From: Hemileia vastatrix
Taxonomy: Eukaryota > Basidiomycota > Pucciniomycetes > Pucciniales > Zaghouaniaceae
Assembly (NCBI GenBank): GCA_030280995.1
Contig: JASXTE010000009.1
Location: 3,571,001-3,635,000, forward strand
Reading direction: 5' to 3'
DNA length: 64,000 nt
In this document: piece by piece, positions 1 through 64,000 of the stretch
How positions within the stretch are numbered: position 1 is the stretch's first letter
Layout of the letters: the number at the start of each line of letters is the position of its first letter
The notes under the pieces: model-generated
What the model was told of the DNA's origin: nothing
What the model saw: only the letters and a program-made list of their open reading frames with translations
The model's database searches: none
Translations under genes and position numbers: made by a program

Positions 1-296
1 CACTTATAATTATAATATATATTTTCAATTAATTAAATATTAATTTATAATTATTAAATACATAAAAATGCGCCATTTATTTCTAGAATATAAAATATAT
101 TATGTTTAATTTAAATGTATAAAATTTATATAAACAATAAAATCAATATAACACTTATATGTAATAAGATATTTATATAATTTTATTATGCAATAAAATA
201 TTAATTTATATACATTAAATATAATTCATACGCCCTATTTCAAGTTCTATAAGGTAACACATCATTTACTGGTCTCCTGGAATAGCTTGGCTGACA
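1..296. repeat. LTR family B, terminal part, truncated by window start
   Basis: The sequence matches the last part of the solo LTR at 57935-59078, including the TACATAAAAATGCGCC-like block and the terminal GGTCTCCTGGAATAGCTTGGCTGACA-type end. The copy ends at CTGACA (291-296). It abuts the internal part of another LTR type (family C), so it probably inserted into that older LTR. Confidence 0.75.
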
Positions 297-609
297 AAAT
301 ATAACTACATATTTCACTGAATATAAGGTTTATGTATACATATAAGCTTATGTATGTCTATAATTACTTAATATCACTTAAGATAAGTATATTATGACTC
401 AATTAACACCTTAATAAGTATTATTAGGCTATGGATAAGCTATTTAAACTATTATAAGTCATACAATAGTGTAATAATTATATATATATGTATTATAACC
501 ATATATATAAGTATTATAACCTTAATTTTAGCTTAATAGCTTATTGTAATTAAGGTTATCTTATTTTAATTATAAGGATTAATCAGTACTGCGGATACCT
601 AGGCTGACA
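297..609. repeat. LTR family C fragment (about 310 bp)
   Basis: The segment aligns with 45400-45720 and 53420-53733, the ends of the LTRs of the second retrotransposon in this window. It ends in CTAGGCTGACA at 609. It is separated from its missing part by the family B LTR that ends at 296. Confidence 0.7.
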
Positions 610-1881
610 GGTTCAATGGGCTTCAGGTTTTATGGTACATAAGGGTGAAATTTTCGGCTCTTTATTCTACACTCTTCAACACAATTCAAACATTAAAAGT
701 ATTATGACATTTCTATACATTATATTAGAGTTTTTACTAATATTAATTAGAATTTATAATTTTTTTATACCATAATCACTACTATTTTCCAATTAACTGT
801 AATCATTGGCGATTATATAAGATTAGTGTTTTTTTACACTGATTAATTATTTGACACTTATAATTATAACTGATTTATTAAAAAGATTAGAATTATTTGG
901 GAAACTATATTTTTTCACTTCTATAAAACAGGTTTAAGTTCATTCCTACACATTTACTTTATTAAAATGTTTGAAAAAAGAAATTATTAGAAGAACACAC
1001 TACCTTACTGAAATATCAAGACTTACCTTAAAATGTATAAATAGTGATTCATAATTTCATCAACTATTTTGAGATTTTAATGTTTCACTCAAGGGCCAAA
1101 TGTGACATGAACTTAAGGGATGGAATTTAATGAGATGGAAATTGCCAGGATTATTCTATTATTCTTTTAATCATTTATTTCTCTGGTTATGTTGCACTGA
1201 TGTAATTTTTGTAATTTGAATTTGTGTGAAATTTGAAAGAGTTCCTTGCCTATATAAAGGATATTGAAGACTGCCTATATTCTGAAAAATTTCAAAATTT
1301 ACCATATCTTAAATTGTTTTTAAAATTTTAGGGCATCAGAATTTTTTTTGCTTTATTAGGATTAGATATTGAATCCTTTACTTTGGGATTCATTCCACCT
1401 ATTCTTTAAATTAAACTCAAAAATTAGACTAATAGGTTTTCAAAAAAAATTCACTTTTGTTTTAGTGTATTGTAGTTATACCATCAAGGTAACTTAAAAT
1501 AAATTTTTGACTTTCACTGACACTTCTCCTTGAATTCCAGATTCAATAAAACAAATGAAGAGGTTAAAGAAATATAGAAAAATTAATTAAGAGGAGAGGA
1601 AGCAGAGGAATGATAATATACTTAGAGAAAAAAAAACAAAATTAAGAAGGGCTAGCAAAAAACATGAATTCAAAAGTAGGATAAAAATAAAAAATGATTA
1701 AAAACATGCATTAGGGGGGAAAAAGATGCTGTTTTTGAAAAAAAGGAGGGTGAATTGGTGAGATTGAGGAAATGAGGGAAGATACAGGAAAGAAAATTCC
1801 AAGCAAAATTGGATGAAGCATCAGCAGAAGATTATGTATGAATAAAATTTTCAGGTGTTTCACAATTAAGCTGACTATATT
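610..1881. other. Gene-less AT-rich stretch
   Basis: No supported gene. Stop codons are frequent in all frames and no terminal motifs of the element families recognised elsewhere were seen. Confidence 0.6.
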
Positions 1882-3089
1882 TGTAAGCCTGGATGTCCCC
1901 AGAACTAGGTAAAAAGTACTTATAAATTTTGTTAAACACATGGACTATACATGGGAACAATAAATAAAGGTACACAAGTTATATACATAAGTGAAAACTA
2001 TGATAAAATACAATATATGCAATTATAACACCTAATATACACACATATATCCACCCTTTATAAGTCTTATGTACTTCATATTAAATTAGAATACTCTAGG
2101 GTGACCTTAAGAGCCTTAAAAAAAATGCTAAATAATTTTTAAGTAGACTTAGAGCTGTTGTTTTCATTGTTTTATGTGAAAAACAAGAAATGCCCTTTAA
2201 ATCACTTAAAAGTTGACTATATGGACTATAAATTTAATAATATTAAAAATGCGCCTTGACAGATCAGTTTTTCTTAATTAGGACCATTGATTTGGCTACT
2301 AAAATGCATAAAAATAACACTTTTCAAATTTGGTGTTTTTTATGCCAGAAATGGCTTCAGTGTACTGGCCACATACTGCCTACATTTTTCCCATGTAAAT
2401 AGCTTCATTTTTAGCAAAGATAGTTTTTTCACACTATAATTACCCCCACATTCTATGCCCACTGTGGGGAAACACACTAAAATAGGCAACAGGCACTTAT
2501 TTAGTGTCCTAATTTAATTATAGGTGCATTGACCTTATTATATGCACTAATTTCATTAATAACCTCAAGCTTGACACCTTTAATTCACTACCACACTTGA
2601 ATTTGCCTAAATTAGTCAATTATTTACTCGTTAAAGTGCCTGAAAAAGACTGCATGTAGTTACCCCACATCTCACACCCTTTTTTTGGCGTTTTCAGTGG
2701 TTTCTCAGTCAATATTGGTTGTTTTTAGATGGGGATTTCACGTATTATATTATCAAAATTAGCCCCATCATTTCTACTGTTATTACCCCTTATTAATGTG
2801 TAATATTTAGTGTTATTCATTCTTTTTTAAGTCTCTTATTTAAAGATATTACACACATATACTCTCTTTTTTGCTTATTCTTTATTTTTGCTGGATTATC
2901 CCTATTACTACAGGATTTTGGTGGGTGATATCATTCTAATTATGTTTTTGTGATTCTTTATGTTGTTGGAAAGGTTTATTAGCTAGAATGAGGCAAAATA
3001 GGACTGGTAAATTAAGGAGCTCATTGGAGAATTATTGGGTATTAAAGGAGGGGGTTTTTGGTCATGTTTTCTACATTCTTTATTATTAC
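1882..3089 (+). repeat. LTR family A, truncated, sense orientation +
   Basis: The reverse complement aligns with the 1501-bp LTR at 21289-22789, for example the stretch around CCCACTGTGGGGAAACACAC (about 2459-2478) and the CATGGGAACAATAAATAA-type block near 1950. It starts TGTAAGCCT where the intact LTR has TGTCAGCCT. The last 300 bp are missing because family B LTR sequence begins at 3090. It is clearly older than the nested chromovirus copies. Confidence 0.75.
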
Positions 3090-3611
3090 TGTTGGCTGGT
3101 CGTCTAGAAGAAGGTGGAAAAGGTAATTGGAAAAAGGGTAAAAGGGAAAATAAAAAGGAAATGAAATAAAGAAATATATAATTTTAATAATAAAAATTTA
3201 AAGACTTTTAATAAAAATGGACGGGGATCAATGTGGTTAATAAAGTAAGTACTGTTTTATTCTCTCTGTTCAATTATAAACTATTAATACTGAAATATTC
3301 TTATCACAACCTTTAATATTTTATTTTATTACTTAACTAGGCGGAAGCGCAGTTTAAATACGTGTAAATAAAATAAATTTTATAATGTAATTTAAAAATA
3401 TGTTTGAGTAGTAAGTGATGCAGCTGAAGGGGGTTCCCAAGGCCCTTATATAGCCAAGGGGCCCTCTGAAGCGCCACAAAAGTAAATACAATGATTTATG
3501 AGTAAATGTAAGGGGTGAGAAATCAAAAATGTACTAATTTGTTAAAATGCAGTAGTCAATATTTCACCAGTATTAATTCCCCCTGGATATTATGCATAAA
3601 TAAGTACAAGA
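3090..3611. repeat. LTR family B, left half, split by the giant DNA transposon
   Basis: It begins TGTTGGCTGGTCGTCTAGAAG, against TGTCAGTCAGTCGTCTAGAAG in the solo LTR at 57935. It shares the block containing GTAAGTGATG, the CCTTATATAG-like stretch and GGCCCTCTGAAGCGCCAC. It stops at 3611, immediately before CACCACAG. The remaining half resumes at 40087. The last three bases (AGA) are one copy of the target duplication. Confidence 0.8.
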
Positions 3612-3652
3612 CACCACAGAAAAAATGGGAGGGTATTGCTAGCAATACCCCT
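3612..3652 (+). repeat. Left terminal inverted repeat with hairpin
   Basis: CACCACAGAAAAAATGGGAG is followed by GGTATTGCTAGCAATACCCC, a near-perfect palindrome centred on CTAG. Downstream to about 3850 are repeated TTGAACTCC, TTGAGCTC and TTTGATCT-like words, resembling the subterminal transposase-binding repeats of CACTA elements. Confidence 0.85.
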
Positions 3653-6600
3653 TGCTTGAACTCCGTTGAGCCACAAATCTATGCTTGAATTATGCACACA
3701 TCATCACCATGTAGGAAATTGTTTGGCCTTACATTTAGTCAGAGATTTGTCACAAATTGAGCTCAAGATGAACCTACATTGATCACCGTTTGATCTTGTA
3801 AAATCCGAATTTGATCATCAGTTGAACTCCCTTTGATCTCACTTTGATCTAACATAAGCTTTTGCATATCCAATATGTCAACTATTCACTTTCAAAAAGA
3901 TTCGTAATGAATTTCACATGGAATATTAGAAACGAAACCAGTAATTTTGAGTAAATGGCTCATCAAAATGATTAATCTACAACAAAATACCATCAAAATT
4001 CAATCTGATTACTGAAAACTTTTGGTAAAATGACTAATAGATATTTAAATTGGAAAATAATATTCCATTTCTCAATTTCAAATTCAAAATATAAATCCTC
4101 GTTTGAAATGTGAATTTTGTAGATTCCTTGCCTTCCTATATTATGAGTAATATTTGAGGTATTTTACACCTTTGTAAATATGGTGTTGTGCTGCTAGAAA
4201 TTATCTCTGTTTCAATTCAACTTTATTGAAGCTTGATTCCAGAATGATACATATTTTATAACTATTTTGAGAAAAAAGTCACTAGTAATGAATTTAGCCT
4301 TTTATCTGTCCTTTATTAAACCTCACTTAATCCTACTTAAATCCAAATTGAACCACAAAAACCTTATTTGGGATATTTTTCAGCCCAGGATGATTCAAGA
4401 TTGGAGCAAAATATTATTTTAAATATCCAATATGCCTATTGATTAAATTTCTTCAAGCTTACTTTAAATTCACATTAACATTAACTTTCACAGGAAATAT
4501 TAAACACAAATCTTGAAAATATAGTATTTAAAATCATAATAAATATAATATAATATGCTTACAACAAAATTTTCTTTCTGGATTAATTGAAACAAAAAAT
4601 TGTTCATTTGTGAAAATAGAAAAAATACTATCCATCCTGAATTTAGAATTCATTTTTAAAAATTTAATGCCCCCTCACTTTCAAGTTTATCATGTATTTC
4701 AAAAATTATATTTTTAATAATTTTGTGAATAGTACACCTGAGATATAAACTTGGGGATATCAAAAACTAAAACATCAGCAAATTGAAATGTTTTTTATTG
4801 TTATGAATGGAAATAATGATTGAAAAACACCATTAGAGCAAGTTTGATTTTGAATAATAGGCATACTTTCTCATGTAAATTTCAATAAAAATAATTTTTA
4901 TTCTTACATAAGTTGCGGTGAATACATTTGAGCTCAAAAAGAATTAAAATTGACAAAATAAGACTTCTATAATTCATATTCAAAAATGAAATCACCCTTC
5001 ATTATCTACCTGTAAACTATTTTAAATTGAATAATTTCAAAGTCAGTATATACTGATGTTATTTTTTCTTCTAAAAAATTTATTATATAGATTAATAGTC
5101 ATAAACAGTTGACATAGATGTTAAATTTATATAAGCAATCTTTAATTCATAAAATGATAAAACTATCTTTTATGTAAAAAGTGATGAAGGAAAAAAATAT
5201 TATTAAATTTTTGATGCACTATCAATAAAATTGAAGATAGAGCATATCAAAAGTTTAAACTTAATTTCAATTTTGATATCATCATTTTATTTTATTTTAC
5301 TTGAGTAGAAAACAGATTTTAAATCTCAATATAATTTTAAATCCCATTAGTTTGTAGATTTCAACATTTGAAACTATGAAATAAATATTTATGAAAGAAT
5401 TTTACAATATTTGCCCTTCTAAAAACTCATAAATCCAACTTCAAATATTCTAACCTTCACAAGTAACCACAATGCATTCTGAAAATACTCTATATTTAAA
5501 TAATTAAAGGTAAATAAAATTATGTTTTTATTCTTTATTTCAATTTTTGATAAATAATATATATATATACATACATATATATATATATAATTTCTTAAAA
5601 AGTCTAAGAGGGAACTTAATAGTGGTTTTGGCATTAGATATATAGATTCAACTTTCAAAAAATTTGTTTGGAATAAATTACAAAGACAAAAAGGATATAT
5701 TTTGATGAAAGAATACTGATTTAGGTTCTCTTAAAATTTTATTAACCATTTTTATGGAATATTAATACATGGTTATCATTCTTTATGATATTATCATAGA
5801 ATTTTTTCCTTTTTTAATATAATGATTTTCTATTGTGTGGTATGTAGGCTAAGATAAGTTTAAAAGATTTATTGAAGATATATATACCAGAAACAGTATA
5901 ATCTGTAGATTTATAACTATAACTTACTTTTCTGATGTTTTACATCATTGATAAGTAGCTCATGCATTACACAAGTAAATAATTATAGTCTCTGGAAATA
6001 ATTCCTTGTGAATCTCAAATTTTTTGTTATTCTTAAAATCATTACTGAAATAAACTAAAAATTTCTTCAAATATTGATTGAAAGAAGGAGTTACAAAATC
6101 TTATTTTGTAGTTATAAAAGTTTGAGTTATTTTTCATATTATCAAGTATAATGAACATTTGTAAATTTTAACTTGAAAACTAGTGATCATAGCAAAGTAA
6201 TACTGGAAGAATCAGATAAAAAGGGTGGAATAAAGTCATAGCACAACAGGAAATGATACAAAATTGTTGATTTTTATCTCACAAAATTCAACATATTTTT
6301 AACATATTTTACCACCTTTAGATAATGTTTAGTGGATTTTAACATTATTATAACAAGCAAACTTAACAATGTTTTGATTTTTTTAACAAAAATAAATATT
6401 GTTAGATCATTTTTTTAAAAAATATGACTTATTTTTATGCTTTATCTACAATAGTTAGTAGTTTTTTTTTGCAGAAATTACTTGTTTTGATATTCTATTT
6501 TTTAATTTTTTAAGAGACTTCATTGCATTAAAGTTTTGTAATAATTTTTCATTAAAGCATGATATTTTAAATCTAGAGATTTAGTTTTGAAATAATATAT

Positions 6601-7299
6601 ATTTTCATGTTAATTGACTCATTATTTTTGAATCGATAAATTATGTTAAAATTGGGATTGCTTATTTCTAGTGAGTGTACATCATAGTTTGTTTTCAAAT
6701 CAAAGATTAATAAATGGTGAAATTTGGTAAAATTTTAAATATCTTTTAAACCTTTTTGATTTAAATAATGTTTAATGTTATGTAATCATTCTATAAGTAG
6801 AACACAGTTAAAATCTGATAATGGTACATTGCTTTCAATTTCTAATACTAAAATTCTATTCTACTTGAAACAATGTAAACTAAAGCTTGGTATCTCATAA
6901 GAAACTCACAATTTTCAAAAATCATATTTCCAACTTTTTAAACATGATACACATTAAAATATATTTTTAGAATAATTTCCTAATTAGTTTCAAATACTAG
7001 AAAATAATGAACTCAATTTATTTTAATACTTAAACCATTCTGATGAGTGAATTTCACAATCCTATAAGTAACATATGGTTACCATTTATACACATATGCA
7101 TGATTTCTCCTTTTGTTTAATTTTAGCTGAATCTAAAAAGTAAAATCACATGTTGAATATCATCTATAGATAAACTTCTTATATTAGAAGCTAATATTTC
7201 ATATGAGAAATTTGTTATTGAGTTTGGGAAACATTAATAAGTGTTGGGTATTATAATTGAGCCATTTATTCAAGTAAATAAAAAAGGATGACCTTCTAA

Positions 7300-7336
<37 letters not shown>

Positions 7337-9491
7337 AAAATTAATTATATAGTAGCATTTAACCATGTTTTTATACTAATGTCATATAAAAAAAGGGATT
7401 GAACTAAAACTTTCAGTAAAGAAAATAAAAATAAGATAAGTTAATATTCTTGTCTATATTCTCATATTTTTGAAATGGCTTACTTAAGGGAGAAAATTAT
7501 TTGGTTTTAGAGTACAAGAATTTCTAGATAAAAATCTTCACAATATAGTTTGACCCTCTCAAAAAGAAAATTCCTCAAATTTTACTATCACATTTTATAT
7601 ATTTGTTAAGTAATAGAAAATGGAGTTGTGTCTTTGACAATGAAGCTTTAGAAAATGAAATAAATGATTTAAATTTATTATATAATTTTTGAAACAATAA
7701 ATCATGTATTCAAAAAAAATTATATATCTTACAATCAAGATAACAGTATTAATTAAGCAACTCTAACAACTTTGGAAAGAAAACAAGAAAAAAATAATTA
7801 GTAAAATGCATAAGTTATTTTTAGAATTTAAGGAAACTTAATAGCTCTACCTAAAAACTAGCCTTAAAGCAGGTTTGGATTTAACATGTGGAAATTCATA
7901 CATAGTACCCTTCCATCATTAGAGCAGAATAAAATTTATGTAGTTTTATTTTTTTAATTTATAATAGTATTTTTATATTTGGCTTTTTCATTAGTATAAC
8001 TATATATTTTTTAACTTTTTTGTTTTTCATAACATAAGTTCAAAGCTGCACATCACTACTTCAAGATGAAACTCCATATAATGTAATAAATGAATGATAT
8101 ATTATAATGAATTTTACTAGAGACTTTTCAAAAATGGTGATTAAGAACACTTATTATAATTTTTTAAATTTTTATTATTATTCTATCTCTTGAAAGGAGA
8201 TGGCCATATCTCAATTTAATTAGTTTTTCCTCAGAAAAATTTATTCTTGATCTAAATAAAATTGCATCACTATTAACAAGATGTTATTATACAATTTTAA
8301 CAATTTTTTTATCTGAACATAGTTGAAAGTATGTATAAATTAAAGTGTTTCCACATAGTCTTACTATTATCCCACCATTATTTTCACATTTAGATTTCAT
8401 TATAACTGTAAAATAAGTTTTTCAATAATTTTAATAATACCTTAATATTTAATAATTTAGTTACATAGTAGATTTTTTATCCTTTTTTTATATGAGGCTT
8501 ATTATATAAACACCACTTTTAGATTTTATCCATTTTGATGTCTGATAATTTAAATTTTCATTCAACTACCCAAATTATATCAAAAAAAATTCAAAAGTAT
8601 ATTTTTTTAATGTACTCTTTTTGATAAACTTATCATTTCTTATAGTTTATTCTTCAACTATTTATTGTAATTAATTACCCACTCATTTATGGTCTGTTAT
8701 TGTTGTTCATTACATACAGACAAAATAAGGATACTCTCATATTATATTGGAGTTTTAAATTAAAAAGTAAATACTAGTGGCTGGTATTAAATATGAAGTT
8801 GTTATAACTAAGTTGAACAATAATTAATGATTAAATGGCATTTTATATTACAAATTTTATTGAATGTATATAAAAATAACACTCAAGAAATATATATAAG
8901 ATATATATATAACCATTGTATATCAAAAATGAAGTACATATCAATATGGTCTTTTTAAATGATTTTCAAATTTACTTAAAGAGACATTAATATTACCAAT
9001 TCAAATTTTATATCAAATATAACAATATTATTATTTCATTTTTAATTATTTTACAAAAAATTTGAGTTGCAAAGTAATTTAATTCAGTATTTGATGAATG
9101 TTTTTGAAAAATATTTTTAAAAATAGAAATAACCCCTCACAAAAAAAAATATAATTTTTTTTACTTAAAATTTGCACCATATTTCTACCCTTAAAATATT
9201 GGTATTCTTCTTACAAAAATATTTTTTAAATAAATTTAAAATTTTTTTCATTATTCAATTACAAAATGTCAAATTTATAATTTATTTTACCTTACTAAAA
9301 AATTTAGTTGAAAATTTAATTTTGTATTTCCAAAAAATAAACTTAAATGTCAAAAATTAAAAAAACAAAATTATAAATATAATTATGAGAAAGAGGTAGA
9401 TTAAATTTAAAATATTCATATAAAAAAAATTCATATATTTTATGGTGTTTGAATTTTAAATTTAATGTATTAAAAAATAATTATTAAATAA
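3653..9491. other. Long AT-rich gene-less left arm of the DNA transposon
   Basis: I see no supportable gene in 5.8 kb. The first 200 bp hold subterminal repeat words. Short AT microsatellites occur at about 5558-5590 (alternating TA with TACATACA) and 7307-7334 (AT repeats). The largest open frames are below 100 codons, low in complexity and unlike any family I know. Confidence 0.6.
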
Positions 9492-10172
9492 CCAAGCCAA
9501 ATGAAATTGGCTTGGATTTTTGGTATCACTAGCACTTATTTTTTTTCTTATACTCACATTTTAATTTTAATTTTTTTTTTTCTAGATTTCTCATTTTTTT
9601 TTATGATTTTTAATGTTTTTAAGACCGAAGTTGCTTTCAAACAACTTCAGTCTAACATTTCTCTCACTTTCCCACCAGATTGCACCTGGTAGGGAAAGTC
9701 GCTTCCATTTTAGAGACCAAAGTACCTTGCAGGAACTTTGGTTTCTCTGTGTGCATTGCACAGCCAGAAAAAAACTGGCTGTGAAATGCACTGCATGCAG
9801 CACATGCAACACGCATTGCTGCTGCAAGTAATGGGCATTGCATGTGCTGCGCATATCTCATGCAGCTGACTTGATATCAGCTGCATGATATATGGTAGCG
9901 ATTGTGCAATGCGCTTTACTTGCAGCAGCAACGCGCGTTGCACACTGCTTTGGCCACCTCCCAGCCTAGTAAATTAGCTGGGAGGGTGGCAAACATTACA
10001 GCAAGCAATCGAAGTTGCTTTTAGCGACTTCGATTGCTTGAAAGAGACACTTCCAGCCAGGGGAAACCTGGCTGGAAGTACTAAATTGCAATGTTTAGGG
10101 ACCCAAGCCAATTTCAAAGGCTTGGGTCATAAATTAAGGTTTCTAAAAAGCAGCCAGTATAAATCTGGCTGC
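9492..10172. repeat. Cluster of about 13 consecutive hairpins
   Basis: A GC-richer island in AT-rich DNA is built almost entirely of adjacent inverted repeats. Examples of stems (arm coordinates): CCAAGCCAA 9492-9500/9507-9515; GAAGTTG 9628/9642; CTTTCCC-ACCAG 9667/9686; ACCAAAGT 9716/9735; TGCATTGCACAGCCAG 9752/9775; GCAGCACATGCAA 9797/9838; TCATGCAGCTGA 9858/9877; GTGCAATGCGC near 9904/9933; GCCACCTCCCAGC 9953/9977; CAAGCAATCGAAGT 10002/10027; ACTTCCAGCCAGG 10049/10067; GACCCAAGCC 10100/10119; GCAGCCAG 10150/10165. Loops are 5-30 nt. Open frames across it are by-products of the repeats. It lies about 1 kb upstream of the TET-like gene. Confidence 0.85.
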
Positions 10173-11216
10173 AATAAAAAGTAAATTTTTTAAATAAAAT
10201 ACATAAAAAAATAAAAATGTGTTCAAATAAAATATACAACACTCTTCAGCCAGTAAGAAACAGCCTTCCATTGTTACACATAGAAACAAAATCAAACGTT
10301 TCTTTCATCAACATTGGTCATGTTTCAATATTTTGAACCAAGCAAGATCAGGAAAAAGGTCACGGCAAAAAAATTGCATAATTAAAAGTCTCCCAATTTA
10401 ATATGGTGCAGAGGTTCATATTTTAGAAATAGGTGGTGCACATTATAGTTCCCTTTAAAAAAATTCAAAAATGAATTAATTTTGGCGCAATTTAAATTAA
10501 AATGTGATGAGTGTATGTTTTTTAGCTACGTGAAACATGGTAGCTAGAATTATGTGGCGTCAATTTTTTTTAGATGTGAAATTCAGTGTTCCACAAATGT
10601 GCATCTGTACAACATGCAGCCAAGTAAATTCTAGCTGGAATTAGTATATGCATAGGAAAAAATGATCATGCTGTGTACAGTGCCTTGGCAACATCATTCT
10701 TGGAATTTAGATGAAGTTTATCATATGACTTGGAGAGCTGCATTTTTTTGAAAATGTGATCAGTGAAAATTCATGATATATACATCTGTTTGCCACCCAA
10801 TTTCTTTTTCCTTTCTCTTTCTCACTTACCTTTTTCAAAAATTATCAATCATATTTTTGCTTTATCATTTTGAATTATTGGTACTATTTTCTTGACCTTA
10901 TCTGATTACCGGTAAGCAAATTTTTCTTGCTATTTCATTTCATATCATTTTGGTTTGTTACACTTTTTTACACTTTTGACAAGTTAATCTAATGATTCTA
11001 ATTCTGAATTTATTTTTATGGTATCTTTTACTGTACCCTTTCGATTCATTATAAAATAATTCTTTTTCAGTTAACTTAAAGTTTTTTTATTTGTTTGTCA
11101 ATTTACTTTTCTTTATTCCTTATCAAAAATGTTCAATTTATTTATCTAACCATTTATTTTTTAAAACAGTGATTATAAAATAAACTTTATAATTAATTTT
11201 GATCATTCAGCTACAA
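10173..11216. other. Upstream region of the TET-like gene, no gene seen
   Basis: AT-rich with pyrimidine-rich runs near 10800-10830 (TTTCTTTTTCCTTTCTC). It is probably promoter and 5' leader of the + strand gene at 11217. A CAG just before CTACAAATGG (about 11208-11220) could be the acceptor of an untranslated first intron. Confidence 0.4.
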
Positions 11217-13127
11217 ATGGAAGAAGATTTTATAGACATGTAAGTTCATGTTTTGCTTATCATTTTTCTATATTTCTTTAATACTTTCTCAACCATTATA
11301 TTATTAATATGAAAAGTAAAACATCATCTCGTACTTGCTGAAAGCATACAGGATAATGTTTTGCTTTTCATAATAATAATTAGATTGTTTGTACTTTACC
11401 TTTAATTTATTGATTTTTAAGTTGTTTCAAAGTCTTGTACTTGCTGAAAGCATACAGGACAATGCTACAATTTAAAAATTAATAATTTATTGAAGTATAA
11501 CTTTCTAAGTCAATATATTGATCAGAGCAAGATTTTTCATTTTATATATGTGGATATCATAATTCCGTAAATTTTTTAATATTACTAGTGTATTGGAGTT
11601 ATACTTTCACTATATTATTAATATTAAGTGTAGAGCCAAATCTCGTACTTGCTGAATGCATACAGGATAAAGCTATACTCTTTATATGTATAATTTAATA
11701 AAGTATACCTTTGAAACGCTTTCTTAATATTTGAAATAAAGAAAAAGTATATAAATTTACTAATATGTAGATATGCTAACTTTTGTATTTCTAATATTGA
11801 AGATATGATAAAGCTAAAGGTATCATTGACTGATAATTGAAATTATGTTACTATTTTCTAATTTTTGATTTTTTTCTATTTTAAATCAAAATTGAATTCT
11901 CTTAGGATTGAACCATCAATGAGTAACGATTTGAAAAAAAAAACGGCCAGGGAAGAACTCTAACAATAGGTGGGCGAAAGACATTGCTACTGGAATGAAA
12001 CTTGTAAACGCTCTTGGAATGGATACAAACAGGAAGAAGCCACATTTCTATGCACGATATTATGCAAATAATATGACAGATTGAAATAATTATTACAATT
12101 TTTTTCCTGGATGTAGTATTTATAAACCAGAAGGTGTCTTAATACCTAATGTTCTTGTGCAGACTTTTGAAATTCATGAGCTCAAAGAACTAGATATGTT
12201 AGAAGCTACGGTGCAATGCATTAAGGATCTTTCTTACTGCGAACATGAAATTAAAAATAATGGTTATCATCGAAGAGCTGGTGGTTTTGGAAAAATGTTT
12301 GGTGGTGGCTTTATTTTAGATAGAAAGAAATCTTTACATATTCGTAAGTATCACTTTTTTTAATTTAAATACTGAATTTTTGAATGCTTTTCCTTGCAGA
12401 TGAATACACTGATGATATTGTAAAAACGGATGAATATAAAAAACGAATGAAGAGGATTGAAATGTACTTTGAATATTTTTTTAAAAAAATATCATATGTA
12501 AAGTACAATGAGGCAACTAATCTTTGCGCAAAACTTGGTATTCCTGGATTTTCAAAAGTTTCTAGTGAAGAAGAGGGTGTACCATTTGCTAGTAATTTAA
12601 CTTGGACATCTGGAGGGAATGGTAATGGGTTCTCTAATGAGGTTTATCTTGATAAGGATGCAAGTGAGTATACTTTAGGAATATTTTTTCCTAAAGATAC
12701 AGAAAAAAACACCATTCATATGAAGTATGATAAGACTCAACCACGACAAATAGGTGGAGAACTTATGTTTCCCGAAATTCGAAGTAAAATCAACTTTGAA
12801 GCAACTAATGGAATAACAGTGACATTATGGCCTGCCAATCAACTAAGGCATTTCACCTCAAGATGTCATGAAATTCCTGGCTTCACTAGGATAGGTTCTT
12901 CTATTCAAATCAGCACTAGACTTTTTCATGCTATAGAAAAGCTTAATGTTTTTGATATTGATATTTCAGAATACTTAGAAATTAAAAAAGAAAAATTTAG
13001 GTTAGAATATTTGATTAGTGCTTTAAGAGATTTTTTGAAAAGAGATGACTTAATAGAGGAAGAAATAGAATCAGCAAAGTATTATTTATCTAATGTTAAG
13101 ACAAATCTAAAAAATCTAGATATATAA
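11217..13127 (+). pseudogene. TET/JBP-like 2OG-Fe(II) dioxygenase, transposon cargo, probably decayed
   Basis: Exon 1 (11217-11239) begins ATGGAAGAAGAT; a 666-bp intron (11240-11905) follows, then an exon to 12343, an intron 12344-12399 (GTAAGT...CAG) and the last exon to 13127. The C-terminal domain resembles the Tet-like oxygenases expanded in basidiomycete transposons: SNEVYLDKDASEYTLGIFF (about 12634-12690), PRQIGGELMFPEI, TLWPANQLRHFTS with the second metal His, then GFTRIGSSIQIS with the presumed 2OG-binding Arg. Known members oxidise 5-methylcytosine or thymine. The usual HxD motif reads YLD here, so the first Fe ligand may be lost. Defects: a 10-A run at 11934-11943 puts the frame out by one, and TGA lies in frame at 12082-12084. 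The copy at 56660-57856 is a relative with the same intron position. The family call comes from motif recognition, not a search. Confidence 0.65.
11300..11720 (+). repeat. Three stem-loop repeats with a conserved loop, inside the first intron
   Basis: Three copies (about 11328-11355, 11432-11464, 11640-11671) of the core GTACTTGCTGAAAGCATACA are each flanked by different but self-complementary arms. In copy 1, ATGAAAAGTAAAACAT faces ATGTTTTGCTTTTCAT. In copy 2, ATTTTTAAGTTGT faces ACAATTTAAAAAT. Copy 3 has weaker arms. The loop is conserved while the stem sequence varies, which suggests a folded RNA or DNA element. Related cores occur at 40895-40925 and 41505-41535. Confidence 0.55.
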
Positions 13128-13926
13128 ATATTAAAAATTTATATTATATATACACAACTTAATGCAAATTTAAACATGATAAATACTGGGAGTAGCTGTA
13201 ACATTTTCAGTTTTGATAATTATAGTATTATCTATTTTTTTTATTTGTGAAATAAAATAATTTTTTTTCATAATATTATAAGAAAATTTGATTTACTTTT
13301 GAGGAAATATATAAGTTGTGAAATCTTTAAATGTCATTTTTATTAAATTGGTAGCAAAGGTTCTAAAATAAAAAAAACTATAATAAAGTATTTGAAATAT
13401 ATTAGCCATAAAAATGTGCTTTTAATGCTACCAAATTAACTGTATAGTATTTTAGGTCAAACAGGCTTATTAATAAAAAAGTTAATAATAAAGAGTTGAA
13501 GAAAGAATTTTGAATCAATAATAGATTAAATTGTATTTTTTTAAGAATGTACTCATTTAATTATTTAAATTGTTCTACTTCTGATTAAAAATGTTACAAT
13601 CAACGAAAATATTTGTAATAATTAATAGATTATATAATATTAAAGGTAAAGTAACAAAACTAGAGCAGTTATCATATTTTTATATAAACAATAAAATATT
13701 TAAGAATTTAATACAAGTATTTGAAATCATATAAGTAGATTTTAAAATCTTTGTTATTGCTGGACTTACAATAATTTTTTTTAATAATTAATTTAGAAAA
13801 TCATGTCAAAGGTTACTTAATAAATTTCAAAGATGGTCACATTTTTGACGTATTTGAAGGAAAATAACTTGAATTATACAAGATATATCATATAGACAGA
13901 ACTTTATCTATTTACATGTTGGAATA
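13128..13926. other. Convergent intergenic region
   Basis: AT-rich 3' flank between the + strand TET-like gene and the - strand gene ending at 13927. AATAAAATAA near 13249 could be a polyadenylation signal for the TET-like gene. Nothing else is recognised. Confidence 0.45.
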
Positions 13927-16350
13927 TTAATTTATTGAAAGGCTATGTTTAGCAAAAAAAGGTGATACTGGCTGAATGGAGCTCCAGTGATTAAGAAAAT
14001 CTGCAGAAATAGCCCTAGCAATTCCCGGAGGACTTGGGGTATCAAATTTTAAAGGAAATGGATCACACTTGCCTATAAAAAGTTTTATTAATGTTAAAAT
14101 ATAGTTATTTAAATTTTTCCAAAATATTTCTTCCACCAAATGATTTTTTTTTTCATGTAAATTAAGAAACTTAACTTCTGATATTACCTCCAAGCAATCA
14201 GCTACTGAAGCCAATCTATGATCTTGAGAGCCCAGAAATAAACCACGGACACCATCGATTATATAGAATGTGAAAGATTGATATCGGTGGTGGGAGTATT
14301 CAGAATTTATTTTGTTTAGTGCAGACTTTTGTTTCTCTCTCATTATAGTCAGTTCAGTATTTTCGTTTTTCTCACTTGATTGTTGAGCTTCACTAGTCTT
14401 GCCACTTGATATTGTTGCAACACAATATTTTGATTTAAGAATGATAATTGACATAATTATATCAATGATAATATTGCTGATTTGAAGAAGAATTGACATT
14501 GATATATCACGGGTTTGAAGTGCAGTGGGACCAACTTCTAAGCCATCAGAAATCGGACTCTTCAGATTTGAAAGGTGAGCTAGAAGCTGAAGACCACGTT
14601 CAATTGGACAATCTGAGTTAATGTTTTGATGTGATGGAAGCTGGCTGAATTCATGTGCGGTCAGATAAAGTGAAGATGATATAAGAGATACCCATGAAGA
14701 ACGGCAGTGGTCACTTGGGATCATTAATCTCATGAGCATTCGGATAAGATTGGATTCAGGGTGATCCGCTTTCTTTGTTGAAGAAAGAATTTCAGTATTT
14801 AAACCATCAGGATCACATAAATCTTCCATTTTTTTGAAATCAATATTATCAAGTACCCATAGCTGTGAGCTATCAATCTCTAAAAAAATATTTGCTACAA
14901 AACGAAAAAAATAAGTAAAAGAACAAAAGTCAAGACTAAAAATTATGGTAACTTACATAACTCAGTAAGTTTTGAAAGCCAATCTTCTCCACAAGATTTT
15001 TCCCAATGAAAAGTAAACATTGGAATATTTGACATGGGTTCTTGGGAAGAAGTAGAAGAGCGTAATTCAAGGAGAGTAACAATTTCCAACCACAACCTGA
15101 GGACCTTTGCCGTGCTGATTCTACCTTTATAAAAATTATGAATTTTACAGAATTCCTCCAGCAAATCAGATTCTTTTAGAACTGAGGGTGAATAAGTTAG
15201 AGGTTTTTTAGATATCTTGATTGGAGTTGATTTCATTGGTAGAGAAGCTTTCAAAGTGGTCAAAGTAAGTAATTTAGGAGGTGATGGGTATTGCTTCTTA
15301 GAAATGAAGGAATTCGGTGATGAGCTGTTTGAATCATCATCTTTATCAAACATATCAACATGTCTTGAAGAAGATTTTAAACTTTGCTTTTTTTGATGAA
15401 CAAGCATAGCTTCATATTCTGACAGTTGATCATCGCTATTTTCATCGCTCTTTTCATCATCTTCATCAGGGAGAGGGCGTTTATGGATGGAACAATCTAC
15501 AGCAGGTGAGTTTCTGGTACAAAATATCAAAAGAAAGATAAAAAGTACAATATGTAAGCAATAAAAGAGATATATGATAGAATTTTAAAGATAAAAGAAT
15601 AACAATAAAAAAAAGGAAACAAGAATATACTCATTATCAAAACCTTTGCTTTTTTTTGAGATTTATTATTTGATACATCAGAAAATTCATTAGCAGAAGC
15701 CGGTTTAATACGTCAAACAAAAGAGGAGCCTTGGGATAATCTCTTTTTCTTGGAGCGGATAACAGGTGTTTCAAGATTTTCCTTAGAAGTTGAAGCATGA
15801 GTTAAATCTGATGGTTCATCTGTCTCATCATCATCCCTAATGACAATGATTTCATCAGGAGGAATCATACCCTCCTCATAAGCTACAAATATATATGAAG
15901 AAAAAAAATATTAATAATCTTATCTACTAATTTAAAAGGAGACAAAAAAGGTGAAGAACATACATTTTTCAAGGCTTTTCACATATTGGAGTAAGTCATT
16001 ACAAGGGTTAGATAAATATGAAGGAGAAGGATTATTGTTAAGGATCTTGACAAGCTCTTCTGTTTTATCTCTAGCCAATTCAAGTAAGTTGCAATACTGA
16101 ACTTTCGTTATTTCCTGCCTCTCATTGCTAAGTACAGGAGGGTTAGGTGCCATGCCATGTGGCAGACATGGTGCAAGCTCAAAAGCTTCAAAGCGAGTAT
16201 CAATCAGAGAGTGGGATGAAACACATTTGGGTGCTGGAAAATCAAATTCTTGAAAAAAAAGATATAGAACATAAGTGAAATATATAAATTAAGAGAGAGG
16301 AACATGATATACATACAAAGTGGAGGTGTAGGATTTTGAATGCTAGACAT
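13927..16350 (-). pseudogene. Unknown five-exon cargo gene with one in-frame TGA
   Basis: Hand splice model on the minus strand: exons 16317-16350, 15964-16233, 15631-15882, 14957-15496 and 13927-14894, introns 62-134 bp with GTAAGT/GTATGT/GTATAT donors and AG acceptors. The joined length is 2064 nt, exactly 688 codons, so the model is self-consistent. One TGA (15713-15715) interrupts exon 3 after GSSFV. Visible properties: an N-terminal helical stretch (ELARDKTEELVKILNNN), acidic and Ser-rich low-complexity segments (PDEDDEKSDENSDD; SNSSSPNS), basic KKKRL and KKAKV patches that could be nuclear signals, and a C-terminal 320-residue region with mixed hydrophobic helices (ISNIIIDIIMSIIIL). I do not recognise the family. 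Its position between TET-like gene and palindrome array makes it a candidate nuclear or DNA-binding accessory protein, but that is inference. Confidence 0.6.
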
Positions 16351-17384
16351 ATTGATTAATGAATATTAAAAAAAAGTATTTGATATCAAAAAATTATGAT
16401 GTAATATGATGAATAATTATAAGAAACTCTATTCTATAAAATTGAAGTTGATAATTTAATAGGATAAAAAATTGAATAAGATTAAAATTAAAGTGAGGAT
16501 GAAAGAAACAGAAAACATAAAGAGGGGGATTTTATATTATTTGAGCTTTTTTTAACATGTATTATTCATAGTGGGGTAAACTGAGTAACATGCTAAATCA
16601 CAATCTGTTTATATTGAAGCGAAACTTGATGTAGCTAACAGAAAATACTAGTAATTCTTTGGGGACTTTTAGTGTGAAAAACAAATAATAACAAATGTAT
16701 ATCCCATATGCAAATTGCCATGGGTAAATACAAAATTTATTATATTAGAATTTACTCCTAAACAATGGAGATACACTTAATTAGTATATTATATGAAAAA
16801 AAAGGATAATCCTTTATGAATATTTGTTAAATTTACTTTCAGATGACAGTGCGAGATTCACATATATACTGATATGCCTCATCAAACAAGAAATGAATTA
16901 TAAATATAAAATTGGTAACATTAGAATTTAAGATAAGAATTTGTTTTTTAAGTGACAGGAGGAGTGTCAGGCTAGGGTGTGGGCACTGTGACCAAACCTT
17001 TGATAAACTTGGATACAACTAAGGGAAAAAAAAATTGAATAGTTTTATTTTGCAATATATCTTAGTCTGCACAAGATATTGCATTGTTGTCCCTAACTAT
17101 ACCAATATTGTTACTTTTCAAAAGTTATAGGACTACTAATTTGATAAAATATTATTATGAATCACCCAATGAAATACCTTAAGCAACATTCAAAATTATT
17201 AAAATATTAATATTCAATTTGAGATTTGGATTAGCTAATTTCTCACAACTTACCACAGTTTTGATTAATATAATAAAACTTGAAAAAAATTGTTGAGATA
17301 ACCTAGAAATGGGTGCAAGAAAATGATGAAACATATGACTTGAAACTTAACTCATACACTATTGATAAACTTCATGGATCCTGA
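16351..17384. promoter_or_regulatory. Upstream region of the five-exon gene, no gene seen
   Basis: About 1 kb of AT-rich DNA between the start codon at 16350 (minus strand) and the palindrome array. It probably includes the promoter. No coding potential or recognised repeat seen. Confidence 0.4.
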
Positions 17385-19320
17385 TTAATTTCTATCGAAA
17401 TTAATTTTGAGACTAGCATATTGAATTTTAGCTATGACCAAGTACTGTAAGTGCCATGGTTTGTATTCAATATATTGGTGTTGAAATTAATTTTGATAGG
17501 AATCAACAAGTATCATATGGCACCATGCATGAAACACTGACAGAAACCATCAAATTTATGAGGCAATGAACCTCATAATTTCGATCGAAATTAATATAGA
17601 CCCCTGCATATTGAATACAAGCCATTTCACATGGACTACACAGACATAGATAAAATTCAACATGCATGGCTTAAAATTAATTTTGATCGAAATTAACCAA
17701 GGCATTAAAACATCAATTTTTATATGGTGTACTTGATCAAACCAGTTTATCTAACTGCTTAGCTTACCTATACTTATAGGAATTTTATGCATAGTCCATG
17801 TCCATATTAATTTCAATCAAAATTAATGTTGACTAATACATAATGAATACATGCTATGCCACTTACACTTGCCAGGCATAGCTACCATTAAATATGCCAG
17901 TATCAAAAATTAATTTCGATTGAAATTAATGAGCATGATAATCATGAATTTCTGGAGTCAACTGCTTATTTTTGTGCATGGTGCCTTGCCAACATTAATT
18001 TCGATCAAAATTACTTTTGATACTGGCATATTGCATGTATATATGCCTGGAAAGTGTAAGTGGCATAGTGTGTATTCATTATGTATTGGTAAACATTAAT
18101 TTCGATCGAATTTAATGTTGACATTTGCATATTGAACCCAAGCCAGAAAACAACCCAGAAGATTCTTCATAAAACTTCCCATTAATTTCGATCGAAATTA
18201 AGGCTGACCATATACATATTGAATGGTAGTTATATCTGGTCTGAGTAAGCGGAGATTACTTATATTCAATATGTATTGGTCAACATTAATTTTGATCAAA
18301 ATTAATGAGCATTTTGATCATGAACTTTTTCAGTCAGTTAGTTGTTTCAATGCATAATGGCATGCCAACATTAATTTTGATCAAAATTAATGTTGAAATG
18401 ATATAATGCTTTTTTGCATGACATGTAAAGGACGGCAAGTATTTTTAAGTATTGAAATTTACTATACATTTTGAGGGTAAATATAAAATTTACATATCCA
18501 TATTAATTTCTATAAAAATTAATGTTGACCAATACATAATAAATAGTAAATATGCCTGGCTAGTGTAAGTGGCATAGCTTTTTTTCAATCTGCACTTGTC
18601 AACATTAATTTCAATCGAAATTAAGGTTCATGATTATCATCAATTTATTCAGTCAGTTGCTTACTGTTATGCATGGTAACATGTCAACATTAATTTTAAT
18701 AAAAATTGAATTTGACATGCCACCAAGCATTTTTATGTAAGATGAAAAGTAGGGCACTATATTGTTAAGTAAACACATTACAATGCATATTGAGCATGTA
18801 AATATCATTTACACATTAATATTAATTTCAATCAAAATTAATGTTGACCAATAAACATTGAACACAAGCTTTACAACTTACACACACCAGATATAACTAC
18901 CATTCAATATGTATATGGTGCTCACTAATTTCGATCGAAATTAATGAGCAGTTTTATGAAGAATTTTTTGGGTTGTTTGCTGGTTTGGGTTCAATATGAA
19001 AATGTCAATATTAAATTCTATTGAAATTAATGTTGACCAATACATAATGAATACACACTATGCCACTTACACTTTCCAGGAATAGACACCATGCAATATG
19101 CCAGTATCAAAAGTAATTTCGATTGAAATTAATGTTGGCAAGGCACCATGCATATAAATAAGCAGTTGACTCCAGAAATTCATGATTATCATGCTCATTA
19201 ATTTCGATCGAAATTAATTTTTGATACTGGCATATTTAATGGTAGCAATGCCTGGCAAGTATAAGTGGCATAGCGTGTATTCACTATGTATTGGTCAACA
19301 TTAAATTCGATTGAAATTAA
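17385..19320. repeat. Array of about 20 palindromes TTAATTTCGATCGAAATTAA
   Basis: About twenty near-palindromic sites recur every 75-135 bp: near 17385, 17485, 17577, 17668, 17806, 17910, 17994, 18094, 18181, 18285, 18370, 18504, 18604, 18690, 18822, 18925, 19012, 19113, 19196 and 19301. The centre varies (CGATCG, TGATCA, CAATCG, CAATCA) but the flanks AATT.../...AATT persist. The spacers are repeats too: the segment 17805-18115 reappears as its reverse complement at 19014-19320, with words such as CTATGCCACTTACACTT and ATGCCAGTATCAAAA in both arms. It lies in the gap between the start of the five-exon gene and the 3' end of gene A. No coding capacity. Confidence 0.9.
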
Positions 19321-19535
19321 TATGGATACATAAATGTGACATAAAGAGGTATGGACCATCAATTTGTTGAAAATACATTTTTATATCTCATACATTATTT
19401 TTTTTTCTTAAATAAAATGTTACTCTCTATCAATATCACTTTATAACATTTACCAAGCTGCTTTGAAAAAAAACAGAATACATAAATTCAATATAAGATA
19501 GCTATATTACACAGAAGATCACCATTATACCTAAG

Positions 19536-21195
19536 TTATGATGATGTTGATGCTCTATTAATTGATTCCCGAATCTTTACCAGATCAATATCAGCTCCAA
19601 CCCCAAGTGACTCACATTCATTCACAGATAATCCTTGCAAAAATGTTGCTGAATAGCAATTCTTGGGGAGGTATTTGGGAACATTGAATATACCATTTTG
19701 TGCAACTGTCCTTTCTGATGACCGTGAATATGTTTTTAATGCTGATTTTCTTTGAGCTGGTGTATGGGCTAAGTCCTTTGTCATCTTATCCATTTTTTTA
19801 AACAAATCATTGAGTTCAGGATTTCGCCATCCAGGAATAGCTCGGATAGGTGCAGTTGGGGCTGGTGCTGGGCCTTCCTCGATATCAGAGATGCACCTAG
19901 TATCATGAAAAAGCACAACAAAACCTGGCACATCACTGCAGAGATCTCTTGCTAACTTGTAGCGTGCACTAGCAATCTGAATTCCAACTAAATCAGCTTC
20001 ATAATAACAAAAAGCAAAGTAAAATAAAAAACTTACCTTGGTCCGATAACGTTTTACTTGTGCCCTTGCCCTCTTTTCAATCTTTTATCTTGCTACCCTT
20101 TCCTCTTCTTGCCCAAACAACCTTATCATCTCCTTCCCCTTATTAACTACCCATTTCTCAATAACACATTGAGTGAACTGAAGCTTTGACTGATTGATTG
20201 TATTCAAGGTGGTGAGCCATCTGGTACAGTGGTCGCATACTATGCTTCCCATGACTTGATTCCAAGTTGATTCTGAAAAATCATGGCAAGTCCAATCAAA
20301 CGCGAATTTCCAAAAACCTTTTTCTTGCAATTCACGCTCTAAGTTTCTTTTGACAGAAAGTGGGATCGGTGCTCCTCCTTTTAGTCCTCGAGGCTCAGGT
20401 GCTGGAAAAAATTCAGGTATTCAAATTTTGGATCGCAAGAAGGCTATAGAATTGGTTATCAGAAATTGTCGATCAGCTGCAGAATTGGCACGGTTAGAAG
20501 ATTGGACTTGGGTTAGGACAGTTTGAATGGTTTTTGGTTTGAATTGGCTCCAATATTTCCAATTTTCAATCTCCAAAGGTGTTGGGCTCGCAGGATATTT
20601 TGATATTTGTGTTGGTCCCCCAAGACAATACTTCAGAAAGTGGTAAATATTTCTATTTAGACTGTCCGAGCTCCTGGGAACATCATTCCTTCTAACTAAG
20701 CCTCTTAAAGCCCTTAACCCCCATTCTCGCTCATGAGACTCTGCTGAATTGAGTCTGTGGTAATCACTGATACCCATAATGATTGAGGGATTCACTAACA
20801 ATTCAAATAAGTTAATTAAATTGGTTATTTTTCAATAAAATAATACACTAAAAATTTGACTTACCTGCTCCACTTGTGCTTGCTCCTTGGTTAGGCTGAG
20901 CAGATGATGATTGGTCTCTGAAAAATTCCCTCAATACTTCACTAGCCCAATCTCTTCCTAGCTGATCAGCTTGCTGATCAGCACTTTCAGAAGCAGAAGG
21001 ATGATTGGGATTAAAATTTCTTGGTTCTGAATGAGACTCTTGGTCTGGATTGGGATTAGGTGGTACAGATTGAGATGCATCTGGAGGTGGATCAGCAGAG
21101 GGTGGTGGAGGAGTATTTCCAGTATTAGTATGTTGAGGCGGAAAACAATCAGAATCGGTTGGGTCAACAGAAATCCCTTCAAAATTATCATCCAT
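19536..21195 (-). pseudogene. Gene A: unknown cargo protein family, two in-frame stops
   Basis: Hand splice model: exons 20865-21195, 20037-20794 and 19536-19976, introns 20795-20864 and 19977-20036 with GTAAGT donors. The sum is 1530 nt, exactly 510 codons. TGA at 20421-20423 and TAA at 20085-20087 interrupt an otherwise continuous frame. The N-terminus is Pro/Ser/Gln-rich and disordered; the middle is helical (FAFDWTCHDFSESTWNQVMG, about residues 260-280); a basic stretch KIEKRARAQVKRYRTK follows the second stop; the C-terminus has NVPKYLPKNCYSATFLQGL. The middle and C-terminal blocks resemble gene B (35659-36779): WNQV and VPRGLPNDCYS recur there in the same order. No known domain is recognised. 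The nested chromovirus begins 93 bp upstream of the start codon and may have cut its promoter. Confidence 0.6.
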
Positions 21196-21288
21196 AATGA
21201 ACTGTAATAAAATAAAATAAAATAAAAATAATCAGTTGTTAAAATTTATACCTATCAAAGCTAAAGTAAAAAAAGATACTATGTATAT

Positions 21289-22789
21289 TGTCAGGCTAAG
21301 GTAAAGTACAAGGACATGAACTAGCTTGAATAGTCAGTTGTCTAGAAGATTTTAATGGTCCTATATGAATACTGCAGTTTTAATCCACTAAGTTGTAAAA
21401 TATAATCAAATATAAAGGTCTCAGTAATATAATTCTCACTATTCTTATATATGGCTTACAATCTTTATAGTTGGTAGAAAAATAGATTATATAAATTCAG
21501 ATACTATTCAAAAGTCTTATAAAAGTACTAATTGATATGTATTGTAATTGATTTGGTTATATTGGTTAAATTGTAATGATAAAGAATGAAGAAATACAAC
21601 CCAAAAACCTCCTCCTTTTATACACACTGAGTTCCCCAATGATTCCCTTGATGTACCACCCAATACACAGTTAATGACACCTCTAAACAACTAATAGACA
21701 TGCCCATCAACATTCCTAGTAACCCATGACATAATTAGAAGAGTAACAACCGCCAAAATCCTATAATAATAAGGGAAATCCATCAAAATTAAAGAAAAAG
21801 ACAAAAAGAGAGTATATGCATATAAAACAATAATATTAAAGACTAAAGGAGACTTTTTAAGGTTAATAATAGCTTAATAATAAGGGGGATTGAATGTAGA
21901 AATAATGGGGCTAATCCTGACATTATACTATGTGAAATTCCCATTCAAAAATAACCAAAATTGACTGAGAAACCACCCAAAAACTTAAAAAAGAGCGTGA
22001 GATGTGGGGTAACTACATGCAGTTCTTGGCAGGCGCTTGCACGGGTAAATCCTTGACTAAAATTAGGCGAATTTAAGCGTGGTGATGAAATAAAGTGCCA
22101 AGAGTGAGGTTATTAATGAAATTAGTGCATATAAACAAGGTCAATGCATTATTAATTAAGCTAGGACACTAAATAAGCGCCTGTTGCCTATTTTAGTGTG
22201 TTTCCCCACAGTGGGCGTAGAATGTGGGTTAATTATAGTGTGAAAAAGCTAACTTTGCTAAAAATGAAGCTATTCACATGGGAAAAAAGCAGGCAGTATG
22301 TGGCCAGTACACAGATGCCATTTCTGGCATAAAAAACACCAAATTTGAAAAGTGTTATTTTTATGCATTTAAATATCCAAATAAATAGTTCTAAATGAGC
22401 CAAATTGATCTGTCAAAGCGCAATTTTGATATTCTCAATTTTATAGCGCATATAGTCAACTTTTAAGTGAAATAAAGCGCATTTCTTGTTTTTTGCATAA
22501 AACAATGAATATAACAGCTTTAAGTGTACTTAAAAATTATGTAGCCTTCTACTTAAGGTTCTTAAGATTACCCTAACATATTCCAACTTAATATTAAGTA
22601 CATAAGACCTATAAAAGGTGGATATATGCGTGTATATAAGGTGTTATAATGGCATTTTTTGTGTATTATCATAATTTTACTTATGTATACTATTTGTGTA
22701 CTCTTATTTATTATTCCCATGTATAGTTCATGTGTTTAACATAACTTATAATTACTTTTTACTCAGTCCTGGAGATATACAGGCTGACA
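21289..22789 (-). repeat. 3' LTR of chromovirus 1
   Basis: 1501 bp, TGTCAG...CTGACA. The end at 22769-22789 contains the hairpin CCTGGAGATATACAGG close to the terminus. A purine-rich tract lies at 22790-22808 on the minus strand (TTTTGGGTGGGCGAG), as expected for plus-strand priming. Confidence 0.93.
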
Positions 22790-22969
22790 CTCGCCCACCC
22801 AAAAAAAACAATAAAAAAATGATAAGTTATACATTTTATTTTATCAATTTGTAATTTTCAGGTATTCAGAATAAATCTGTAGCATTAAAGATTCAACTTT
22901 AAAGAAATAAAACATAATAAAATATTATGAGTACTGGTTTTTTAACCCCTCAGCTGGTTGAACAGAAAT

Positions 22970-25900
22970 TTATTTCTGTTTAAATTTTTTAAGAAGGGTG
23001 GATAAATTAGAAATTTCTTTTTCAGGTATCCATTTATCAAATTCATTTGATTTCCCTTTAAATCTTAGTAAATACTCAGTTCCTTTTTCTTTAGTAAGGA
23101 TTCTTTTCTTGAGTATTTTTTCAATCTTTGCTTTTTCCACAATTTCTTCAGGTTGCTTTTTAGGCCTTCCCCTTCTTTTTGGAAATAAGTCAGGATCATT
23201 TGCATGGTAAGGTTTCAATAATGAGATAGGGAAAACTGGATGTTTCCTATCATATGGAGCATATAATATGACTTCCACTGCATTATTCCCAACCATTTTA
23301 TTTACTACAAAAGGTCCTACAAAGGGATCCTTTAATTTAACATTACCTTGTAAGTTAAAATGTAGTGTTGATATGAGGACTTCATCTCCCTTTTTAAATT
23401 CAAATTCTTTATGAGATTTGTCCCACCTTTTCTTTTCATATTCAAATGCTTTTTGGATGCATTCTTCTGCATGCTTTCTACACATTTGTTGCATATGAAT
23501 AAAGGATTTAGTGCCAGGGTGTATATCCAACCTTGGTAGTTTATTTAAATGATTTACTGGGGTATTTGGTACATATCCCAGCCAGAGTTCAAATGGTTTC
23601 TTCTCTGTTACAGAATGAGTTGTGCTGTTATAAGCAAATTCAAGGCCAGGGATTAATGTTACCCAGTCATGTGTGAATTTCTCATTGTCTTTGTATTCTA
23701 ATCCAAAGGCACAATATCTTCTGATCATGTCTTCTAGAGTTTGTATCATCCTCTCAGCCAGCCCATCAGTTTGTGGATGGTGTGCTGTAGACAATTTTAA
23801 TTGACAACCTGATACTTCCATCAAAGATGTCCAGAACTCTGAAGTAAATCTAGGATCTCTGTCAGAGATTATGGCTTTGGGGAACTCAGCAGTATTCATC
23901 ATCTGAGTCCACCATAGTAATGCCAAGTCTTTTTCAGATACCTCTTTATGGGTAGGGATAAACTTACACATTTTTGTTAATCTATCCACTATTACCCAGC
24001 AAGAATTGAAACTTTCTTTTCCTGCTAATGGCAAGCCAGTTACAAAATCCATGTTTATAATTTCCCATGGAGCTTTTGGCTGCTCTATTTGTTGTAACAA
24101 CCCAGCTCTCTTCCCAGTTAATCTCTTAGATTTCTGACACGAGTCACATGTTTCAATGTATTTCTGTACATCCTCTTTCATGTTTATCCACCAGGCTGTA
24201 TTTTTAACTCTGGTTAATGTTTTGTTAAAGTCAAAATGACCAGCTAAGATGTCATCATGACAAGTACTCAACATTAACTCTTTCATAGAAGGTGGTATTA
24301 CTATTACATTGTTTAACTTTTTCCTGTAATATATATATCCATCTTCAATTGATAGTTTACCTTTTTCCAACGCATTTTTATACTTTGCAGGCAAGGTTTT
24401 AATTAATGCACTCATGGAGGCATTTGTTGGATCATTAAGAATGGTAGATAGTTTAGACAAATCTTTATCAGATGAATAGTTTTCCAATATAGTTTGCATA
24501 AACTCTTCTTCTAAATCCACTATATAAATCCCAAATATATGTATAACCTCATTTTCAGGTTCATAAGCTGGGTTGTCAGCATCATTTGGAAAAGGACTTC
24601 TGGATAATAAATCCACATTTTAATGCAATTTTCCTGCTCTGTGAGTGATTTTCATTCTTCCTCTGTACTCTTGTACAGCTAGTTGCCATCTAAACATGTG
24701 CCTATTAGGTGTTTTCATGTTTAGTAATGATTTTACTGCACTGCAATCTGTTATAAGTTCAAACTTCTGGTCTTCCAGATAGTAATGAAGTTTCTCCAAA
24801 GCCCACACCACGGCTAGACATTCTAGCTGTGTGGCACCATACCTTAATTCTGTTTTTCTTAAGGTTCTGGATATATAACAGATAACTACTTCAGATAATT
24901 TTCCATTTATTATCTGTTTCTGCTGTAAAGCAGCACCCAAACCTATGAAACTTGCATCAGTGTACAAGATAAAAGGTAGGGTGAAATCTGGCAGTCCCAA
25001 TATTGGAGCTGACATTAAACATTCCTTTAATTTATTAAAGGCGTGTTGTCTTTCATTATTCCAAATGAAAGCCTCATTCTTCCTGATTAATGTTGTTAAA
25101 GGGGCTGCAATGGATTGGTAATTTTTAATATATTGTCTATAATATCCACACATACCCAAAAAACTTTGAACCTCTTTTACATTTTTAGTTATTCCAATGT
25201 TTTTAATTGCTGCCACTTTATTCTGGTCAACACAAATTTGTAATCCAGATACAACATGTCCAAGTACTTTCAAGGATTGAAATCCAAACTTACATTTCTT
25301 TAATGCAATAGTCATATTAATTTCATCCATTTTTTGAAAGACTCTTTTCAGGTGATTTAAATGTTCATCATATGTCTTTGAAAACACTATGATGTCATCA
25401 ATATAGACCAATAGCCATCCTTCAACCATTTCCTGATGAAAAACACTATCCATCAATTTTTGGAAGACTGAAGGGGCATTCTTTGGGACAAATGGCATTC
25501 TAACATACTTATATATACCCATATGTGTGGTTATTAATAAGTAATTTTGAGAATTTCTTTCCACAGGAATCTGGTGGTAACCCTTGTTCCCATCCAGACA
25601 GGAAATATATTTTGCTCCTTGTAAGGTAGCATGGATAGAAGCTATCCTTGGTAGAGGGTAAATATCATCTACTGTATATGTATTCAGAGCTCTATAATCA
25701 CCGCATAATCTTGCCTTATCTTTTTCATAAGAGATTAATACTGGTGAAATGACACAATACTTAGGTGTTGTGTCCACTTTTTCAACAATACCCATTTCCA
25801 ACAACAATTTTATATTGTCTTCAATATCTTTCCTTTTTGCAGGAGATTCTGGGTAAGGTTTCTTTTTTAGGCTGCTAGGAATATTATCAAGATCCCAGCT

Positions 25901-28228
25901 TAGAGAGATTTTCATCTCATGGTCTTTGACCAATCCTAGTTCATTTGATCCATGAGCGAATGCCATAGGATATGATTTAATCAATCTCAAAATGTCTTCT
26001 TGTTCAATTTTTGAGAGTTGAGGACTGAAAGAGGCCTTTTGGATTTCATTTTCCAATTCACCCACTTCATTGGTGGTTCTTCCACCTTGAAGTTGTTCTT
26101 CTCTAGGAGAAATGGCATATACTGAATTTTCAGAACATATTTTGAATTTTCTTTTACCATTCACCCCTATGGTGAAAAAACTGTTTGCAGGATCTAGTTT
26201 AATGCCAAATTTTGTCAATAAATCATTGCCAATAATAAACCAATCACTACAATTATTATTATCCATTACTACAAATTCACAAACTGCTCTAACATATCCA
26301 TTAATATATTTAAAGAATACAGCAGTTTTGTATTTGCCAATTGGATTTAATACTGAACCAAAACCCCTCCAGTTCTTTGTCTGAACAGGTTCTAGTTTTT
26401 CCTGGTACTTACTATCAAGTTTCATTAATGCATTAAGTGAAACTACACTACCTGCAGCCCCTGTGTCAAGAATGGCATACATTTCTTTTCCACATATGAT
26501 AATAGGTGCTCTGATAGGTGTTATTTTGTAAGTGTCATGAGATACATCTTTGATTATTTCAGCTTCCTCTATGGAAGTTAAAGATGTGTCTGTATGAGGT
26601 ATAGCATCATTCAGGAACATTATATCCTGTTCTAATACAAATATCTCATTTTCATCATCACTGTAAGATATTTTACTTTTGCAATCCTCACTGGATTCCA
26701 CATTCTCATCTTCATGATTACTAGGTTCAGAATTCTGTGAGGTTTCAATAACATTTATTCTTTTCTTACACCTGTGACCTTTAACCCAAGGTTCATTACA
26801 TTTGTAACAAGTGTTATTTTCTTGTCTCTTAGGGACAAGGGGAGCTGAAGGTTTTTTCTTTTCCACTGGTAACTTACTTGTAGTAGGTTTTACCACGTCA
26901 ACACTTTGTTTGTAATTACTATACTTGGTTTCATACTTGTGGTTTAATAATATCTCATTGCATATATTAATGAATCCAGAGGTGTCTCTGACAGTCTCAG
27001 TTCTAGCTACAATAATGTCTCTAACTGATATAGGCAACTTGTATATTATTTTTTCTTTCCACTCTTCATAATCCATTTTTGGATCCATAGCTTTCATAAT
27101 TTTTATTAAATTCATTAAGAAGACCATGGGTTTATCTCCAGCATTTGGATTATATCTGGCCCTTTCATACAGTCTTTGTTGAGTGATTCTAAATTTTGGG
27201 CCACCAAATTGCCTTTCAATTAGTGCCTTCCATTCATTCCAGGAGTAATTAATTCCCTCAATCAATACAGATTCAAACCATAATAAGGCCACATCTGTAA
27301 ATAAAGATATTAACTTTGAAGTAATTTCTTCATCAGGTAATTTATATGAAAATTTTAAGTTATCAATTCTTTGTATGAATTGTTGCCAATCAGATTTTGA
27401 AACCCCGTCAAAAGAAGGGTACTGATCTAACTTAGGCCAGTTCTTTTGGCTAGTTTTAGCTTCCCTAACCTGAGGAATATTGAGTAATTCACTCACTTTA
27501 GAAAGATGATCATTAATTTCATCTTTTACTGATTTTATATTCTCAGAGCCCATGACACTATGTTCATGTTCCATCATTGGTTTATCATCAGAGTGTTTCA
27601 TAAAAACTGGTACTCTTTCTACATAAGAGGTATTATCCTTTATTGTTTCAGTATTTTTCAAAATGTTAGCTACTTCAATTTCTACTCTTTGTAATCTATC
27701 TTTTATTACAGGTACATGAGTTAAAGTATCATTTACATTTGAAAAAGACAATTTTACACGTCCCTCTATGGTGGCCATAATATTCTGAGAATGTTCTAAT
27801 TTAATTTCTAAATTTTTAATCTCAGAATTTAATCTTTTGTTTTAATTGATCAATTCATTATTTGAATTCTCAATAACTTTTAACTTATTGGCTGTTGTAC
27901 TCAATGATTGTGTGATGTTTAATAATACACTTTCTGTATTATTGTTGGACTCTCTAGAGAATTCTTCCAATTTTTCAATTCTTAATAATAATTTACTAAT
28001 TATTTTTGATTCCATTGGATTTTCTTTCAGAAAATATTCAATTTTTTCTGTTTCCAATTCAGAAGATTCATCATCAGGGTCAATTTTTATTTCATTTGAT
28101 TCCATTTTTATATTAATAGTATTTTCCTGGTGATCAATAAAACTATGTACATTATCCTCATGTAATGACAAGTCTAACATGTTATTTTCAAATGAATAAT
28201 TTTTAAAATCCTTATCAATTATATCCAA
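22970..28228 (-). pseudogene. gag-pol: Gag-Pol polyprotein of chromovirus 1, two in-frame TAA codons
   Basis: One frame runs from 28228 to 22970 (1753 codons) and is broken only by TAA at 27842-27844 and 24617-24619. Order of domains on the minus strand: Gag capsid (WPKLDQYPSFDG region, about 27430); zinc knuckle CYKCNEPWVKGHRC (about 26770-26812); aspartic protease ILDTGAAGSVVS (about 26440-26475); reverse transcriptase with YIDD (about 25396-25410); RNase H LYTDASF (about 24950); integrase with HHCC zinc site (24110-24270) and catalytic D,D,E region (VIVDRLTKM, ISDRDPRFTSEF, QTDGLAER); and a C-terminal chromodomain (EYLLRFKGKSNEFDKWIPE, about 22990-23060). The second TAA falls at the RNase H/integrase boundary where chromovirus 2 has TCT. 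The chromodomain places it among Ty3/gypsy chromoviruses, which target marked chromatin. Confidence 0.93.
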
Positions 28229-28392
28229 TAACTCTCTATCAATTTAATTACCTATAAGTAATTCATTGTTAGGATTATATAATTGATCTTGAGAAGATGG
28301 ATGACTTACCACGGTCTTATTCCATTTCCCCTGCCTCTCCTTGGCTTTCCCCTGTAAGGGTGACTGCTGGATCCCTGTTGAGGAGGACTGTT

Positions 28393-28755
28393 TTAGTTTT
28401 GGGCATACCAATCCCACTTCCATTTGCTTACAGTTATCTTTTTGTCCTCTTCTGGGACTGGAGGTGTTGCTGTGGTATTTGGTCCCACTGGTTGTTGATG
28501 AGACCTTATATCCACTAGAGCCTGGTTGACTTCTATAAAGCCCTGTGCCGCCCTTTTCTCCAGATTGTTGATCTGGTCTAACATATTGTTTACTCTTATT
28601 GTTAGTGTATTCAGTAGGGTTGAGAGGGAGTGAATTTGCTCTTGTAAGGTGTTTTTGGACTTCTTTATTGACATTTGTTTTAAGAGCTTTTCCTTTTCCT
28701 CCATGGACATTGGTGGGGTGTTGTTTATTGTTACTGGTGATTCTTGACCCTCCAT
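28393..28755 (-). CDS. Coiled-coil ORF upstream of gag, chromovirus 1
   Basis: 120 codons, starting MEGQESPV and ending KWKWDWYAQN. Heptad-like Leu/Ile spacing (LQEQIHSLSTLLNTL, VNNMLDQINNLEKR) predicts a coiled coil. The same features, MEGQ/MEGK start, SMSIEEKE-like block, GF..MNQAL and KWKWDWF, occur in the corresponding positions of chromoviruses 2 and 3, so this frame is under protein-level conservation. A longer overlapping frame (28244-28843, MCDNNDIVSNKAKPYNLRTR start) covers the same DNA. Which frame, or which spliced mixture, joins to Gag cannot be settled here. Confidence 0.6.
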   Translation of the reverse strand: MEGQESPVTINNTPPMSMEEKEKLLKQMSIKKSKNTLQEQIHSLSTLLNTLTIRVNNMLDQINNLEKRAAQGFIEVNQALVDIRSHQQPVGPNTTATPPVPEEDKKITVSKWKWDWYAQN

Positions 28756-28843
28756 TTGGATGTCCTGTAACAGGTCTTTCAGCTCTAGTTCTTAAGTTAT
28801 AAGGTTTTGCCTTATTACTTACAATGTCATTGTTGTCACACAT

Positions 28844-29366
28844 TTTTACGTGGAATTTTAGAGAATTGAAAGTTTAGATTTGAAAAACTTCAAAAAGGAG
28901 TTTAATCAGTATTTATTATTACCACTGAAGACAATTTTATTGCTTACTTATTGGTATTAAGTGAATTTTTAAGTGCCAAAAGTCAAATATGCTTTTATGT
29001 GGTCACTTGATTTAACTGGTCTACAATATGTAGCCGTGTATTTATATTTAAAAAAGAAAATTTGTTAGTAAGATTCTTTCTAAATATTAAATGAATTTTA
29101 CAAACCAATAAAAGGGATTAAGAGTCCTGTAAAAAGAAAACAATTAATCAGTTTAATTGGTTATTATCTGCAAAAATCACAAATTTAATTGGTCTATTGA
29201 CAGACTCCCACTAAGAACAATTATATGTTAAATTAGTGGTAAAATTGATGATTCAATATCACAATTTTATTATATAACAGGGCTTCTTTTTCTAAAATCA
29301 CTATATAAGTGACCCCAACCTGTTGTAATTATCCAAATATTTCTATAGGGATATTATTTACCCAAT
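28844..29366 (-). other. 5' untranslated leader and primer site of chromovirus 1
   Basis: Between the first ORF and the 5' LTR. Adjacent to the LTR the minus strand reads ATTGGGTAAATAATATCC. TGG two bases inside the LTR edge is typical of a tRNA primer-binding site, but I cannot assign the tRNA. Confidence 0.5.
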
Positions 29367-30867
29367 TGTCAGGCTAAGGTCAAGTACAAGGACGTGAACT
29401 AGCTTGAATAGTCAGTTGTCTAGAAGATTTTAATGGTCCTATATGAATACTGTAGTTTTAATCCACTAAGTTGTAAAATATAATCAAATATAAAGGTCTC
29501 AGTAATATAATTCTCACTATTCTTATATATGGCTTACAATCTTTATAGTTGGTAGAAAAATAGATTATATAAATTCAGATACTATTCAAAAGTCTTATAA
29601 AAGTACTAATTGATATGTATTGTAATTGATTTGGTTATATTGGTTAAATTGTAATGATAAAGAATGAAGAAATACAACCCAAAAACCTCCTCCTTTTATA
29701 CACACTGAGTTCCCCAATGATTCCCTTGATGTACCACCCAATACACAGTTAATGACACCTCTAAACAACTAATAGACATGCCCATCAACATTCCTAGTAA
29801 CCCATGACATAATTAGAAGAGTAACAACCGCCAAAATCCTATAATAATAAGGGAAATCCATCAAAATTAAAGAAAAAGACAAAAAGAGAGTATATGCGTA
29901 TAAAACAATAATATTAAAGACTAAAGGAGACTTTTTAAGGTTAATAATAGCTTAATAATAAGGGGGATTGACTGTAGAAATAATGGGGCTAATCCTGACA
30001 TTATACTACGTGAAATTCCCATTCAAAAATAACCAAAATTGACTGAGAAACCACCCAAAAACTTAAAAAAGAGCGTGAGATGTGGGGTAACTACATGCAG
30101 TTCTTGGCAGGCGCTTGCACGGGTAAATCCTTGACTAAAATTAGGCGAATTTAAGCGTGGTGATGAAATAAAGTGCCAAGAGTGAGGTTATTAATGAAAT
30201 TAGTGCATATAAACAAGGTCAATGCATTATTAATTAAGCTAGGACACTAAATAAGCGCCTGTTGCCTATTTTAGTGTGTTTCCCCACAGTGGGCGTAGAA
30301 TGTGGGGTAATTATAGTGTGAAAAAGCTAACTTTGCTAAAAATGAAGCTATTCACACGGGAAAAAAGCAGGAAGTATGTGGCCAGTACACAGAAGCCATT
30401 TCTGGCATAAAAAACACCAAATTTGAAAAGTGTTATTTTTATGCATTTAAATAGCCAAATCAATAGTTCTAAATGAGCCCAATTGATCTGTCAAAGCGCA
30501 ATTTTGATATTCTCAATTTTATAGCGCATATAGTCAACTTTTAAGTGAAATAAAGCGCATTTCTTGTTTTTTGCATAAAACAATGAATATAACAGCTTTA
30601 AGTGTACTTAAAAATTATGTAGCCTTATACTTAAGGTTCTTAAGATTATCCTAACATATTCCAACTTAATATTAAGTACATAAGACCTATAAAAGGTGGA
30701 TATATGCGTGTATATAAGGTGTTATAATGGCATTTTTTGTGTATTATCATAATTTTACTTATATATACTATTTGTGTACTCTTATTTATTATTCCCATGT
30801 ATAGTTCATGTGTTTAACATAACTTATAATTACTTTTTACTCAGTCCTGTAGATATACAGGCTGACA
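29367..30867 (-). repeat. 5' LTR of chromovirus 1
   Basis: 1501 bp, nearly identical to 21289-22789. Its terminal hairpin reads CCTGTAGATATACAGG, a better palindrome than in the other copy. It should hold the promoter for minus-strand transcription. Confidence 0.93.
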
Positions 30868-31205
30868 TATATAGTCTTGTAAACGTGTATGTTCTCTTGT
30901 CGAAAAATAAAGTGAATAATATATAGCTATCAGCTAAAGTTGGAAGGTCAAACTATTTATAGTAGATGAATGAGCAAGAAGATCATTCATTAAGTAAAAA
31001 TTTTATCATATTTCTCATTATCATGATTTTCTTTCTTTCATTCTTACATTTGAGATAAAAATGACTCATTGAAAGCATGGTTTCTCTTGCAATAAAAGCA
31101 ACCAAAGTAATCGTTCACTGACTTATGATAAGGTAAGTTGGATGCATTGCATTTTATAATCAAGCATTGAATTATTTCTTTCACCATTTACAAACATCAC
31201 CAATC

Positions 31206-34200
31206 CTACAAATTTCCCAAATCCCAAATTAACACAAAGATGTTAGTCAACAGAAAATAAATTTGATTAATTTTTTCACTCACTACTTTCTGCAGTCCAA
31301 TGGCAGTGACAACCTCGTCTTTGATTCCAAACATTCCTTTTTTGTGCTCGACAGTAGCTGCATGTCCAATTATTGCATCTTTCTTAATCACAATTTGAGT
31401 TGCTTTGGCTACTATAACTAACCGACAATGCACTTGTGGGAAAAGCTCATAGGGAACCTTTGATGTTTCTTCTGGACATAGCTCCTTGAAAGGACTTACT
31501 ATTAAATATATTTGATCAATCTCTTCCTTTGATCTGAAAAGATCATCAATTTGCCCAAACTGGCTATCTTTTCCATAGTAGAATTCAATTGTTGAATTAG
31601 CAATGTGTCAATGGCAACCAGTAAACCTCTTTCCATGTATCAATATGCTTGCTACATTTTCAACTACCCGATCCCCACTTTTCTCCGATGGTGTCAAAGC
31701 CCGTCTTGAAGTTTCTTTTCCCATTCGTGCCCTTACCCATTTAGTAAATAATGCCATACTTAGATGGATCCATTTGTTTTGTTTATCGAGATCAATATGT
31801 ATTTTTTTAGTCTCACATTGATCATTATCTTCAGCTTCACCAAGATCTAATACCCTAGACTTCCGATACCAATGTTTGAGCATTGTTAGCGGTATCTCTC
31901 CTGTGGTAAATATTAATAAATTAGCACAGCTGAGTTTTTAAATCATTGCTTACAAACATTACATACGTGGATGGTGACTGTTTGGAATTTCAGATAATAT
32001 ATGATTCACCCGCTCTCCAGACCAAGTAGCTGTACCTGATGGTGGACCAAGACGCTTTATCATTTCAGGATAATGTTGAGTGATATGCAGATTTGGCTTT
32101 GCATTAATATTCTTCCAACCCTCTTCAAGGCACTCACGATACTCTAACAGAAATTGATCTAGATCTTTAAGCTCATTAGTCTGTATATTTTTTAATGTAA
32201 AAAAATGGTGATCAAGCATAATGTTACAAGTGACTTGAGAAGATAATATTCTCTTGGTTTATCAGCTGAGGAAGCTGAAGATTCAGATTCTTTAAATTTT
32301 TCAAACCAAAGGGGTATAAGTGACAAAGGGAAGTAGAGAGTATACAGCATGTGCCATTCTGCTGCCTTGAGGGATCCTGCCTTTTTAGATCCTACTGATT
32401 TTGGAACTCGTGTTAGCCAGGAAGGTCTTCTTACTTGATCAATCATCTTCCATACAACCTTTAGCTCTGCTGCTGTGATTCGTGGATTACTACTACCTTC
32501 ATTTTCTTTCTCCTTACCTTTCCTTTTATTTTCTTCATCTCTAGCTGTCTCATTTGATGAGTGAGATCCTTCACTCTGTGATATGCTAATGCTTCTTTGC
32601 CTTAAGTTATACAATGAATTCCTACTGTCACTGCTGTGAGACTGTATTGAGGCCAAATCGCTATATGGAGGAATAAATTTGGAGCTGGATGACCTACTCT
32701 GGCTTCTTGATCGATTTGTTCCCAATCCTTCATTATCTAGTCCATGATGACTTGATGACTGTCTTGAACTCGTACGTCTTTGCCGCTTGTGCTGTCTCGT
32801 GTGTCCTGTATCATCATCATCATTATTCGTGGTGCTTAAGCTACTTCTACATTTTTTCGAATGTTTGTGCAGTGAAGTATCAGAAAAGAAATCATCATCT
32901 TCTTCTCTTACATGCAATTTTTATCCTTTTCCAGCTTTCTTTCTAGATCTTTTGCTGCATTTTGGATTTGAAAATAGCTTAGACTGTGATCTTTTAGGTT
33001 GCCAAGCATATGTGAATGCATAACATCAATTGAGCAATATTCAGTTGGACGCCAATATTCAAGGTTATTCAGCTCACTCCATCGTACCCCATGATTTTGA
33101 ACAATTGATACATGCTCCCAATGTGACTTAGAATTTTTCCACTTTGTTGCCCAGCACATATGATCCTCATGATTCCGTAATGAAAAATTTCCCACATTCT
33201 TTTCACTAATTTCATCTTTAGAGATATTACAGAAAGAGCAGAACATTTTTGCAGAGTGACTCAAAAAGCCAGCCTATTTTTGTATTGCAGGAATGTCACC
33301 TATCAAAGAGAACAATGCAACTCTTAATTTACGGCCTCGTGGATAAAGATGTGTCTTTTCAATCAATATAACATCCCATAGAGTTTGTAGATCATTAACC
33401 AGTGGTTTTAGAAGGTGATTAAGCTGTTCACTTGTGGGTTCTGTTGGTCCAGGTATAATAGCATACAAAAGAAGATTTTCCATTTTGTATCTATCTTCTT
33501 GAGGTAGGTTCATACACACCATCAGAATATTGCATACAGACTTCTGATGACCTCCAATCCTATTGCCACCAGGCCTAAACCAGTCGACATATAAAGTAAA
33601 CATTAAGTTGCCTGAAGTTATCGTATATTCATCATCATTGCTATCCAGAGCTGGAGTGGTTATAGGAAAGTTTTTCCAAATTGAACCATCACAAACATCC
33701 TTCATCAAATCACACTCTACACGTTCTGCCACAGGGGTTTTCTTCTCAATCAGAAGCTCAAATTTGAACAGTTTGATCTTTTCCTTAAGCCAGTCGATAA
33801 AAGAATGGTGATGAAATGTTTTAAGAGATAAGTATTTTACATGTTCTTGATGTTCCTCCATCAAATACAGCCTTTCATCACATTTAACTGCAATTTGTCC
33901 TGCTCCAAACATTTTTAAATAGCGCTTTGATGATGAAAGAAACGGTTGATTGCAACATAGTATAGATGGTTGAGATTCAGAGTTATACTCATAAAGAGCA
34001 AAGCATTTAGGACAGCATGTTTTAGTGAAAAATAATTGATTGAGCTTTAATCGACTAAAAACTGTATCTATCAAGCGTGGGACCATGCGGACAATGCTAT
34101 CAGAATCCAGTATTCCACTATCACCTAGAAGTTTGAGCTTCTTAATTTCTTCATCCAAAAATTGAGTACAACCTTCTTTGCTCAAATGATGAATAAGAGA

Positions 34201-34582
34201 AAGCTTTGCTGCCTGCCACATAATTATTTGGCTATACCGTTCCCCAAGATTTGAGTTTCTAGAGACTGTTGAAGATACTTCTGCCCCCAATAGCAACTGC
34301 ACCTATGTAATAAATCATTGAAACATCATAAAGACTTTTATTCTCACATTGAACTATAGATATACAGCTTACTGTTTCTGTGGAGCTGGAACTTCCAATG
34401 TTAAGTGGATTGTTGGAAGAAATAACCATCTGGGCCTTCCTATTTCTTTCCTCTTGATGTTTTGCATAAGAATTAGAGCTTTTGAAAGCCATACCAACTT
34501 CAAAGGACCCAGAAGAAGTTTGATACTTTCTATTGACACATCCAAGATCTTGACATTGACATACATGAAAAAATGGAGGCAT
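31206..34582 (-). pseudogene. Tnp2-like (CACTA) transposase, broken
   Basis: Exon 1 is 34373-34582, intron 34303-34372, then a long exon from 34302 to about 31967, intron 31901-31966, and a last exon from 31900 to about 31206. Tnp2 features: N-terminal Cys motif CQCQDLGC, zinc-like CCPKC...CC, the core LMFTLYVDWFRPGGNRIGG, LLLYAIIPGPTEPTSEQLNH, SIDVMHSHMLGN and, downstream, PNLHITQHYPEM with WSGERVNHIL. A Ser/Arg-rich insert (about 32500-32900) separates core and C-terminal parts. It would cut and join the CACCACAG ends of the host element. Breaks: TAG at 33274-33276, a one-base frameshift near 32910-32925, another discontinuity near 32190-32220 and TGA at 31608-31610. The transposase type agrees with the CACTA-like ends and 3-bp target duplication. 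Confidence 0.85.
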
Positions 34583-35658
34583 TGTAATTGTGATAATTGT
34601 AGGAATAAGTTAGCTATTCGAAGTTACCGATTGAAGGTATTCCTTTTTTTGAAAGGCACTAGCTAATATAAGCTACATTTTTTTATCAAAAGAATATGAT
34701 GGAATATGTGTTGAAATTATTTAAGTTTAAATGTTTAATTTTTAATCAGATAAATTATATATTAATTAAAAGTTATGCAGTCTACTTTATTTGTATTCTG
34801 TATACTCTCTGCATTTGTACAACAATGCATGCATGTTTATCAGAATATTTTCTATCATAGAAAAAATTCTGTTGTGCGCACAAGCATCTTAATTATTTTT
34901 CTATCAAATGCCTTCTGAGTTATATCTAACTACCCTATAATTATTTGATTTTGATAAAAATTCTTAGTTATGGACTATAAGAAAAGTAATCCATATTTTT
35001 AACATAATTATTTTAAAAATTACCCCAAAAATCAAAGTTAAACCCAAAAATAAGGTTAATATTTTGTAAAAAACAATCACAAACATATTTCTTTCACTTT
35101 GAAAATTGGTCTGTACTAGGTAGAATTTTCTATAAAGAAAAAATCAAAAATACTCAAATAATAGATGCTACAAAAGTGTAAACCTTAAAGAATTACATAA
35201 AAGCTGAAACCTTGTATAACTTTTCATACATAAATGTGAAGAAGTGACACTCTAGTCTATTTATTCAGGTTGAACAAAAATTACTCAATAGAATATGTAT
35301 TACTATCATATTGGACCAAAAATAATTTTTTGGTAATCAAAAAATGAACATAGCCTCACATTTAACAAATAATTTTTGTGGAAGAATTTTTTGAGAAGAA
35401 AAAAAAATCCGTTTCTTAAATGAGTCTGCTTTTATCAAATAATCATTCTCTTTATTTTATACCATTCCTTTTGAGTTCAAGTTGCATATAAAAATATAAT
35501 TTATGCATATTATAATTCCATAAAGTCGAAATATTTCTTATTCTTAATTTTTGTGATATTTCTCCTTAAATCAACTTTGGTCATAAAGTTTTGGAGCTCA
35601 ACAATTTATCCTTCCTCTTTGTTTAATTTAATTGAACACTTTCTTAATCTAATTATTT
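34583..35658. promoter_or_regulatory. Divergent intergenic region between transposase and gene B
   Basis: About 1.1 kb of AT-rich DNA between two divergent start codons (34582 on minus, 35659 on plus), so both promoters should lie here. No gene or repeat recognised. Confidence 0.45.
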
Positions 35659-36779
35659 ATGAACCCTAGTAGCTCTTACTTTCCTCATGGAAACATGCCC
35701 ACAAACACAAGAACACTTAATAGAATTTTTAATGAGACTTTGCCTCCATTCAATTCTCACTTTTGTAGATCTATACACAATTTTTGTCGTTCACTTTTGG
35801 ATATGTCACCAGAATCAAATGGATGGAAACAAAACCCTACTGAAGAGCAATTAGACAGATTTTCATCATTCGACATGAATTCTTGCAACATTGCCTTTGA
35901 ACTACCTCATCCAGAATCAAATTCAGCGGTTTCGGAAAAGTTTCCACCAATTTTACGTGAATCTTTTATTGAGCACCTTTGCATGTGTGGTTTCCCAGGA
36001 TCAACTTTCCCTTGGAACCTAGATTGGTTTGACAAATGGAACCAGGTCTTGGCAAATATTCTCATTAAACACTGGGACAATGCCTTAAAAAACAATAATT
36101 TGATTGCATATCCAATTGACTCAACTCAAATTAGCTTCTCAAATCAAATAGGAGTTCTTCTCCATTGGTTTTTAGGTCATGCTGATAGATTAAGACTTGG
36201 GAAGGATTCTCATAGCTCTCAAGAAATAATCAAAGTGAGAAAGCATAAATATAGAATAAAAAAAAAGTATGAAAATCCCTTTTTTTTCAAACATTTTTAT
36301 TTATGACCTTTATTTCAAATAACAAAGATTCTTAGAATTCAGTTAACCGAACTAAACTTCTTAAACAACTTCCACATTGTGAAACTTATCACAACCTTTT
36401 CACAAACATCAAGTGTTGTTCAGACACCGAAATTGATAATGATGGATTGTTAAGACGTATCTTAATGCAATGGAGGTCTGAAGATTTTTCTAAAGTTGCA
36501 CAATATCTTGACCAACAACACTTTGATATTCGAGATAATTCAACCTACTCTGGAAGTGTGCTAAAGGACTTTGCCTTGTACAAAAGAATTAGTTTGGTTT
36601 CAACATTATCCCCTAACCTTAATCCTTCTCATGTCCCCCGGGGTTTGCCGAATGACTGTTATTCTCCCTTATATCTTTCATCTCTAAATCCTCAACAACT
36701 CAAACTTTTAAATCCTCAAAATCCCATAAATTTACCTGCTCTCCTTGAAATTCTTTCTTCCTCTAATGTGAGTGATTGA
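35659..36779 (+). CDS. Gene B: intact unknown cargo protein, relative of gene A
   Basis: Exon 1 35659-36234 (192 codons), intron 36235-36335 (GTGAGA...TTAG), exon 2 36336-36779 ending TGA: 339 residues with no interruption. Starts MNPSSSYFPHGN. Block 1 (FPPILRESFIEHL to WNLDWFDKWNQVLANILIKH) aligns with the middle of gene A. Block 2 (NPSHVPRGLPNDCYSPLYL) aligns with NVPKYLPKNCYSATFL at the gene A C-terminus. In both genes an intron sits between these blocks. No catalytic motif recognised. It may be a structural or DNA-handling accessory of the transposon, but this rests only on location and duplication within the element. Confidence 0.75.
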
Positions 36780-36911
36780 CAAACTCCCTTAATAATAGGT
36801 TTGCACACTCATACTCCTCATTTCCACTGTTTGGGACACTTAGCCTTGAAAACAAAAACATAATTTTAATGATTACTATTATCAATAAAATTTATAGAAA
36901 TGAAATTTGGC

Positions 36912-39191
36912 TTACATTGTTAGCTCCATTTTTTTCCTTTGAATCTTATACATGCTGAATTCTATACTTCCTTGTACAAAATAATTCAAAACATTTACTT
37001 CATTTTGCTGCCCCATTCTATACAGCCGATCAACAGCCTGTTGCTCAACTTCTGGATTCCAATTTGGCTCCTATTTCAACATTGAACATATAAAAAATTT
37101 AATATTTTTGTTCTTAATATGAAATAAAAGACATTGAGCTCACCATTATATATACATTTTGAGCACACCTGAGATCTTTACCCACTCCTGCAGCCTGAAT
37201 CGTTCCAACCAAAACTTGGCAATTTTTATTAAAATGGAATTCATGCATATTTTTTTCTCGCTTTGTCCTGCTGAGTTCACCCGTAAGCTGGGTATACCTA
37301 ATATTGTGGTCATCTAAAGCCATTTTTATTCTATTTTGAAATATTAGAAAATTGTTTTTAATAAGCCAACACAATTTTGTAAAACAATTCATTATAGAAT
37401 CACTTACATCTGCAAAAAGTCTGCAAAGTTGGAGAATATAACAGCTTTTGGAAAATTTATACCCCTTTCACCAGACAAAAAGTTTTTTAAGTGGCCTATA
37501 AGATGACAAATCTTTGCGGAATGCTGCCAGGTGAAATCAAAAGTTGGAGTTTCATCCAGATTTTTGTAGATTGGATGGTTGCAGAATTTTCTTAAAATCA
37601 TCAGCTCTCTTAGAAACTCAGATGAGTCCCAAGGGAAGTCAGTGCTTCTGGAGGGCCCATATCGCTCAGTGAATCCTTCTTGAAGCACATCAAGTTTAGA
37701 CCTCCATGGATCTGCTAATTGAACCAATATCCCCCTTTGAATCTTTTTTGGAAGAGACAAAATTGCATCCTTTGTTCTATGTAGGCATATGACTTTCATT
37801 AAGTGATTGATTGATTTAATAGAATTAGCCTTTCCTTTTTGCAAACCTGGAAAAAGGAAATTCTTCCATAACCGGTCTTCTTGCCACTTTTCGATTCTAA
37901 GAAAAAATATGAGACTTTGAAGGTCAGTGGGCCTGTTCTGAAGTGGAGTTCCAGTCAAGCATAGTTGGTGTTGGGATTCCAAGTCAAATATTGTTTGAGC
38001 CCTCTGCGAGTAAGGATTTTTAATGTAACTAAAAGAATATTTATAAAAATTGATTATAAAAATTAAGTTTTAAGTTTTAGATATAGAAATGTGCACTAAC
38101 TGAGCTTCATCTAAAACAACTCTATACCAAAAGAGCATTTGAGTCACCAGTATCTTTTTTTGGCTTTGATTTTTTGACATCGTTGGGCTAGCTATTTCAT
38201 AGGTTGTTAAAACAATAGCAGTGTCCTGTAGCTCATTGACATTAGTATTTTGACAATCCTTCCCATAAAGAACCTTGAAAGGAAGCGCATTATCTTCAAA
38301 GTGCACACTTATTTCATTGATCCGATTCGATAGTGTTGCCAGGGGGCATATAATCAGTGTGGCTGAGCTCCGATTAATACCTTCTTGATTTTCTGATACC
38401 TGGAATTGTCTTGCTTCACCTTGAGTTGCACTTATAAGAGAAAGAGTTGAAAGTGTCTTTCCCAAACCCATATCATCGGCAAGTATTGACCCGTTTCCTT
38501 CAGGCGTTAATTGATTGTTAGGAAACTGATCTTTATAGTCATTGAATACAGTTCTAAGCCAATGGTTGTCCTGGTGCCTCCACATGATATCCAACTTTTC
38601 CTTTAACATTCGTTCATTGTCAATCATAAAATTTATTGCTTGAAGTTGATGTGTTTTGAGAACTGTTTTGATTCCTCGGATAAGTTGATCAGCCTTCCAA
38701 TCTTGAGTACTCTGAGATATTTGGAAAGAGCCTTCAAAAATTACATGCGGGATATTAAAAAAGATAGTGGAGTCGTAGTTCAGGATTGGACATAAATTGA
38801 TTTGAGCAGAAGAAAATGCTTCTTTAGCAATACTGATTAGTGTACTTGAAGAAAAGAGGCATCCCCAAAGTTGATACTGATTACCAAAAACTGGAACCAA
38901 GTAAGCATGAAAATAGAAAGGCTTCATAGGATTCAAGGCACTGCTTTGGTTTAAATGGTGAGATCCAGAGCCAATGTCACCCAATAGTGGTCCAATGTTC
39001 TGACTCTGCACTTGAGAAAGATTACCGACAAGGGTTGGTTTTCTTTCTTCAAATAGTCCAAAAATATGAACATTCAAATGGCCTCGCTGTAAAATCGTGG
39101 GGGTCGGTGAGTTTTGAAATCTTGAAATTACATTCATATAAATTTGATTGATTGTTATTGAGAACTTTCCAACACATCTGAGACTTGACAT
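36912..39191 (-). CDS. SNF2-family ATPase/helicase-like protein, intact
   Basis: Hand model: exons 38101-39191, 37408-38028, 37144-37330 and 36912-37070, introns of 72, 77 and 73 bp, giving 2058 nt and 685 residues. Motifs in order: ADDMGLGKT (Walker A, about residues 238-246), ICPLATLSN (Ia), VVLDEAH (about 358-364, the His codon formed across the first splice junction), CLTGTPLQN (about 387-395), KAVIFSNFADFLQ, VLVGTIQAAGVGKDL and QAVDRLYRMGQ (about 643-653). This is the Rad5/Rad16/HLTF-like type in outline, but I see no RING finger between the lobes. Such proteins use ATP to move along DNA or remodel nucleosomes. A GTAAGC overlaps the stop region, so a further small exon is possible. It converges with gene B. 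It could help the element reach or remodel chromatin (inference). Confidence 0.9.
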
Positions 39192-40044
39192 ATTAAGTAA
39201 GAATAGTATCTGAAGATAGTGGTTGTTAAAAGATGAATTGAAGCAAAAAATGAATAATCAGTTTTGAATAAAACGACAAAATAACTTTTTAGCATATGCT
39301 ATGCTAAGCTCATATTTCTTTCACATGTATTATTATTATATTTTTAATAAATATTGGAAGTAAATCAATGATAACTGAAATGAATAATATGGCTTAAAAA
39401 TAAATCTTGAGCCTATAGAGTAAATTTTGGTTTGTGGAGGAAGAAAAATTTTCTCAATAAAAATGTGCTTTATTGTTACATTATAATCACAAAATAGAAT
39501 AATTTCACTCTTATTACACTTATTTATGTTTCTGTCTAATAGTAAAATGCTTTAGATGTCAGTTCAAAATCCAAATTGAAACTACTACCTAGAACGATGT
39601 CTTGATACTAACATACTTTTTGTAAGTCTTTGGACAGACACTTATGGTGATCTCAATAATATTAAAATTGATTTGAATTGTATGTTTTATCAAATATCTA
39701 TGTAGTATAGTGTAATAATTGAGATACTACAGTTTAACCTTCTGTTACCAACTTGGCAAGAAAATATATGTAGATATTCTTAGAAGGAATATCAAATTTT
39801 GCTTTCCACAAGATGGGAAAGTGAATATTATGATATGTTAAGTGATATGTTCAAGCTTTTCTCAATCTGTGCTCAGCTCAAAATCAAAGTAATCACCAAG
39901 CTCCAAGAAACCTGTGATTGAGTTTAGTTGAACCTAGGTCTAACTGATTACCAAATCTTTGTCCAATTAATTTAAATCTGGTTTCACAATGAACTCCCAA
40001 CAGCCTTCCAACAGCTTTCCAACCACTTCCCAACATTTTTAAAT
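39192..40044. other. Right subterminal region of the DNA transposon
   Basis: No gene. The last 250 bp contain words complementary to those at the left end: GCTCAGCTCAAAATCAAAGTAATCACC (about 39872-39898) matches the sense of the left-end TTGAGCTC...GATCACC...TTTGAT series when reversed. Such clustered motifs fit transposase-binding sites. Confidence 0.5.
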
Positions 40045-40086
40045 GAGGGGTATTGCTAGCAATACCCCCCCAAATTTTCTGTGGTG
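40045..40086 (-). repeat. Right terminal inverted repeat with hairpin
   Basis: Reading inward on the minus strand: CACCACAGAAAATTTGGGGG, then the palindrome GGTATTGCTAGCAATACCCC, as at the left end. AGA follows at 40087-40089. Confidence 0.85.
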
Positions 40087-40661
40087 AGACATATAAAAAA
40101 TAACTAATGTAATTTAAAATAAGTATTATGCAGTACTATTTTAAAGTGGAATGTAATATATTACTATTTTAATTCATACAATTAATATAAGTAATTATTT
40201 CAGATTAAAATATGAGAATGTAATTAGTTTAAATGTTTTAATAAATTTAATTACATAATTTTGAGCCACAGAAGCGCCCAAAAATCAGGGATAATAATGT
40301 ATAAATTATTATAAGGGTCTAATAATTAATTAATATTATTATAAGTCAACATTTTGCCTTATAAGTATAATATAATATTATAATTAATTATTATTTTATA
40401 ATTATTTAAATACATAAAAATGCGCCCAATTTTTTATAGAATATAATCTAATTTATGTTTATTTTAATAGTATATAATTAATTAAATAATAAAATAAATA
40501 TAACCCTTATTTTAATTTTATTTAATAAGGTAATTTGTACTTAATTTTATAATGCAATATAATATTAATTTATATACATAAAAATCATAAATATTTGCCC
40601 TCTTTCAGGTCCAATAACTTAACATAAGTTTTACTGGGCTCCTGGTACAGCCTGGCTGACA
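40087..40661. repeat. LTR family B, right half after the transposon
   Basis: It resumes the LTR cut at 3611. It shares AGAAGCGCC, TTATAAGTCAA, TACATAAAAATGCGCCC and the terminal TTACTGGGCTCCTGGTACAGCCTGGCTGACA-type end with 58680-59078. No matching 5-bp duplication is evident between 3085-3089 (ATTAC) and 40662-40666 (GAATT), so this LTR has a rearranged outer edge. Confidence 0.8.
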
Positions 40662-42780
40662 GAATTGCTCCCATCTGACTGCACCTGACCATAAGTGTCC
40701 AGCAAAGGTTCGGCCCAACTTGTGCTGAACACTTTTATGATGGAGAGTAGCTAGGGTAGAATTTTTCTTCAGTTCATCTAGTATTTCTTACAAACATGTC
40801 TACTGGTATTTTATCTTTGTTCCTCACTCATAAATATCATTTGATTAATTTTTGGTCGCCATTATATTATTAATTTTATAAGTATAGAAAACACTCATAT
40901 GCCAAATGCATACCAGGTGATGTTATTCCATTTATAATATTATTAAATAAATGTATAAAAATATGAAAATAGTTTATTTTAAAAATTATTAATTGATATC
41001 CAAAAGCAATATTAGGAATAAAAAATTAAGCTAAAGGGATCAAATATGAAAAAAGAAATCCAAGTAATATTCCTACTATCAAAGGCCAGTAGAGGTTTTG
41101 AAGCAAATGAGAGCCATCAGGGATAAATTGTACTAAATTGACTTTTTTTAAAGATAAATAATTGTGCACCTGTGGTTTAGATGAAATCTAGGTAAAAAAT
41201 TTGGCTATGTAAAACTACTTCTAGTGAAGTTTTTTTATCAAATAATTTTTTTTCATTGCCATAGAGAGAATTGATCTCATATGACTGCACCTGACCAAAA
41301 GTGTCCAGTACAAGTTCGGCCGAACTTGTGCTGGACACTTTTTTGATGGTGAGTATCTAGGGTGCAGCTCTTCTTCAGTGCAACTGGTATTTTTTTAAAA
41401 CATATCCACTGGTATTTGATCTTTCTGTTTTATTAATATTTTATCATTTGATCAATTTTTTGTCACCAGTATATTATTATTTTTATTAGTATAGCAAAAA
41501 AACATGTGCCAAATGCTTACAGGGTGATGTTAAACCTTTAATAATTTTATTAAATACAGGTAAAAAATTATGAAAATTATTTGTTTTACATAAAATTAAT
41601 TGATATCTAAAAGAAAAAAAAGGGATAAAAAGAAATAGGTTGAATAAAAAGGATTTTATATGAACTTAAAAATTCAAGCTAAATGCCTACTTTCAAGGCT
41701 CAGAAGAGGTGTTGGATAAAATGGGCATCATCAGGAATAAAATTGTACTTAATTTGATTTTTTTAAAAACTAAATGAAGTTTTCAACTGATTTTTTTCCA
41801 ATATTTAGTTGGACACTTTGTCTATATCAAATTACTTCTAGTACCATGATTGACCAAATTAAATTCTCATTTCCATATGCAGAATTGATCCCATATGGCT
41901 GGACCAGGCCAAAGGTGTCAACCACAAGTTTGAGAGTTCTTCTGGTGGACACTTTTATGATGGACAGTAGTAGGGTGCAAGTCTTCTTTAGTTAATCTAG
42001 TATTCCTCATAAACATTTCCAACTTATTTTTGGCCAAAAATCAGGTGGAAAGTTTGTCCATATAAAATTACTTCTAATGCCATGATTGACTAAAAATTGA
42101 TTCTCATTGCCATATAGAGAGTTGATCCCATATGACTGGATCTGGAAAAAGTGTCACCACAATTTTTGATAAACTTAAGTTTGAAAATTTTATGATGGAA
42201 AGTAATTGCAAGTCTTGTTCATTTCATCAAGTAATCCTCATAAAAATTTCCACCTGTATTTTGGCCAAACTTCAGGTGGACACTTTGGCCATATTTAATT
42301 AATTCTAGTTCCATGTTGAAAAAAAACTGATACTTATTGCCATATATAGATATTAAACCCATCAGACTGTGCCTTTCCAAAAGTGTCTACCTGAATTATG
42401 GCTAAACCTCAGTTAAACACTTTTATGATGCAGAGTAGCTAGGGCAAAAGTATTCTTCAGTTAATTTGGTATTCATAATAAATTTATCCTCCTGAAGTTT
42501 AGCCTAACTTCAGGTGGACAATTTCGGAAAGCACCAGTTAGTCACTATCCATCAAAAAAGTGTTCACCAAAATTTTGGCCAAACTTGTGGTGGACCCCTT
42601 TGATCAGTCACAGTCAGATGAGATCAACTCTTTAGATGGAAATGAAAATGATGTTTTGGTCAATCATGGAAATAGAAGTAGTTTGGTGTGGCCAAATTAC
42701 CCCCCTGAAGGTCAGACAAACCTCACAAGGACACTTTTTAGCAGGGAGTAACTGAGAAAAATCCATTTATCAGAAGGAAA
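40662..42780. repeat. Degenerate tandem repeats carrying a long palindrome
   Basis: Units of about 600 bp, then about 235 bp, recur from about 40673, 41282, 41890, 42126 and 42362, each holding CCATATGACTG...AAAGTGTCC and TTTTATGATGG. The best palindrome, 41299-41340, has 21-bp arms with one mismatch (AAGTGTCCAGTACAAGTTCGG facing its complement); 40693-40734 is a more degenerate version. Units 1 and 2 also contain the core TGCCAAATGC(A/T)TAC.AGG.TGATG like the intron stem-loops at 11.3 kb. No coding gene. Confidence 0.7.
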
Positions 42781-43264
42781 ATCTTTTATTGGATAGATGC
42801 CAAAGTTTCATACTTGTGTATTATGGTCAGTATTAATTTTGAATGTGTCCGTCCAAGCAATTTGATTGCCCATCATGACACATTTTGTTTTAAATGTTTC
42901 AAACTGCGTGATACAGTATTAAGGTGTCACATAGTATAATTAAGTTCTATTAAGTGCCCTCCTATGATGCCTAAATTTATAATTTAATATCTTACATAAT
43001 AATTTTTTTTATATAAATTCATCAATATTTTTTTATTACCAAATTTAATAGAGCAAGTATCCTGAATTATTATATATACATAAGCTTAGGTTAGATCAAT
43101 TTGTGCTCAATTTTTGCTCAGCAGAGGACCAAAATCAAGTTCTGGAGGATCAACTTGTGCATAATTTGGAATCAGTTGATATTCTGTCTATAATGAATCT
43201 GAGAATAAATGTACTTCCAATACAATTTTTATATTGTTATAAAGTGAGAATAACCCTGAAATAA

Positions 43265-43330
43265 TAAGAGACACTCTGGAGTTCAAAGAGAGGGGATTGC
43301 TAGCAGTTCGTCCCCAGATTTTGTGTGGTG
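43265..43330 (-). repeat. Right terminus of another CACTA-like element
   Basis: Ends TTTTGTGTGGTG at 43330 and contains the imperfect hairpin GGGATTGCTAGCAGTTCGTCCCC. Upstream (43090-43260) are TTTGTGCTCAA, TTTTGCTCAG and AACTTGTGC words like the subterminal repeats of the large element. No matching left end lies in the window. Confidence 0.65.
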
Positions 43331-44039
43331 TGTGCTGGAATAATAGTGTAGTTTAATAAATAATTTATATAAATAAAAACAAGGGAAGATTAATAATCTG
43401 ATCCATTCACAGAATTATTTTCCTCAAACTCATTTTCATTTTCATTTTAAATTTTACTTGATCATTAAGAATACTGAAAATTATACTATTTATTTCAAAA
43501 AAATCACTTTTAACCTCTCTAATGATTTTATTATATTTTTTAAAAAAATATAAAATAAGATTAGTGGTTCTTTTTAATGATGACTCCTTTTAACCAAGAG
43601 TTTGAAGCTTTTATTTTTTTAATTAACCCCATATTTCCTGATTTATTTTGTGTATTTTTATTATTTCTGATTATGAAATATAACCAACATATTTTACTAT
43701 TACATTTAAAAATAAATACAATAAACTCATAAAATACATAATTTTAATAGTTTAAAATTAATTTAAATGTTTGTTCTATTTTTCAACTTTTTGATACAAT
43801 CTTCCTATTATATTATTTGTTTATATCATGTATAGTAATCAGAAGCATTCTGTGAATTCTTGTGTAAAAAAGCAAAATAGTATTTCATTACCAATTATTT
43901 TACTATGTTACTTTCTTAGTCTTAAAGTGCATTGTAAATCTAAAATATAAAATAAAGAGGTATAAAACTATAGGTTTAAGTTCAAAAATATCAATAAAAA
44001 ATAATTATCAATCATTTTCCATATTGGCAGAATTGAGCT
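43331..44039. other. Gene-less AT-rich stretch
   Basis: No supported gene or recognised repeat. Confidence 0.5.
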
Positions 44040-44544
44040 GTAGATTGAGGGGATGGACTCTAATGTTTACCCAAAGAACAAAGTTCACTCTCCATTTTTC
44101 ACTACCTTAATGGAAAGCCTCTCAATCTCTCCATACAAATTTTTCTGCCTTGTAATTTCTTTTAATTCTATTACCACTCCCCACCCTTTTATTTCCCTCT
44201 TGATACATTTGCTACACCTTTTAAGCTTCAAAATCTAAGTTAAAGCCCTCCTCACTACTCCCCTCCACTTTATTTTCACTTTAAAGACAACTCCACCCCT
44301 TTTGAAACCTCTCTCTCACCTCCCATTCCCCTCAATCACCCAAATCACCTACCTTAGCCCTCACCAGCCTTTCTCTCACACTCTCAAAATACTACTCACC
44401 TCCCCAGTCTATTGTCCACATCCCCAAGCTCTCGCTTACCTCCCCTAGCCCTTTCTCACCTTCCCAAGACCTTTCCAACCCCTTCACTCACCTCCCCCAG
44501 CCTCCCCCAGTCCCTTACTTGGGCTGGAGATGTGTGGGAGGTGC
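44040..44544. other. Pyrimidine-rich tract, target of chromovirus 2
   Basis: Strong C/T bias with many CTCACC, CCTCCC and CCCCAG words. It forms the left flank of chromovirus 2 and continues, in purine-rich sense, at 53734. The last 330 bp are duplicated inside the element at 52243-52574. Confidence 0.7.
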
Positions 44545-45720
44545 TGTCAGTATAGTCTAGTATACAAGTATGATATAATAGTGTTTATTTATGGTCCTAC
44601 TACTTATTGATAGATAATTTAGTGATTAAACCTCAGGGGAAGACTAATAAAATAGTTATACTCAAATAAAACTCACAATACTTGGATTTAAATGTGTGCT
44701 AGTGGTGGAAAATAGATGAATAAAATATAGTTATAGCTTATATAAAGATAATATCAATTTATAATGGCTTTATAATATATTTCTGAATGATAATAATTGT
44801 ATTGTAGTGTTTTTTTGAATTGTAGTAATTGAATGATGATAAATAACCGTCAAATTCCTCCTTACTTATACCCAAATCCACTGGAGTGCACAGACCTTCA
44901 ATCCAGATGATGTCACTGCTATCCCTGGCAATTACAGCACTGTGAGGGCCCATCACCTCCCCATGGCGTCCAATTCAAGAAGATTCAACACCCAGACCTC
45001 CAGTAAGGACCCTCCATCACAATTAATGATAACACAGATCTATACCACAAATAGAAAATCCAGATAAAAGCGGATACCATAAAGAAACAGGTAAAATAAA
45101 CAATCAAAAAGAGATTTAATGAAACCCAAAGCATATAAAGGAAAAAAATAAAATTTCCAAGCTCCAAATAACATCCCCAAGCATCCAAATTAACCCAGAA
45201 ATGACCTTCCAACCCACAAATCCGTGAATAACCATCCAAGGAAGTAAATTAAGTTGTCCAAACTGAGTGTATGCGCCTGATATAGATGTCTATGCTTCTG
45301 TAGGCGTTGTGAGTCCACTAATTTTGTCCATATGACCTAAAATTAGCAGAAAAACAAAGGTTTTGGGCTATTAAGGGGCTAAAACCCACTTATATACCTA
45401 AATATACATAATATACTGCATATTTCACAGAATATGAGATTTATGTATACATATAAGCTTATGTATGTCAATAATTACCTCATATCACTTAAGATAAATT
45501 TATTATGACTCCATTAACACCTTAATAAGTATTCTTAGGCTATGGATATGCTATTTAAACAACTATAATTTATATAATAGAATAATAATTATATATATAT
45601 ATAATATAATAATATATATTATTATTTTAACCTTATTTTTAAGATATAAGCTTAATTTACTTAAGATTATCTTATTTTAAGCATAAGAAATACTCAGTCC
45701 TAGGGATATCTAGGCTGAAA
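44545..45720 (-). repeat. 3' LTR of chromovirus 2
   Basis: 1176 bp, closely similar to 52575-53733 apart from short indels (for example 18 extra bases near 44805). The terminal hairpin is CCTAGGGATATCTAGG. The minus-strand purine-rich tract TTTTGGGTGAGGGAG lies just inside the element. Confidence 0.9.
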
Positions 45721-45834
45721 CTCCCTCACCCAAAAAAAACAATAAAAAAATGTTAAGACATTTTAATTAAAAGTAAGGAGTGAAATAGAAAAATAAAAAA
45801 TATTTTTTATAATACATATACTGAATAAACAGTA

Positions 45835-48800
45835 TTATTTTGATTTAAATTTTTTCAAGAGATTTTTAAGATCAGAGATTTCATTTTCTGGAATCCACTG
45901 GCCATATTCACTTGATTTATTTTTAAATCTTAATAGATACTCAACTCCCTTTTCTTTAGTAAGGTGTCTATTTTTAAGTATCTTTTCAATTTCTGCCTTT
46001 TCAACTATTTCTTCAGGTTGATGTTTATGCCTTCCTGATCTTCTTGTAAATAGAGCAGTATCATTAGAATGGTATGGTTTTTTAAGAGAAATAGGAAATA
46101 CTGGATGTTTTCTATCATATGGTGCATATAGAATAACCTCAACAGCATTATTACCAACCATCTTTTTAACTACAAATGGTCCAATAAATGGATCCTTCAA
46201 TCTAACATTACCATTTAAATTGAAATGTAGTGTTGAAATAAGGACTTCATCACCCTCTTTGAACATTTGTTTTTTATGGGCTTTATCCCATCTTTTCTTT
46301 TCATACTCAAACACCTTATTTATACATTCTTGAGCATGTTTTCTGCATAATTCTTGCATCTGAAGTAAATATTTAGTACCTGGATGGATATCCAACCTAG
46401 GTAACTTATTAAGAGTTTTAGCAGGTGTATTAGGTACATAACCCAACCATAACTCAAATGGCTTTTTGCCAGTGACAGAATGTAATGTACTATTGTATGC
46501 AAATTCTAAACCTGGGATAAGGTTTACCTAATCATGCGTGAATTTGTCATTGTCTTTAAAATTAAGACCAAAAGCACAATATCTTCTTATCATATCTTCT
46601 AAAGTTTGTATCATTCTTTTTGCTAGCCCATCAGTTTGTGGATGGTGTGCTGTAGAAAGTTTTAATTGACACACTGAAACATCCATAAGTGATGTCCAGA
46701 ACTCAGAAGTAAATTTAGGATCTCTGTCAGAAACTATTGCTTTGGGGAAACCTGCTATATTTAACATTTGTGTCCACCATAAAAATGCTAAGTCCTTTGC
46801 AGAAACCTCTTTGTGGGTAGGAATAAATTTACACATCTTTGTAAATCTATCTACAATTACCCAGAAGGAGTTATAACTCTTATGCCCTGCTATTGGCAAA
46901 CCTGTTACAAAGTCCATTTTATTTATTTCCCATGGAGCTTTTGGTTGCTCAATTTGTTGTAATAAACCATCTCTTTTGCCTGTTAATCCTTTAGATTTTT
47001 GACAAGAATCACGTGTCTCAACATATTTCTGAACATCCTCAGACATGTTAATCCACCAAGCTGTGTTTTTTACTCTGTTTAATGTTTTATGGTAGTCAAA
47101 ATGACCTGAAAATATATCATCATGACATAAACTTAACATTAACTCCTTCATTGAAGGGGGAATCACAATTACATTACTTAATTTTTTCCTGTAATATATA
47201 AAACCATCCTCAATGGAAAATTTTCCTTTTTCTAATGCCTCTTTATAATTATTTGGTAATGTTTTTATTAAAACATTCATTGAAGCATTATATGGATCAT
47301 TTAATATTGTAGTTAGTTTACTCAAGTCAGGATCTGAAGCATAGTTATCAAGAATTGATTGCATAAATTCATCCTCAAGATCTACAATATAAATGCTGTA
47401 AATGTTAATAATCTCTGTTTCAGGAAAATAAGCAGGATTATCATCATTATTGGGTAGAGGTACTCTAGATAACAGATCTACATTAGAGTGCAAGGTTCCT
47501 GCTCTATGTGTAATAGTCATCCGTCCTCTGTATTCTTGTACAGCTAATTTCCATCTAAACATTTGTCTATTAGAAGTTTTCATGTTTAAGAGTGACTTAA
47601 CTGCACTACAGTCAGTTATTAAATCAAATTTTTGGTCTTCAAGGTAATAATGTAGCTTCTCAAGAGCCCATACTACTGTAAAACATTCAAGTTGAGTAGC
47701 ACCATATTTCAATTCACTACTTCTCAGAGTATGTGAAATATAGCAGATTACTACTTCTGAAATTTTTCCTTCAATAAGTTGTTTTTGATGCAAAGCAGCA
47801 CCCAGACCAATAAAAATTGCATCTGTATATAATACAAAAGGTAATTGGAAATCTGGTAATCCCAAGATAGGAGCTGTCATTAAACATTCTTTCAACTTAT
47901 CAAAAGCCTGTTGTCTTTCATTATTCCAAATGAAAGCTTCTGATTTCTTTATCAGTGTGGTCAATGGTGCAGCAATTGATTGGTAGTTTTTTATATATTG
48001 TCTATAATAACCACACATTCCAAGAAAAGATTGTACATCCTTTACATTTTGAGGAATGCCAATATTCTTTATTGCAGCCACTTTATTTTGGTCTACACAT
48101 ATTTGTAAGCCAGATACAATATGACCAAGCACTTTTAAAGATTCAAAACCAAATTTACATTTTTTCAATGCAAGGGTCATTTTTATTTCATCCATTTTCT
48201 GAAATACCTTCTTTAAATGGACTAAGTGTTCATCATAAGTTTAAAAGAACACTATGATGTCATCAATGTATACCATTAACCATCCTTCAATCATTTCATT
48301 ATGGAATGTTATATCCATTAACTTCTGAAATACTGATAGAGCATTTTTGGGTCCAAATCGCATTCTGACATATTTATAAATTCCCATGTGTGTTGTTATC
48401 AACAAAACGTTATGTGAATTCTTTTCAACAGGAATTTGATGGCACCCTTTATTTTCATCCAGGCAACTTATATATTTAGCACCTTTAAGGGTAGCATGTA
48501 TAGAGGCAATCCTTGGCAAGGGATAAATATCATCTACTGTAAATGTATTTAATGCTCTATAATCACCACACAGTCTTGCTTTATCTTGTTCATAAGAAAT
48601 TAGAACTGGTGATATTACACAATATTTTGGTGTAGTTTCAACCTTTTTAAGAATTTTCATTTTTAATAAAATCTTAATATTATCCTCTATTTCTTTCCTC
48701 TTCATTGGTGAAGCAGGGTATGGTTTCTTTTTAAGACTAGCAGGAATATTATCCATATCACAGGTTAAACTAATCTTCATTTCATGATCTTTTACAAGGC

Positions 48801-50931
48801 CAAGTTCATTTGTACCATGTGCAAAGGCCATTGGAAGTGCTTTAATTAATTCCAAAATATTATTTTTCTCAGCTTTACTTATCTGATTGCCAAATGATGC
48901 TTTTGAAATTTCTGTTTCCAGAAGTTCCATCTCATTGGATTCTCTTCCTTTACACGGGGAATTGGTTACTGACTCAATGTGTAAGACTGTGTTAAAAGAA
49001 TTTATTTTAAATTTCCTTTTACCATTCATTCCAATTGTAAAATTGTTGTTAGCAGGGTCTAATTTCACACCAAATTTAGTCAGAATATCATTTCCAATGA
49101 TAAAAAAGTTACTACAGTTAGTATTATCCATTACTACAAAGTCACAAGTTACTCTCACATAACCATGTTGATGTTTAAAGAAAACAACAGCTTTGTATCT
49201 ACCAATGGGGTGTTGCACTGATCTAAAACCTCTCCAATTTTTACTTTGAAGTGGTTCAAGCTTAGACTTATATTCACTATCAATTTTCTGTAATGTATTA
49301 ATGGAAACAACAGAACCAGCAGCTCCTGTGTCCAGTACTATATTAACATTTTCACCAGAAATGATAGCTGGAACCGTGATAGGTGTCATTCTAAAGTTAT
49401 CAGCTTGTATATCCTTAATGATTTCAGCATCCTAAAATTTCATTAAAGATTCATTTGAGTCCATATTTAATATTGGATTTTCAAAGATGGACAAATAATC
49501 TTCCAACATACAGACTTCATTTTCATCACTATATGAGATATTGCTGTCATAATCACTTGATTCTTTACTTTTTTCAGTTTCAGTTTCAGATCTACGTTGA
49601 TTTTAAACAATATTTATATTTTTCTCAAATTTCTGACCTTTTACCCAAGGTTTGTTACACTTATAACAAGTATTTGTTTCATACTTTTTAGGTACTACAG
49701 GTGCAGTAGGTTTTTTCTGCTTCTCCTGAAGTGTTTTTGAATTCTGAATTTTTACAGGTTCAACATTTTGTTTATAAGTGGAATACCTTGATTCATACTT
49801 ATGGTTTAATAATATTTCATTGCAAATATTAATAAAGTCAGAATATTCAGTAACATTTAATGTTCTAGCTACAAAAATGTCTCTGACAGATATAGGTAAT
49901 TTATATATTATCTTATCTTTCCATAAGTTAAAATCCATATGAGGCTCAATGGCTTTTAATATTTTATTTAAATTCATTAAAAATACCATAGGTTTGTCAC
50001 CATTCAACGGATTATACCCAGTCTTCTCATAAAGTCTTTGTTGAGTAAGCCTGAATTTAGAACCTCCAAATTGTTTTTCAATAAGTTGTTTCCGTTCAGC
50101 CCAAGAGTAATTTATACCCTCACTCAATACAGCTTCAAACCATAATAAAGCAACATCCTTAAATAAAGAAATTAATTTTGATGTTATTTCTTCATCTGGT
50201 AACTTATATGAGAATTTTAAGTTGTCAATTCTTTGAACAAAATGTTTCCAATCAGAGCTGGCTTCCCCATCATAAGTTGGGTACTGATCTATCTTAGGCC
50301 AGTTTTTCTGATTGGATTTTATCTCACTAATCTTAGGTAAATTCAACAACTCATTCACTTTTGATAAATGGCTTTGTATTTCCTCCTGTACGGATTTGTG
50401 ACTTACATTTTCAGATTTGACACTACCACCAGATGGTTTTAATTGTGGTGGTATAGGGAAGGAATGAGATTCACTTTTGCCAATGAAAGGATTATTATTA
50501 TATTGATTATACTTATGATTATCCTGGTTCATTAGTAGATTGGCAGTTTCAATCTCAACTTTAGTTGATCTTTGTAGCAACTCAGAGACACTTTGATTTG
50601 TCTGGGCAAAAGATAACTTAGTTCTTGATTCAGTTTTCAATAAATTTGTTTCATACAATTTTTCTAACTCACAGAATTTTTATGAATGTTCATTATATTT
50701 ATTACTCAATGAATCATATTTAAGAGTTAGAGAAAAATGTTCTTTCTCTAATTCTTTGTGACGTGTTGCTAATTGGGAAATGTTTAATGTCAAGGATGAA
50801 ATTGTATCACTAGTGAGCTTAACTGTCATTTCCTCACAATCAGTCATTTTATTCCACAATGCTGAAACAATTCTATGGACAGTTGGAATTATTGTTAAAA
50901 TATTCCATGTCTTCCATTTCAATTCTATCAC
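45835..50931 (-). pseudogene. gag-pol: Gag-Pol of chromovirus 2, at least five in-frame stops
   Basis: A single frame can be followed from 50931 to 45835 with stops at about 50680 (TAA), 49603 (TAA), 49434 (TAG), 48241 (TAA directly after YIDDIIVFF) and 46528 (TAG where chromovirus 1 has Trp in THDWV). Domains match chromovirus 1: Gag capsid (WPKIDQYPTYDG), zinc knuckle CYKCNKPWVKGQKF with the final His/Cys lost, protease VLDTGAAGSVVS, reverse transcriptase YIDD, RNase H LYTDAIF, integrase HHCC and DDE region, chromodomain EYLLRFKNKSSEYGQWIPE (about 45870-45930). Pol similarity to chromovirus 1 is high by eye, so the two are sister lineages with different LTRs. This copy cannot make a working polyprotein. 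Confidence 0.92.
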
Positions 50932-51703
50932 TCTCCTGTGAACTTCTCATCTCACTAGTAGGTGGTGGCAACTGAGAACTAACTGTATTATCATTATAAA
51001 TAGTACTGTTATTGTGGACAAAAGACAAGTCAGGTGTATCTACTCTAAAACCTAAATTTCTTAAATCCTCCTCTATTTTCTGCACAGATTTAACATAAAT
51101 AGGATTACCTATATTGTAATTATCAGTATTGTGTTCAATCTGAGAGGGTAATCTACTTACCATGGGATAGATGCCAGTCCTGATTTTTGGCACTTTTTTC
51201 CTTTGTAAGGGTGAACTGAGGAAGTCAGATGAGGTGGTGGATCCCTGTTGCAGCTGTGGCTGGTCCATTGTTGATGGAACCAGTCCCATTTCCATTTGTC
51301 TACCAGAATTTTCTCCTGGGAGTGAGTTGACCCGCCTGTGGTAGGGGGTTGCTGACTTGGCTGACTTGGCTTGCCTCCATTTATCTCTGCCAGTGCCTGA
51401 TTCATCTGCTGAAACCCTACCTTGCAATTGTTCTGCAATTGCTCTACCTCTTTGAACATGAGTGATTTGGATTCTTCCAACTTCAGAACCTGTTTTGCCA
51501 AGTGGGACAGCTGATCCTGAAGAGGAGGAGAAGTCTTTTTTATAGTTATCTTTTTTAAGAGGCCTTCCTTTTCCTCTATACTCATGTTTTCTGCCTGGGG
51601 GTATTGTTGACCCTCCATGGTTATGTCCTGGAAAGTTTTTGTTAGCTTTAGACCTGGTATTATAAGCAGGCTTTTCACTTACACTGTCCTGAGGAGCACT
51701 CAT
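50873..51703 (-). CDS. Upstream gag-region ORF of chromovirus 2, overlapping a second frame
   Basis: 276 codons beginning MSAPQDSVSEKPAYNTRSKA, rich in Ser, Gln, Lys. It ends at 50873 next to an indel at about 50890 that separates it from the Gag frame; in chromovirus 3 the same region reads straight on into the Gag-type frame. The minus-strand frame 51157-51678 overlaps it and encodes the MEGQQYPQ...KWKWDWF coiled-coil protein conserved in all three elements. The function of the N-terminal part is unknown. YNTRSK-like starts are common in fungal Ty3 Gag. Confidence 0.5.
   Translation of the reverse strand: MSAPQDSVSEKPAYNTRSKANKNFPGHNHGGSTIPPGRKHEYRGKGRPLKKDNYKKDFSSSSGSAVPLGKTGSEVGRIQITHVQRGRAIAEQLQGRVSADESGTGRDKWRQAKSAKSATPYHRRVNSLPGENSGRQMEMGLVPSTMDQPQLQQGSTTSSDFLSSPLQRKKVPKIRTGIYPMVSRLPSQIEHNTDNYNIGNPIYVKSVQKIEEDLRNLGFRVDTPDLSFVHNNSTIYNDNTVSSQLPPPTSEMRSSQESDRIEMEDMEYFNNNSNCP
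51157..51678 (-). CDS. Coiled-coil ORF of chromovirus 2 (MEGQ...KWKWDWF)
   Basis: The conserved part begins at MEGQQYPQAENMSIEEKEGL and runs through LQDQLSHLAKQVLKLEESKS and VGFQQMNQALAEI to DKWKWDWFHQQW. Counterparts occur in chromovirus 1 (28393-28755) and, frameshifted, in chromovirus 3. Heptad leucines suggest a coiled coil. It shares its DNA with the longer frame at 50873-51703, so the region is read, or once was read, in two frames. Confidence 0.55.
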   Translation of the reverse strand: MKSLLIIPGLKLTKTFQDITMEGQQYPQAENMSIEEKEGLLKKITIKKTSPPLQDQLSHLAKQVLKLEESKSLMFKEVEQLQNNCKVGFQQMNQALAEINGGKPSQPSQQPPTTGGSTHSQEKILVDKWKWDWFHQQWTSHSCNRDPPPHLTSSVHPYKGKKCQKSGLASIPW

Positions 51704-52213
51704 ATTGTTAAGAATGACAATATTTCACGTCTACAGAAAGGAAAAACTCTATGGAATTAGTAGACAAAAGGTATAAGCAATGTTATTACTAATAAAAAAG
51801 CACTGGAGCTTACCCTGAATTTATATCTTTATTTATTTAAATAAAATATAAGAAAAATTCAAAAAAATCTATTAAAAATATAATAATAAGTTCAACTAGA
51901 CCTTTATCAGGGTGAATAATTTTCTTACTAAGCTTTAAACAAATACCAATTTAATTGGGTATTATATTGGTGTCCAAATACCAGGTGAAATCGGGTTTAT
52001 ATTGGGTACAGTTACTACTGTAAATACCTAATTTTTATGATAGAAAATTAGTACAATTATTATAAGGGTTCTTTTCCGCAATCACTTAGTTATGATGACC
52101 CACTAATATGCAGCAGACCCAAATATTTTGATATTTTGAGCTGTACTAGAGTAAAAATCACCTCCCAAGGCTTATACTAAATAATAAGTAAAATATAAGT
52201 AAAGACCCCCAAT
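51704..52213 (-). other. 5' leader and primer site of chromovirus 2
   Basis: Non-coding. Next to the LTR start the minus strand reads ATTGGGGGTCTTTACTT, again with TGG two bases in, a plausible tRNA primer site. The same ATTGGGGGTCTTT occurs in chromovirus 3 at 62433. Confidence 0.5.
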
Positions 52214-52574
52214 TGTCAGTATAGTCTAGTATACAAGTATGATACACCTTTTAAGCTTCAAAATCTAAGTTAAAGCCCTCCTCACTACTCCCCTCCACTT
52301 TATTTTCACTTTAAAGACAACTCCACCCCTTTTGAAACCTCTCTCTCACCTCCCATTCCCCTCAATCACCCAAATCACCTACCTTAGCCCTCACCAGCCT
52401 TTCTCTCACATTCTCAAAATACTACTCACCTCCCCAGTCTATTGTCCACATCCCCAAGCTCTCGCTTACCTCCCCTAGCCCTTTCTCACCTTCCCAAGAC
52501 CTTTCCAACCCCTTCACTCACCTCCCCCAGCCTCCCCCAGTCCCTTACTTGGGCTGGAGATGTGTGGGAGGTGC
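52214..52574. repeat. Partial LTR start plus duplicated genomic flank
   Basis: 52214-52244 repeats the first 31 bp of the family C LTR (TGTCAGTATAGTCTAGTATA and on). 52243-52574 is an almost exact copy of 44213-44544, including the GGTGC target bases directly before the LTR. The only difference I noticed is CACACT versus CACATT. Confidence 0.85.
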
Positions 52575-53733
52575 TGTCAGTATAGTCTAGTATACAAGTA
52601 TGATATAATAGTGTTTATTTATGGTCCTACTACTTATTGATAGATAATTTAGTGATTAAACCTCAGGGGAAGACTAATAAAATAGTTATACTCAAATAAA
52701 ACTCACAATACTTGGATTTAAATGTGTGCTAGTGGTGGAAAATAGATGAATAAAATATAGTTATAGCTTATATAAAGATAATATCAATTTATAATGGCTT
52801 TATAATATATTTCTGAATGATAATAATTGTATTTTAGTAATTGAATGATGATAAATAACCGTCAAAATCCCTCCTTACTTATACCCAAATCCACTGGAGT
52901 GCACAGACCTTCAATCCAGATGATGTCACTGCTATCCCTGGCAATTACAGCACTGTGAGGGCCCATCACCTCCCCATGGCGTCCACTTCAAGAAGATTCA
53001 ACACCCAGACCTCCAGTAAGGACCCTCCATCATAATTAATGATAACACAGATCTATACCACAAATAGAAAATCCAGATAAAAGAGGATACCATAAAGAAA
53101 CAGGTAAAATAAACAATCAAAAAGAGATTTAATGAAACCCAAAGCATATAAAGGAAACAAATAAAATGTCCAAGCCCCCAATAACATCCCCAAGAATCCA
53201 CATTAACCCATAAATGACCTTCCAACCCATAAATCCGTGAATAACCATCCAAGGAAGTAAATTAAGTTGTCCAAACTGAGTGTATGCGCCTGATATAGAT
53301 GTCTATGCTTCTGTAGGCATTTTGAGTCGACTGATTTTGTCCATATGACCTAAAATAAGCAGAAAAACAAAGTTTATAGGCTATATAGGGGCTAAAACCC
53401 ACTTATATACCTAAATATACATAATATACTGCATATTTCACAGAATATGAGATTTATGTATACATATAAGCTTATGTATGTCAATAATTACTTCATATCA
53501 CTTAAGATAAGTATATTATGACTCCATTAACACCTTAATAAGTATTCTTAGGCTATGGATAAGCTATTTAAACTACTATAATTTATATAATAGAATAATA
53601 ATTATATATATATATAATATAATAATATATATTATTATTTTAACTTTATTTTTAAGATATAAGCTTAATTTACTTAAGGTTATCTTATTTTAAGCATAAG
53701 AAATACTCAGTCCTAGGGATATCTAGGCTGACA
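52575..53733 (-). repeat. 5' LTR of chromovirus 2
   Basis: 1159 bp, TGTCAGTATAG...CTAGGCTGACA, homologous to 44545-45720. An open frame inside it (52998-53252) recurs in the other copy but not in the chromovirus 3 LTR, so I do not call it a gene. Confidence 0.9.
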
Positions 53734-54553
53734 GGTGCTGTATAGACTAAGGAGGGCTGGGAGAAGTGAGTGAGAGGCTTTTATCACCTCCCCCAGTCTC
53801 TCCAGTCCCTTAATTTGGTGGTAGATGGGAGCAAGGTACTGTATATACTAAGTAGGCCTGGGAGTAGTAGGTGAGAGGCTTTTATCACCTCTCCTAGCCA
53901 TTTAAAGACCCTCTCTCACTCGTTCCAGCCTTCATGAAGTAGATTAGGGGCTTTTATAACCTCTCCCAGCCTTGTAAATCCCCTCTCTCACCTTCTCCAG
54001 CCTTCCCCAGTCCCTCGATTTTTCTGGGTGAGGTGAGCAATGAGATTGGAGAGGTGAAAAAAGTGCTGGGGAGGCATGCAAGGGCTTGGGAAGTAGCCAA
54101 CTTTTGATAAACTTGAGAATAATTAATATGTATAAATTAGAAATAAGAAGAAATAAAATTTTGAGAAATTATAAACCATTCCAAGTGGTAAATAAATTAA
54201 CTAAATACATTTTTCAGAATTCAAGTTGCTTGTGTTTACCAAAAAAATGTGGCCAAGTGTTGAGAAAAGAAGATATTTGTAGGGAAGAAACATGAAAAAA
54301 GAAAAAAATACAAAGTAAAATAAAACTAAATATTGACAGTGGGCTGGGAAAGGTGAGTGAGGTTCTGGGGGAGGTGTGAGAAATAAAGAGAAGTAAAGGG
54401 AGAGGGGTGGAAGGAGAGGAGAGTTGATTTCTCACTGTGAAGGGAAGGGATTGGGTAGAAAGGGTAAGTATATGTCAAGGTTAGCAACGAGATAAGGGGG
54501 GTAGGATAAGAAGGCAGAATGAAGATAAGGTAAAATTAGGGGAGGAAGGTATC
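53734..54553. other. Low-complexity purine/pyrimidine-biased tract
   Basis: Continuation of the tract at 44040-44544 beyond the target duplication. Imperfect repeats of GGTGAGAGGCTTTTATCACCTC occur near 53770, 53870 and 53945. No gene. Confidence 0.6.
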
Positions 54554-54832
54554 AGATGGAAGTCCCACTTTGAGTTCCACCAGGAATTTTTTCAGGAATT
54601 AAAAAAAGCACTAGACATCTAGTGCACACTTTTTTCCTGCAGTGAATATCTTTTGAACTATTGATCAACTTTGGTTCAATGAAGGTTCAAATCAGTTCAA
54701 GGTGTTTTCAAAGTATATTCAATATTTCTTCATTATTTTTTCATCACCACCTCAATGTGTTCTGAAAAAGATATGAATTAGACTTCAAGGTTGTGGACTT
54801 GCTATCAAGTATGCACCCCATATGGTGTGGTG
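54554..54832 (-). repeat. Right-terminus fragments of CACTA-like elements
   Basis: Two right-end-like sequences. One ends TTTTTTCCTGCAGTG at 54644 (complement CACTGCAGG, a classic CACTG start) next to the hairpin GCACTAGACATCTAGTGC. The other ends ATATGGTGTGGTG at 54832 (complement CACCACACCATATGGGG). Between them are repeated GGTTCAA and TTGAAC-like words. ATA follows at 54833-54835. Confidence 0.6.
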
Positions 54833-54835
54833 ATA

Positions 54836-55292
54836 GAAAACATCAATTTTGAAAGTGTTATTTTTTGCATTTGAATACCCAAATCAATTTTTCTAATCAT
54901 AAAAAATTGATCTGTGAAAGTGAATTTTCAATATTTTTAAATTCATAGTGCATATATTCAACTTTTAAGTGATTTATTGCACATTTCTTATTTTTTCCAT
55001 AAAACAATGAAAACAACTGCTTTAAGCCTACTTAAAAATTATATATCTTTATGTTTAAGGTTCTGAATACTACCCTTAAATATTCCCACTTAATATCAAA
55101 TGCATAAAACCTAAAAAAGGTGGATATATGTATGTATTTAAGGTATTTTAATGGAATATATTTTATTTAAACATTAATTTCACTTATGTAAACATTTAAA
55201 TACCTTTATTTATTTTTCCCATGTGTACTAAATGTGTTTAAAATTATTTATGAGAAATTTTTACTCACTCCTGGGAATATCCAGGCTTACAG
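54836..55292. repeat. LTR family A fragment (about 450 bp), diverged
   Basis: Aligns with the last third of 21289-22789: TTTGAAAGTGTTATTTTT, CTTTTAAGTGA, AAAGGTGGATATATG and the end TTACTCACTCCTGGGAATATCCAGGCTTACA. It begins directly after the CACTA terminus at 54832, so that element probably inserted into this LTR. The other half is not in the window. Confidence 0.7.
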
Positions 55293-55790
55293 GTGCAAAT
55301 GGAAAAAAATGAATTAGTGAACTTGTATACCAGAGCCAAAAGCCTTGTTATTTTTCAATTATAATACCAATAAATCAATTTGTGCTGTTCTTGTACAAAA
55401 TATTTAGCTAAATTGATGAATATATTTTCTTTCTATTATTTTCAGACTATATTTCTTGCAAAAACAATCTCACCTTTGCCTCCAACACTGTGATTTTTTC
55501 ATATTCTTTCTCTCAATTGTAAGGTGACTTTCAATTTATCTCTTGTTGGAAATCCATGGTTGTTGATAAGCTAAAACAAGTGCCAAAGATTGTGTAAAAA
55601 ACTCAGGTTTGATAAGACAAATAATCAGTCACAATTCAAATAACCAGGAATCACAAAGCAGAGATGGGGATATCCTAAAAGACTTACAAAAATGGAAGGC
55701 ACACATTAAAAGACCATTTAAAATCTGTATTGTTCCAATCTCCAGGTCTCCCAGTAGCATCACCCATATAAAAAGATGCTTTAAATTTAT
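55293..55790. other. Gene-less stretch
   Basis: No convincing gene. AT-rich with no recognised repeats. Confidence 0.4.
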
Positions 55791-56265
55791 TTCACTCACC
55801 ATTAACTACCAAGTTTACTGAAAATAGAAGAAAATTGAGTTTTCTCTCAGCCAGGTTCTTCCTGGCTGGGAGAGAAGTGAAAAAATAAAAAAATGTAGAT
55901 AAAAAAAGGGCTTTATTCACCATTAACTACTGATGTTTTTGCAACTAGCAGAAACTTTGGCTCTCTCCCAGCTAGGTTATTCTTGGCTGGAGGAGAAGTG
56001 TAATTTTTTTTTTAAATATTTAAATAAAAGTAGATGAAAAAGGCACTACACTCACCATTAACTACCAAGGTCACTCAACTAGCAGCAACATTGGTTATCC
56101 CTCAGCCAATTTCTTCCTTACTGGAAGAGAAGTCAAATAAAATAAATAAATAAAGGTAGATAAAAAAATCATCACACTCACCATTAGCTACCAAGGTTTC
56201 TGCTAATAGAAGAAACTCTGGCTCTCTCCCATCCAGAATCTCACTGGCTAGAAGAGAAATATAAA
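55791..56265. repeat. Four tandem units of about 125 bp, each with a hairpin
   Basis: Units begin TTCACTCACCATTAACTACC near 55791, 55914, 56048 and 56173. Each ends in an inverted repeat: TCTCTCAGCCAGG (55843-55855) faces CCTGGCTGGGAGAGA (55861-55875); the next ones are progressively mismatched. The CAGCCAG/CTGGCTG stem core also occurs three times in the hairpin cluster at 9492-10172. As there, a TET-like gene lies downstream. Confidence 0.8.
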
Positions 56266-56659
56266 AGGTATAAAAAAAGAAAAAAAAAGCACCAAAATAT
56301 AAAAAGATACACATTTAAAGACTTGAGCCAAAAAAAATAGGAGTAAAAGAAGGTGAAAAATATGGAGGAAAGAATGTTAATGAGTAATTTAAATAGCCCC
56401 TTGTCGTTGGGGAAGATTTATCTTTTAAACTTACAGCTTTCATATATTTCAATTATATGAATTACCTATATTTAATAATGTAAGCTAATACAATTTTAAT
56501 TAATTGAGCAAATGTGCTTCCTTCAGGTCTGTATTGGTTTTTAAGTGGGGTTTATTATTTGTAGACCCCCCACCAACAAAAATAATTGTTGGAAGATGTC
56601 TTTTAGGGTTTGAAGTGTGGTTTATTAGTTGTAACTTAAACAGGTTTTTCATTTTTTTC

Positions 56660-57856
56660 ATTCAAAGCAGTTTTAATATTAAAAGAAGAAATGGATGTCC
56701 TAATAAGAACTCTTATTTCAGAATGAAGTGGGAGGCCTGGAGAAATGAGATTGTAACTAATTTTGAAGAGGTTTGGTACCAAGCCTATCTGTTTCAGGAG
56801 GGTTTTACATCTCATGGCCCTTTCCCTGCATTCTCTGACTTTTAAAACACTGGTACCTATTTCATAGCTCATTTCTCACCCAAACCTTCAGTATTTCAAA
56901 CTTCTAATCATTAAATTCATTGTGTGATTGTGAAACCCTTTTCAACTTGAAGAACTGAATAGCTTGGGGATGCTGGAAGATTTCAGTAAATGTTGTGAAT
57001 ACCTAAGAATTTTTAGTCATAAAATAAAGACTAATTCTTCTCATAAAAAATTAGGTGGTGAGGGTAATATGTATGCCACTGGAGAAAGAGCTGCTACTAA
57101 ACATATATTTGACATCAGTAAGTAAATTTATTTATGTTTTTACTTCATTATACTTATTAAATCTCCAGGTCTTTATATTAACTTAAAAATAGATGATGAA
57201 CAATTAAACGAGGGTTAAGGATTTATCTTTCCTTTTTAAACCTTTTTTTAAGCTTCTTGCCTCAAAATACTATCATAACTCTCTGAAACTGGAAGCTGAA
57301 ATAAATCTTCCATCCTATGATGGTGTTAATTCTTTTGGAGAAAATTTAACTTAGACTTCTGGAGGCTTCTCCAATGTTCCACACAATTAATTTTATTTCA
57401 GCTATATAAGCCTGGGTGTTTGATGGGAAACAACTTTAGGTGGATGTTTGGATGAAGACTCTTGGAAGGAGGGAACACCTAGACAACATGGTGGCCACCT
57501 TATCTTTTCAGAGCTCAAGTATATGGTGGATTTTGAGAAGTGTGATGGTTTACAGGTAATTATTTGGCCTGCTAAAGAACTATATCATCAAACTACTCCT
57601 GTTAAAGAGTTTGGTAAGTTTAAAAGGATGGGTTCTTCAATTAAAATCAGTAAAATACTATAAAAATCCATTAAAACATTAAAAATGCTTATAACAGATG
57701 TTTTAATGTCTGATTATATAGATATGAATAAACAAAAAAAAGAATCATTACATGATATCTTTCCTCAAAAATTATTGGATAATACTGGTTGTTTAGAAAT
57801 TGATAATAATAATTATTATTATTATCAAAAGACATGTATATCATTAGAAAAATACA
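56660..57856 (+). pseudogene. Second TET/JBP-like dioxygenase copy, heavily broken
   Basis: Pieces align in order with the gene at 11217-13127: KRRNGCPNKN versus KRPGKNSNN; FQLEELNSLGMLED...HKIKTNSSHKKLGGEGNM (56940-57080) versus FEIHELKELDMLEA...HEIKNNGYHRRAGGFGKM; an intron donor GTAAGT at 57118 in the same place and phase; NLT-stop-TSGGFSN versus NLTWTSGGNGNGFSN; then EGTPRQHGGHLIF (about 57460-57500), IIWPAKELYHQTTP with the second metal His, and FKRMGSSIKIS. Stops include TAA at 56843, TAG where the relative has Trp (about 57353) and TAA shortly after. At the first metal-ligand position this copy has His (VPHN) where the other gene has Tyr (EVYL). Not functional as it stands. Confidence 0.65.
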
Positions 57857-57934
57857 TTTAATTTTTTCAAGCTGGGAAACTTAAATACATATAGATTGAG
57901 GGATACAAGAGGAGAGGAGAAAAAAGATATAAGT

Positions 57935-59078
57935 TGTCAGTCAGTCGTCTAGAAGAGGGAAGAAGAAGGGGAAGAAAGAGAGGAGGACAAGGAGAAAATG
58001 TTATTTGAGAAATAAAAGAAATAAAATATAATAAAATTATTTAATTTATTGAAGAGGAGCAACAACGAGTTTCTTGAGAGATGAGACAACAATGGAGTTC
58101 TTATTAAATAACAATATTATTTTAATGGTAAGGGCTCTGCGCGGCAAACACTATGATCACTATCAGACTTAAGGCAACCTTTTAATTGTTATATAGAATT
58201 TCAATTAGAGTTTTGATACTAATAAAAAAATAATATAAACGTAATAAAATTATATTTAAGTTGTTGAGTGTATAGTAAGTGATGAGGCTACAGGGGATTA
58301 TCCAAGGACCTTTTATAGGAAATGGGTCCTCTGAAGCGCCACTATATTTGTAAATACAAGAATTATAATAGGATGAAAGAAGAATATAAAAGAATAAGTG
58401 AAACATAACAATGTAGAGAAAAATATGAAACAAATAATTAAAAACCCCAATTAAGAATCAAATTTTCCCACAATTAATTCCCAAATCAGTAAGTAAAAAT
58501 AGTGAATAACTAAACAAGTCTGGGACATAGGAACTATGAGAAAGATAATTCAAAACAGATGGTACAGTCTGATTTAAGGATTTTTAAGTGAAACAAAAAA
58601 TATTTTGACACAACAAAATATGTAATTAATTTCAATTTAGTATAAAGTAATTAATTTTTTTTCCTGACACAATTAAGGGTCAAAAGAAGCGCCATTAATT
58701 ATTGTTTAATACTATATGAAAGGTGTTATTTAATATATAAATTTAAATAATTAATTTAATTATATTATAAGTCAATTTTACACTTATAATTATAATATAT
58801 GTTGTTAATTAATTAAATATTAATTTATAATTATTAAATACATAAAAAATGCACCATTATTTGTAGAATATAAAATATATTATGCTTAATTTAAATGTAT
58901 AAATAATTTATATAACAATAAAATTAATATAAAACTTATATTTAATAAGATACTTATATAATTTTATTATGCAATAAAATATTACTTTATATACATCAAA
59001 TGCAATAATTTATGCCCTCTTTCAGGTCCTATAAGTTAACATTTCATTTACTGGGCTCCTGGAATAGCCTGGCTGACA
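57935..59078. mobile_element. Solo LTR, family B, flanked by TAAGT
   Basis: 1144 bp, TGTCAGTCAGTCGTCTAGAAG...CCTGGCTGACA. TAAGT at 57930-57934 and 59079-59083 is an exact 5-bp target duplication, so internal sequence was lost by LTR recombination. It is the reference copy for the split LTR at 3090-3611 plus 40087-40661. Confidence 0.93.
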
Positions 59079-59110
59079 TAAGTGATGAAAGAAAAAAAGA
59101 ATAAAAGATA

Positions 59111-59215
59111 CACCACACAATTTTTATGGGGGGGACTTTCTAGAAAGTCCTCAACTTGAAGTCAGATGGAACTCAGTTTGAACTCAGACTGAACTTTGAT
59201 CAAACTCTTACTGTA
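59111..59215 (+). repeat. Left terminus of another CACTA-like element
   Basis: Starts CACCACACAATTTTTATGGGG, followed by the hairpin GGACTTTCTAGAAAGTCC and then TTGAAGTCAG, GGAACTCAG, TTTGAACTCAG and TTTGATCAAAC subterminal words. ATA precedes it (59108-59110). Its partner end is not in the window, and chromovirus 3 may lie inside it. Confidence 0.7.
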
Positions 59216-60835
59216 CTGTTCTTGAAAATCAAATAAAACTGTTGTACAAATCTATCTGAATCTTTTGTGGTATCAAAAATAAATTTGAAATGAACTAATC
59301 TTAAATTTTGAATGAAAAAAGTTTCAGTAGTCATTCCAAATAATGACACTACAGCACATGTTTGTTTTGTTATGAGGTGCAAAAATTATGCAAAAGTTGT
59401 GCAACAGTTGTGAAACAATTTTTTTACACTTAAGACACACCTAGGACCTTTAAGTGCCAAAAATAATTTTTACATAACTGTTACGTAATTGTTGTGCCCT
59501 GAGACAAAGTAAACATTTAATGTACTGTGTACAACTTAAGAGCATAATTTTGACTCAGTATTTTAAATTATAGTTCAAGATAGACCTAAAAACTCATTTA
59601 AACTTTCAATTTTTCAAATGATATTTTGACTCTAATTTATTACTTATTTAAAATAGATTGAACCATATTAAAAATCATATTGAAATATTTAATTTTTTTT
59701 GAAAAAAATTACCAGAATTTTCAAAATTACACATTACAGAGAATTATTATAAATTGAAATTTTTTTGATTCACCTTTTGATACTATTCAGTCATGTAACA
59801 CTATTTTGAGTCAGGAAAAGTGAATTTGAATATTCACTTGCTGAGTGGTATTCAGTATGTAAATGTAAATTGATAATTCATATATATAATGAAAATAATT
59901 TTGAATAATCATCCAAAAAAAATATGCATAATAAAATTTATATTGAATATGCATATAAAAATACATATGAATATGAATATGCAAAATCATATTGCATATG
60001 AATTTTTAATATCATATTGAATATGCATACGAAAAATTCATATTGAATATTTATATGCAATGATATAATGAATATGCATACAAAAGAATAAATTGCATAT
60101 AAATATTAAAATTCTTATTGAATAAAATATTTAAAAACAATCTGGTATAAATTGATTTTATGTTACATTAGGGGGCATCAAACATTACCATATACAAAAT
60201 TCAAGCAAGCCTCAAAAAAGGTATCAAGTAAGCCATTTTAATTTAAATTACACACCCCATTAACTGGTATACTTCAACAGCATGCTTTTCCCTACACAAA
60301 CTATCTGTTGGGTACATCCAATCCCCTAAAGCACTTCTTCCCCTTAACTTGATTAGTCAGCATTAGGTACACAAACACCCATACCTTAAAATTTTTCTTC
60401 ATCCAATTCTTAAGAGTGTCACTTTTCACAAACTTATTTTTCTTGCACTTACTTTTCTTACATTTACTTTTCTGACCTTATGTCCCTCCCTAAAATATCC
60501 CCAACATGCGCTGGATATCCCCATCAGGGATATCTTACTTGGTGTTTAGTGAAAGTGATTTTTATATACTGGTTTGTAACTCTTTCCATGGCTCAAGTTT
60601 TTACTATGTAGTGACCATCACCAGAAAAAAAACATGGGCACCTTATAGCAGTTTCTAATCCCTATCTTTGACTTAACTCAATTTCAGCTCAGTTGTAATT
60701 CTTTTGGAAAGACTGCACACTGAAAAATGAGCACACTAGCTTGCGGAAATCAAATCAAATTTATTAAAAATCAGAACTGAATATAGAGATAGGCACCTTC
60801 TAGCAGGTTCCACTTAATTTTTTGCACTGCCTGGT
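59216..60835. other. Gene-less stretch with ATATGCATAT-type repeats
   Basis: Around 59930-60125 the words GAATATGCATA and CATATTGAATATGCAT recur about eight times in loose tandem. The rest shows no gene. Confidence 0.5.
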
Positions 60836-61256
60836 TGATCTCACTACTGACAATAATTTTAAATTGCTACTCACCACCTCTGAACCTGCCCCTCCCCTAA
60901 AGACTGAGCCTTTTTTTACCGTTATCTTCCCCTCCTCAAAATCACAAACCTACGCCTGCCTCTTTTTCTTGTAGTTCTTATCCTCTACCACCTCTTAATT
61001 ACTGCTTCATCCCACTTTTTATTTTTGTCTTTTAAAATGAAATTTTTACTTTATCATCTCCTGACTATCTTTTTCACATTTTATATTAGGTATGTCCATT
61101 TTTCTCTAATTTTTCTGCACTTTATCTTAATGACCCACTCTTCAAGCCCACATCCCTTCCTCTTGAATCTATGCCTTCCCTCTTACCTTCATCCCCTCCC
61201 TTCCCCTTGCCTCTTGCCTCAAGCCCCTCCCCACCCCTCCCCTCCCCTCTCCTCCT
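60836..61256. other. Pyrimidine-rich stretch before chromovirus 3
   Basis: C/T-rich, ending in runs of CCCCTCC. An open frame of 85 codons here is low-complexity and not supported. It recalls the tract that chromovirus 2 entered. Confidence 0.55.
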
Positions 61257-64000
61257 ATCAGCCTAGGTATCTCCAGGAATAATTAATTCTTATGTTTATA
61301 ATAATATAACATTAATTACATTAAGCTTATTACTTAAAAATTAGGTTAAATTACTTATATATATGTTTATAATACATATATATATAATTATTACACTATT
61401 ATATGACTTATAGTAGTTTAAATAGCTTATCCATAGACTAATTTTACTTATGAAAGTGTTAATGGAGTCATAATATACTTATCTTAAGTGATATTAAGTA
61501 ATTATAGACAAACATAAGCTTATATATATACATAAACCTCATATTCAGTGAAATATGTAGTTATATTATGCTTATTTAGGTCTATAAGTGGGTTTTAACC
61601 TTGTAATAGCTTATAACCTTTATTTTTCTGCTTATTTTAGGTCATATGGACGTATTAAGTGGGCTTACAATGCCTACACAAGCATATACACCTATTTCAG
61701 GTGCATATACCTAGTTTGGACCACTTAATCTGCTTCTTTGGATGGTTTTTCATGGATTTATGAGCTGGGATATGATTACTAGGTTAATATATATGCTTGG
61801 GGATGTTATTGGGGGCTAGGACAGTCAATTTGGTTCTTTTATATGCTTTTTTATCATTATATACTCTTTGGATGAGTTATTTTACCTTTTTCTTTATTGT
61901 ATCCGCTTTTTTCTGTTTATTCTATTTATGGTATGGGTCTGTGGTATCATAAATTGTGATGGAGGGTCCTTACTGGAGGTCTGGCTGTTGAGCCCTCTTG
62001 AAGTGGATGCCATGGGGAGGTTATGGGACCTCACAGTGGTTTAATGTCTGGGGATAGCAGTGACATCATCTGGATTGAAGGTCTGTGCACTTCAGTGTCT
62101 TTTGGTATAAGTAAGGGAGGATTTGACGGGTTATTGATCATCACTTACTTACTAAACTTCAAAAAAACATTAGCAAACAATTAATATTATATATAAATAA
62201 ATTATAAAGCATTTTTTAATTTATATTATCATTATATAAGCTATAACTATATATTGTTGATCTATTTTCCACCACTAGCATGTATAAAAATCCAAGTATT
62301 GTGAGTTTATATTGAGAATAAATATTTTATTAGTCTTCCCCTGAGGTTTAATCACTAAATCATTTATCAATAAGTAGTAGGACCATTAATATTTACTATT
62401 AAATCCTACTTAGATACTAGCACACATTGACGATTGGGGGTCTTTCCTTAGTTTTTACTTATTATTTAGTATAAGCCTTAGGACGTGATTTTTACTCTAG
62501 TATATTTCAAAAAAACCAAATATTTGGTTCTGTAACACATTAGTGGGTCATAAGAGCTCAGTGATTGCGTAAAAGAACCCTTATAATAATTTTACTAATT
62601 TTTTATAATAAAAATTAGGTATTTACAGTAGTAACTGTACCCAATATAAACCCAATTTCACTTAGTATTTGGTCACCAATATAACACCCAATTAAATTGG
62701 TATTTTGTTAAAGCTTTGTAAGCTAATTATTCACCCTTATAAAGGTCTAGTTAAACTTATTATTTTATTTTTAACAGATTTTTTCAAATTTTTCTTATAT
62801 TTTATTTAAATAAATAAAAATATAAATTCAGGGTAAGCTCCAGTGCATTTATTAGTAATTGTATTGCTAATATTTTTTGTCTACTAATTACCATATAGTT
62901 TTTCCCTTTTGTGGATGTGAAAAACTGTTATTTAAGACACAATGAGTGCTTCACAGGACAATGTAAGTGAAAAATCTGCTTATAACACCAGGTCTAAAGC
63001 TAAAAACCTTTCTCCAGGACATCAACATGGAGGGTAAATCCTACCTACAACCAGAGTCTATGAGTATAGAGGAAAAGGAAGCCCTTCTAAAAAATAAAAA
63101 TCAAAAAGACTTCACCTCCCCTGCAGGATCAACTGTCCCATCTGGCCAGGCAGGTTCTAAAACTAGAGGAATCAAAGTCTACCATGCTAAAGAGGGTAGA
63201 GCAGTTTCAAAACAACTGCAAGGTGTGGTTCCAACAAATGAATCAAAACTTGGAAGATTTAAAGGTAGGGAAGACAAGCCAACAACCCCCTACCCAAGGA
63301 GGGTCACATCATTCCCAGTAAAAAATCTTGGTAGAGAAATGGAAGTGGGATTGGTTCCATCAGCAGTGGTCAAGCCACAATTGCTACAAGGATCCACCCC
63401 CTCATCAGACTGCCTCAGCTCACCCTTACAAAGGAAAAAAAAAGCGCCAAAAGTCAGGGCTTGCTCCTATCCTGTGGCTAGTAGATTACCCTCTCAGATT
63501 GAACAAAATACTGATAATTACAATATAGGTAATGTTATTGATGTAAAATCTGTACAGAAAATGGAGGAGAATTAAGACATAGGTTTTGATGTAGATACAC
63601 CTGATTTATCTTTTGTTAATAAAAACAGTACTATTTATAATAATAATACAGTTAAACCTCAGTTGCCACCACTTATTAGTGAGATGGGAAGTTCACAAAA
63701 CAGTGAAAAAATTGAGAAGGAAGACATGGAGTATTTTAATAATAACCCAACTGTCCATAGAATTGTTTCAGAATTATGGAATAGAATGACTGAGTGTGAG
63801 GAACAGGCAAATAAGCTCACAAGTGATACGATTTCATCCTTGACATTGAACATTTCTCAACTGGAAACAAAAAATAAATAATTTGAGAATGAAAACTTGG
63901 CTCTAACTCTTAAATATGATTCTTTAAGTAATAAATATAGTGAACTTTCAAACAAATTCTGTGAGTTAGAAAAATTGTATGAAGCACATTTATTAAAATC
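61257..64000 (+). mobile_element. Ty3 chromovirus 3 (LTR family C), 5' part, runs off the window
   Basis: The LTR at 61257-62432 is the reverse orientation of the chromovirus 2 LTRs, starting TATCAGCCTAGG and ending about ATTGACG. ATTGGGGGTCTTT follows at 62433 as the likely primer site. The gag region starts at 62941. The 3' part and target duplication lie outside the window. Confidence 0.85.
62941..63881 (+). pseudogene. Gag-region ORFs of chromovirus 3, partial and frameshifted
   Basis: Starts ATGAGTGCTTCACAGGACAA (MSASQDNVSEKSAYNTRSKA), close to chromovirus 2, but stops after 31 codons at HGG. A second frame at 63026 (MEGKSYLQPESMSIEEKEAL) overlaps and after a frameshift continues as the longer frame to 63575; the conserved coiled-coil reading (LQDQLSHLARQVLKLEESKS ... 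KWKWDWFHQQW) can be traced in a third register with a TAA before KILVEKWKWDW. 63663-63881 carries the Gag start region (KEDMEYFNNNPTVHRIVSEL). Gag continues past the window edge. Confidence 0.6.

What the first reader, a model, noticed from the sequence alone, without database searches (positions are those of the whole stretch)
3612..40086. A 36-kb CACTA-like cargo transposon proven by a split LTR
Seen: inverted CACCACAG ends with identical internal hairpins, AGA on both sides, and the two halves of one family B LTR outside them (522 + 575 bp versus 1144 bp in the intact solo copy). Established: CACTA elements have CACT-type ends, 3-bp duplications and Tnp2 transposases. Inference: the unit without the nested chromovirus (about 26.9 kb) moved as one piece and carries a transposase, TET/JBP-like oxygenase, SNF2 ATPase and three unknown proteins. 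This combination in a CACTA-type element appears unusual; TET/JBP linkage is best known for KDZ transposons.
Basis: partly seen in the sequence, partly recalled or inferred. Interest (0 to 1): 0.92.

Follow-up and report, generated by a model that had tools for sequence, protein, structure and literature searches.

The report
Giant rust-fungus transposon carrying chromatin-opening genes
This is a 27-kilobase jumping gene, present in roughly a thousand near-identical copies in what looks like a rust fungus genome, that carries an enzyme family able to erase DNA methylation marks and a chromatin-remodelling motor beside its own transposase, so it may carry the tools to escape its host's silencing.

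Summary
CACCACAG ends with a 22-bp palindrome lie at 3612 and 40086, flanked by AGA. The same end motif occurs 2,232 times in the host assembly (747.6 Mb; reversed-pattern control 0), so about 1,100 copies, an estimated 4% of the genome. All 58 other end loci held lose similarity at these boundaries, 55 within 1 bp and 58 within 9 bp. A complete 26,967-bp copy elsewhere has the same genes in the same order. Twelve of 13 copies with both flanks read have matching 3-bp duplications. One copy lies precisely inside a gene of an older sibling. The window copy is this element (26,891 bp) with a later 9.6-kb retrotransposon inside. It carries a Tnp2 transposase, a Tet-like oxygenase, an SNF2 ATPase and three unknown proteins, two of them paralogous. 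TET-bearing EnSpm/CACTA elements are already published from rust fungi (PMC12730594), so that pairing is not new. New, as far as I could search: the SNF2 gene, the copy number at this length with no short derivative in the sample seen, and an internal palindrome array. The window copy's transposase and oxygenase frames are broken.

The parts
3609..3611 (.). left target-site duplication AGA
40087..40089 (.). right target-site duplication AGA
3612..3652 (+). left terminal inverted repeat (41 bp) with 22-bp palindrome 3630-3651
   Evidence: boundary shared by 29 of 29 other left-end loci held (26 within 1 bp, 3 within 9 bp)
40046..40086 (-). right terminal inverted repeat (41 bp) with 22-bp palindrome 40047-40068
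   Evidence: boundary shared by 29 of 29 other right-end loci held, within 1 bp
3090..3611 (+). left part of the host LTR (family B) that the element split
   Evidence: 58% identity
40090..40661 (+). right part of the same LTR
   Evidence: 71% identity
11217..13127 (+). Tet-like 2OG-Fe(II) oxygenase gene, three putative exons (about 11217-11239, 11905-12343, 12400-13127); this copy has an in-frame stop and Tyr in place of the motif His
   Evidence: PF20515 E 2e-20; exon limits read by eye
13927..16350 (-). unknown gene C, several exons
   Evidence: no Pfam match above cut-off for the two exons searched; present at the expected place in 5 of 5 copies probed
17385..19320 (.). array of 18 sites of the palindrome TTAATTTCGATCGAAATTAA (3 or fewer mismatches), mostly alternating spacings of about 103 and 85 bp
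19536..21195 (-). unknown gene B, paralogue of gene D
   Evidence: its long exon found no relative in the protein search
21289..30867 (-). later nested chromovirus-like LTR retrotransposon (LTRs 98.9% identical), not part of the element; TATAT duplications at 21284-21288 and 30868-30872
31206..34582 (-). transposase (Tnp2/Transposase_21); in this copy interrupted by in-frame stops and frame changes
   Evidence: PF02992 E 4.5e-11
35659..36779 (+). unknown gene D, two exons, paralogue of B
36913..39191 (-). SNF2-family ATPase (motifs DDMGLGKT, DEAQ, QAVDRLYRMGQ read by eye), several exons; limits approximate
   Evidence: PF00176 E 3.5e-25 and 4.4e-22

Best explanation
It is an autonomous-type EnSpm (CACTA superfamily) cut-and-paste DNA transposon of about 27 kb that recently multiplied to about 1,100 copies in a rust-fungus genome and brings its own desilencing enzymes. 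Proposed mechanism: the Tnp2 transposase binds and cuts the CACCACAG ends and inserts with 3-bp duplications (ends, duplications and transposase motifs are shown; catalysis is inferred from the family). The Tet-like oxygenase oxidises 5-methylcytosine in element copies and the SNF2 ATPase opens their nucleosomes, so that transposase genes and ends become accessible (inferred from domain families; no activity shown). The unknown paralogues B and D, or C, may be DNA-binding partners, possibly for the CpG-containing palindrome array (speculative). After insertion, copies are methylated, mutate at CpG and decay neutrally, as the window copy has.
For: 2,232 end motifs, control 0. Common boundaries in 58 of 58 other end loci held. 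Complete 26,967-bp copy with the same genes and an ATT duplication. Matching 3-bp duplications in 12 of 13 pairs with both flanks read. Of 20 left ends, 13 have their right end within the stretch 26.6-27.35 kb away. TET at the expected place in 16 of 20 copies. Genes C, B, transposase and D present in 20 of 20 probes in 5 copies, chosen from the full-length ones. SNF2 frame open from start region through the ATP-binding motif in 21 of 30 copies. The majority TET exon is open, so source copies probably carried an intact exon. CpG decay: 90 of 148 C>T changes at CpG, which is 38 of 594 C dinucleotides; 48 of 68 in the TET region. Precise insertion inside a sibling copy.
Against: No activity, expression or methylation data. 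Changes in the TET exon fit neutrality (24 synonymous, 58 non-synonymous, 8 stops; expected 18.6, 60.4, 7.4), so selection on TET after insertion is not shown. Strong CpG decay means the cargo does not protect copies for long. CpG depletion is general in this window (observed/expected 0.11-0.34 over the large regions, 0.17 in the nested retrotransposon, which has no TET). The window copy's transposase and TET are broken, and some copies lost either TET motif residue.
Confidence: 0.6

Rival explanations
1. The element is real and mobile, but TET, SNF2 and the unknown genes are captured passengers carried along with no effect on its spread.
For: TET exon changes are neutral after insertion; PMC12730594 concludes that TET genes pass passively between transposon families (section read); a good part of the copies have broken cargo.
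Against: Cargo is complete in the 5 copies probed (20 of 20 probes); none of the 38 adjacent opposite end pairs among the first 100 listed ends is shorter than 25.8 kb, though internal deletions do occur (loci L094 and L099); the majority TET exon is open.
Confidence: 0.2
2. The unit is a chance nest of several mobile elements that share outer ends, later co-amplified; TET and SNF2 belong to other transposons nested inside.
For: 8 kb of gene-poor AT-rich sequence on the left, an internal repeat array and a GC-richer patch near 9.6-10.2 kb suggest a patchwork origin.
Against: Copies keep one gene order at 97-99% identity. Apart from the chromovirus I noticed no second set of ends inside, but I made no separate search for them.
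Confidence: 0.08
3. The oxygenase makes a signal rather than erasing one: it converts element DNA into an oxidised base that recruits its own transposase or a partner protein.
For: JBP relatives start the synthesis of base J (introduction of PMC12730594); the internal palindromes carry CpG pairs.
Against: No reader domain was recognised by Pfam in the ten pieces searched; no data on modified bases.
Confidence: 0.07

Closest known systems
TET-bearing EnSpm families of rust fungi (Kojima 2025, PMC12730594; parts 1-4 of 7 of the text read: abstract to the first part of the discussion, with figure legends; supplements not readable here)
   Same: Tnp2-type transposase, CAC..GTG ends, 3-bp duplications, TET/JBP gene, rust host
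   Different: SNF2 has 0 occurrences in its main text; sizes, copy numbers and accessory proteins of its EnSpm families are not given in what I read; its supplementary sequences may contain this or a sister family
Plavaka elements (PMC12730594)
   Same: related transposase clade, some carry TET
   Different: ends TGT..ACA or CATCA..TGATG; no TET-bearing Plavaka was found in rusts by that paper
KDZ transposons (Dileera, Kyakuja, Zisupton; PMC12730594)
   Same: carry TET/JBP in basidiomycetes
   Different: different transposase; 7-8 bp duplications
Large plant CACTA elements, e.g. the 20.5-kb soybean Tgmt* (PMC2613891, abstract read)
   Same: large autonomous-type Tnp2 element
   Different: no TET or SNF2 cargo named in the abstract
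JBP2 of kinetoplastids (recalled, from no call)
   Same: unites TET/JBP oxygenase and SNF2 ATPase
   Different: one fused host protein, not two transposon genes

Membership tests
EnSpm/CACTA superfamily (fungal, as defined in PMC12730594) | 5'-CAC..GTG-3' ends | tested here: met
   CACCACAG..CTGTGGTG
EnSpm/CACTA superfamily (fungal, as defined in PMC12730594) | 3-bp target-site duplications | tested here: met
   12 of 13 pairs with both flanks read: window, C34 copy (43), six, two, two of three
EnSpm/CACTA superfamily (fungal, as defined in PMC12730594) | Tnp2 transposase | tested here: met
   PF02992 4.5e-11; 8 of 9 protein hits carry PF02992
EnSpm/CACTA superfamily (fungal, as defined in PMC12730594) | D, D, E with C(2)C and H(3-4)H between second D and E | tested here: met
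   VDWF, GDIPA, CSFC, HITQH, SGER read by eye; assignment not checked against a reference alignment
CACTA in the literal sense | terminal CACTA | tested here: not met
   ends are CACCA
EnSpm/CACTA superfamily | subterminal repeats bound by an accessory protein | not tested
   short repeated motifs near both ends seen by eye only
TET/JBP oxygenases | membership of the Tet-like 2OG-Fe(II) sequence family | tested here: met
   PF20515 2e-20, 74 bits against a cut-off of 27; a fold model was too poor to use and no solved TET matched by sequence
TET/JBP oxygenases | HxD..H iron ligands | tested here: met
   in the family, by motif and by eye: of 17 copies covering it, 14 keep the first His (2 of these have Asn for Asp), 2 were not readable by my pattern, the window has Tyr; one of five aligned exons has Asn for the second His (L087)
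Plavaka | TGT..ACA or CATCA..TGATG ends | tested here: not met
KDZ | 7-8 bp duplications | tested here: not met
   3-bp duplications, 12 of 13 pairs

The most novel reading that the evidence does not exclude
The element carries a self-desilencing kit: TET demethylation plus SNF2 remodelling act with the transposase, preferentially on full-length copies, which is why a 27-kb transposon reached about 1,100 copies without the usual flood of short non-autonomous derivatives; the CpG-bearing palindrome array is the recruitment site that marks complete copies.
Probability: 0.2. Interest if true: 0.85.

Novelty: new variant of a known kind. Interest (0 to 1): 0.62.

Why it matters
It gives a clear, high-copy, recent case for asking whether transposon-borne TET and chromatin remodellers help an element escape methylation, a function that PMC12730594 says has not been validated by experiment. 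About 1,100 copies with different lesions in one genome are a natural experiment: methylation, accessibility and age can be compared between copies with intact and broken TET or SNF2. It also identifies one DNA transposon family as an estimated 4% of a large, probably rust, genome.

Tried and rejected
Structure: an AlphaFold2 model of the TET exon from 5 near-identical copies reached mean pLDDT 44 and was not used. Protein search with the long exon of gene B: no relative at E <= 0.001. TET exon against solved structures: only one chance match. Linking SNF2 and transposase through neighbouring locus tags in Puccinia failed: of 9 transposase hits, 8 carry no species name and one is from Coprinopsis cinerea. 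A search of the own genome for all Tet-like genes (PF20515) never got an answer, nor did a protein query for the same purpose, so I cannot say whether TET genes exist outside this family. Rejected: chance ends (control 0), Plavaka and KDZ membership (ends and duplications differ). Austropuccinia psidii as the host looks unlikely from size alone (about 1 Gb per haplotype, PMC12774611 passages, against 748 Mb); I did not identify the species.
Full report
What was checked. The inverted CACCACAG ends, the internal palindromes and the AGA duplications are present as described. Over the first 41 bases the two ends agree at 38 positions. The two LTR parts outside align collinearly with the copy at 57935-59078, at 58% and 71% identity, so the LTR argument is good but not strong on its own. 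Inside lies a 9.6-kb LTR retrotransposon, 21289-30867, with TATAT duplications and LTRs differing by 17 substitutions over 1,503 positions. Without it the unit is 26,891 bp.

Genome-wide test. The assembly that holds the window has 747.6 Mb in 791 contigs. A 35-base end pattern with up to 2 mismatches matches 1,107 times forward and 1,125 times reverse; the reversed-pattern control matches 0 times. That is about 1,116 copies, or 30 Mb if each is full length, about 4% of the genome (an estimate). DNA searches with the right and left 0.3 kb each returned 40 scored matches, 99-100% identical, from 1,233 and 1,494 first-look candidates. I held 30 of 40 loci of each set. Of the 29 other right ends, 29 stop matching the window within 1 bp of 40086. 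Of the 29 other left ends, 26 stop within 1 bp of 3612 and 29 within 9 bp. Over the 1.8 kb held inside each end, copies differ from the majority by 0.4-1.7% (30 right ends) and 0.3-1.1% (29 left ends; L035, partly misaligned, left out). These sets are the best-scoring matches, so divergence is biased low.

Complete copies. The copy at C34:16324414-16351380 is 26,967 bp, flanked by ATT, aligns along its length apart from the chromovirus, and has the same genes in the same order. For 20 left ends I read 751 bp at the predicted right end: 9 held the right-end motif (lengths 26,675-27,135); 4 more matched the window up to 40084-40087; 2 reached only 39646 and 40001 within the stretch and so look slightly longer; 2 showed interior sequence there, consistent with extra insertions; 3 had no match. 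Target duplications agree in 12 of 13 copies with both flanks read; the exception is AAA/AAT. The copy at C42:227652-254520 sits inside gene B of an older sibling: with the element and one CCT removed, the flanks join without a gap at the junction, 393 of 428 positions identical to gene B and its upstream stretch in the C34 copy.

Spacing. Among the first 100 ends listed, 38 adjacent pairs face each other as left and right; 21 are 26.9-27.4 kb apart, 8 are 27.5-31.5 kb, 6 are 31.5-50 kb, 2 exceed 100 kb and probably are not pairs, and the shortest is 25.8 kb. So no short non-autonomous derivative was seen. This covers 100 of 2,232 ends and would miss derivatives with changed ends. Internal deletions do occur: 2 of the 20 left-end copies read at the TET position showed element sequence from further inside there (L094 and L099), and their right ends were not found at the usual distance.

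Genes. Pfam gives Transposase_21 (4.5e-11), Tet-like 2OG-Fe(II) oxygenase (2e-20) and SNF2 (3.5e-25 and 4.4e-22). The transposase motifs named by PMC12730594 for the wider clade are present by eye in the C34 copy. Transposase relatives in the protein database reach 36% identity; 8 of 9 carry no species name and one is from Coprinopsis cinerea. For SNF2, every species-named protein among the best 48 of 131 hits is from Puccinia, and these 48 are 28-43% identical, with many paralogues in P. triticina. That points to a rust host and to an SNF2 family that has multiplied there too; whether those copies lie in transposons I could not test. Unknown proteins B and D are paralogues (22% identity over 270 aligned positions, E 3.6e-10 in a one-to-one comparison). 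The long exon of B has no relative in the protein database at E <= 0.001.

State of the copies. TET is at the expected place in 16 of 20 copies, one of them interrupted. In 17 copies whose stretch covers the motif, window and C34 copy included, 14 keep His in the presumed iron motif (2 with Asn for Asp), 2 were not readable by my pattern, and the window has Tyr. One of five aligned exons has lost the second His. Counts of synonymous, non-synonymous and stop changes in the last TET exon (24, 58, 8) are close to a neutral expectation (18.6, 60.4, 7.4), while the majority exon is open (2 of the 17 stretches cover the exon or gene only in part). SNF2 is open from the start region to the ATP-binding motif in 21 of 30 copies, the window included. 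The window's transposase frame is interrupted by in-frame stops and frame changes; the C34 copy has its own stop at another place. I did not look for a copy with an intact transposase.

Mutation pattern. In the right-end set 90 of 148 C>T or G>A changes fall at CpG, although CpG is 38 of 594 C dinucleotides. In the TET region it is 48 of 68, with CpG 34 of 408. The left-end set agrees more weakly (27 of 112, CpG 14 of 451) and includes the partly misaligned locus L035. This is the mark of methylated CpG decay. Such decay is reported for transposons of Austropuccinia psidii (PMC12774611, passages read), and the window as a whole is CpG-poor. One retrotransposon LTR pair shows the same tendency (4 of 7 transitions at CpG) and another does not (1 of 12). 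So copies are probably silenced despite TET; any benefit must be transient or limited to young copies.

Palindrome array. Between 17385 and 19320 there are 18 copies of TTAATTTCGATCGAAATTAA with up to 3 mismatches, 0 expected, mostly at alternating spacings of about 103 and 85 bp, and the C34 copy has the same array. Genome-wide there are 2,540 exact sites, control 0. Of the first 50 listed, 37 lie inside paired element spans, 9 within 20 kb of an unpaired end, 4 elsewhere. It is thus largely a feature of this family. A binding array for an element protein is a guess.

Literature. PMC12730594 (parts 1-4 of 7 read) reports TET-bearing EnSpm families from rust fungi with CAC..GTG ends and 3-bp duplications, and SNF2 occurs 0 times in its main text. 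Searches for SNF2 with EnSpm, with fungal cargo transposons, and with Pucciniales and dioxygenase gave listings in which I saw no paper describing the combination (listings are partial, for example 8 of 11 and 20 of 62). The supplements of PMC12730594 could not be read, and the 2014 paper on TET/JBP and KDZ transposons is not held, so the SNF2 pairing may be recorded there.

Verdict. The finding is correct in its anatomy and in its main inference, and stronger than its author could show. The TET-plus-CACTA pairing is known. The SNF2 partner, the copy number at this length and the lack of short derivatives in the sample make it a new variant of a known kind. The self-desilencing mechanism is the likeliest reading but rests on domain families alone.

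Noticed in passing
17385-19320: Array of 18 near-copies of a 20-bp palindrome with CpG at its centre, 188-bp double unit, largely confined to this element family (2,540 exact sites genome-wide; 46 of the first 50 in or near elements).
   Followed up: partly
57935-59078: Solo LTR of family B with matching 5-bp duplication TAAGT.
   Followed up: partly
44210-53731: Second chromovirus-like element, LTRs 96.6% identical, coding frames interrupted; only its LTRs were compared.
   Followed up: no
9590-10180: GC-richer patch of short inverted repeats inside the element's AT-rich left arm; the C34 copy breaks alignment there.
   Followed up: no
L049 / G000:C42:227652-254520: A young copy inserted precisely in gene B of an older, 92%-identical sibling element, so at least two waves of this family exist.
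   Followed up: yes
L027 / G000:C26:45271411: A copy whose outer flank looks by eye like the transposase gene of another copy (self-nesting), about 46 kb from the next facing left end.
   Followed up: no
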